Position numbers and translations under genes: made by a program. The notes beneath the pieces are model-generated. The model was given only the letters and a program-made list of their open reading frames with translations. It made no database searches and was not told the DNA's origin. A stretch of 39,902 bases of DNA from contig NZ_HE978512.1 of NCBI RefSeq assembly GCF_000311725.1, positions 1 through 39,902 of the forward strand, in the 5' to 3' direction. Shown one piece after another: positions 1-39,902 of the stretch; position 1 is the stretch's first letter; each line of letters starts with the position of its first letter. Source of the stretch: Robertmurraya massiliosenegalensis JC6 (lineage in GTDB: Bacteria > Bacillota > Bacilli > Bacillales > Cytobacillaceae).

Positions 1-89
1 CCTGACATCTTTATGACTTAACTATTTTTAAAAATAGAGACATAACAATTAAAATTATTGCATTAACCCTATTGCTTTGTAATATAAAT

Positions 90-113
90 AGGTCTAGGCT
101 TAATCCTAGACCT
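90..113. terminator. Bidirectional-looking stem-loop terminator
   Basis: A perfect 9-base stem (AGGTCTAGG / CCTAGACCT) with a 6-base loop lies downstream of the minus-strand lipoprotein gene. T-rich sequence follows on the plus side. It is the natural transcription end for the protease and lipoprotein pair. Confidence 0.6.
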
Positions 114-163
114 TTCCTTTATTCAATTACTTTACTTCAGGTAGACTTCGATTTACTTTAAGA

Positions 164-1024
164 TTAATTGTTTTTTTCAACTTCAACCTGCAATTTACTT
201 ACAACTGAGTCCCAAAGCTTAGAGTCTTCTTTTGAGACGACACTTCCCTCTCTAGTTGCTAAATCAAGTTCTTCATTTCCCTTTAAAAATATAATATATT
301 CCTTTCCAACTTCTATACTTGAAGGTAAAGAGAGTGGAAACTTCTTATTAATCTCGCCCTTATATTCATCTAATATTTCTACATTTACATTCTTAACATA
401 TTTATTTTCAGCAATTATTTCTCTTGGAATAATATGCAAAATGTGCCCAGATACATTGATTAACTCTTCTACACTATTAGTTTTTTCAATAATATTTTTT
501 TCTGGTACACTTTTTACTTTGACATTAGGTGAACTGGCTATAAATTTCTCTAATTCATTTTTACTTCGTCCTTTAATGAATTTTTTACTATCTTTAGTTT
601 CTACTATCTTTCCGTTACTCACTTCAAATGCATGAGTTCTAATTACGTTATAAACTGGTCTAGGATACAATTCATCTTCCCAATATTCTAAGAAAAGTAG
701 ATACTCTTTTCCAACCTCTAAAAAATCTTCATATTCATATACATCAATGTAATCTGACTCTGTTTTTCCTTTAAGTTCCTTTGTAATAAGCACATTTATT
801 TTTTTCGTTGTTCCATCAAAATCCTCTATGCTTTCAACTTTTCCATATACAATGTTATGTGACAATTCTATTAACTGGTCCAAAGCTTCTATTTCAAAAG
901 CATTTTGGGTTTCTATTTTTGAATCACTATGTTCCATAATTGCAGAAGATCGACTTAAGTTACAACCAGTAATTAATAGCAAAGAAAAAAGCAAAACTAT
1001 CAGGAATAGGATACTTTTTTTCAT
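164..1024 (-). CDS. Two-repeat lipoprotein with NTR/TIMP-like pattern
   Basis: A lipoprotein of about 286 residues. The N-terminus has Lys residues, a hydrophobic stretch and the lipobox LITGC, so it should be exported and lipid-anchored. I chose the ATG at 1024 because AAGGGGTGAG precedes it; an in-frame GTG nine bases upstream is also possible. The mature part holds two similar halves, each with a pattern like 'iv.G.v', then 'v.v...eKG', then 'VGKEYllFL' (about residues 50-120 and 190-260). I read this as a tandem repeat, possibly of the OB-fold netrin/TIMP-like type common in bacterial hypothetical proteins; that fold call is inference. The gene starts 12 bases after the stop of the metalloprotease gene, so the two are probably co-transcribed. 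A role as inhibitor or immunity partner of that protease is possible but unproven. Confidence 0.7.
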   Translation of the reverse strand: MKKSILFLIVLLFSLLLITGCNLSRSSAIMEHSDSKIETQNAFEIEALDQLIELSHNIVYGKVESIEDFDGTTKKINVLITKELKGKTESDYIDVYEYEDFLEVGKEYLLFLEYWEDELYPRPVYNVIRTHAFEVSNGKIVETKDSKKFIKGRSKNELEKFIASSPNVKVKSVPEKNIIEKTNSVEELINVSGHILHIIPREIIAENKYVKNVNVEILDEYKGEINKKFPLSLPSSIEVGKEYIIFLKGNEELDLATREGSVVSKEDSKLWDSVVSKLQVEVEKNN

Positions 1025-1036
1025 ACATCTCACCCC

Positions 1037-1657
1037 TTATTGAATTTGATTTAAATGAACTTTATCATTCGAAGTCAATGTAGTAATTTCAGTTGCTGCT
1101 CCATACATAACAGTCTTACTGTTTGAGGAATGACCGAAATATCCTAGCGCATGCCCAAGTTCATGTGTTGTGGTATTTTTATAAGCAGCAGCTGTTCTAT
1201 TACCAGTTACTAAATAAACGTATACTGGACCACCTATTTTCTTACCTGATTTAGGATACTTACCCTGATAATACCAGTAGCTTTCTGAGAACTCAGTTGC
1301 TGGTGATCGTTTAGTTAGTCCTGTATCTCCAGTTTGTATGCCAACTTCAATTTTTTTAATAGAATTATAGGTTCCTGAACGAACTCTAATATGAGAACTA
1401 TTAAAATCACTTGTATAAGAATTCGGGACCCCTGCGTTATTCCATTGAGATCTAGCATGAGTGACATGGCCATCCAGTGTAAGTTGGGTCATACTACTAT
1501 CCAACGTGCCGTACCAAACTTTTGGTGTAGTTCCCCATCTTCCTATTTCAGAAGAGTTTGTATACCAATTTTGTATGTTGCCTAATCCTGCAGCAAATAC
1601 ATTTCCAACACTTATCACTAATAATAACAGTGATATAACTAGTACCTTTTTCTTCAA
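1037..1657 (-). CDS. Secreted matrixin-type zinc metalloprotease
   Basis: A protein of 206 residues with an N-terminal signal peptide (MKKKVLVISLLLL then an Ala-rich cleavage region near residue 23). The zinc motif HELGHALGYFGHS near residues 165-177 fits the metzincin HExxHxxGxxH consensus, and VMYG a few residues later fits the Met-turn. This places it with the matrixin/M10-like peptidases, acting outside the cell. There is no obvious propeptide cysteine switch and no C-terminal binding domain, so it is a minimal protease. The start is TTG with GGGATGG upstream. It leads a two-gene unit with the downstream lipoprotein. The substrate is unknown. Confidence 0.85.
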   Translation of the reverse strand: MKKKVLVISLLLLVISVGNVFAAGLGNIQNWYTNSSEIGRWGTTPKVWYGTLDSSMTQLTLDGHVTHARSQWNNAGVPNSYTSDFNSSHIRVRSGTYNSIKKIEVGIQTGDTGLTKRSPATEFSESYWYYQGKYPKSGKKIGGPVYVYLVTGNRTAAAYKNTTTHELGHALGYFGHSSNSKTVMYGAATEITTLTSNDKVHLNQIQ

Positions 1658-2388
1658 ATCCGTGCCATCCCAAATTATTAATTTAGTTACATTTCTTTGT
1701 TGATATTAAAAATTTTCAATGCAAACTATGTGCAACTGAATTAATTATAACATTATTTTATATTTTTGGATATATTTGTATTTTCTAAAAAATAAGTCTA
1801 TTAAAACATACCCAAATCAGATAGAGCTATAATGTTATATCTATGGAACATTTAAAAAGACCTCTACAAGTTGTCTTTTTTAGAACTTATTCAATTACCA
1901 TATTAAACCGTTATTTTCTTACATTTTCTGTGTTGAAGTTCTGCTTCATGTATGGCCAACGTAGGCTATTCTTCATAAAGGAAAATAGCCTTTCACTTGT
2001 TCTGCAAAAGTTTGTAGAAAGTCATTATTTGCCACTTAAATTATTACGTTGCTATTAAATAAATAAAAAATGATTTCCCAGTAATCAAAGAAATCATTCC
2101 ATTTGTTGTATTTGACAATGTTTCTATAAAAATATGATCTTAGGAATAGAATTATTTTTTCAACTTTTAATAGTTTACATGGTTTCTATACCTTTCTCAG
2201 ATTAGCCAACCTTCACACTGATTGTATAATCTACAAATCTCTTATCCATCAAATATTTTATCACTTATTAAAGAGGTCATGCTAATAGTCAAATTTCCTC
2301 ATCTCAATTCCTAGTTATTCTAATATCTTTCTCCTAGGTTCAATAAATCCTGGGCAAATACTAAAATCTATATATTTTTCTATCTGGA
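1658..2388. other. Gene-poor stretch with small inverted repeats
   Basis: I see no convincing gene. Short stem-loops occur at 1854-1880 (AAAAAGAC/GTCTTTTT) and 2070-2098 (AATGATTTC/GAAATCATT). A 71-codon open frame at 1843-2058 lacks a ribosome binding site and a protein-like composition. Confidence 0.5.
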
Positions 2389-2817
2389 TTACCCTAGGAT
2401 AAATATCATTCCTAAAAGACTAGTAATAACTTCCTTTAAAACCTTACATCTTTCTCGATATGTGCGCTCACTCTTTCTTCTTGAAGCAACAACATTTGCT
2501 TCTTTTATTGAATTAAATATTTCTGGGAAAAATTTAGTAAAGTGTTGTGATTTTCCTAACTCTTTTAATATATCTTTTATATATATTGGTTCATCTGAAA
2601 TTGAATGTAATATTGCTAGTAATTTTTCTTCAATTTCTTTATAATCATCTGTTTCAAACTTTTTATATTGGGGAAGGCTTTGCTTTGCTTTTTTAGTTCG
2701 TTGTTTCATCAAATACTTGTTTTTCTCTATAATTTCATCAGTCAAATTTTTAAATCTCTTTGTCAAAAATTGAGAAGATACTCCTAAACTACTTGCAATA
2801 ATATTAATCGGAGTCAA
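2389..2817 (-). pseudogene. C-terminal relic of a TniQ/TnsD targeting protein
   Basis: This 142-codon frame matches only the C-terminal part of TniQ-type proteins. Its helix-turn-helix-like stretch (IASSLGVSSQFLTKRF, then ...KNKYLM) lines up with the equivalent segments of the two full-length TniQ proteins in this window. A later LGKSQHF segment lines up with LGKTSYF of the protein at 3258-4658. The TniQ domain and zinc cysteines are absent, and the apparent start is a TTG without a good ribosome binding site. It is therefore probably a truncated leftover of a neighbouring Tn7-like element. A solo small DNA-binding protein is the less likely alternative. Confidence 0.65.
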
Positions 2818-2934
2818 TTCATTTGAATGATCAATCTTTTTTCAAAACTACAATTTATTCATGCTAGTATATAATCTCGAAATAAAAAGTGGTTATAGTC
2901 GAAATATAAATAAATCAAAAACTCTCGCGATATT

Positions 2935-3063
2935 TTAAAGCATAAGTTTGTCACCTTTACTCTTAAAGCAAAAGTATGTCACCGTGACATTTTTATGGTT
3001 TAAGTCACACAAGCTGTGATTTTACCCATATTTCTGCCAAAAATTTAACCATATCTCTGCCAA
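2935..3063 (+). repeat. Candidate Tn7-like end, four-site type, copy A
   Basis: Two near-identical 20-mers lie 23 bases apart: TTTACCCATATTTCTGCCAA (3021-3040) and TTTAACCATATCTCTGCCAA (3044-3063). Two more divergent copies lie upstream, with cores CATAAGTTTGTCACC (2941-2955) and CAAAAGTATGTCACC (2969-2983). Relative to the last site the four sit at about 0, -23, -81 and -109, which reproduces the layout at 36876-37002. Arrays of TnsB-binding repeats are expected at Tn7-like ends; that these are TnsB sites is inference. ATGTCACCGTGACAT (2976-2990) is also a perfect palindrome around a central C. Confidence 0.6.
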
Positions 3064-3167
3064 CCCTTGATATCAATAGAATATTATATACTCAAACTAA
3101 AGAATATAATAGAAAACCAAATAAAATTGCAATTTTTTATATTGTAGCTTCAGATAATGCAATATTT
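3064..3167. other. Conserved spacer between inverted site arrays, copy A
   Basis: About 105 bases separate the plus- and minus-oriented sites. A 20-base stretch starting CTCAAAC and ending in TATAAT (3091-3110) matches 16 of 20 bases at the same offset in the block near 37030. TATAAT could be a -10 element, but no good -35 is visible in either copy. Confidence 0.45.
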
Positions 3168-3217
3168 TTGGCATTGATATAGTTAAAAATTATACTTTTG
3201 GCATTTATATAGTTAAA
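3168..3217 (-). repeat. Candidate Tn7-like end, two-site type, copy A
   Basis: Two 20-mers, TTGGCATTGATATAGTTAAA (3168-3187) and TTGGCATTTATATAGTTAAA (3198-3217), are reverse-oriented forms of the motif at 3021-3063. They are spaced exactly 30 bases apart, the same spacing as at 37105-37154. They sit just beyond the 3' end of tniQ1, where a transposon end would be expected. The putative terminus is near 3158 (TGCAATATT). Confidence 0.6.
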
Positions 3218-3257
3218 TACTTTTTAAATATATTGGAAAATACTTTTTGAATATTAC

Positions 3258-4658
3258 CTATTTGATTTCAATTTTTGTATGAGGCCCCTTTTTTCTCACC
3301 ACTCCCTTTTCTTTACATATTTCATTTAATAATACTCTGTTCGAATGGTTCCAAAAGTATGACGTCTTTCCCAATTTCCTTTCCACACTTTTTTGTGAAG
3401 GATATACGCCGTTCTCTAGCAAATGAGTTACAGCCTCACTTATTGCTTTCTTTTTCTCCTTTTTATTTTCACTCATATAGTTCTTATAATTTTTTATTAT
3501 GATATTACATTCGTTAGGTAGTTTTGTTTTTAAAGTCCTAGAATTTTTATAACCAAACGACCTAGCAACCTTTGCTAAGGATGGTGGTGGGTTATCTTTA
3601 TCATAAATAATTTCTATAATCTCTTTACGCAATTCGTCTATGTCATATTTTTTATGTGATTTATACCTTAAGTTATTGTCATAAATAAACTCAGGGAGCT
3701 GTCTAAGGCAAATATCCAACTCAATCTCCATCAGTAAAAATTTCTTCAATTTTATACCTGTTACATAGCTAATTTTTAATAATGAAATTAGGCCAATCCT
3801 TTGTTTCCCCTTGTCCCAGTTATAATATAATCTATTTGGTATTCTAACTAAATTAAAGAACTTTGTTTTATATATGGAGTACTTTTCAAAAACTTCATCA
3901 AAAATCTTATTGAAAAACTTATTAACATTATCTTCATAATTAACCCAAGTCTTCTTAATCCTATCCCTTTCATAGTTATTCAGAAGAAGTAAATCTATTA
4001 TATTTTCAATTATCCATTGCTGCCATTGTAAATATTCCTTTGAAACTTCAATAGTTTTATCATTCTTTGTGTAGCCTAGCCATGAACCACACTTATAACA
4101 ATATCCTATTGTTCCATTTCTGGATAAGTGATACTGCTCTGTGTTACACGATAGACAACTACAAATTAATTTACAATTATGTACATGACAAATTTCAACA
4201 ATATCCAATACCCACAATAACTTGTCAAATATCGGTAGTTTTCTATCTTTTGTTTCTTGATAGCAATGGGGACACCAATACTTACTCGAACTAACTTCAT
4301 AGTTAGATAGAAAAGTACTAAAATCTAACAGTGTATGTCCTTCCAATGTGCTAACAGTTGTTAACTCCTTTAATGCACTAACTAACTCCCATGCTCCTTG
4401 ATGAAAATTATTGAAGGAACTGGATTTCTTAGGAACCAATCCGTCGCGGGGAAAAGTTTCCTTACCCAAATACGGGTAGATGATCTTCCGGAAAAATACT
4501 CCTGCGTTCAGATTGTGAGCATTTATCAATCTAGTTAAGTAGCTAGTTAAACTCTCAGCATCTGCCGTACCAGTACCAATTGGAGATATGTTATATAGAA
4601 CGCTTCTAGATGGCAATTCTGGCAGTGTAGTGTTAATGGTCTTCCCCTCCCTTTCCAA
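3258..4658 (-). CDS. tniQ: TniQ/TnsD-family target-site selector (copy 1)
   Basis: A 466-residue TniQ-family protein, expected to bind a chromosomal target site and recruit TnsC and the transposase. The N-terminal TniQ signature runs from about residue 15 (SVLYNISPIGTGTADAESLTSYLTR). Zinc-binding cysteines follow: CPHC, then CxxH/CxxC-type clusters, then CYKC followed by WLGY. The C-terminal third is basic and looks like tandem helix-turn-helix segments (ARSFGYKNSRTLKTKL; KSVERKLGKTSYF). The length is closer to TnsD than to a minimal TniQ. The start is uncertain: a TTG at 4658 lies within the purine-rich sequence that may itself be the ribosome binding site. A terminator separates it from tnsC, so it is probably expressed on its own. 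Confidence 0.85.
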   Translation of the reverse strand: MEREGKTINTTLPELPSRSVLYNISPIGTGTADAESLTSYLTRLINAHNLNAGVFFRKIIYPYLGKETFPRDGLVPKKSSSFNNFHQGAWELVSALKELTTVSTLEGHTLLDFSTFLSNYEVSSSKYWCPHCYQETKDRKLPIFDKLLWVLDIVEICHVHNCKLICSCLSCNTEQYHLSRNGTIGYCYKCGSWLGYTKNDKTIEVSKEYLQWQQWIIENIIDLLLLNNYERDRIKKTWVNYEDNVNKFFNKIFDEVFEKYSIYKTKFFNLVRIPNRLYYNWDKGKQRIGLISLLKISYVTGIKLKKFLLMEIELDICLRQLPEFIYDNNLRYKSHKKYDIDELRKEIIEIIYDKDNPPPSLAKVARSFGYKNSRTLKTKLPNECNIIIKNYKNYMSENKKEKKKAISEAVTHLLENGVYPSQKSVERKLGKTSYFWNHSNRVLLNEICKEKGVVRKKGPHTKIEIK

Positions 4659-4691
4659 ATTGTCAATAATATTTTCTAGTATATAAATAAA

Positions 4692-4710
4692 ACCCCAAGT
4701 TTATGGGGCT
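4692..4710 (-). terminator. Terminator between tnsC and tniQ1
   Basis: On the minus strand an AGCCCCA/TGGGGTT stem is followed by TTTATTT, 20-odd bases after the tnsC stop. It would separate the transposase operon from tniQ1. Confidence 0.6.
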
Positions 4711-4731
4711 TACTTACAAATATCTTTTGGT

Positions 4732-5883
4732 TTAAAGTGCTTCATTGATTTCATTCACACCGACATGGTCCCTTTGGGCTTTTCTTTCACCAGGTTTCTT
4801 ATTTTTCTTATTTTCCCCCTCCGTTTTTACTTCATCTTCATCTGTTCCATAGGATTCAGTCTCTTCAATAAGCCCAAGTTGTCTATATAGCTCTTCTTCT
4901 TGATTTACGGATTTTTCGTATTTCTTCTCTCCTTCAGTAGCCTCTTTAAGTAATTTAATGCTTCTTCCTGGCGTAAGTTCATGACACTTAAAATCCTCAA
5001 TTTCTAGCGTTTTCTTACTTGGATTGTTTCTTGTAGAGGTCTGGTACGTTGAATATAACCAATCCTTTAAGATTCCGATACATCCTATAGAACGGCTATA
5101 GAAATAATCCCAATTAGTAATTAAATCTGGTTCTTCTTCTAACGGCAAGTGTTGTTGAAAGGCTAATAATACATTTATAAAAGACTTTAATTCATCTTTA
5201 TTTTTTGCATTATACCTTTTTATATGAACATCTTTACCTCTCCTTATTGTCTGGCCATTCAAATCTCTATAAGTAATTAAATCATAGTTGCCAGATAAAA
5301 CTATTGGAACGTTTGTCATATTAGCAAGTGACTTCAAGATATTTATCTGATTTCTAAGTTTTCTACTATTTGTTGTCATGCTAATATGCTGAGCTTCATC
5401 AATAAAAAAAGCTATTGGTTTTCTAAAAATCAATACATTTTCTAATGACCGTCTAAGTGCAGCCTTGCCATCATTTTTTAATTCTCTGTTTTCCACTTTT
5501 TCCTCAATGCTTATCTTATAATCGATTAAGGGTTCCTCAGCCATTACCAAACATCTGTAATAAAAATCTTTCCAATCAAAACTTCCGCTATCTGGTGGTA
5601 CAGCCTCAACAGTCAACGTTGGAAATAATCCCCTATTATTTATGTAGGTTTCAATATTATCCTCTATCAATTTTTCCTGTACTTTTTCAATTAACTTTGT
5701 TTTCCCTACCCCAGAAGTTCCATAAACTAGGATAATGGAATTTTTACTACCATTATTTATTCTATCTAACAAACCCTCATAAGCCTCTTCAAATGCAGGA
5801 TGAGAAACAGTGTACTTTCTAAAGTACTCATGCCTATCAGATAAAGACTTTTCTAAAAGTTCCCTTGGAAATTGCTGTACCAT
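4732..5883 (-). CDS. tnsC: TnsC-type AAA+ transposition regulator
   Basis: A 383-residue AAA+ ATPase. In Tn7-like systems TnsC links the target selector to the transposase and sets target immunity. Walker A is GTSGVGKT at residues 55-62, and Walker B is IAFFIDEAQHI near 155-165. A sensor-like segment (PIVLSGNYDL) follows, then an Arg-containing stretch. The C-terminal 60 residues are highly charged and probably disordered (GENKKNKKPGERK), which suits partner contacts. An AAGGAG site lies inside the end of tnsB, and the start codon is one base past the tnsB stop, so the genes are translationally coupled. It is shorter than Tn7 TnsC (about 555 residues), as in many Tn7 relatives. Confidence 0.9.
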   Translation of the reverse strand: MVQQFPRELLEKSLSDRHEYFRKYTVSHPAFEEAYEGLLDRINNGSKNSIILVYGTSGVGKTKLIEKVQEKLIEDNIETYINNRGLFPTLTVEAVPPDSGSFDWKDFYYRCLVMAEEPLIDYKISIEEKVENRELKNDGKAALRRSLENVLIFRKPIAFFIDEAQHISMTTNSRKLRNQINILKSLANMTNVPIVLSGNYDLITYRDLNGQTIRRGKDVHIKRYNAKNKDELKSFINVLLAFQQHLPLEEEPDLITNWDYFYSRSIGCIGILKDWLYSTYQTSTRNNPSKKTLEIEDFKCHELTPGRSIKLLKEATEGEKKYEKSVNQEEELYRQLGLIEETESYGTDEDEVKTEGENKKNKKPGERKAQRDHVGVNEINEAL

Positions 5884-5884
5884 G

Positions 5885-8206
5885 TTATAACTCCTTGTAT
5901 ATCATAAACGAATTCTGTTCTTTCATTTCGTCAAGTATACTCTTAAATAAAGGTTTCTCATTTGGCTTTACGGCTTCCAATTGAGTCTCATGCTTTCTTT
6001 CTTTTGTCCCTTTTTTTTGAACAGATTTACTACTTTTTAATTCTTTAGTATTTGATTTTCCTCCATCTATTACAGTTAGAGAGTTCTTTACAGCCTTATC
6101 TCTTAATCGCTGTTTCATTAGAACTTCATGCTCTTCTACACTTTCCATAAAATCAACAATCTGAGAACTAGAAATATCTTTCTTCAATCCGAGTAATTTC
6201 TTTCTTTTTCTCAATTCTGACGTAACCATTTTAATTTCTTTTTCAGTGCGATTTTCTAATACTGCATAATGTTCTGAAGTTAACTCCGCCCAGTAATTAT
6301 TAATATAAGCATACGCAATTCCCATATTAAAAGGATCATATCTAACAGGAATTGATTTACCTTCTACGTCTGGATGAAGGAGAATCTCAGAATAATAATA
6401 AAAATAGTTAATTTTTACACCTTGACCAGCAATAACCTTAGCCGTTCCTTTTCTTGTTGAAGGTAAAGTTAGCATTTTGAATATTTCGTCATATCTAATA
6501 AACGTATTCTTTCGTAGACCAGTTTTTGCTATTCTTTTCACATACGTTTCTCTAGGACTTTCACCAATTGTACTATGTGGGGTATTATCATAAACTTCGT
6601 AATACCATCTTTCTAGCATAAAGTTTAAATCTTCTAAAGTCCAAATTGCATGATTTATTGGATTTACCTCTTTTGTAACTTGTCTAAAGTTTTTCATTAT
6701 TTTCGTATTTCCTAACAAGTTATGGATAAACATTTCATTTGTTATCCCAAAGTGTCTTTCACAAACAGTTCCAAAACGTGGTTTAGCTCCAGGTCTCACT
6801 TTCTTCCTCTTACCATACCTTGCAAGTAAAGTATCAAAATATACACTTTGAAAGTCCTTACCTCCATCTACAACTATGGTATCAGGTAGTCTAGAATGCC
6901 TCTTTACACATTCCCTCATGACCATCATACAAGACCTATAACTAGGAGGATCATATGTCAAATAATAGGCCATTATTCTTCTTGAAAATGCGTCTATCAT
7001 TATACTTACCCAAGGTTTTCCAAGGTTTTCTCCTGTTTCTGAACAAATTAATTGTATATCCAGTTCTGTATGATCTATATGGCATATTTCAAATGGTCGA
7101 TCTCCATGCCTTGGGGTAGTCATACTCAATTCATAATATACTGGTTCAGTTTTGTATGCTGCTTTTGGCCCCTGCTTCTTTAGTGTCTTAATATGAGTAG
7201 AACGTTTGTCCACTTCCTCTAAAAAGGTGTTAAAGCTTGGAACAGAATATCCTTTGTTCTTACACTCCTGTTTAAAAGTTCTATAAACTGTAAATGCTTT
7301 CTTTTGTATAATAGTTTCGTAATCATTAATAATGTAATCTTTCATTAAATCAATTACTTCTTGTTGAAAACGACGTACCCTATTTCCTTGATTCTTTCTG
7401 TTAGAGATCAGGCCCACATATCCATTCCCATAAAGGTTTTCCGCGTCACGGTACTTTTTAAGCCAGTCTCTTATAGTCCTTTCTTTTGGTTCAAAGTCAG
7501 AGTAATTTCCACCGTTTAACATACCTTGCACAACATAGTATCTCTTATTGGCTTCTTCTAAATCTTTTTCATTTGCACTCTTAATAATTTTGTTAATTTC
7601 TAGTTCCTTCTCAGTTTCAATGTGTCCGCTTATTCCTTTTATTGAACCATCTTTGATTAAATTTTCAAAAACTAATCTAGGCAATTCGGATACTTCTTCA
7701 TTATTATTTAATAATGTCAAGACATTTTCACCAACATTAATTATCGTACAAACATTACCATCCCAATTGACCTTTCTACCTATTTGAATATCAACATTAC
7801 TTGGCTTTAGTAATATAGGTTTAAAAGCTACTTCAAGATTTTGATAGGCATCAAAGGTTTGCTTATTTAAGAAGATAGGAAATTTATCAAAATCAATAAT
7901 CAAATAATTATTAATATCTACGTAAATTTCATTGATAGCCATTAGAGAATAAATATCATCAGCAGAAAAAGATGCCTGATCTTTTAGTAAATCTTCTAAC
8001 ATAATAGATGGCTTATTATTTATTAATTTTTTTATTATTGATGTAGCCTCAGTAGATACATAAGGAATTTCATCTAACAGATAGTCCTCTAAAAATCTTA
8101 TATTTCTTTGATAAATCCAGTTGATACTCTTTGATGATCTTATTCTGAAGGAAAGACCAAATTTTTTTGGCATATTCCTCTGCAGGAGGGCATCTCCATT
8201 CTCCAT
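5885..8206 (-). CDS. tnsB: TnsB DDE transposase with TnsA C-terminal domain at its N-terminus
   Basis: A frame of 773 codons. From about residue 145 it is a TnsB/Mu-type DDE transposase: an N-terminal DNA-binding part, then an rve-like core with Asp in CHIDHTELD (about 377), Asp in VVDGGKD (about 447) and Glu in GESPRETY (about 549), then a basic C-terminal tail for TnsC contact. Residues about 16-130 look instead like the C-terminal domain of TnsA: SFRIRSSKSINWIYQRNIRFL lines up with the FIFTDKEIN...NIEWL region of Tn7 TnsA. No credible ribosome binding site precedes the apparent start, and the frame overlaps tnsA by 137 bases. I infer that the native product is a TnsAB fusion of about 921 residues, joined by a frame change at the A7 run at 8162-8168, or a gene broken there. 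Confidence 0.85.
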   Translation of the reverse strand: MENGDALLQRNMPKKFGLSFRIRSSKSINWIYQRNIRFLEDYLLDEIPYVSTEATSIIKKLINNKPSIMLEDLLKDQASFSADDIYSLMAINEIYVDINNYLIIDFDKFPIFLNKQTFDAYQNLEVAFKPILLKPSNVDIQIGRKVNWDGNVCTIINVGENVLTLLNNNEEVSELPRLVFENLIKDGSIKGISGHIETEKELEINKIIKSANEKDLEEANKRYYVVQGMLNGGNYSDFEPKERTIRDWLKKYRDAENLYGNGYVGLISNRKNQGNRVRRFQQEVIDLMKDYIINDYETIIQKKAFTVYRTFKQECKNKGYSVPSFNTFLEEVDKRSTHIKTLKKQGPKAAYKTEPVYYELSMTTPRHGDRPFEICHIDHTELDIQLICSETGENLGKPWVSIMIDAFSRRIMAYYLTYDPPSYRSCMMVMRECVKRHSRLPDTIVVDGGKDFQSVYFDTLLARYGKRKKVRPGAKPRFGTVCERHFGITNEMFIHNLLGNTKIMKNFRQVTKEVNPINHAIWTLEDLNFMLERWYYEVYDNTPHSTIGESPRETYVKRIAKTGLRKNTFIRYDEIFKMLTLPSTRKGTAKVIAGQGVKINYFYYYSEILLHPDVEGKSIPVRYDPFNMGIAYAYINNYWAELTSEHYAVLENRTEKEIKMVTSELRKRKKLLGLKKDISSSQIVDFMESVEEHEVLMKQRLRDKAVKNSLTVIDGGKSNTKELKSSKSVQKKGTKERKHETQLEAVKPNEKPLFKSILDEMKEQNSFMIYKEL

Positions 8207-8651
8207 TCTCGTCCAAGCAGTATCGATTTGAATTCTTTTGGGATAATTTTATTAACTCATCCTCGGTTTTCCATTCCTCCCATCCTATCCAGTCCTTTTC
8301 AATGGTAAAAAAATCAGGAGTATAAATATGACCCACAGTTTTTTTCTTTGAATTTTTGGGTAAATCATACTTTATAGTAAAGGAAGGTGGTTGATCGTAG
8401 TATTCAAGAACATTAGGATCATGCTCTTTCTCGTAAATGCCTGCTAATTCTAATTTATGACTTTCAAACTGTATAGTGACTCCCATTTTTTTGCTAGGGT
8501 AGAATCCATAGACATTTTTTCCATTGCTTTTAACTTTTCTTGATGGTTGGGATTTCCTTACATTTCCAATGATTTTAAAGGCTTCATTACTAATGTTATT
8601 CTGTTTCAAACATTCTTCAAAAAGTACATTATCCATCATGTTCACCACCAT
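8070..8651 (-). CDS. tnsA: TnsA endonuclease domain, frame leaves TnsA homology at residue 163
   Basis: TnsA cuts the 5' ends of the transposon so that the element moves by cut-and-paste. Catalytic candidates match the restriction-like fold of Tn7 TnsA: E63 (QFESHKLE), D113 (YTPDFF) and the E126-x-K128 pair (WEEWK). The frame is 193 codons against 273 in Tn7. Up to A161-K162-K163 it follows TnsA; the last 30 residues do not, and the expected continuation is found one base shifted in the tnsB frame. Starts at 8639 or 8636 (after GGTGGTGAAC) are preferred over 8651. Either a frameshift yields TnsAB, or this is a catalytic domain without its TnsC-binding part. Confidence 0.85.
   Translation of the reverse strand: MVVNMMDNVLFEECLKQNNISNEAFKIIGNVRKSQPSRKVKSNGKNVYGFYPSKKMGVTIQFESHKLELAGIYEKEHDPNVLEYYDQPPSFTIKYDLPKNSKKKTVGHIYTPDFFTIEKDWIGWEEWKTEDELIKLSQKNSNRYCLDENGEWRCPPAEEYAKKIWSFLQNKIIKEYQLDLSKKYKIFRGLSVR
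8162..8168 (-). other. A7 homopolymer at the tnsA/tnsB frame switch
   Basis: On the coding strand the sequence is GCC-A7-TTTGG. Reading GCC AAA AAA ATT stays in tnsA. Losing one A gives GCC AAA AAA TTT GGT and enters the tnsB frame exactly where TnsA homology continues. Runs of this length are known sites of transcriptional slippage and of sequencing or replication indels. Confidence 0.7.
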
Positions 8652-8882
8652 GAGAATTTGGATATTGAATCCTTAGGACATCTTTCAACACAGACTGCTA
8701 TATTCCCTTTTTTTAAGATGGATTTTTTGAATTTTTATAATTTTCTATATTTAACCTTTTTATCTAATAAGATTATTTAAGCTCTATTATTCACAAATAT
8801 GATTAGATTCCTCTTTCCTTTTGTACACAAAATACTACATTTTAGTATTTTAGCTACAATTTGTATTTGATATGTCAGTAAT

Positions 8883-10184
8883 TTAATCGAGGGAAATTTT
8901 TAAATACTCGTTTTTTAATTCAATCCATTTCTCTCTTAAAAAACTTTCTTTCACAAAATACTTATGCTTAAGCAACTCCTCAACTACTCTTCTGCTCGGA
9001 TATTCTCCACTGTTAATCAGCTCGGAGACTATACTTTCTAACCTTATATTAATTTCTTGTTGCCTTTGCATTTTCTGATGCTCCAAATAGTACCTATGAT
9101 TTTCTACAATTATTTTGCTCTCTACTGGGAACTTGCTATAAAGTAATTTTCTATCGCAGCCTATTATTTCAGCAACCCTCTTCAAAGAATCTGCTCCATC
9201 GTTCTTAATCCTATCATCCAAGATTTCCTTAATCTCTTTATAATCAAATTTAAATCTAGACTTTGGAATAACTACTGGGGATTTAGTGTCTAATATTATC
9301 TCAGATGGAATCTCTTCAATTCCTAAAAACTCCAAGACAGATAGTTTCAACATTAAACAAACTCTAATTATATTTGGAAGAGGTGCTAAGTTAATACCCT
9401 TGATCCAATACCTTAATGTTGTTTCTGGTGTAGATAATAGTTTTGACATTTTCCCAATATTTCCGTCAAAGAATATTTTAGATATCTTTTGAAATGAATC
9501 GGCTATTACATTTTTGTTGAATTTTAAGGGTTCATTTTTTGAGCTATAGGAAATCATTTGTCCAACTAGAGTAGATTCTTGTATTTCCACCTGACTAGGT
9601 TCAATACTAGAAAAACTTCCATCTCCTAACCAGGCGTAACAATACTGACAATATCCTGGTTTTGTCTTCCTTGAAAGAATCTTTAGTGTCTTTGAACAAT
9701 TATGACACCTGGATTCAAGGTATACTTTGTGTTTGGGGCAACAAAGGACAGTCTTTATACACCATAATAATTGGTCATATATAATTTCATTTTTTTTCAT
9801 TTTTTCATCCAAACATAAAGTACACCAAGCTTTATGGTCTTTCATTAATCCTCTTGTAGGTAAAGTATTTGACCAGAACACAAGCGTCATTTTTCGTATA
9901 TCGTCTCTTAGATTTAGTAATTGAACGACATTAATAAAGTCATTTGCAAGAGTACCGATTCCATTTATTCCGGTAGCAGAATCAAAAAATCCATTTCCAC
10001 CTCTTTTTGCTATTTCAGTAATATAATACTTATCTAAATATGGAGATAGTAATTTTGATACAAAGTTTCCAGTTGTAAGACAATGGTACAATGACAGACG
10101 GGAAATATAACTAGTGAGAGATTCAGCATAAAAAGTTCCTAATCCTATTGGTTCGATGTTATATAAAGTTGTTCTGGATTCCAT
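8883..10184 (-). CDS. tniQ: TniQ/TnsD-family target-site selector (copy 2)
   Basis: A second full-length TniQ-family protein, 433 residues, upstream of tnsA on the same strand. TTLYNIEPIGLGTFYAESLTS marks the TniQ N-terminus. Zinc-ligand clusters follow: CTLC, CCPKH, CHNC, then CQYCYAWLG. A helix-turn-helix-like segment (AEIIGCDRKLLYSKF) lies near 340. The start is supported by GGAGG a few bases upstream. It resembles the broken copy at 37681-38385 more closely than tniQ1 does, including RGGNGF and the PTRGLM-AWC stretch. Two selectors in one Tn7-like element usually serve two target types; which is which cannot be told here. About 230 bases separate it from tnsA. Confidence 0.85.
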   Translation of the reverse strand: MESRTTLYNIEPIGLGTFYAESLTSYISRLSLYHCLTTGNFVSKLLSPYLDKYYITEIAKRGGNGFFDSATGINGIGTLANDFINVVQLLNLRDDIRKMTLVFWSNTLPTRGLMKDHKAWCTLCLDEKMKKNEIIYDQLLWCIKTVLCCPKHKVYLESRCHNCSKTLKILSRKTKPGYCQYCYAWLGDGSFSSIEPSQVEIQESTLVGQMISYSSKNEPLKFNKNVIADSFQKISKIFFDGNIGKMSKLLSTPETTLRYWIKGINLAPLPNIIRVCLMLKLSVLEFLGIEEIPSEIILDTKSPVVIPKSRFKFDYKEIKEILDDRIKNDGADSLKRVAEIIGCDRKLLYSKFPVESKIIVENHRYYLEHQKMQRQQEINIRLESIVSELINSGEYPSRRVVEELLKHKYFVKESFLREKWIELKNEYLKISLD

Positions 10185-10571
10185 CTGACCTCCATCAAAC
10201 TTTTTTGACCTTCAGTTATTAATTTATAAACTCTCCATTTTAATAAGTAATTATTAAACTTATAGAAATTCCTTTTATTTTCTTTAATAAAAACGCTTCA
10301 TCATGGAGGGATTGATACTTTTAATAACCCGTTTCACACAGTTCTAAATAGTAAAACTCGAGCGAATTATTGATGACATAAAATTATCTGAGTGACCCAA
10401 ATAGCATCTGAAATGAGAAAAATATGAGGAGTAATTAAAAAACAAAGATGAAATAATAGCCACATTAAGAAGGTTTATCATATAAAGAATGGTTGTGCAT
10501 AACCTATTAACTTTAGCTATATTTAGCTATAATTAAAAAATAAGTAGGAATTAGAAAGTAAGGTGAGAAAA
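10185..10571. other. Non-coding stretch upstream of tniQ2
   Basis: I see no gene and no copies of the 20-base end motif here. A TAGCTATAATT segment before 10572 could be the promoter of the small plus-strand gene that follows. Confidence 0.4.
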
Positions 10572-10797
10572 ATGAACACAGAAGTAAAGAGTCAAAAAAG
10601 TTTCATCGAACTGATTAGAGAAATTGATAAAATACCATTAATTGTTTACCACCCATGGAATTTGAATAATTGTTTTATATTTTAAAGATAATCATAAGTT
10701 CTACAGAGAGTTAGAATTCATTGACAGAAAAAATGCTATATCAACTTTCGAAACAGCTAAAAAGACTCGTCCAAATGACGAGTCTTTTATTCTCTAA
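10572..10797 (+). pseudogene. Frameshifted small gene of about 74 codons, unknown
   Basis: An ATG preceded by AAGGTGAG opens a frame (MNTEVKSQKSFIELIREI...) that stops after 37 codons at 10685. Removing one T from the TTTT at 10680-10683 restores a frame that continues ...FIFKDNHKFYRELEFIDRK... to a stop at 10797. The restored protein looks natural, so I call a single-base frameshift. I do not recognise the family. A terminator overlaps its last codons. Confidence 0.5.
10760..10790 (+). terminator. Rho-independent terminator
   Basis: The stem AAAAGACTCGTC / GACGAGTCTTTT has a 5-base loop and runs into a T-rich tract. It ends transcription of the small gene before it. Confidence 0.75.
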
Positions 10798-11305
10798 TAC
10801 TTGATCTTGCTCTCCGTTTTTTTCCATTAAGCCCCTTAATAAATAAAAAATAGTTAATCATTTGCAACGTTTGTTTACAGCCACAAGAATATACCACTTC
10901 TGCCATGTTTTCCCCAGCGATTAAGGAAGGCACCCATTATTTGTGACCTTCATCTAGAATGAAACAATTTCTGCTAAATTAACTAACACACTTTACTGGA
11001 AAATATCTTCCCCTTTTTAAAGTGAATTGCATCCTCTTATTAACAAGGCATCTGTTAATCATAGTCCTGATTTTATAGGGGGAAAGTAAATAACAAAGAG
11101 CCAAAATATACATTTTAATGCATAAAATAATGTATATTCTGGCTCATCTTAGATATTAGAGTTGTTGAACTAACGCACCCGTTTGTTTAAGTGAAATATT
11201 TCACAAAGTCAAAAAAAGTATAAAAGTAAAAATAGGTATTACCCCTTTGAAGTAATATCCATTACCTAATGTAGTTTTTTTATTTATTAATTCCCACTAA
11301 AACAT
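10798..11305. other. Intergenic scar region with one long hairpin
   Basis: There is no convincing gene. A 17-base inverted repeat with one mismatch (GAGCCAAAATATACATT at 11098-11114 against 11129-11145) lies downstream of the minus-strand VOC fragment and may be its terminator. A 40-codon minus frame (MAEVVYSCGC...) near 10800-10910 has no ribosome binding site and is not called. Confidence 0.45.
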
Positions 11306-11505
11306 TCACAAAGGAAGATTTAGTTGCCACGAAACTCCGAAGCGGTCATTTATCCAACCAAACTTTTTACTGAAACCATAATCGCCTAATGGCATAAGTG
11401 CTTGTCTTCCTTCACCCAGTTTTTCATAAAGATTGTCAAGTTCTTCTTCAGTATTACAAGTAACAAAGATTGAAAAAGATGGTGTAAAAGTGAATTGACC
11501 TCTAT
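11306..11505 (-). pseudogene. C-terminal fragment of a VOC/PhnB-like protein
   Basis: The segment FSIFVTCNTEEELDNLYEKL...LMPLGDYGFSKKFGWINDRFGVSWQLNL is the typical C-terminal half of small VOC (glyoxalase-fold, PhnB-like) proteins. The N-terminal half is missing. Upstream of about residue 30 the frame runs antisense through a dapA fragment, so the apparent start at 11557 is artificial. The fragment is the product of a deletion or rearrangement. Confidence 0.75.
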
Positions 11506-11733
11506 CTTGAAGGAAAAGTTGTTCGAGCAAGCAACTTGCATCGAGAATTACTACCAATATTTGAGGGACTCTTTATTACAACTAACCCTGCTCCTATAAA
11601 ATACGCTTTGAGAGTAACAGGAATTCCAGTAGGAACAGTAAGATTACCACTAGTCCAAGTAAATGAAAATGAGAGAGATATGATTAATTCCCTCTTAGAG
11701 GAATTTCAAGAATACTTGATAAAGAAAAAGTAG
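11506..11733 (+). pseudogene. dapA: 3' fragment of dapA-like gene
   Basis: LEGKVVRASNLHRELLPIFEGLF...NPAPIKYALRVTGIPVGTVRLPL is the C-terminal end of the dihydrodipicolinate synthase (DapA)/N-acetylneuraminate lyase family. About the first 220 residues, including the Schiff-base lysine, are absent. It lies back to back with the VOC fragment, the two breakpoints meeting near 11495-11510. It is nonfunctional. A terminator follows the stop. Confidence 0.75.
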
Positions 11734-11748
11734 CTTTCTATTCGAAAC

Positions 11749-11774
11749 AAGGGTTGCCTTTATAGGCAACCCTT
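11749..11774. terminator. Convergent bidirectional terminator
   Basis: A perfect stem AAGGGTTGCC / GGCAACCCTT with a 6-base loop lies between the plus-strand dapA fragment and the minus-strand cyclo-ligase-like gene, serving both directions. Confidence 0.75.
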
Positions 11775-11799
11775 ATCATTATGTGAATACCTTTAATAG

Positions 11800-12513
11800 T
11801 CACCCCTTTGTTAGGTTCCAAATATCTCTTAGTACGGGCATCTCTTCAAATTCTTTCTCCTTTACTAACTCCCACTTAATTCCTTTAGGCTTTTCATAAG
11901 GAGTATTTGTTTTGATTAATTCTGTTTCGGTTGCGATCCAATCAACAGATAAATCATATGGATCAATAGGGATATCTTTATTAGTCAATTGGGTACTATG
12001 AACCGTGCCTATGACTGGTACAGGAGGATTTCCTAGTTCTCTTATAATAGCATACTCCCTATCAGCATATCCTTCTCCTTTACCTATCCGCCTACCATCC
12101 CGATGCAAAGCAACAGAACCAACTATAATTAAATCGATTTGTGGCATTTCCGATAAAGGAATTTCTTTTCCGTATGATTTAATATGAGATAGACTTGCAG
12201 CTTTACGTTCTTCTCCTTCTGGTACCCACTCAGGCTTTACAATAATAAACCCAGCCCTAAGCCTAGGGGTAGGAACCAGTAATGTCTTCCTATCTCTTAA
12301 AATTTGTGCCCTAATTGGAAGCTGTGGTGCATCTGGATTAACCTTAATGACATGAGCTTTTCTGTATTCAGACATGGTTGTAACAAATTGAGCAGCTTTT
12401 TCTGATCCTTTAAAATTAGGAATTCGATTTCGTAAAGGGAATGGAAAACGGCCAAGTTTTCTTTCCGTTAGAAGCTCCCATATTTCCTCACGTATTTCTT
12501 GTTTCGATAACAT
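11800..12513 (-). CDS. 5-formyltetrahydrofolate cyclo-ligase-like protein
   Basis: A protein of 237 residues of the 5-FTHF cyclo-ligase (MTHFS) superfamily. The family signatures are LLVPTPRLRAGF near 95 and, most clearly, GRRIGKGEGYADREYAI near 150, which corresponds to the nucleotide/folate-binding GxGKGGGYYD region. It is longer than canonical enzymes (about 185-200) and has an atypical KGEGYAD, so it belongs to the MTHFS-domain-like branch whose substrate is less certain. The start follows AGGGAGAAG. It stands apart from its neighbours, with a terminator downstream. Confidence 0.75.
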   Translation of the reverse strand: MLSKQEIREEIWELLTERKLGRFPFPLRNRIPNFKGSEKAAQFVTTMSEYRKAHVIKVNPDAPQLPIRAQILRDRKTLLVPTPRLRAGFIIVKPEWVPEGEERKAASLSHIKSYGKEIPLSEMPQIDLIIVGSVALHRDGRRIGKGEGYADREYAIIRELGNPPVPVIGTVHSTQLTNKDIPIDPYDLSVDWIATETELIKTNTPYEKPKGIKWELVKEKEFEEMPVLRDIWNLTKG

Positions 12514-12599
12514 CTATGATCTTCTCCCTACACTTTTTAACTCTTTATACTAATTATTTCCAACAGTTTCATAATATTACTTACTATATCGCAGTTTAT

Positions 12600-13523
12600 T
12601 TAATCTGTTTCATTCTTATAATATTGAGCCATGTACTTTTTTGTCTCAACAGCAGCATAGGCTTGATCCTCTCTATACCAATCAAGAAAGACTTTAGCAA
12701 TCAATATGCCATAGATTATTTCTTGTATGCCTTTCATGATAATCCCACCTAATTGCTGATCTTGAATTAGACCCAAAGGATTAAATAATTCAATCAATTC
12801 TGGTCCTAAAACTCCTAAGTTTGAAATTGATGATGGTGAAGCACATAAAGAAAGAGCATTAACCCAGGATTCCGGCTCCGAATAGGTGCTATATAAAGGA
12901 GTACTGGAAAATATTATTAGGGCACATGCAGGAAGCATTAGTGCACCATTGGCAAACATATAGCCTGTCTTCAAAAGTCCTGACATATCGTAACCCTTCT
13001 TATAGACGCCTAAAATTGGCCAATACATAAAAGTGGCTAAAACAAACAGTATTGAATGGATTGATGTGTGATACATTGTACTTGTCTTAGAAAAATCTAG
13101 GATCATTGGTATATGGTACAAAGAAAAAGCTACATTAAAAAATAACATAGCAGCAATAGGTCTAGTAAATAATTTGAGAACTACTTTCAAAAAAGGTCTA
13201 TTCAATATAGTTTGCCAAAACCAAAATGGTATCCCTTTTATAAAAAGTATTGGCAGGACCAGAAGTAAGAAACCCATTTGAACCATGTGAAATGTCAACA
13301 TCATATGACTCAGTAAATCAATAGGGGAACCTTTAATAATATACAAGATAATCAAGAAAGTAATAAAAGACAAAACCTGGCTTTTTTGTACCGGAGTACT
13401 CCTCTTAAAAAGAAGTCTATATTTAATTGTTAAAAAGTAATAACCAATAAATACAATTATGAGACTTAAACCAAAAAAGGGACTCCATAATGAAGGAAAA
13501 TCAAACAGATAGAATATAGACAA
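12600..13523 (-). CDS. ctaG: Cytochrome c oxidase assembly factor CtaG
   Basis: A membrane protein of 307 residues with about seven hydrophobic segments, matching Bacillus-type CtaG (caa3 assembly). Histidine-rich motifs typical of the family are visible in the membrane: HMMLTFHMVQMG near 75-85 and SLYHIPM plus MYHTSIHS near 135-155, plausible copper ligands. In Bacillus it is needed to make active heme-copper cytochrome c oxidase. Here no cytochrome c oxidase gene is nearby, but a heme-copper quinol oxidase (qox) lies about 12 kb away. The start is TTG with AAGGGTTG upstream. A terminator precedes the gene, so it should have its own promoter. Confidence 0.85.
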   Translation of the reverse strand: MSIFYLFDFPSLWSPFFGLSLIIVFIGYYFLTIKYRLLFKRSTPVQKSQVLSFITFLIILYIIKGSPIDLLSHMMLTFHMVQMGFLLLVLPILFIKGIPFWFWQTILNRPFLKVVLKLFTRPIAAMLFFNVAFSLYHIPMILDFSKTSTMYHTSIHSILFVLATFMYWPILGVYKKGYDMSGLLKTGYMFANGALMLPACALIIFSSTPLYSTYSEPESWVNALSLCASPSSISNLGVLGPELIELFNPLGLIQDQQLGGIIMKGIQEIIYGILIAKVFLDWYREDQAYAAVETKKYMAQYYKNETD

Positions 13524-13615
13524 AATATCAACCCTTCTTACATTTTTTTAACCTTAGAATATTCCTTCCTCCACTCATAATCTCATACTGATAAAATTTT
13601 TAGAAAAATATAAAA

Positions 13616-13633
13616 GAGCCAGTAAAATGGCTC
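13616..13633 (-). terminator. Terminator of the 36-codon gene
   Basis: On the minus strand GAGCCA-TTTTAC-TGGCTC is followed by TTTTATATTTTT. It lies about 100 bases after the small gene and 90 bases before the ctaG start. Confidence 0.6.
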
Positions 13634-13730
13634 CAAATACAATTATGCCTTATGAAAGAAGCATCCTATTCCTTTTTCCATTATCTTGCATTTTTATGAT
13701 TAATCACTCTGGAGAATTTTTGTGTCATAG

Positions 13731-13841
13731 TTAACTATTTAAAAATTCTTCATCAGCTCTCTCACACCCCTTAATTATTGCATGTGTTGCCCAAATACTC
13801 AAAATACAATAACCAAAAGCAAATAGATATGCAAAGAACAT
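13731..13841 (-). CDS. 36-residue single-span membrane miniprotein
   Basis: The ATG at 13841 is preceded by a strong AAGGGGGGA ribosome binding site at normal spacing. The product starts MFFAYLFAFGYCILSIWATH and ends with a charged tail (KGCERADEEFLNS): one hydrophobic helix of about 19 residues and a soluble C-terminus. A downstream minus-strand terminator supports a real transcription unit. It has the size and shape of small oxidase or transporter accessory peptides, but I do not recognise it. It is located upstream of ctaG. Confidence 0.55.
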   Translation of the reverse strand: MFFAYLFAFGYCILSIWATHAIIKGCERADEEFLNS

Positions 13842-14273
13842 TCAAATCCCCCCTTATTTAATAAAAACTTCAAAGCTAGTTTTTTACTATATGTCGTTTA
13901 AACTAAATTGGGGTATGATAATTCTATTCCACCAGGAATAAGCCCTCTTTATATCTAAAAATATATTAGAACAGTATCTTTTTCTAATAGGGTGTTTATT
14001 CAATGGTATCTTGGTGTAAATAGAAAGCCCCCCCTTCTATAATAAGAAAAACAGCGGAAAATGAACCATCCAACTCCTAGGTATTTTCACCATCCACTTA
14101 AAATTGAGACAGTTTCACTTTTGCTATATAAATAATAGCTATAGATAAATGCTAATACGGAATCGAGCAGAAAACTGAGTTCTTAATTCTATCTTAAATA
14201 GAATTAGGAACTCAGTTTGAAAATTCCCTTAAAACTAAATATCCCTTATTTATGTGAGTTCTCTCCTTAATTA
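13842..14273. other. Intergenic region
   Basis: I see no gene. It contains the 5' region of the 36-codon gene and the long hairpin at 14172-14218. Confidence 0.5.
14172..14218. terminator. Strong stem-loop terminator
   Basis: Two 21-base arms (AAACTGAGTTC... at 14172-14192 and 14198-14218) pair with one mismatch around a 5-base loop. It lies about 55 bases after the acyl-CoA dehydrogenase-like stop and ends that minus-strand unit. Confidence 0.65.
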
Positions 14274-15329
14274 TCAGTAAAATAATAGCTCTAATTGCTT
14301 CACTGTAGGACTCAAATTTTGTAAAAAATATGATTTTCTCAACCTTCTAAATGAATCATTTCCATTGAGATAAGCTTTTCCTCCAGAATAGAGCATGTCT
14401 ACATGAACTACTCTTGGTGTCAACTTAGCTATTTCTAATCGAGTTAATAAGACATCTTTTAGGATAATACTTAGATCAGAGACCTTAGCATGTTTATATG
14501 TTGTGTCACGAATGGACTCAATGTCTTTAATCAATTCATCTGGTTGAGGTTCGAGATGTTTATAAACTTCAACATCGTTAGGATGGAAATTTAAAATTGT
14601 TTTTATAGAAGCCTTTGAAACTCCTAACCCTAAAGGTATTTGGTAGAGTGCTAAAACAGGAAGGACTTGCTTTATAAATTCGTCTGCCTCTTTAGTAATA
14701 ATCCACTTGTCTGGCACAAACACATTGTGAAAGTTACAAGAGTATGTTGCACTACCATTTAATCCAACAAAATGCGTTTTTCTTTCCATGACAAGACCAT
14801 CTAACTTTACAGGAATTATACTTACTACTCGTTGTCTATGACTCACAGAAGCAAGAATAACTATCCAATGATTGTTTCCCAAATTTGAGACATTCGTTAA
14901 ACTACCTGATATTTTATACCCACCAGCTATTCTCTCAGCTTTTAGGCGAACAGGTTCTAAACCTGCATAATATTTTAATGCGTTAGACAATCCTGTTCCA
15001 CCGAACGCTTCACCCCTTTCCAATATAGGTAAAAGCTCGTTCTTAATATAAGGATTGTTGCTCAGCCTTACAGAAGCTAAAGTTGCCAAATGACACCACA
15101 GTAAAAAGGCAGACGTCATACAATATTCTGCGGTTTCTTCTATTAAAGTAATTTCTTTTAGACGTATAGGGGTTTCTTTTTTAGTTACTGAAGTGAAATA
15201 TCCAGACAGTCCGATTTCTTTCATAAACTCTACCGGATAAAAGGCCTCTTCATCTATTTTTCTGACAAATGGTAATAGTTTTTCATTGATTATTTGAATT
15301 ACTTTATTATCTTTCGAAACAAATTCCAT
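14274..15329 (-). CDS. Acyl-CoA dehydrogenase-superfamily flavoprotein
   Basis: A 351-residue protein with acyl-CoA dehydrogenase fold features: an N-terminal helical part (EETAEYCMTSAFLLWCHLA), the middle beta-domain signature GGYKISGSLTNVSNLGNNHW, and a C-terminal helical part ending with a GGKAYLNGNDSFRRLRK-like segment. It is shorter than usual (about 380). I cannot assign the catalytic Glu with confidence, so it may be a flavin oxidoreductase or monooxygenase-like member rather than a true dehydrogenase. AGGAGA precedes the ATG. It lies 45 bases after benE on the same strand and is probably co-transcribed. Confidence 0.7.
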   Translation of the reverse strand: MEFVSKDNKVIQIINEKLLPFVRKIDEEAFYPVEFMKEIGLSGYFTSVTKKETPIRLKEITLIEETAEYCMTSAFLLWCHLATLASVRLSNNPYIKNELLPILERGEAFGGTGLSNALKYYAGLEPVRLKAERIAGGYKISGSLTNVSNLGNNHWIVILASVSHRQRVVSIIPVKLDGLVMERKTHFVGLNGSATYSCNFHNVFVPDKWIITKEADEFIKQVLPVLALYQIPLGLGVSKASIKTILNFHPNDVEVYKHLEPQPDELIKDIESIRDTTYKHAKVSDLSIILKDVLLTRLEIAKLTPRVVHVDMLYSGGKAYLNGNDSFRRLRKSYFLQNLSPTVKQLELLFY

Positions 15330-15374
15330 TTTTCTGTTCTCCTATCCTACATCTGAATTACTAAAGAACTAGCA

Positions 15375-16613
15375 TTAAGCTGTTATTTTTTCCTTTTTGT
15401 CTATATTGGATTGTGTTGACTCTTCAATGTATTTAGCAATCAAAGCACCAATTAATAATGAACACAATGGAGCACTTATATTAAAAATCGAGATATTAGA
15501 AAAGGCAATTAAATAAGCAAATGCTGTGCTAATTTTCATGGATGGTTTTGAAAAACTTTGATGCAGACTATTTCCGAATACTCCAAGAAGTGAAAACCCG
15601 ACAATAATCGAAATAAAATCCTTGGGCAACATTTGTATGAACGGAATTAATCTCCACGAAAACAGACCAAATCCTAATAGTAAAATACCTGTCACAACCG
15701 CACCCATATACCTTTTTTCCCTTGGTCCTGCCTCTTCACCCGAACAGATAACTGTAGCCATTCCTGCTACGTTAGCCGACTGACCTCCAAAAAAGGCTGA
15801 TAGGATCGAGAACAATCCACCCACAGAAATGAGTTTATTTATAGAGGTTCGGTAGTTGTTTTGTGCTAATGCCCCAATCGCAACTGCAGCATCATTACTT
15901 AAAATAAGAAGAGCGAGTGGTATAGAAACAGAAAGAAAGCTAACTGTATTGAACTCTGGCATTTGAAACTGTGGAGTAAATAATTCTGAAGTAGAACCGT
16001 GACTACTCAATGGATAAAACACAATTAGTGTAATAAAACCGACTAAAATTGCTCCTATCACAGGTGGAACCCTTGTCTTCCATCTATTTAATAGAAAGAA
16101 TGTAACCAGAGAAGCGCCTCCAACTAGCACTAACTGGTTAATAGAGCTGACGAAATCCACCATGTATTTTGTAATCATACCCGCTAACATAGCAGAAATT
16201 ATTTCCTTAGGTACTAAATTGATTAATCTTGAAAAGAGACCTGTATACCCAATAATTAACATTATTAAACCTGAAACAAAATAAGCACCAATTAATTGAT
16301 TAAAAGTAAACTGAGAGGTCATAGTTGCAAGAAAAGCAACTCCTGTTAACGTATGTCCTCCTACAATTGGGATTCTGTAATATAATGGAAGAATAATTCC
16401 CAATATTCCTCCAAAGACATACACAGAAAACATCCATAATAGTATCTGTTCATTCGTATATAAACCGTTTGAGGCGGCCTCTAATATTAAAGCAGAAGGT
16501 CCTGTAATAACAAAAACGCCAGCAATAACCCCACATGAAATATTCTTACTATTTATATCCCTTATGAAAAATAAACCCTTCTCCAATTTGTTTTGTTCAG
16601 TACTCCTATTCAT
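15375..16613 (-). CDS. benE: BenE-family benzoate/H+ symporter
   Basis: A 412-residue polytopic membrane protein with about 11-12 hydrophobic segments, matching the BenE family related to the nucleobase:cation symporter fold. Markers are GVFVITGPSALILEAA near 30-45, YRIPIVGGHTLTGVAFLA near 80-95, NDAAVAIGALAQNNYR near 240-255 and GGQSANVAGMATVICSGEEAG near 270-290. It would import benzoate or a related aromatic acid. AAGGGG precedes the start. A terminator lies between the upstream 63-residue gene and benE, and a palindrome at 16700-16722 lies in its promoter region. With a nitrilase upstream, aromatic acid or nitrile use is a reasonable guess. Confidence 0.8.
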   Translation of the reverse strand: MNRSTEQNKLEKGLFFIRDINSKNISCGVIAGVFVITGPSALILEAASNGLYTNEQILLWMFSVYVFGGILGIILPLYYRIPIVGGHTLTGVAFLATMTSQFTFNQLIGAYFVSGLIMLIIGYTGLFSRLINLVPKEIISAMLAGMITKYMVDFVSSINQLVLVGGASLVTFFLLNRWKTRVPPVIGAILVGFITLIVFYPLSSHGSTSELFTPQFQMPEFNTVSFLSVSIPLALLILSNDAAVAIGALAQNNYRTSINKLISVGGLFSILSAFFGGQSANVAGMATVICSGEEAGPREKRYMGAVVTGILLLGFGLFSWRLIPFIQMLPKDFISIIVGFSLLGVFGNSLHQSFSKPSMKISTAFAYLIAFSNISIFNISAPLCSLLIGALIAKYIEESTQSNIDKKEKITA

Positions 16614-16699
16614 ATATAATCCCCTTTATTAAAATAGGCCAGCCTTACAAAGGATTTTACATTCTACTAGTATCTTACTTTGGGTAAAACTCTCCTTAT

Positions 16700-16722
16700 A
16701 TTACATGATAATGCAATGTAAT
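16700..16722. promoter_or_regulatory. Inverted repeat upstream of benE
   Basis: ATTACAT-N9-ATGTAAT lies about 90 bases upstream of benE, between the terminator and the start. It is an operator candidate for an unknown regulator. Confidence 0.35.
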
Positions 16723-16794
16723 CTTTTCATCTCCATCCATTTGAACACCTTTATTGCCATCCATTTATTAATTAAAGAATCTAAAAGAAAAAAT

Positions 16795-16819
16795 GGCCTT
16801 ACTCAACGAGAGTAAAGCC
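16795..16819 (-). terminator. Terminator between 63-residue gene and benE
   Basis: On the minus strand GGCTTTACTC-TCGTT-GAGTAAGGCC is followed by ATTTTTTC, about 25 bases after the stop of the small membrane protein gene. Confidence 0.75.
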
Positions 16820-16844
16820 AAGAATGGACCATATTAAGGTTTAT

Positions 16845-17036
16845 TTACTGCCAGTTAGGTGAATGTGATAATTCTACTAAAGCCATGATTACATTGAACA
16901 TAAACAGTGCAATAACTATTGGTGCAAAAAGTAATGCATTTTTTCCTAATCTTAATCTAATAACAGCTACATAATATCCGCAAAAAAACAAAACAATACA
17001 AGCAGCGATGAGCATAGTAAGTAAAACAATGTACAT
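16845..17036 (-). CDS. 63-residue two-span membrane protein
   Basis: I take the ATG at 17036 (after AGTGGTGA); a longer frame starting at 17165 would overlap the nitrilase gene and adds no plausible protein. The product (MYIVLLTMLIAACIVLFFC...) has two hydrophobic helices, about 3-24 and 34-55, and a short tail ending SPNWQ. I do not recognise the family. It is the last gene of the operon led by hisC, about 90 bases after the nitrilase stop and before a terminator. Confidence 0.55.
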   Translation of the reverse strand: MYIVLLTMLIAACIVLFFCGYYVAVIRLRLGKNALLFAPIVIALFMFNVIMALVELSHSPNWQ

Positions 17037-17127
17037 AGAAATCACCACTCTCCAAATTTCAAGAAAACCTAATAAAATATTAAAATAGAAATTACTAGAA
17101 CTTGATAAGAATATCTTAAACTTTCCT

Positions 17128-18075
17128 TTACTTCTTCCACTCAATAATGCCCTTTTTTTCCTCATTAACTTCTAACTTAAAAACATCAGGTCTAGCGTAA
17201 TGACCAACTACGTCAAAATCGAATTGGCTATAGGCAATTTGTTTTAAATCGAGGTCTGCAAGAATAATTTCTTCCTTTCCCCAAACAGGTTCAGCCACAT
17301 AATCTCCAAGCGGTCCCACAATCGTACTCCCTCCGTTAGACATGACTTCTGGAGCGGAGTCCAAATCACCATAACAAGCTAAATCTGTTGGATACATTTC
17401 CTTAGTTACGAATTGATTACATGATAAAACAAAGCATCTACCCTCCATCGCAATGTGGCGAATAGTAGACTGCCAAGATTCCCTTGCATCTGCAGTTGGT
17501 GCAATATAGAGCTGAATTCCTTGAGCATACATCGCAGCTCTAGCTAAAGGCATATAGTTCTCCCAACATATTAGTGCACCAATTTTTCCATATGGAGTTT
17601 TGAATACAGGCAAAGTGCTCCCATCACCTTCACCCCAAACAATTCGCTCAGCAGCAGTTGGTTTTAATTTGCGATGTTTACCCATGAGAGAACCATCAGG
17701 TCCAATAAAAATTACCGAACAGTATAGTGTGCCTCCACTATATTCTTGATCTCGTTCAGTTACACCCATTATAAGGTATACTCCCGCTTCTCGGGCTGCT
17801 TCCCCAAGTTGTTCCGTTTCCTCTCCAGGAACAGTTATTGAGTTCTCCCAATATCTGTACCAGTCTTTCCTACCCTCTTCCGTTCGGTTTCCTATTACTG
17901 TACCAAAAGATAACCCTCTAGGGTAAGCTGGAATAAAAGCCTCAGGAAATACGACAATTTGAGCACCACTTTCCCCAGCACTTTTTATTAAACTGACTGC
18001 TTTTTCAATAGTAGCATCACGGTTCATAATTATCGGTGCTGCCTGAATAACTGCAACTCTTACACTTTCATTCAT
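17128..18075 (-). CDS. Nitrilase (carbon-nitrogen hydrolase)
   Basis: A protein of 315 residues starting at the ATG 5 bases after AGGAGGG; a longer start at 18108 is less likely. The catalytic triad of branch 1 nitrilases is clear: Glu in VVFPEAFIPAYPRG (near 45), Lys in HRKLKPTAAERIVWG (near 130) and Cys in ALICWENYMPLAR (near 163). APTADARESW follows, as in true nitrilases. It should hydrolyse a nitrile to a carboxylic acid and ammonia in the cytoplasm. Neighbours include a BenE-type aromatic acid symporter, two aminotransferases and an amino acid decarboxylase, which hints at an aromatic or amine-derived nitrile, but the substrate cannot be fixed from sequence. Confidence 0.88.
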   Translation of the reverse strand: MNESVRVAVIQAAPIIMNRDATIEKAVSLIKSAGESGAQIVVFPEAFIPAYPRGLSFGTVIGNRTEEGRKDWYRYWENSITVPGEETEQLGEAAREAGVYLIMGVTERDQEYSGGTLYCSVIFIGPDGSLMGKHRKLKPTAAERIVWGEGDGSTLPVFKTPYGKIGALICWENYMPLARAAMYAQGIQLYIAPTADARESWQSTIRHIAMEGRCFVLSCNQFVTKEMYPTDLACYGDLDSAPEVMSNGGSTIVGPLGDYVAEPVWGKEEIILADLDLKQIAYSQFDFDVVGHYARPDVFKLEVNEEKKGIIEWKK

Positions 18076-18149
18076 AAAAAGCCCTCCTAATAGACAATCA
18101 GTCGTCATAGAACACGCAAAAGAGTTTTTAAAAAAATAGAATCGTCAAA

Positions 18150-18794
18150 CTATAAGCCAAATATTTTTACTGCAGAACTAGTACCTATCCTTGAAGCGCC
18201 CGTATCAACCATTAATTTTATATCATCCTGATTACGGACACCACCTGATGCTTTGACCCCTACCTTTGGCCCTACCACCTTTCTCATTAGGGATACATCT
18301 TCAGCAGTTGCTCCGTGCAAAGAAAATCCCGTTGATGTCTTAACATAGTCCGCACCAGCATTTACAGATATTTCACATGCTCGTATTTTTTCTTCATTAG
18401 TTAGAAGACACGCTTCAATAATAACTTTCACTAACGCCTTTCCTTTTGCAACTTTCACAACAGAACAAATATCCTTTTCCACTAAGGCATAATTTCGATC
18501 TTTTAATGCACCAATATTAATTACGGTATCAATTTCTGTAGCCCCATTTTCTATTGCATTTTTTGCCTCGAAAGCCTTAGTTTCTGGCGTGTTAGCTCCT
18601 AGTGGAAATCCTATAACCGTACACACATTCACATCAGATTCTTGTAATAACTTAGCTGATAAGCTAACCCAAACAGGATTTACACATACAGAAGCAAAAC
18701 CAAATTGCTTTGCTTCCATACATAAGCTGTAAATTTCCTTTTCGGTGGTATCCGGTAAAAGGAGGGTATGATCAATCAATTCTAAATAGTTCAT
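18150..18794 (-). CDS. deoC: Deoxyribose-phosphate aldolase
   Basis: About 214 residues of the DeoC/class I aldolase TIM barrel. DHTLL opens the protein and [16 protein letters not shown] is present. The Schiff-base lysine is in [11 protein letters not shown] near 150, and [10 protein letters not shown] holds the second essential lysine. It converts 2-deoxyribose 5-phosphate to glyceraldehyde 3-phosphate and acetaldehyde. I prefer the ATG at 18794, downstream of GGTGAG; an ATG at 18806 is possible. It lies 18 bases after the decarboxylase stop. The usual partners (nupC, pdp, deoR) are absent, so its place in an amine/nitrile operon is unusual. Confidence 0.9.
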
Positions 18795-18812
18795 TTCACT
18801 CACCATTCCAAT

Positions 18813-20297
18813 CTATTTAATTGCTAAATGCTCTTTAATTACACGTAGTTGTTTTAGTTCAACATCTTCTGCCCCTTGTACAGGTAGACCAGCTTCGATA
18901 TTTTTTTGTGTATATACTAGGTTCTCCTGGGTAATTATTTCTCCCGGGATGAAGATAGGAATTCCAGGAGGGTAAACCATCACAAATTCTGCAATGATTC
19001 TTCCAACTGACTCTTCAAAAGGAATCACTTCTGTTTCGGAATAAAAAGCATCTCGTGGTGTAACCGCTAATGAGGGTATTTCAGGCAATAAAACCGAACT
19101 ATCGATATCTTTATTCACAAGATGTTTATACTCTTTTGATAGTTCCGTTAGAGCATGCAAGAGTGTTTCCAAATCATCTTGAGAATCCCCAGGAGTAATT
19201 ATACATAGAATGTTATACAAATCAGATAATTCTACTTCAATATTAAATCGATGTCGTAACCACTTTTCTACATGATACCCAGTAATTCCAAGCTCCTTAA
19301 CCGAAATAAGCAGCTTAGTTGGATCCATAGAAACAGCAGCACTAGAATCTAGTACTTCTTTTCCCATACAATATAAATGATCAATCTTATTAATTCTTAA
19401 ACGGGTTAAATCTGCTTTACGAATAGTTTCTTCAAGTAAAGCTTGCCCTTCAGTCGCTAAGGACTTTCTAGCAACATCTAGAGACGCCAATAATAAATAT
19501 GAGGTAGAAGTTGTAGTAAGCATACTTAAAACAGACTGTACTCTCTTAGGAGATACCAACTTTCCACGTAAGTTTAGTATTGAGCTTTGTGTAAGAGATC
19601 CCCCTAATTTATGAACACTTGTAGCTGCCAGGTCTGCACCCGCTTCCATAGCTGACAATGGCAAGTCATGATGAAAATGAATATGAGCACCATGTGCTTC
19701 GTCAACAAGTACCGGAATACCCCTTGAATGTGCAATATTTACGATTTTCCTTAGGTCTCCCGATACACCATAATACGTTGGATTGATAACCAGAACTGCT
19801 TTAGTATCTGGATGAAGCTTTAATGCCCTATCAATAGAATCTGGTGTAATACCATGAGAGATTCCAAAGCTGGAATCTACTTCGGGATGAATAAAAATAG
19901 GAATTGCACCTGAGAAAACAATGGCACTCATAATTGATTTATGAACATTTCTAGGAACTAGAATTTTATCCCCAGGTTCACATACAGACATAATCATAGC
20001 CATAATAGCTCCACTTGTTCCCTGGACTGAAAAGAAAGTATAATCTGCCCCGAAAGCTTTAGCAGCTAATGTTTGAGATTGTTTAATTATCCCTTTTGGC
20101 AGATGTAAATCATCTAGAGGTCCTATATTAATTAAATCGATTGATAATGCATTATCTCCTATAAATTCCCTAAACTCAGGTGCCATACCATTACCTTTTT
20201 TATGTCCAGGAATATGAAATTGGATGGGATTATTTTCCGCATGTTTTACTAAGGCTGTAAATAATGGAGTATTAAATTGGGTATCCAATTTTCTCAC
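18813..20297 (-). CDS. PLP-dependent Orn/Lys/Arg decarboxylase
   Basis: A 494-residue fold-type I PLP enzyme of the Orn/Lys/Arg decarboxylase family. NTPLFTALVKHA and FHIPGHKKGNG mark the N-terminus, and the aspartate and the PLP lysine lie in VLVDEAHGAH and TSVHKLGGS (about 235). The C-terminal domain carries MVYPPGIPIFIPGE. It lacks the N-terminal wing domain of the inducible CadA/SpeC enzymes and resembles Bacillus SpeA/YaaO. The start is a GTG without a clear ribosome binding site of its own; it lies inside the hemQ relic frame, so translation may be coupled to that 40-codon frame. The product would be an amine such as agmatine or cadaverine. Confidence 0.85.
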   Translation of the reverse strand: MRKLDTQFNTPLFTALVKHAENNPIQFHIPGHKKGNGMAPEFREFIGDNALSIDLINIGPLDDLHLPKGIIKQSQTLAAKAFGADYTFFSVQGTSGAIMAMIMSVCEPGDKILVPRNVHKSIMSAIVFSGAIPIFIHPEVDSSFGISHGITPDSIDRALKLHPDTKAVLVINPTYYGVSGDLRKIVNIAHSRGIPVLVDEAHGAHIHFHHDLPLSAMEAGADLAATSVHKLGGSLTQSSILNLRGKLVSPKRVQSVLSMLTTTSTSYLLLASLDVARKSLATEGQALLEETIRKADLTRLRINKIDHLYCMGKEVLDSSAAVSMDPTKLLISVKELGITGYHVEKWLRHRFNIEVELSDLYNILCIITPGDSQDDLETLLHALTELSKEYKHLVNKDIDSSVLLPEIPSLAVTPRDAFYSETEVIPFEESVGRIIAEFVMVYPPGIPIFIPGEIITQENLVYTQKNIEAGLPVQGAEDVELKQLRVIKEHLAIK

Positions 20298-20394
20298 GTT
20301 GATGGTCGGTTAAAGCCTTCCAACTTTTCCAATCAATTTTTCTAAAATCGATTAGACTGTACCATCCTTCTAGTGTTTCTGTTGCATTAGACAT
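20272..20394 (-). pseudogene. hemQ: 5' relic of hemQ (coproheme decarboxylase)
   Basis: A 40-codon frame starts MSNATETLEGWYSLIDFRK and continues IDWKSWKALTDHQREKI, which is the N-terminus of Firmicutes HemQ (chlorite dismutase-family coproheme decarboxylase; usually about 250 residues). After REKI it reads GYPI and stops, because it runs out of frame into the decarboxylase gene. An AGAGGGAG ribosome binding site lies inside the end of the preceding aminotransferase gene. It ends 26 bases inside the decarboxylase frame. I infer a deletion that fused the start of hemQ to the decarboxylase. It may now act only as a leader frame for coupled translation. Confidence 0.7.
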
Positions 20395-20398
20395 TATA

Positions 20399-21700
20399 TT
20401 AAACTCCCTCTTTTAATAGATCTTGTATACCTTGGTGAATGAATTCAAAAAGTTCCTCTAAGTACTCTTCTTCAACCGAAGAAAAGGCTATTCGTAAATC
20501 TGTAGAATTTATTGATACAGTACCTACTCCATACTCATTTAATAAATGAATTCTTAATTCCTCCGCATTAACTTTTAAAAGTTTTAGGCACATAAAATAA
20601 CCTGAGTTAAAGGGATAAAAATTCCAACTCCGCTTATATCTTTCTCTTCTTACAATTTCCTTTACACGTTTCGCTCTTTTCTTCATAACATTATATTTTT
20701 CGAGTTTTTCTTTTTCAAACTCACTAGATTGTAATGAATGTAAAATTATCGTCTGAGAAAGATGGGAACTACTAGAAATAGTCCCACGTATTAGACCTTT
20801 GGTTTTTTGCTCTAATGCTTCAAGAATAGTCTTATTTTCTGCTGCAAAGGTTATAAACCCTACACGTAAACCCCAAACATAATTTTCCTTAGTTGCCCCG
20901 TCAATTTTTATAGTCAATATCCTAGGGTGCAAACCAGCTATTTTTCCAAAAAGAGACTCCTGAATAGAGTTTTCATAAAATAGTCCAAAGTATGCATCAT
21001 CTAGAATCAAGACTATATTTATACCAGCATTTGCGCCTTCTAATAGTGCTGAAATAATTCCTTCGACTTCCCTACCATAAGGAGTATAACCAGTAGGGTT
21101 ATTAGGAAAATTAAGAACCACTACTGCCTTGCCAGAATCCTTTTGTCCCATTACGCATTGTCTAAAAGCCGAAATATGAAACTCATCATCTTCATTAAAT
21201 AGTGGAAAGGTTTTAAGTACTCCTCCCCTTCGGATATGAAATATAGTTTGGTAATTTCCCCAATACTTATCTGGCACAATAATGGAATCATTTTGATCTA
21301 CGAACATATCTGCTGTTGTACTTAAACCATGTGTAAGCGCATTGGTGACAATTGGATCTCCCATCGTTTTACTTTGTAAAGATGGATTTTCCCTTAGGAG
21401 CTTTTTCTTCCATTCATTACGTAATTTCTGTTTTCCTGAAGGTGGTGCATATGGATATATATCTTCAGGTGAGTAGTCATTTAGATTCTTTTGTATATGT
21501 TTAAAATGCATAGGATGTTTTTTATCTGTAGCTATTCCAATAGTCGCATTAAATCGAGTAGCCAATTTGCTGGCTTCAGCACTCTGACTTAAAATACCCT
21601 TTGGATAATACAAATTTCTACCTAATTCAGATAACATTTGATAAACATTAGGGTTATATTTGAGAATGGTTTCATTTAATTGTCTTGCTATCTCATTCAT
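20399..21700 (-). CDS. Class I/II PLP aminotransferase
   Basis: A 433-residue fold-type I aminotransferase. Visible markers are NFPNNPTGYTPYG near 205-217, the PLP-contacting Asp in VLILDDAYFGL near 243, and the Schiff-base lysine, probably in DGATKENYVWGLRVGF near 280. The sequence is unlike standard AspC or HisC: an N-terminal stretch of about 40 residues precedes the core and IRRGG lies before the central strand. The amino donor is unknown. It overlaps the end of hisC by 8 bases (coupled) and precedes the hemQ relic and the decarboxylase, so it belongs to one operon. Confidence 0.8.
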   Translation of the reverse strand: MNEIARQLNETILKYNPNVYQMLSELGRNLYYPKGILSQSAEASKLATRFNATIGIATDKKHPMHFKHIQKNLNDYSPEDIYPYAPPSGKQKLRNEWKKKLLRENPSLQSKTMGDPIVTNALTHGLSTTADMFVDQNDSIIVPDKYWGNYQTIFHIRRGGVLKTFPLFNEDDEFHISAFRQCVMGQKDSGKAVVVLNFPNNPTGYTPYGREVEGIISALLEGANAGINIVLILDDAYFGLFYENSIQESLFGKIAGLHPRILTIKIDGATKENYVWGLRVGFITFAAENKTILEALEQKTKGLIRGTISSSSHLSQTIILHSLQSSEFEKEKLEKYNVMKKRAKRVKEIVRRERYKRSWNFYPFNSGYFMCLKLLKVNAEELRIHLLNEYGVGTVSINSTDLRIAFSSVEEEYLEELFEFIHQGIQDLLKEGV

Positions 21701-22838
21701 ATACTATCTCCCCTGATGCTTTTTCCAACTTCTGCAAAATACGACAAACTGCTTCTATCAAGATTTCATTTTCCTCTCTTGTACCTATAGAGATACGAAG
21801 ATAATTAGGAATCCCCCAAATTTCACCATGCCGTACGATTACTCCGTTTAAAAGAAGTTGTTCATATACTTCTCTCGCATTAGATCCAAAATCAACGAGT
21901 ATGAAGTTACTCATACTTTCCACATACCTTAATCCTTGTTCACTTAGTGCTTTATATAATTGCTCTCGACCAGATGAATTAACTTCAATTGATTCGTAGA
22001 CATGCTCGTTATCCGTTATTGCAGCAGTTGCTGCGGCAAGGGCTAAACTATTAACATTAAAAGGTTCTTTCACTCGAATAATATCTTGAATAATAGATTC
22101 ATTTGCTACACCAAAACCAACTCTCACACCAGCTAGTCCAAAAATTTTTGAAAATGTTTGCAATACAATAATGGGGTATCCATCGCGAACAAATTCTAAG
22201 CCAGCCGAATAATCTTGATTGGTGGCAAAGTGGCTATAGGCACTATCAAACACAACTAATATTGTTTTAGGGACTGAATTTAAGAGCTCTACTAACCTTA
22301 GTTTGGATAGATAAGTCCCCGTAGGATTATTAGGAGAACATATATATATCAATTTCGTATTTTCAGTAATTGCTGTGAGAATAGAATCTAAACTAAATTG
22401 GAAATTTTCATCAAGGGGAACATGAATGACTTTAGCACCCATTAAATGTGCACCAAATTCATACTCACTAAAAGATGGGAATGGTACTATAATTTCATCT
22501 CCCTCTTCTAGAAAAGTTTCAGATATGAGAGTAATTAACTCATCTGCCCCATTGGTTACTATTAATTGATTTGAAGAGATTGAAAGATTGTTAGCGATGG
22601 CACTTTTCAAATCCGCTCCATGCGCATCGGGGTATCGATTAAGACCAAATAATATGTTTCTAATTGCTTCAACAGCCTTTGGTGAAGGACCTAAGGGGTT
22701 TTCGTTCGAAGCTAATTTGATTACTTTGTCTATTCCTAATTCTTGCTGTACTTCCCACAAAGGCTTGCCTGGTGTATATGGTATAATTCGATCCAGTACT
22801 TTTCTCTTCTTAATTCCATTACCGTTACTCACCTTCAA
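21693..22838 (-). CDS. hisC: Histidinol-phosphate-type aminotransferase (HisC2-like)
   Basis: A 381-residue fold-type I aminotransferase of the HisC/aromatic family. The order is LASNENPLGPSPKAVEAI near 40-57, NGADELI, SPNNPTGTYL near 165, FDSAYSHFA and the PLP lysine motif TFSKIFGLAGVRVGFG near 230. HisC enzymes convert imidazole-acetol phosphate to histidinol phosphate, and many also act on tyrosine or phenylalanine. No his genes surround it, so an aromatic aminotransferase role in the nitrilase operon is as likely as histidine synthesis. The start is TTG, 6 bases after GGAG. It is the first gene of the leftward operon; a Rex/Fnr-type palindrome lies about 75 bases upstream. Confidence 0.82.
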   Translation of the reverse strand: MKVSNGNGIKKRKVLDRIIPYTPGKPLWEVQQELGIDKVIKLASNENPLGPSPKAVEAIRNILFGLNRYPDAHGADLKSAIANNLSISSNQLIVTNGADELITLISETFLEEGDEIIVPFPSFSEYEFGAHLMGAKVIHVPLDENFQFSLDSILTAITENTKLIYICSPNNPTGTYLSKLRLVELLNSVPKTILVVFDSAYSHFATNQDYSAGLEFVRDGYPIIVLQTFSKIFGLAGVRVGFGVANESIIQDIIRVKEPFNVNSLALAAATAAITDNEHVYESIEVNSSGREQLYKALSEQGLRYVESMSNFILVDFGSNAREVYEQLLLNGVIVRHGEIWGIPNYLRISIGTREENEILIEAVCRILQKLEKASGEIVYE

Positions 22839-22909
22839 ATCATCTCCAATCAGGTACTTTCTTAAAAGTCTGTAAAAAGTTTGTGAAAAAAGTAATATTA
22901 TTATTATTA

Positions 22910-22927
22910 TTGTGAATCAATTCACAC
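22910..22927. promoter_or_regulatory. Rex/Fnr-type operator upstream of hisC operon
   Basis: TTGTGAATCAATTCACAC contains a perfect TGTGA-N6-TCACA (Fnr/Crp type) and fits the Rex consensus TTGTGAA-N4-TTCACAA except for the last base. On the minus strand it overlaps a possible -35 (TTGATT) followed, 17 bases on, by TATTAC, with an AAT trinucleotide tract in between. Binding would be expected to repress. Confidence 0.6.
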
Positions 22928-23033
22928 AATTAACCATAATCTTGTTATTAAACCCATTTCTATCATAAAGAATTTTAACTTTTTTTAATCATCCACTTCA
23001 GCGGTTTTTTTCCCACCCAATTAAGAAAAAAAA

Positions 23034-23061
23034 GAGAACCTTGAAGTAAATCAAGATTCTC
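23034..23061 (-). terminator. Terminator of the MocR gene
   Basis: On the minus strand GAGAATCTTGA / TCAAGGTTCTC with a 6-base loop is followed by eight T, a few bases after the MocR stop. Confidence 0.8.
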
Positions 23062-23064
23062 CAC

Positions 23065-24498
23065 TTATCTTGTAGAATTTAATGCCTCAGCAAACCTTTT
23101 TATCCCATTATGAATTGTTTCCTCATTCTCACGAGCAAAAGTAAATCGAACATAACTTTTTCTCGAACCCATCGTAGACCCAGGAACGTAAATTACCCCT
23201 TTCTTAATCGAGTTTTCTAATAGTTTCATTTCATCTACATCTCTCTTTATTCTACACCATATATGGATACCGCCTTCAGGAATGGCGAATTCTACCTGGT
23301 CATTCAAAAAATATTTAAGGCTTGTGACAATTTGATTTCGCCGTTTTTCTAATTCCTTTACTAGTTCTTTGATATGATTATTAAAAAATTCTGATTCAAT
23401 AAAGTCATTAGCAATCCATTGGGTGAAACTAGCATGTCCGAAGTCAATTTGTTGTTTGGCATCTGATAACCTTTCAATCACCGATTTTGGTCCAATTATC
23501 CAGCCGATTCTAAGACCAGAAGCAACGACTTTGGATAATGAACTAATATATAGAACATTTCCGTGAACATCCAATGATTTTAATGTTGGAATAGCCTCTC
23601 CTTTAAAAGACGTTAAACTGTAGGGATCGTCTTCAACTACTGGAATTCCATGTTCAGAAGAAATTTCTAATATTGTTTTAAGCTGGCTTTCTTTTAACAA
23701 AGTACCTGTTGGATTTTGAAAAGCCGGATTTAGAAATATCATTCTAATACGATGTTTCTTATGTAGTTCTAACAACTCGTTAGGGTCCACACCATTTTGA
23801 TTAACAGGTAAAAAATATGTTTTTAGCCCTGCCGATTTAAAAATGGGTAAATTATAATGATAGGAAGGGTCTTCAATAACCACTGAATCACCAGGCTTTA
23901 ATAAACATTGAACGACTAAATGTAATGCTTGTTGAGCTCCTGATGTAATAAGAATGGATGAAGGATTTGTATCTATATTCCGGAAGTTCTCCACATGCCT
24001 TGTAATTGTTTTTCTTAAAATTGAATTACCTTGAGGATGGTCGTACCCAAGTCTCCCAATAAAAGAGCGAGTAGATGTAATTTCCCTTAAAGACATCATA
24101 GGAAAAAGATCCTCTGATAATTCCCCACTTGCCAAATTAATTAATTTTTGCTCTTCCATCTCTTTACGTAATCTTTGTGTGACAGGTAAATTAGGTAAAA
24201 ACGAACCTGCTTCTATATATCTATTCCAGCTAGGAATACGTTTTTTTGTTATACCCCATATATCCTTACTAACAGTGGTGCCACTCCCTCGATTTCGTTG
24301 AATCAAACCATTTGACTCTAGTTCATCATAAGCGGACACAATCGTACTTCTATTTACATTAAGCTCCTTAGCTAAGTATCTCTCCGAGGGTAGTGGTTTA
24401 TCGGGTGGAAAGGTACCATCTGCAATTCCATTTTCAATGATTTCAGCAATTTGTCTATAGATTGGCTTTTTTGATTTCCTATCAAGATTCCATTCCAT
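23065..24498 (-). CDS. MocR/PdxR-type GntR regulator with aminotransferase domain
   Basis: A 477-residue fusion. Residues about 8-75 are a GntR winged helix (KPIYRQIAEIIENGIADG, then PLPSERYLAKELNVNRSTIVSAYDELESNGLI). The rest is a fold-type I aminotransferase-like effector domain, with NPAFQNPTGTLL near 250 and the PLP lysine in YISSLSKVVASGLRIGW near 320. MocR proteins sense PLP or a PLP-amino acid adduct and often control nearby vitamin B6, GABA or amine genes. Here it is next to the aminotransferase/decarboxylase operon on the same strand, so that operon is the likely target. It has its own terminator. No operator could be assigned. Confidence 0.87.
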   Translation of the reverse strand: MEWNLDRKSKKPIYRQIAEIIENGIADGTFPPDKPLPSERYLAKELNVNRSTIVSAYDELESNGLIQRNRGSGTTVSKDIWGITKKRIPSWNRYIEAGSFLPNLPVTQRLRKEMEEQKLINLASGELSEDLFPMMSLREITSTRSFIGRLGYDHPQGNSILRKTITRHVENFRNIDTNPSSILITSGAQQALHLVVQCLLKPGDSVVIEDPSYHYNLPIFKSAGLKTYFLPVNQNGVDPNELLELHKKHRIRMIFLNPAFQNPTGTLLKESQLKTILEISSEHGIPVVEDDPYSLTSFKGEAIPTLKSLDVHGNVLYISSLSKVVASGLRIGWIIGPKSVIERLSDAKQQIDFGHASFTQWIANDFIESEFFNNHIKELVKELEKRRNQIVTSLKYFLNDQVEFAIPEGGIHIWCRIKRDVDEMKLLENSIKKGVIYVPGSTMGSRKSYVRFTFARENEETIHNGIKRFAEALNSTR

Positions 24499-24699
24499 TT
24501 ATTTGCAGTCCTTTTATGAAAGTATTTTAGTAGTGCTCCCAAGTTATAGTGAAGCTTAGCTTAACACCTCTTCTGGCCAACATAACTTTGAGCCAAATCC
24601 CTAATTAAGGTGACTGTTGGCTTCTAATTTTTCTTTTTATTATTGGTTATTTATTACTCAAAAAACTAGTTAATCTATAATGGATATGCTTATATATCA

Positions 24700-24891
24700 T
24701 TAATTGAGATTTATGTACAAACCTAATGCAATTAAAGACAATAGTATAACCACTACATAAATTAGAGTTAGATTTGTTGTGTTTTTTCTAGTGGATTCGC
24801 TATATTTTTCATCACTCTTTCTTGTAATCATCAGGGTCCCGACCAAAGCTATAATTAGAATGACCAAGACCAAAACTATCGCAATATACAT
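24700..24891 (-). CDS. 63-residue two-span membrane protein
   Basis: It starts MYIAIVLVLVILIIALVGTL. Two hydrophobic helices (about 2-20 and 41-61) flank a polar loop (RKSDEKYSESTRKNTTN). AGGTGG precedes the ATG. I do not recognise the family. It lies divergently from qoxA, with about 340 bases between the starts, and could share regulation with it. Confidence 0.5.
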   Translation of the reverse strand: MYIAIVLVLVILIIALVGTLMITRKSDEKYSESTRKNTTNLTLIYVVVILLSLIALGLYINLN

Positions 24892-25115
24892 ACTCCACCT
24901 CTTTAAGCCAAATTTATAATAATTCTTTAACTTTTAATTATAAATTACATTCACAGTTTTTCACCGGTCCAATATTGAATATATATAACCAACCACTTTT
25001 TAAAATTCCCCTATTTCCTCTACTTCTAATCTGAAGAAAGGAAGTTAATCCTGGATTCTTGAACCTAGAGAGACAGCAATGCGTCCACAAATTTTTTTTT
25101 TACTTTTTGAATAAT

Positions 25116-25133
25116 TTGTGACATATTTCACAT
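25116..25133. promoter_or_regulatory. Rex/Fnr-type site 1 upstream of qoxA
   Basis: TTGTGACATATTTCACAT has a perfect TGTGA-N6-TCACA core. Its centre is about 48 bases upstream of the predicted start of transcription, a position where an activator could touch RNA polymerase. Confidence 0.6.
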
Positions 25134-25137
25134 TTTA

Positions 25138-25166
25138 TTGCCTTTTTATTTTTGTGTAATTATTAT
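25138..25166 (+). promoter_or_regulatory. qoxA sigma-A promoter
   Basis: TTGCCT (25138-25143), a 17-base spacer and TATTAT (25161-25166). It lies between the two palindromes and about 65 bases before the qoxA start. Confidence 0.55.
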
Positions 25167-25175
25167 AGAAACCAA

Positions 25176-25193
25176 TTGTGAATCAGTTAACAT
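25176..25193. promoter_or_regulatory. Rex/Fnr-type site 2 at the qoxA transcription start
   Basis: TTGTGAATCAGTTAACAT shares its first 10 bases with the hisC-operon operator and has a good left half-site with a weaker right one. It overlaps or follows the predicted transcription start, a classic repressor position. Confidence 0.5.
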
Positions 25194-25229
25194 TTAAACC
25201 CATTCTACTTTGCTTAAGGAAAGGAGCTT

Positions 25230-26123
25230 ATGATGATAAAAAAATGGTCTCATTTTACACTCATTTTTACTATTGTCACAATGCTAACAGGATGCGAACC
25301 TTTATTAGTTTTAGACCCTAAAGGACCTCAAGCTGAAAGGCAAGCTCGTGATATTCTGTTATCAATTGGAATTATGTCAGTTGTCGTTATAGTTGTGTTT
25401 GCCATATTGATTTATATCCTAGTAAAATATCGAGATTCGAAACAAAATGATGATTATGAACCTCCTCACATTGAAGGTAATCCTTGGGTAGAGGTTATCT
25501 GTGTTGGGATTCCAGTCTTGATCGTTGCCTACTTGTCATTTGTATCTGTTCAAAGTAACTATATTGTTGAATCGGTACCACAAGGAACCGAAAACCAAGA
25601 ACCATTAGTTATTTATGCTTCCTCCTCTGATTGGAAATGGCACTTTAGTTACCCGGAAGAAGGGATTGAAACAGTTAACTACGTGAATATCCCTACTAAC
25701 CGACCACTTGAATTTAGACTTTACTCATACGGGCCAATTACAAGTTTTTGGATACCACAGCTTGGTGGACAAAAATATGCAATGTCTGACATGCTCACCA
25801 CTTTACATCTAGCTGCAGATGAAACAGGTGAATTTATGGGACGTAATGCAAACTTCAGTGGGAAAGGATTTGCAGAAAATACCTTTCAAGTTGAGGCAAT
25901 GTCCCAAAATGATTTTAGTAAATGGATAGAGGAAGTTAAAGAGAGAGCTAATCCTCTAACTGAGGAAAAGTTTCGTGAGCTATTAAAACCAGGTCATGTT
26001 GGCCGTTCGACATACGTTGGGACTCATTTAGAGTTTATGCCTCCTCCAGGTAAACATAGTGACCATTATAAAAAGTCAGTTGATTCCGACCAAGATTCAC
26101 ATCAAGACCATAGTAATCATTAA
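25230..26123 (+). CDS. qoxA: Quinol oxidase aa3 subunit II (lipoprotein)
   Basis: A 297-residue subunit II of the menaquinol oxidase. A signal peptide with lipobox LTGC (Cys about 22) is followed by two transmembrane helices (about 45-65 and 85-105) and a periplasm-side cupredoxin domain (SSDWKWHFSYPEEGI; FWIPQLGGQKYAM). The CuA cysteine pair and histidines of cytochrome c oxidases are absent, as expected for a quinol oxidase. A His/Asp-rich tail (HQDHSNH) closes the protein. An AAAGGAG site precedes ATGATG. It is the first gene of qoxABCD and is preceded by a promoter flanked by two Rex/Fnr-type sites. Confidence 0.93.
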   Translation: MMIKKWSHFTLIFTIVTMLTGCEPLLVLDPKGPQAERQARDILLSIGIMSVVVIVVFAILIYILVKYRDSKQNDDYEPPHIEGNPWVEVICVGIPVLIVAYLSFVSVQSNYIVESVPQGTENQEPLVIYASSSDWKWHFSYPEEGIETVNYVNIPTNRPLEFRLYSYGPITSFWIPQLGGQKYAMSDMLTTLHLAADETGEFMGRNANFSGKGFAENTFQVEAMSQNDFSKWIEEVKERANPLTEEKFRELLKPGHVGRSTYVGTHLEFMPPPGKHSDHYKKSVDSDQDSHQDHSNH

Positions 26124-26175
26124 GTTTGAGAATTACATGTAAACATTATATTTACCGAAAGGAGTTTTTAATCGG

Positions 26176-28125
26176 ATGAAATTTTTCGAACGCTTTGCTA
26201 TACCTCATCCTAGTCCCGCAATCTATGCATCGATGATTGCTATCGGACTAACTGTTATAGCTATTATCTTTGGATTAACATATACCAAGAAATGGGGCTA
26301 TTTATGGCGTGAATGGTTAACCACCGTTGACCATAAGCGAATTGGAATCATGTACCTAATTTCAGCATTACTGATGCTTTTTCGTGGTGGAGTAGATGCT
26401 ATCATGATGAGAGCACAACTTGCTGTCCCTGATAATACTTTGCTAGATTCGCAACATTATAATGAGGTGTTTACCACTCATGGTGTAGTCATGCTCATGT
26501 TTATGGCAATGCCGTTTATATTTGCCTTTATGAACTACCTTGTTCCACTACAAATTGGAGCTCGAGATGTAGCATTTCCAAGATTAAATGCAATAAGTTT
26601 CTGGCTTTTCTTTATGGGCGCAATGTTATTTAATATTTCTTTTATAATCGGCGGTTCCCCCGATGCAGGATGGACTTCATACTTTCCACTTGCTGGTAAC
26701 GAATTTAGTAAATCAGTTGGAACGAACTATTATATGATATCTTTACAAATTTCTGGGCTTGGTTCATTAATGACAGGGATTAACATGATAACGACAATTT
26801 TTAAAATGAGAGCCCTTGGTATGACTTTAATGAAAATGCCGATGTTTACATGGTCCACATTAGTGGCAAATGTCATTATTGTTGCAGTGTTTCCAGTTTT
26901 AACTGTTGCACTTGCAATGGGAACAATGGATCGACTTTTTGGCACAAACTTTTTTACTACAGTAAATGGTGGTATGGATATGTTATGGGCTAACCTCTTC
27001 TGGGTCTGGGGACACCCTGAAGTCTATATTTTAATTTTGCCCGCTTTCGGATTATATAGTGAAATTATTTCAACATTCTCAAGCCGGAATTTATATGGAT
27101 ATACGTCAATGGTAGTTTCCATGGTAAGCATCTCACTTCTTTCATGCTTGGTTTGGGCTCACCACTTTTTTACAATGGGACAAGGGGCAGCATCAAACAG
27201 CTTCTTTTCCATAACCACAATGGCAATTGCTGTGCCAACAGGAGTAAAAATTTTTAACTGGTTGTTCACAATGTGGAAAGGCCGTATTCGTTTTAATGTT
27301 CCAATGTTATATTCAATTGGCTTTATACCATTGTTCACCATAGGTGGAGTAACTGGAGTTATGCTTGCGATGTCGGCTGCTGATTACCAATATCATAATA
27401 CGATGTTCCTAGTAGCTCACTTCCATAATACGATTATACCGGGTGTTGTTTTTGCAATGTTAGCTGGACTCACCTATTATTGGCCAAAAATGTTTGGGTT
27501 TATGTTAAATGAAAAAATTGGAAAATGGGCATTCTGGTTCCTTTCCATTGGTTTTGTCTTGGCATTCTTCCCGATGTACCTTTCTGGGTTAGATGGACAG
27601 GCACGTCGTATGTACACTTACTCAGAAAGTACAGGATTTGGAACAATGAATATGATTTCATTTGTCGGAGCAGGATTAATGGCATTGAGCTTTGCTTTAA
27701 TTGTATACAATATTTACTATAGTGTTCGATACTCTCCAAGAAATATTAGTAGTGATCCATGGAATGCTCGGTCACTAGAATGGGCAACCCACACACCAGT
27801 ACCAGAATATAATTTCGCCTTGGCACCACATGTAAATTCCGATCAAGCTTTTTGGGATTTTAAAAAGAATGGGCATGCGTTATTTGAAGGTAGCGTAGAG
27901 AAAATTCATTTACCCAATAATAGTGGTTTACCATTCGTCATGAGTACAATTTTCTTTGTTTGGGGCTTTGCATTTGTCTTTGCTATTTGGCCTCTTGTTA
28001 TATTGTCAACAATCGGCATTTTTGCCTGCATGACATACCGCTCATTCGAAAAAGACCATGGGCGTTATATTTCGGTATCTGAAATTAAAGATACAGAAAA
28101 GAAATTAGGAGGTATGAAATTATGA
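26176..28125 (+). CDS. qoxB: Quinol oxidase aa3 subunit I
   Basis: A 649-residue heme-copper oxidase subunit I with about 14 membrane helices. Metal ligands are visible: His in FTTHGVVMLM (low-spin heme), WGHPEVYI (the His-Tyr CuB motif), HHFFTMG (CuB) and HFHNTIIPG (the two heme ligands). Length and order match QoxB/CyoB. It reduces oxygen to water and pumps protons using menaquinol. AAAGGAG precedes the ATG. It overlaps qoxC by 4 bases. Confidence 0.95.
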   Translation: MKFFERFAIPHPSPAIYASMIAIGLTVIAIIFGLTYTKKWGYLWREWLTTVDHKRIGIMYLISALLMLFRGGVDAIMMRAQLAVPDNTLLDSQHYNEVFTTHGVVMLMFMAMPFIFAFMNYLVPLQIGARDVAFPRLNAISFWLFFMGAMLFNISFIIGGSPDAGWTSYFPLAGNEFSKSVGTNYYMISLQISGLGSLMTGINMITTIFKMRALGMTLMKMPMFTWSTLVANVIIVAVFPVLTVALAMGTMDRLFGTNFFTTVNGGMDMLWANLFWVWGHPEVYILILPAFGLYSEIISTFSSRNLYGYTSMVVSMVSISLLSCLVWAHHFFTMGQGAASNSFFSITTMAIAVPTGVKIFNWLFTMWKGRIRFNVPMLYSIGFIPLFTIGGVTGVMLAMSAADYQYHNTMFLVAHFHNTIIPGVVFAMLAGLTYYWPKMFGFMLNEKIGKWAFWFLSIGFVLAFFPMYLSGLDGQARRMYTYSESTGFGTMNMISFVGAGLMALSFALIVYNIYYSVRYSPRNISSDPWNARSLEWATHTPVPEYNFALAPHVNSDQAFWDFKKNGHALFEGSVEKIHLPNNSGLPFVMSTIFFVWGFAFVFAIWPLVILSTIGIFACMTYRSFEKDHGRYISVSEIKDTEKKLGGMKL

Positions 28126-28718
28126 ACCTAGAAAGCTCTCAACCTCTTGAATATAGTACGAACCAAAATCAATATAATATATTTGGCTTCTGGATTTTCC
28201 TTGGAGCTGAAATCATGCTATTTGCAACATTATTTACGTCCTATTTTACTTTAGAGCATCGGACTGGTACTGGTCCTACAGGCGCAGAAATTTTTGATAT
28301 CACCCCGGTATTGATTGAGACATTTATACTATTAACTAGTAGTTTCACTATTGGTCTAGCTGTTCACGCCATGCGCCTTGGTAGACAAAAGGCAATGTTA
28401 GCTTTCTTCGGGATTACGTTGCTTCTTGGTTCAGCCTTCTTAGGTGTTGAAATCTACGAATTCGTTCACTATGTTCATATAGGTGCAGGTTTGCAGACAA
28501 GTGCCTTTACAGCAATATTATTGACTACATTAGGAACCCACGGTGCGCACGTTACATTCGGTTTAGTTTGGGGAATAATTATTATCCTTCAAATAAAAAA
28601 TAGTGGGTTAACTGCAGAAAACGCTGGTAAAACATTTATTTTTTCATTGTATTGGCATTTCTTAGATGTTGTTTGGATCTTCATTTTTAGCTTCATCTAT
28701 TTGAAAGGATTGATGTAA
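28122..28718 (+). CDS. qoxC: Quinol oxidase aa3 subunit III
   Basis: A 198-residue subunit III with five membrane helices. IFGFWIFLGAEIMLFATLF opens the first, and WHFLDVVWIFIFSFIYL is the family's C-terminal signature. It overlaps the qoxB stop (ATGA) and is followed one base later by qoxD, so translation is coupled. Confidence 0.93.
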   Translation: MNLESSQPLEYSTNQNQYNIFGFWIFLGAEIMLFATLFTSYFTLEHRTGTGPTGAEIFDITPVLIETFILLTSSFTIGLAVHAMRLGRQKAMLAFFGITLLLGSAFLGVEIYEFVHYVHIGAGLQTSAFTAILLTTLGTHGAHVTFGLVWGIIIILQIKNSGLTAENAGKTFIFSLYWHFLDVVWIFIFSFIYLKGLM

Positions 28719-28719
28719 A

Positions 28720-29001
28720 ATGAATGAATTATTTCCGCGTAAGCAAGTATTGGGCTTTGTTTTTTCATTAGTTCTTACTTTTGTTGCTCTTACTGTGTAT
28801 CTTTTTAATCTATCATTTGCTGTTGGTATCACAATTTTGATTATCACAGCACTTGTTCAGGCCACCCTTCAGTTAGTTGTCTTTATGCATGCAGGTGAAA
28901 CGGAGGATAAAGTTGCCATTTATACCAACGTTTATTTCATGGTGTTAATTGCGCTCATTACTATTTTTGGTACATTGTTTATATTCCTTTGGGATATGTA
29001 A
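28720..29001 (+). CDS. qoxD: Quinol oxidase aa3 subunit IV
   Basis: A 93-residue, three-helix subunit IV (CyoD/QoxD family). The markers QVLGFVFSLVLTFVAL and QATLQLVVFMHAGE are present. It is slightly short but complete. It is the last gene of the operon. No strong terminator follows before the IS3 relic at 29190. Confidence 0.9.
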   Translation: MNELFPRKQVLGFVFSLVLTFVALTVYLFNLSFAVGITILIITALVQATLQLVVFMHAGETEDKVAIYTNVYFMVLIALITIFGTLFIFLWDM

Positions 29002-29189
29002 ATAGATTTATAAATACCTAAATTTAATAGAATTCTATATACTAATTACAGACAATACAGTTCCATCACTGCTATATTATTACCAGTAGTTAAGATGGAA
29101 AATAACACTTGTTAGCAATACGTTGACCAATAAGAAAAATTAAACACTTTTAAATATAAAAAATCCTAATCACTCCGTGTTTTTATCAA

Positions 29190-29677
29190 TGAACTGCCCC
29201 GTAAATGTTAGACACCATTCTAGCGTTTACGGGGTTTTTTATGGCCAAAATTACAGCTAGAGAAAGAATACAAATTGTTTTACTTATGTACATGAGAACG
29301 AGTCTATCAAGGCGATTGCGCAGGAAGCAAAAGTATCCCTTAGTATTGTAAGTGGATGGATTCGACTTTACAAACAACAAGGTATAGAAGCTTTTCAAAA
29401 AAAATATAAAAGCTACTCTTTACAGTTTAAAATTGATGTACTGAATTATATGAATGAAACGGGTACATCATCTTACGATGCTGCTACTATATTCAACATT
29501 TCATCTCCTAGACTTATACGATATTGGAGAAGTAAATTTGAATAAGTTGGAATTGATGCCCTAATACAAAAAAAGGAGCGTCCACCAGTGAAAAAGAAAG
29601 CAAAGAAAATCGATTTAAAAAGACAAGTACCTGCAGAAGGGTCAGTGGAAGCACTACAAGAGAAATCTACCAATTAG
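29190..29677 (+). mobile_element. IS3-family (IS150-like) left-end relic with broken orfA
   Basis: TGAACTGCCCCGTAAATG at 29190 followed by TTAGACA is the typical left end of an IS150-group element; CCCCGTAAA/TTTACGGGG forms its internal hairpin. From ATG 29241 an orfA-type helix-turn-helix protein can be read only with one frame change near 29290 (then ESIKAIAQEAKVSLSIVSGW...). A stop at 29544 lies inside the conserved KFE-VGIDAL stretch. It ends at SVEALQEKSTN, and orfB and the right end are missing. It is inactive. Confidence 0.8.
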
Positions 29678-29922
29678 AACTTTCCATATACCCAGCCTGA
29701 ACAGCTATTGCTGGAGACAGGTGATTTAATGTTTTCTAATCATATAATTCATTACACTAACCAGTTACGGTCTGGCTTACCTTCTCTTCCATTGAGTCTA
29801 TATACGCAAATCTCATCATTGTAAACTATTATTCCAAAACAATTCCACTAAATCCATCTCCAATAATCCCCATATCATTCACGTCTAGTAGAAATTTTGA
29901 TTGATTTTAACTCATCTTTGAC

Positions 29923-31884
29923 TCACACTTCCAACAATTCTCTAGTTTCAACTTCAACACTAAATCCTATACTTTTTAACTTTTCCACCAAGTCCTTAGA
30001 AAAATCTTCAACCTTGGACTTTTCAATAAAAATAGTTAAATTGCTTCTTGCTCTTGAACACCCTACATAAAAAAGCTTATAAGCAGAAAGAACTCCATAT
30101 ACAGAACTTTCTTTAAAACATTTTTTAATATTTGTAACATTAGGTTTTAGAAGGTATTTATTATAAGAGTCTTCACACAGGTCTTTAAATATAAAATTCC
30201 CCTCAAAGTGATTGCATAATTGTTCTACCCTTGTTTTTAAGTAAGTTGCATATGTATCGTAACTTTCTTTATTTAAATCAGATATTTTGCATCCCAAATG
30301 ATTAGTTGTATCTCTGATCCATTGAATATAATTATAATAGAAAGTTTCTAGGGTATCTAAAGATAGTTCCTTGATAGTCCATAGCTTCAAAAACTTATAC
30401 AAATGAACTACTGGTGTTCTATAAGAGTCTTCTGCAATAAAGAATACAGTTTTATGACTTTCCCCTTTTACACCATGCTGTGTTGAGACTGTTGGATCTT
30501 TCAAATAATTTGATAGTGCTTTGAATTCACTTAGTTTTACTGCTAAAACTTCCATATATTCATTGTCTATGTTATCTATGTAGCTATTTTTAAAGATATC
30601 TAATTCCTTCAATAAATTTACAAATTCATTAATTGAGATTTCTTTTTGATAAGCGTCATATATCTTACTTAATAGTTTGCACAAATTAACTCTATCTTGG
30701 TGGCTCGTAATTGTGCCAATACTCTTATTAAATAAGTTGCGATTTGCTTTTATAAATTGAATTATACTTCCAAGATTAAATCTTTCGTAATGATCTAACA
30801 CTTCACCTACTACAAAAAGCAGCTTCAAAAGGGGATCTGAATTTTCATTAGTATTATCAGATAAGACATCAGTAGCACTAAGTTGTTTTATATATGAATA
30901 TCTATCCAACTTATTAAATTGCTTATATAATTCACCTGCACCAATCGAATCGAATCTTTGTTGGTTTAATAAAAATAACAATAAAGCATCCGGATAGTTT
31001 GAACACTCGCTCTTAAGCCTTTCTTTAATGTCACTGCACATTATTACTCTTGGTGGATGGTCTGGTTTTAGTTCACGGTTTCTGTCAGAGGGGTCTTGTT
31101 TGAATTCTTGATTATTATATATATTGTTTAACACAGAAATGATATCTGGTATTGACCGGTGGTTGGTTTCTAATTTTATTGTAGTATTTAGAGTTTTTAA
31201 TTCTTCTTCAAACGACCCATCATAGTTCTTATATATTTGTTGCATTTTATCACCAAGAAAATAGAGGTTTGAATTAGTATTTAGGCATGCATCATAAAAC
31301 ATTCTTAATACACTAGAAGCTGAGTCTTGGTACTCATCGATGAAAATTAATTGATATTTTTGTGTTAGTCTCAACTTAATCTTTGGAAACTTTTCAAACA
31401 CTTTTTCTGCGAATATTAGCAAACTATCGTGGGATATCCCCCCATTATAAAGGTGATTGGCAGAAGACTCGTTATAATAAATGGCGCCTATATTAGCCTT
31501 GATAACTTCTATTGATAACCCCCCGTATTTATCAATATATTTTTGATTTCTGATAGATATATACTCTTGCCCGTTGTTATTCTCTATATTTTCTCTGATT
31601 AAATCTCCAAATATTTCAAAATATAAATCCTTCATTTCATTTTTACAAAAGTAAAATCTCAAAAATTTGTAAAGAAATGAATGAATTGTACTGATGTCAA
31701 TCCGTTCTTCATTTAAGCCTTTTTTTAGCTCTTCTGCTGCTCTTTTTGTATAGGTTATACAAAGTACATTGTCTTCAGGATGTTTTGTCGTATGGTTTAC
31801 AATCATTGATTTTATTTTTGTTGTTTTGCCACTACCTGCTGGGGCATTAACTAGAAAGATGTTTTCTACTATTTTTGCAGCCAA
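29923..31884 (-). CDS. UvrD/Rep-type SF1 helicase, GajB-like
   Basis: A 653-residue superfamily 1A helicase with all main motifs: Walker A APAGSGKTT (14-22), Ia ITYTKRAAEEL, II IFIDEYQDSAS (about 185), III YFLGDKMQQIY, IV LETNHRS, V STQHGVKGES and VI FYVGCSRARSNL (about 610). It follows an OLD-family nuclease and overlaps it by 16 bases. That gene pair and order is the signature of Gabija anti-phage defence, where GajB is the helicase-like partner of GajA. It is longer than the characterised GajB (about 494 residues), so a Gabija-related subtype or another OLD-plus-UvrD system is possible. Confidence 0.82.
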   Translation of the reverse strand: MAAKIVENIFLVNAPAGSGKTTKIKSMIVNHTTKHPEDNVLCITYTKRAAEELKKGLNEERIDISTIHSFLYKFLRFYFCKNEMKDLYFEIFGDLIRENIENNNGQEYISIRNQKYIDKYGGLSIEVIKANIGAIYYNESSANHLYNGGISHDSLLIFAEKVFEKFPKIKLRLTQKYQLIFIDEYQDSASSVLRMFYDACLNTNSNLYFLGDKMQQIYKNYDGSFEEELKTLNTTIKLETNHRSIPDIISVLNNIYNNQEFKQDPSDRNRELKPDHPPRVIMCSDIKERLKSECSNYPDALLLFLLNQQRFDSIGAGELYKQFNKLDRYSYIKQLSATDVLSDNTNENSDPLLKLLFVVGEVLDHYERFNLGSIIQFIKANRNLFNKSIGTITSHQDRVNLCKLLSKIYDAYQKEISINEFVNLLKELDIFKNSYIDNIDNEYMEVLAVKLSEFKALSNYLKDPTVSTQHGVKGESHKTVFFIAEDSYRTPVVHLYKFLKLWTIKELSLDTLETFYYNYIQWIRDTTNHLGCKISDLNKESYDTYATYLKTRVEQLCNHFEGNFIFKDLCEDSYNKYLLKPNVTNIKKCFKESSVYGVLSAYKLFYVGCSRARSNLTIFIEKSKVEDFSKDLVEKLKSIGFSVEVETRELLEV

Positions 31885-33974
31885 TCTAATCCCTCCTTAA
31901 TATAATTTGGTAGCATCTTTTCTATCAGACCATTTAGAATAACAGAATACATAAAATCAGTCTTTCTATTTTCTGTATGTCTAACAATATCTCTAATACT
32001 ATATTTTTCATCTATTGCTGAACCATCTTCCTTGGAATTTACAGAATTTGGAACAGTATATTTTAATTCATCTATATCTCTATTTTGGATCCAAAAATTT
32101 CTATCTTTTTTTTCTAGCACATCAAGTTTGTAAAACTTTGACAGCATAGCTTCTTCTAATGTCCGAGCATACTGCTCAACTTCCCCTTGATAACTAACAA
32201 GAGCAAGCCCCCCGAACAATTTATTCTCACCTTTTTCTTTCCATTTATATAAATCAAGTACTGTTGGAGATTTTATTCCTGTTGCCTGATTATAAAAGCT
32301 GTTAATTGTTGCATTTGTTGTTTCAGACTCTATTACAGCTCCTGCAGTTACTGCAGTTTTTTTGTAATCTAAATCAGTTAATATAAGAGTTTTAATTTGC
32401 AGAAAATTAATTACCTTACTATATTTATGTGCGTATGCACCACCCACCTGTACATATGCTATGTACTTCTGATTGAGCTCTTCATATGTATCTAAAGTTA
32501 ATATCTTTCTAATAAGTAATCGTTCTGTATCACCTTCATAAAGAATAACTCTATCTGCAAAAACAATTTCAGAAAATCCGATTTCATAAAACCAATCATA
32601 AAATGTATCTAAAGTTGGATCACCACTCAAGCTTTTTTTAAATGTTGAAAAGTCATAAATTTTACTTTCCAAATTGTCCAAGGATCGTGAAACTCTAAGA
32701 TTTTTCATTTCTGTTAGACGTACGATTTCCCCAGAATGAGTAGTTATTAAACCCTGTATTTTCTTTTGAAGATAGTAATCTTTTAAGTATTTTCCGAAAA
32801 TTCTTTGCATTTGAGGATGCATATGTGATTCCGGCTCCTCAATAATAAAAAGGTTCACTAGTAATGGATTTATTTTTCTTTTATATGTTTCAAGCTGTAA
32901 AAGAATATAAATCATATTGCTATAACCTAACCCCTGAGAAGCCTCATTGAGAAAATAACCTTCGTACTGGTATTTAGTATTAGTTATTTGATTAAGCAGA
33001 GAGGTTATTGTTTCCTCATTAATATCTACATCAAGAACCAAACTTCCCGTATTTCCTCCACTTGCTTTAGCAATAGTTTTGATTGCATTGCTAAGACCTA
33101 TAACAGAAGCATCTCTAACCTCATCAATAATTTTCGCATCTTGAATAGGACTGAGTATTTGATCTGGCAAGTCCTCTAGAAGAGCACTTAATTTTTCATT
33201 ATGAGTTGCTAGTTGAACCATATTTTTACTTAAACTTTTAAAGTTTCCGTTATTCTGATCATCAAGCGGTCTACCTGCATTTATATATTTATAATTAAAA
33301 AGCCTTCTAAAAGCTTGTACTTCCATCTCTACTCTTTCTCTATACTTGCTATCGCTAAAGTAACACCTTTCAACAATACTTGCTTCATAAACAGACAATA
33401 TTACCTCTTTAAACTGCTTAACCTTTGAAGTTGGATCATCTAAAATTTGAATTTTTTTATATCTTGCAAATAATCTTTTGAAATTATCTTCTAATGCTTG
33501 TCCAAAAGATAATCTAGTTGGCTGAAATGAATATTCAAAATAGAAGCTTCTATTATCAGGATTCAAATCCATAATAAAATCCGCAAATTTTCTAATATCC
33601 TCATTTTCACTATAATCTATTCTAAATCGTACAGATGTCGAAGGAATTATTAGATTACTGAATTGACTAGACGATTCAGTACCAAATAACTCCGTTACAA
33701 TTGATTCTACTGTTGATAATTGGTCCTCTCCTTTATTAAAGCAGTATATAAAGATGTCATACACTTTATCAACCCACTGATTTGACAGTTTTACTGGAAT
33801 GTCGGATATATAAAAAGGTGTTTTACCGTTTTGCATTATAGAACCTATTAAATTTATCATAGACGTCTTCCCACTATTATTAGCACCAGCTAGTAAAGTA
33901 ACGTCATCAACCATTGAGAATGATTCATTTTTAAACTTTCTATAATTTTGTATGGTTATTTTTTTTAAAAGCAC
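31869..33974 (-). CDS. OLD-family ATPase/TOPRIM nuclease, GajA-like
   Basis: A 701-residue protein with an N-terminal ABC-type ATPase and a C-terminal TOPRIM nuclease. Walker A is GANNSGKTS (30-38). ASQGLGYSN resembles the ABC signature, and FIIEEPESHMHPQMQ is Walker B followed by the D-loop. GLITTHSGEIV carries the switch histidine. TOPRIM residues are Glu in LYEGDTERLL (about 477) and the DLD in ILTDLDYKK (about 538). This is the architecture of GajA and class 2 OLD nucleases. The start is GTG with AAGGGG upstream. An IS21-family element lies only 16 bases before the start codon, next to the ribosome binding site, and has probably replaced the native promoter region. Confidence 0.85.
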   Translation of the reverse strand: MLLKKITIQNYRKFKNESFSMVDDVTLLAGANNSGKTSMINLIGSIMQNGKTPFYISDIPVKLSNQWVDKVYDIFIYCFNKGEDQLSTVESIVTELFGTESSSQFSNLIIPSTSVRFRIDYSENEDIRKFADFIMDLNPDNRSFYFEYSFQPTRLSFGQALEDNFKRLFARYKKIQILDDPTSKVKQFKEVILSVYEASIVERCYFSDSKYRERVEMEVQAFRRLFNYKYINAGRPLDDQNNGNFKSLSKNMVQLATHNEKLSALLEDLPDQILSPIQDAKIIDEVRDASVIGLSNAIKTIAKASGGNTGSLVLDVDINEETITSLLNQITNTKYQYEGYFLNEASQGLGYSNMIYILLQLETYKRKINPLLVNLFIIEEPESHMHPQMQRIFGKYLKDYYLQKKIQGLITTHSGEIVRLTEMKNLRVSRSLDNLESKIYDFSTFKKSLSGDPTLDTFYDWFYEIGFSEIVFADRVILYEGDTERLLIRKILTLDTYEELNQKYIAYVQVGGAYAHKYSKVINFLQIKTLILTDLDYKKTAVTAGAVIESETTNATINSFYNQATGIKSPTVLDLYKWKEKGENKLFGGLALVSYQGEVEQYARTLEEAMLSKFYKLDVLEKKDRNFWIQNRDIDELKYTVPNSVNSKEDGSAIDEKYSIRDIVRHTENRKTDFMYSVILNGLIEKMLPNYIKEGLDWLQK

Positions 33975-34146
33975 TACAACATCCCCTTACTGTTTATTGC
34001 AAAATAGAAGTGCAGAGCTTTGCAAGAGAAAACTGCAGAGTCCTGCACTATTTTTATAGGCAAATAGAAAAAAAGACTTGCCAGTCACCCCAAGTCCCTC
34101 TACTGTAATTGGTGTCGAATCAACTTAGAGTGGAGGATCAGAAAGG

Positions 34147-35571
34147 ATGCTAGCAATGTCTGAAATTAATTGTATCAAACACTTAAGAAACAACAAAGGG
34201 TTATCTATTACCAAAATTCAACAAACATTAAAAATTAATTGGAGAACGGCTAAGAAGTATGCAGATAAAGACCAAATACCTACAACAAAGGTCTCTCCTA
34301 AAAAAGGGATGATGTATGAAGAAAATTGGGGAGAGATTGTATCAGATTGGCTATTTGAAGACTCTAAATTAAAAAGAAAAGAAAGAAGAACCAAGAAGAA
34401 AATGTTTGAAGAGCTGCAGGAACTAAGATTCAAAGGGTCCTATCGGACTCTATGTTATTTCATTGAAGATTGGAACAATACACACAGCCATGAAAAAGAT
34501 AAAGGATACGAACGCTTAGAGCACCCGCCAGGGGAAGCACAAGTAGACTTCGGAGTAATGGGAGCAGTTCAAGATGGAGAGTTGGTAGATGTACGAGCTC
34601 TAGTTATGTCCTATCCACATAGTAATGCTGGATTTGCGGTGCCTCTTCCGTCTGAAAATCAAGAGTGCTTCCTTCATGGACTTCAGTTGTTGTTCAAACA
34701 GGCTGGCGGCGTCCCAATGAAACTGAGAATTGATAATTTAACTCCCGCAGTAAAAAAAATACGGACAAAAACAGAAGAGGTTCAACTTACTGATGAGTTC
34801 TTGGCATTTCAAAACCATTATGGCTTTGAGGTCCAAGTATGTAATCCTAGAAGTGGACATGAAAAAGGAAACGTTGAAAACAAGGTTGGTTACATTCGGT
34901 ATAATTTCTTTAATAAAGCTCCCGTTATGACTAGTTTTGAGGATCTAACAGTTCAGTTGGAGAAGCAATTAATAGAAGATCGAAATCGCCTACATTATGA
35001 AAAGAACGTGTTAATAAACGAGCTTTGGCAGAATGAAAAAAAGTACTTACTTCAGTTACCAAATATAGAATACCCAGTGTTTAAAGAAGAGACCGGTAAA
35101 GTAAATAAATACAATGAAATAAAAATAGATCAAGTGCTTGTCCATGTTCCAAAAGCGTCGAATTATAGTTTGCTTTACGTTCAATTAACATGGAACACAG
35201 TCAAGGTTGTCTCACCTGACGGTGAGATTTTATTAGATGATTATCGACCATATATGAAAAAACGAAAGGCTCTTCCTTGGATGTCCATCTTAAAGACATG
35301 GATTCATAAGCCTCGTGCAGTCTCGTATTCTCGGTACAAAGATTATTTACCCGGTAGGGTTAAAGATTACTTACTTGTAGATCACTTGGCTATTAGAAGA
35401 GAGCGTTTAAAGGCAGTAGCTGGTTTACTCATTACGTATGATATGAAACGCATAAACGAGGAGTTTTATGAACTTATCGCTGAAGAAAAATTGGGAAAAG
35501 AAGAAAATCCCTACGAGATTAATTGGGAAGAATATGATTCCTTGACCTCAAAGAAGGAGATTAAGCTATGA
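34147..35571 (+). CDS. istA: IS21 transposase
   Basis: A 474-residue IstA. The N-terminal helix-turn-helix (GLSITKIQQTLKINWRTAKKY) is followed by an rve-type core: Asp in EAQVDFGVMG (about 138), Asp in LRIDNLTPAV (about 195) and Glu in GHEKGNVENKVGY (about 240). It carries out strand cleavage and transfer. It overlaps istB by 4 bases. It appears full length. Confidence 0.95.
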   Translation: MLAMSEINCIKHLRNNKGLSITKIQQTLKINWRTAKKYADKDQIPTTKVSPKKGMMYEENWGEIVSDWLFEDSKLKRKERRTKKKMFEELQELRFKGSYRTLCYFIEDWNNTHSHEKDKGYERLEHPPGEAQVDFGVMGAVQDGELVDVRALVMSYPHSNAGFAVPLPSENQECFLHGLQLLFKQAGGVPMKLRIDNLTPAVKKIRTKTEEVQLTDEFLAFQNHYGFEVQVCNPRSGHEKGNVENKVGYIRYNFFNKAPVMTSFEDLTVQLEKQLIEDRNRLHYEKNVLINELWQNEKKYLLQLPNIEYPVFKEETGKVNKYNEIKIDQVLVHVPKASNYSLLYVQLTWNTVKVVSPDGEILLDDYRPYMKKRKALPWMSILKTWIHKPRAVSYSRYKDYLPGRVKDYLLVDHLAIRRERLKAVAGLLITYDMKRINEEFYELIAEEKLGKEENPYEINWEEYDSLTSKKEIKL

Positions 35572-36293
35572 GTAACTACCTTCGAAACAAGTGCAAATCA
35601 TTGAGATTAGCATATATAGCCGAGGTCTATGAGCAAATTCCATTTGAAACAAAAGAACAATTCCTAAACGATTTATTAGATGAAGAATTAAGATTAAGAG
35701 AAACAGCAAAAGCTCATCGTCTGATTAAGAAAGCTAGATTCCTGGATAAAAAGAATTTAGAAGAATACGAATGGACAGAGCAAATTCATATGCCCTCTCA
35801 CCTTAATAAAGAGGAGTTACTGCGGCTAGATTTTATAGGAAGAAAACAAAATGTCTTACTAGTTGGAACGCCAGGAACGGGAAAAACGCATCTAGCAACT
35901 GGCTTGGGCAGAAAAGCTTGTTCAATGGGATACGAAGTTGGATTTTATCGTGTCTCACATCTAGTGGAGGAATTAGAAAAGGCATTAAGATTGAACCGTC
36001 TCTCGTCATTCAGAAATAAAATTCAAAAACTAGATTTAATCATCCTAGATGAAATGGGGTATCTTCCTTTTAGTAAAGAAGGTGCTGAGCTATTATTCCA
36101 ACTCATTTCAGAGTGTTACGAACAAAAGAGTCTTATTCTTACATCAAATTTAGAATTTAGTCAGTGGAACCGGATATTTGCCGATTCTAGGCTAACAGCA
36201 GCTTTAGTCGATCGTTTAATTCATCACGCACACATTATCACTTTTCAGGGGGAAAGTTACCGGCTTTCAAATGCTTTGTCTAAAAGAAGGTAA
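35568..36293 (+). CDS. istB: IS21 helper ATPase
   Basis: A 241-residue AAA+ ATPase related to DnaC. Walker A is VGTPGTGKTHLATGL (about 99-113) and Walker B is LIILDEMGYLPF (about 158-169). It selects the target and activates IstA. Its start overlaps the istA stop (ATGAG), so translation is coupled. It appears full length. Confidence 0.95.
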   Translation: MSNYLRNKCKSLRLAYIAEVYEQIPFETKEQFLNDLLDEELRLRETAKAHRLIKKARFLDKKNLEEYEWTEQIHMPSHLNKEELLRLDFIGRKQNVLLVGTPGTGKTHLATGLGRKACSMGYEVGFYRVSHLVEELEKALRLNRLSSFRNKIQKLDLIILDEMGYLPFSKEGAELLFQLISECYEQKSLILTSNLEFSQWNRIFADSRLTAALVDRLIHHAHIITFQGESYRLSNALSKRR

Positions 36294-36360
36294 TTTCCCT
36301 GGGTGGCAAAAGTCTGCATTTTTGATTGCATAATTCTGCACTTTTCTATTGCAAAATACA

Positions 36361-36875
36361 CCTAACTACATATTTATGTAAAAAGTACTATATATTTGCC
36401 TTCCAATTTCTAAAATCTAATAATATCCTACCAATAATTTACTATATAAGGTAGATCAATACACACTAAATCTAAATAAAGTAAAAAAAGAATTAATAGA
36501 CTGAATCTATTAATCCTTTTTACTACAAAACAGAATGTTTACTTTAATAATCTAGTTGTAAAAATTTGATAGTAATCACCTATTTATTTTATACTTAAAT
36601 GAATTTTTACATTTTTATAAAACCTCATTTACTTATTGTACGAACCACTCCGATTAATCCAAAACAACGTCTTGGACTATTCTTCCACAATCTAGCCCGA
36701 TTGTGGAAGAATAAAACATCCCACATATACAGGATGTTTAATCAAACTTTATTTTAAATAACCGTAATTTTTTACAAATAATCCTTTTTATAAAACTACA
36801 TCTGTCAATTGGTATAACATTTTTTCAATAATAATTATTTCTTAATATTTTCTAATAAAAGAAAATTATAATTCG
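36361..36875. other. Non-coding region with tandem hairpins
   Basis: I see no gene. Hairpins: ATTAATAGA/TCTATTAAT followed by CCTTTTT (36492-36521, terminator-like in both directions); a perfect 14-base stem at 36679-36712 (ATTCTTCCACAATC and its complement); AACATCC/GGATGTT at 36715-36738. This was probably the upstream region of the GajA-like gene before IS21 arrived. Confidence 0.5.
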
Positions 36876-37013
36876 TTTAAGTATATTTTTGCCGAACCTT
36901 TTTTTAAGTATACCATTGCCACAATGGCAAAAATATCATTAAATTCACAAAAATGCGACTTTACCCATAATTTTACCAAGTGTTTACCCATATTGTTGCC
37001 AACCCTTTATACA
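36876..37013 (+). repeat. Candidate Tn7-like end, four-site type, copy B
   Basis: Plus-oriented motif copies start at 36876 (TTTAAGTATATTTTTGCCGA), 36903 (TTTAAGTATACCATTGCC), 36960 (TTTACCCATAATTTTACCAA) and 36983 (TTTACCCATATTGTTGCCAA). Relative to the last they sit at -107, -80, -23 and 0, matching copy A within two bases. CCCTTTATACA follows; the ACA at 37011-37013 fits a Tn7-like terminus. TTGCCA-CAA-TGGCAA near 36916-36930 adds a small palindrome. Confidence 0.6.
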
Positions 37014-37104
37014 TCTACCTTTAGCAGCGCTCAATCCATAGAGTATAATTTAAATTTTTAGGTTACATCTTTCAATCCCTCAAAAAAACAGAAAATTACA
37101 ACTC
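37014..37104. other. Conserved spacer between inverted site arrays, copy B
   Basis: A 20-base stretch at 37030-37049 (starts CTCAATCC, ends TATAAT) matches copy A at the same offset in 16 of 20 bases. A CAGAAAATTACAA-like stretch before the next motif also resembles copy A. The rest is diverged. Confidence 0.4.
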
Positions 37105-37154
37105 CCGGCAATGATATCCTTCTTATTTAAACTTTAGGCAATAATATGTGTATT
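37105..37154 (-). repeat. Candidate Tn7-like end, two-site type, copy B
   Basis: CCGGCAATGATATCC and TAGGCAATAATATGTG hold GGCA cores at 37107 and 37137, 30 bases apart and minus-oriented, as in copy A at 3168-3217. These copies are more degenerate, in line with the broken tniQ beside them. Confidence 0.5.
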
Positions 37155-37194
37155 TGGATTAAATTTGTCATTTTTATAAAAGACTTGTTGATTA

Positions 37195-37675
37195 GGCGAT
37201 GTTCCGGACGCTAAAGTATCGACCTGAATTCCCGTACAAGGGATTTAAAACACTTGAGGCTGCGCGTGAATGGGCATTAAAATTTGTGAATTGGTATAAC
37301 TGTGTGCATTTACATAGTGGCATCAATTTTGTGACGCCGGAGCAATGCCATAAAGGCGCCCATATTGATATCCTTGAAAAGCGCAAGGAAGTATATGAGT
37401 TAGCGAAACAAAAGCATCCAGAACGTTGGACACGTTCAACCAGAGACTGGAGTGCCCATGATTCGGTCGCTTTAAATCCTATCAAAGAAAAAGTAGAAAA
37501 GGATGAAACAAAATAGCCACACTGCGGCCAAGCTTAAAACTACCCTTTTCCTTCTCATCAAAGAACAGAATTCATTCTGTTCTTTGATGAGAAGGCCACC
37601 AAACGAAGCGCGGTAGTAACCCCGAACATTTTACACTAGCAAACAAGTGAAATGCGACAACTATCTTGACAAACA
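37195..37675 (+). mobile_element. IS3-family fragment: orfB 3' end and right terminus
   Basis: From 37199 the frame MFRTLKYRPEFPYKGFKTL...NWYNCVHLHSGINFVTPEQ is the last 105 residues of an IS3-family OrfB, including the region after the DDE glutamate. The transposase core and left end are missing. The stop is at 37516. The right end is probably the ACA at 37673-37675 after GACAACTATCTTG. Its terminus does not match the left end at 29190, so it is a different element. It interrupts the tniQ relic. Confidence 0.75.
37550..37595. repeat. Perfect 22-bp stem palindrome
   Basis: CCTTCTCATCAAAGAACAGA continues AT, then a 2-base centre, then the exact complement. It lies between the orfB stop and the IS right end, and probably terminates or folds IS transcripts. 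Confidence 0.7.
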
Positions 37676-37680
37676 CCGGA

Positions 37681-38385
37681 ACAATTGTTCAGATATGCTC
37701 GTTATTGATTTAGATACTATGTTTTTTTCAGGATTTATAAAACTTTCAGAAGAACTATAAGATACCAAATCCCCTATAAGAACAGCTGCTCTATAGATTT
37801 CTTTACTAGACTTTAACGCTACTGGAGTATCATTTATACCTAACCAACAATAACAATGCTGACAATACCTGGAAGGGTTTTTCTTGAAAGTATTTGCATT
37901 GTCCTAGAACAATTCGGACACTTTGTTGCTAAATTTATATTGTGATTTGGGCAACATTGGACTGCTTTTATATACCATATTAGTTGATCATATATTGGTT
38001 CTTTAAATATAGGTTTTTCTTGATAACAGACTCCACACCAAGCCTTCTCTGTCCTCATTAATCCTCTTGTTGGCAGGACATTCCTCCAGTTTATCAGAGT
38101 TGTCTTTTGTAAATCAGTCCTGAAATTAAGCGTCTGAATGACATTTATAAAATCTATTGCTAGTTTACCTATTCCATTAATCCCACAGATGAGTCATAAA
38201 ATCCGTTCCCTCCTCTTTCAGCAATTTCTTTAATGTATAATATATTTAATTGATGGGAAAGTAGTTTTGATATTAGTGTACCTGTCAATACACAATGATA
38301 GTTGGCTAATCGAGAAGTGTAACTAGTTAAAGATTCAACATATGGTGTACCTAATCCGAGTATAATTCCTATAAAAAGGATATTG
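37681..38385 (-). pseudogene. tniQ: Broken tniQ, N-terminal half
   Basis: Read leftwards from about 38385, frames give LGLGTPYVESLTSYTSRL, then ERGGNGFYDSSVG, then after a frame change near 38185 GINGIGKLAIDFINV, then PTRGLM-TEKAWCGVCYQEKP with zinc cysteines. After another frame change near 37875 comes YCQHCYCWLG, then a stretch matching residues up to about 235 of the tniQ at 8883-10184. There are at least two frameshifts and no start codon in context. The C-terminal half is cut off by the IS3 fragment. This is a dead relative of tniQ2 and marks a second, decayed Tn7-like element on this side. Confidence 0.8.
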
Positions 38386-38547
38386 ATGTAACAAATTATT
38401 TTCGGGTACTTTAATTACAAATTACTCCCCCAAACCGTGGAGTTAATAAAATTCTCTTAGAATCGATTCTTGGTTTCTAAACCTGCACAAATTCTACACA
38501 CTTTTAATGTAAACTAACTTTATATAAATAGAATCAAGGTGAAAACA

Positions 38548-39902
38548 TTGAAAAAACTTTCTATAAAACTTGGAATCCTTTTTTTCTTGATCATTTTTGG
38601 TCTAATGACGTTCATGTTCTTCTTTTTACATATGGGAATCACCGATACAAGAGTAGAAGAGGAACTGCTGTCCTTACAAGCAAGAGGGAATTCTCATAGA
38701 GCTATTTTGGAAAAACACTTCGATAACGAAACAATTGACCACGTTGTCCTAATGGAGTCGGAGTCTACAACAGATGTTGTTATTGCCAATCAAGAAGGAA
38801 AAGTAATGGGCTCTTCCAATCCTTCTAAATCAATAGAAGAATACTTAATTGTTCCCGATGCTATTTCAAAAGAGGGGCAAGTCTTAGAAGGAAATTGGGA
38901 AGAAGAACCTTACATATCCACCATTAGCCCGGTATATGTAAATAATCAGATAACTGGTTATGTATACATGTTTGAAAATACAAAGTCCGTCCATACATTG
39001 ATGAAAAGCTTAAATGAACATTTCCTCCTTGCCGGGTGGATATCAGTATTTTTCACTCTCATAATTATCATATTTCTTACAAGAGGAATTACAAAGCCCC
39101 TTATTATCATGAAGGAAGTAACCTTCCAAATCAGTAAGGGGAATTTTTCAGTTTCTTTACCCAAAACCTCAGACGACGAATTAGGTGAGTTAGCAAGGTC
39201 CATAGAAACACTTGCAACTGAGTTAAACTATTTGAAGCAACAAAGAAGTGAATTTCTTGCAAGTATCTCTCATGAACTACGAACACCATTAACCTATATC
39301 AAGGGATATGCCGATATTGTGAATAAAAGGAATCTTAGTGATGAAGATAAAAGAAAATATTTAAACATAATAGCCGAGGAAACAAACCGCTTATCAGTAC
39401 TTATTAAAGAATTATTTGATTTAGCTAAAATGGATCAAAATACATTCGTCATTCATAAGGAAACGATAGATTTAAATCTTTTTTTTAAGAAAATGGAGCA
39501 AAAGCTGGCTCCCGCATTTCTTGAAAAAATGATAGAACTCAAACAAGAGTGCGAATCCAATTTATCTTTAATGGCAGATCCTTTAAAATTAGAACAAATT
39601 TTATTAAACCTATTGGACAATGCTATGAAGTATTCTTCAGAAGGTTCAAAGGTTGCATTAAAAGCATGGAAATATAAATCTTTTATACACATCACCGTTG
39701 AAGACAACGGAAAGGGAATTCCTGAAAAAGATCTACCTTACATATTTAATCGATTTTACCGTGTTGATAAAGCAAGAACTCGCTCTCTAGGAGGGAGCGG
39801 TCTTGGCCTTGCCATAGTTCAAGAACTGACCCATGCACATGGTGGAAAAATCTTTGTGACAAGCAAGGAAAATTCGGGAACAAGGTTTGAACTTATCTTT
39901 GG
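38548..39902 (+). CDS. Sensor histidine kinase (partial, runs off window)
   Basis: An open frame of over 450 codons continues past the window end. The start is TTG at 38548 with AAGGTG six bases upstream; GTG 38539 is possible. Order: transmembrane helix (about 6-28), extracellular sensor region (about 30-150), second helix (ISVFFTLIIIIFLT), HAMP linker (ITKPLIIMKEV...), HisKA with the phospho-acceptor in SISHELRTPLTYIKGYADI (His about 242), then the HATPase with N-box LLNLLDNAMKYS, G1 VEDNGKGIPE, F-box and G2 GGSGLGLAIVQ. It resembles Bacillus ResE/PhoR-like kinases. No response regulator gene lies directly upstream, where the tniQ relic sits instead; the partner may lie downstream or elsewhere. 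Confidence 0.9.
   Translation, partial: MKKLSIKLGILFFLIIFGLMTFMFFFLHMGITDTRVEEELLSLQARGNSHRAILEKHFDNETIDHVVLMESESTTDVVIANQEGKVMGSSNPSKSIEEYLIVPDAISKEGQVLEGNWEEEPYISTISPVYVNNQITGYVYMFENTKSVHTLMKSLNEHFLLAGWISVFFTLIIIIFLTRGITKPLIIMKEVTFQISKGNFSVSLPKTSDDELGELARSIETLATELNYLKQQRSEFLASISHELRTPLTYIKGYADIVNKRNLSDEDKRKYLNIIAEETNRLSVLIKELFDLAKMDQNTFVIHKETIDLNLFFKKMEQKLAPAFLEKMIELKQECESNLSLMADPLKLEQILLNLLDNAMKYSSEGSKVALKAWKYKSFIHITVEDNGKGIPEKDLPYIFNRFYRVDKARTRSLGGSGLGLAIVQELTHAHGGKIFVTSKENSGTRFELIF

Follow-up and report, generated by a model that had tools for sequence, protein, structure and literature searches.

What are the two matching blocks of short repeats (2935-3217 and 36876-37155) that lie 34 kb apart in this genome, and what do they enclose? 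An initial annotation of the window (the whole stretch of 39,902 nucleotides analysed here) took them to frame a tandem Tn7-like island. We consider it very probable that the window covers part of a series of stacked Tn7-like transposons, for which the 3' end of ssrA, the tmRNA gene, is the homing target. A TnsD-like TniQ protein, most likely the one encoded upstream of tnsAB, would bind DNA at the ssrA end, TnsC would relay the target signal from TniQ, and a TnsA-TnsB fusion would cut the element out at its TGTGA...TCACA termini. Joining would take place just beyond the terminator, at a point 26-33 nt past the tmRNA CCA, with 5 bp being duplicated. New insertions would land between ssrA and earlier elements, and older ones would shift outward until right and left ends abut, which would produce the two blocks. 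Element B (3015-36949) would then sit between a distal element, X1, and element C, which extends from 36954 to contig position 87802, beyond the window.

The blocks themselves, and the motif offsets originally described for them, are real. Plus-oriented copies of the motif start at 2935, 2963, 3021 and 3044 in the first block and at 36876, 36903, 36960 and 36983 in the second, and each block also holds two minus-oriented copies 30 bases apart (at about 3170/3200 and 37107/37137). If the resemblance reflected nothing but AT-rich composition, shuffled sequence should reproduce it; in fact, the best local score between the blocks is 46, and none of 1000 dinucleotide-shuffled pairs exceeds 25. Across 105 kb, the motif (at most 2 mismatches) has 11 matches, all 11 at element ends, where 100 shuffles gave 0.29 on average and never more than 2, a comparison that is not independent in that the motif was derived from the sites on which it was counted. 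Two features had been overlooked or merged: there is an inverted site close to each right terminus (2985-3003 and 36925-36943), and the first two copies belong to different site classes, ..TGTCA in the first block and ..TTGCC in the second.

Where does the element begin and end? The initial annotation assigned all four plus copies to a right end and the two minus copies to a left end, placing the element at 3158-37013 and leaving the spacer between them as a carried target site or part of a relic. The four copies do have nearly equal spacing in both blocks, as this assignment would have it. However, right ends that directly adjoin ssrA, here as in other genomes, terminate in ...TCACA immediately after the inverted site, and we reject the limits 3158-37013. 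Since these ends have neither the additional pair of plus copies nor the spacer, we assign those copies and the spacer to the left end of the next element. Left ends of another class likewise hold two inward copies, the gap and outward copies, and the five bases outside 3158 (GATAA) differ from those outside 37013 (TCTAC). We therefore give the older assignment almost no credence, although its core stands: there is one element between parts of two others, and each block is a right end set against a left end in tandem.

With limits redrawn in this way, the first block opens with the right end of X1 (2935-3009, TGTCA class), comprising outward sites at 2935-2953 and 2963-2981, the inverted outermost site at 2985-3003 and a terminus ...TCACA at 3009; this end is 90% identical to one on contig C7 of the same genome. 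The 5-bp target duplication CAAGC follows (3010-3014), with its second copy at contig position 87803-87807 beside ssrA. The left end of B (3015-3217) starts with the terminus TGTGATTTTACCC at 3015 and has inward sites at 3021-3039 and 3044-3062, a gap of about 105 bases, and outward sites at 3169-3187 and 3199-3217. In the second block, the right end of B (36876-36949, TTGCC class) has outward sites at 36876-36894 and 36903-36921, an inverted outermost site at 36925-36943 and a terminus ...TTCACA at 36949. AAAA, which differs from CAAGC, separates it (36950-36953) from the left end of C (36954-37155), with terminus TGCGACTTTACCC, inward sites at 36960-36978 and 36983-37001, and decayed outward sites at 37107 and 37137. 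When the tips of the two ends are aligned, they form imperfect terminal repeats, and both ends carry repeated sites of about 20 bp, inverted between ends as in Tn7-like elements, that are putative TnsB sites.

The right-end layout (+7>, +30<, +57<; within one base, at most 3 mismatches) recurs in all 15 right ends listed, the +7 site overlapping the pattern by which many of these ends were found. The left-end layout (+7>, +30>, +156<, +186<) recurs in 4 of 10 listed left ends, representing two site classes, and is absent in full from the left ends of relatives G014 and G186. The outermost site is inverted relative to the inner ones in 15/15 right ends, as are the two tip sites in fully laid-out left ends. 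Judged from sequence, this opposition at each end appears unusual. In prototype Tn7 all TnsB sites of one end share the same orientation, and a figure legend (PMC8649781) draws the Tn7 sites so; the ends described here do not follow that layout. Opposed outermost sites put current models of end recognition to the test and may escape boundary-finding programs built on a single orientation per end.

As for the spacer, its length of about 105 bases is conserved, as first noted, but its sequence match is close to chance: 46 of 1000 shuffles reach the block-to-block score, and compared with relative G008 the score is reached by 54 shuffles for B and 460 for C (of 1000). The likeness is thus one of length, plus the first 20 or so bases for B versus G008. 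Because an identical gap recurs in left ends of both the TTGCC class (B, G008) and the TTTCC class (G117, G013), the spacer belongs to the left end and the suggestion of a carried target site is ruled out.

TnsA, TnsB, TnsC and TniQ/TnsD genes occur together in B, which, along with the site arrays, bears out its Tn7-like nature. All lie on the minus strand: a TnsD-like tniQ downstream of tnsC (3258-4658; 466 aa; Pfam TniQ; PDB TnsD 8v32, E 2.1e-50), a tnsC/TniB-type AAA ATPase (4732-5883; Pfam; 75% identical to its G008 counterpart), tnsAB (5885-8651), and a second tniQ upstream of tnsAB (8883-10184; 433 aa; Pfam TniQ; 8v32, E 5.4e-58), the proposed ssrA selector. The window tnsAB is split at a homopolymer run into two frames that overlap: 8070-8651 encodes the N part of TnsA, and 5885-8206 encodes its C part and TnsB. 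We call it frameshifted because G008 has a single open frame of 922 aa, and B is therefore probably immobile now. C retains a broken tniQ remnant (37679-38357, minus strand), the nearest relative of which is the tniQ upstream of tnsAB in G008.

The link to ssrA emerges from the far end of the stack, which lies 47.9 kb beyond the window and 30 nt past ssrA (tmRNA; Rfam). B itself is 51 kb from the gene, a point against the link. Of the 13 genomes that hold related TnsAB genes, 10 have them 3' of ssrA, no more than 80 kb away and on the same strand. Two of the other three are undecidable, with TnsAB and ssrA on separate contigs (G014, G002), and one, G186, speaks against the association: neither of its two related TnsAB genes is 3' of its tmRNA genes, in an assembly with three tmRNA matches above the cut-off and 13% contamination. 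The right terminus falls 26-33 nt past the tmRNA CCA in all 26 cases measured (19 rows from a scan that permitted distances of roughly 19-49 nt, plus 7 further; degenerate ends near ssrA in G059 and G002 were excluded). The scan gave 21 matches, three of which, lacking a tmRNA, were discarded as chance matches (Legionella, Sulfurovum, Bacteriovoracaceae); of the 16 run through Rfam, 13 had a tmRNA, and the other five comprised four from genomes already tested and one, L090, judged by its visible ssrA 3' end. Site class could not be assigned in 5 of the 19 rows. One match, L083, has hardly any inner site and may be no end. A lenient scan did not find element limits in G105, G059 and G197, the matches listed being mostly noise. 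The end on contig C7 was considered as a second ssrA stack, a proposal that found no support, with a glmS riboswitch and tRNAs elsewhere in that stretch.

Insertion downstream of a conserved, intact gene, a Tn7-like habit, is thus found at 26/26 right termini; the gene is not a tRNA gene but ssrA, the 3' end of which is tRNA-like. An interruption of ssrA ahead of its last 20 nt or so is present in 14 of the 26 rows and absent from the other 12. Since insertion distance is alike in the two groups (26-33 and 26-31 nt, respectively), we expect the selector to read the final stretch of ssrA together with the terminator rather than the T-arm upstream of the break. Overall, ssrA appears to be the regular landing site of this family of elements.

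Might an integrase, rather than a transposase, have brought the island here, with the Tn7-like genes as passengers? ssrA is indeed a known integrase hot spot (PMC10121019). Yet Pfam found no tyrosine or serine recombinase family in the 30 window ORFs (of 37) that were searched, where rve matches belong to transposases, and what bounds the elements is TGTGA terminal repeats rather than a repeated ssrA 3' end, with the 5-bp duplications falling outside the gene, 26-33 nt beyond it (although G059 does have a second ssrA 3' end). An integrase-driven origin is, we think, very improbable.

Transposition to ssrA should leave target duplications, and perfect 5-bp duplications flank elements in four of the five relatives whose termini could be paired: G008 (CACAT), G109 (AAAAA), G006 (TACAA, across two contigs) and G117 (TTTCA). 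The fifth, G074, matches at 4 of 5 bases; G013 was left unpaired, its left and right ends being of different class. The AAAAA of G109 is weak as a duplication, lying in an A/T-rich terminator tail. For B alone the flanks do not match (CAAGC/AAAAT); neither do those of C (AAAAA/CAAGC). The initial annotation found no clean duplication, yet one exists, pairing the left flank of B (3010-3014) with the right flank of C (87803-87807), outside the window. Because CAAGC is present at the outer ends and absent from the junction between them, B and C may well have entered as a single 84.8-kb composite mobilised through its outer ends, a step to which we give even chances and which rests on a single junction. 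Alternatively, B might have inserted first and C later at the same spot, with the junction decaying since. Such stepwise stacking agrees with what is seen in G006, G008 and G109, where junctions join different classes and duplications are present, and the left end of C shows clear decay (its tip reads TGCGAC and its outward sites have at least 4 mismatches to the motif). If so, however, we would have expected CAAGC between B and C rather than AAAA, and several changes within 5 bases are needed while both outer copies stayed intact; AAAAA does occur as a duplication at ssrA (G109), which would fit a B/C junction formed in another host. For this step only, we regard sequential insertion as a serious contender that falls somewhat short of even.

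Abutting ends also occur in G008, G006, G014 and G109, and three site-class cores (TTGCC, TGTCA, TTTCC) share the one att site, which by sequence comparison looks unusual. Among 11 junctions or close end pairs classed by eye, nine combine different cores, B/C has the same core and one (G002) is unclassable. With three equal classes, at least 9 of 10 different-core pairs would arise by chance about 10% of the time (hand calculation), so that class-specific target immunity stays a hypothesis. A wider reading, which we offer tentatively and hold to be rather doubtful, is that a Bacillaceae lineage of CRISPR-less I-B2-like Tn7 elements took the tRNA-like ssrA end as its home and split into at least three end-site classes (those named above) with a common right-end layout and att. 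Each class having its own core, immunity would be class-specific and different classes would stack; a transposase able to use the outer ends of neighbours would have carried the decayed C, its tns genes lost, in an 85-kb composite. In stacks of this kind, both target immunity and the movement of Tn7-like islands as composites can be put to the test.

Which TniQ selects ssrA? The one upstream of tnsAB is the most likely candidate: it is more alike than the other TniQ in 33 of 36 element pairs (pairs that are not independent), or in 26 of 28 without G105, whose TniQ lies after tnsC and was counted as upstream by similarity. This pairwise comparison is what supports its suggested role. An attempt to recover upstream TniQ proteins as one ssrA clade failed: the tree has an unresolved backbone and unsettled bootstrap, and one upstream TniQ of G186, a non-ssrA case, falls on a long branch among those of ssrA elements, a placement that counts against upstream TniQ as an ssrA marker.

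PmcCAST/Tn7744, a type I-B2 CAST from a Peltigera membranacea cyanobiont that homes to a tRNA gene, supplies the closest solved relatives by sequence, its TnsAB and TnsD (9bw1, 8v32). It is the best solved match for TnsAB (9bw1, 842 bits versus 58 for the next) and for both window TniQ proteins, and has in common with B a TnsA-TnsB fusion, a trait of type I-B2 and I-D CASTs seen here in the G008 frame, TnsC and a TnsD-type selector. Structure 8fcu is presumably also of this system. B differs in its Bacillaceae host, its ssrA target and its two TnsD-length TniQ proteins, perhaps in its opposed sites at each end, and in that no CRISPR-Cas genes were seen: Pfam gave no Cas family in the 30 window ORFs (of 37) that were searched, and the 20 direct-repeat families listed (of 33) all had 2 copies. 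PmcCAST homes beside a tRNA gene, according to PMC11406308. CyCAST/Tn7745 (type I-D) homes by TnsD about 30-33 nt downstream of a tRNA gene (PMC10293859), much like the 26-33 nt seen here, although it is cyanobacterial, carries CRISPR-Cas and targets tRNA-Leu. Tn7 at glmS shares TnsABC, a TniQ-family selector, unequal site arrays, a 5-bp duplication and an att at the right-end side (PMC11406308) but has separate TnsA and TnsB and a different target. In BCEGI-1 of Bacillus cereus ATCC 10987, two sets of Tn7-like genes are neighbours at a single att gene (PMC2359905); the likeness lies in this arrangement of genes, and the att gene differs, BCEGI-1 adjoining glmS. At E. coli hotspot 9, islands have the same host gene as landing place: PMC10121019 describes prophages and islands in the tmRNA gene, explained by integrases, also names transposons there, kind unstated, and assigns the Tn7-like Tn6230 to another hotspot. 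Our results point to the tmRNA gene as an att of Tn7-like elements and tie it to the tRNA-homing TnsD branch; ssrA with or without an insert a few bases upstream, together with tRNA genes in relatives, provides a natural series for what TnsD reads.

B also carries metabolic genes (11306-29001), including a lysine decarboxylase-type gene (18813-20297) and a cytochrome c oxidase operon (25230-29001), a Gabija anti-phage system on the minus strand (GajB, 29923-31884; GajA, 31869-33974; PADLOC), and an IS21-type transposase with its helper on the plus strand (34147-36293). Had the genes at 10.5-29 kb been syntenic core, the case for an element would have suffered; as far as tested they look like cargo, since the genome holds further copies, COX1 on contigs C1 and C5 and a second lysine decarboxylase-type gene, 74% identical to that of B, on C1. 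Against this, three genomes of the same genus hold a COX1 that, compared at the level of the gene itself, is 85-86% identical to the B copy.

The two end blocks mark junctions between a right end and a left end (X1/B near 3010, B/C near 36950) within a stack of neighbouring elements, of which C lies nearer ssrA, the tmRNA gene, and X1 is distal. They belong to a real, well-delimited system: a family of Tn7-like elements that home to ssrA, carry opposed sites within their ends and stack at one attachment site. The blocks reported in the initial annotation, their motif offsets and their minus-oriented pairs were all reproduced in the window, which spans 1-39902 of contig C2. Their similarity is far from chance: the local score of block against block is 46, compared to a maximum of 25 in 1000 shuffles, and the motif, allowing up to two mismatches, occurs 11 times in 105 kb of the contig, always at an element end (11/11), compared to a mean of 0.29 matches in 100 shuffled sequences, keeping in mind that the motif was derived from these very sites. 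The spacer of about 105 bases within each block, also noted as conserved, is indeed nearly constant in length, but its sequence similarity is near chance, being reached by 46 of 1000 shuffles.

Evidence from outside the window, namely right ends located at ssrA, was decisive for setting the element limits. The right end at 87729-87802 of the same contig (C2) abuts CAAGC and then ssrA; a right end likewise adjoins ssrA in G008, a relative with open tnsAB, and both finish ...TCACA, immediately past the inverted site. Read from the outside in, this right-end terminus, TGTGACTTAAACCATAATTTTGCC, forms an imperfect terminal repeat with TGTGATTTTACCCATATTTCTGCC from 3015 and TGCGACTTTACCCATAATTTTACC from 36954. 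Because the termini align in this manner, we place the end of X1 at 3009, B at 3015-36949 (33,935 bp) and C at 36954-87802 (50,849 bp); the different limits originally drawn for the central element are not borne out. The left part of C contains an IS3-type transposase fragment (37199-37516) and, after it, a perfect inverted repeat of 22 bp (37550-37595).

Right ends share a single layout, with an inward site at +7 and outward sites at +30 and +57 in all 15 listed (tolerating one base in position and up to 3 mismatches). This layout is common to the three classes of end site, which differ in the cores after which they are named (TTGCC, TGTCA and TTTCC). At left ends, the full layout has a pair of inward sites (+7 and +30) and a pair of outward sites (+156 and +186), with about 105 bases separating the two pairs. 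It is found in four of the ten listed (B, G008, G117 and G013, belonging to classes TTGCC and TTTCC), with partial layouts in C, G109 and G074; the left ends of G014 (TGTCA class) and G186 deviate, and that of G006 is truncated by the contig end. Site orientation is therefore opposed inside one end, unlike in Tn7, where sites within one end are all of one orientation. A TGTCA-type right end is also present away from ssrA in the same genome as the window (L011 4974-5067, equivalent to contig C7 224973-225066). In two other genomes, two right ends of different classes are stacked at a distance of 76-77 bp without an intervening element (G106:C1 4060289 and 4060365; G005:C15 53035 and 53112), as though a deletion had removed all of one element except its end.

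Where both termini could be paired, flanking sequences read CACAT/CACAT in G008, AAAAA/AAAAA in G109, TTTCA/TTTCA in G117 and CAAAA/AAAAA in G074; G006, with termini on two contigs, shows TACAA/TACAA. In the window, B alone gives CAAGC/AAAAT and C alone AAAAA/CAAGC, but the left end of B together with the right end of C gives CAAGC/CAAGC, the pattern expected had B and C inserted together in one event. A search of the first 105 kb of the contig with the G008 proteins recovered a broken tniQ as the only transposition gene of C; had the pair inserted as a single unit, C would therefore have moved by means of B's proteins. Alternatively, B and C might have inserted stepwise, the B/C junction having decayed since, a scenario we regard as a genuine contender although somewhat short of an even chance. 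Joint insertion of the pair is slightly favoured, at about even odds.

The transposition genes of B all lie on the minus strand: the downstream tniQ (3258-4658), tnsC (4732-5883), the region encoding TnsA and TnsB (5885-8651) and, upstream of tnsAB, another tniQ (8883-10184). Cargo genes, a Gabija pair and an IS21 copy follow. tnsAB is split over two frames in the window, compared to a single 922-aa frame in G008, so that B has probably lost its mobility, barring a sequencing error at the break or a bypass of it; stop-free tnsAB frames are present in several relatives. The Gabija cargo (GajA and GajB, 29923-33974) looks complete; in the element of G008 its place is taken by type I restriction-modification genes.

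In the window's genome, as in relatives, Rfam identifies a tmRNA adjacent to the last right end. A strict end-at-ssrA pattern has matches in 8 of 193 family genomes, and a scan of the genome collection returned 21 matches, 18 of them in Bacillota by title; Rfam, which covered all of these but the stretch L090, confirmed the tmRNA for 17 of the 18. In every one of the 26 measured rows (19 plus 7, five of the 19 being without assignable site class), the terminus lies 26-33 nt beyond the CCA of the tmRNA. ssrA is unbroken in 12 of these rows; in the other 14 it appears to be broken upstream of the final ~20 nt. In the window's genome the insert, which is group I intron-like, lies in the T-loop (L013 7860-8135; contig C2 87859-88134) and scores 42.6 bits (E 1.8e-9) against group I introns (RF00028), under the gathering score of 50; other interruptions were judged only from the bases preceding the break. 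At one further locus (G059:C1 ~649066-649380, L129), an uninterrupted ssrA is succeeded by an intron-like stretch, then by another ssrA 3' end plus terminator, and after that by a degenerate right end.

The closest solved TnsAB is 9bw1 (842 bits, the next scoring 58), presumably the TnsABCD transpososome structure from a Peltigera membranacea cyanobiont; the closest solved TnsD is 8v32. Published studies describe that transpososome as belonging to a type I-B CAST (PMC12585508), class PmcCAST as I-B2 with a tRNA as attachment site (PMC11406308), and report that CyCAST homes to a position 30-33 nt downstream of a tRNA gene (PMC10293859). Others describe tandem Tn7-like sets at glmS in B. cereus (PMC2359905), transposons, of a kind left unnamed there, at a tmRNA hotspot in E. 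coli (PMC10121019), and the use of ssrA as a qPCR reference (PMC12452197). Among the matches listed in searches of a literature with few subscription papers, none was seen to describe Tn7-like elements at ssrA, and the site may be new.

TnsAB, queried with the G008 protein, has matches at E <=1e-40 in 13 of the 193 family genomes, in ten of which it lies on the ssrA contig, on the same strand and on the 3' side within 80 kb. G014 and G002 have TnsAB on a contig other than that of ssrA; neither of the two G186 copies (2905610-2908132 and 3887380-3889953, G186:C2) is 3' of ssrA, and these elements may use another attachment site. The upstream TniQ is more alike than the downstream TniQ in 33 of 36 element pairs (mean 37.7% versus 30.7%), and in 26 of 28 when G105, whose tniQ was placed in the upstream set by similarity, is left out. 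From this we infer, and propose, that the upstream TniQ could be the selector of ssrA. One G186 element has no upstream TniQ within the stretch examined; that of the other is more distant (21-30%), yet falls among the upstream group in the tree.
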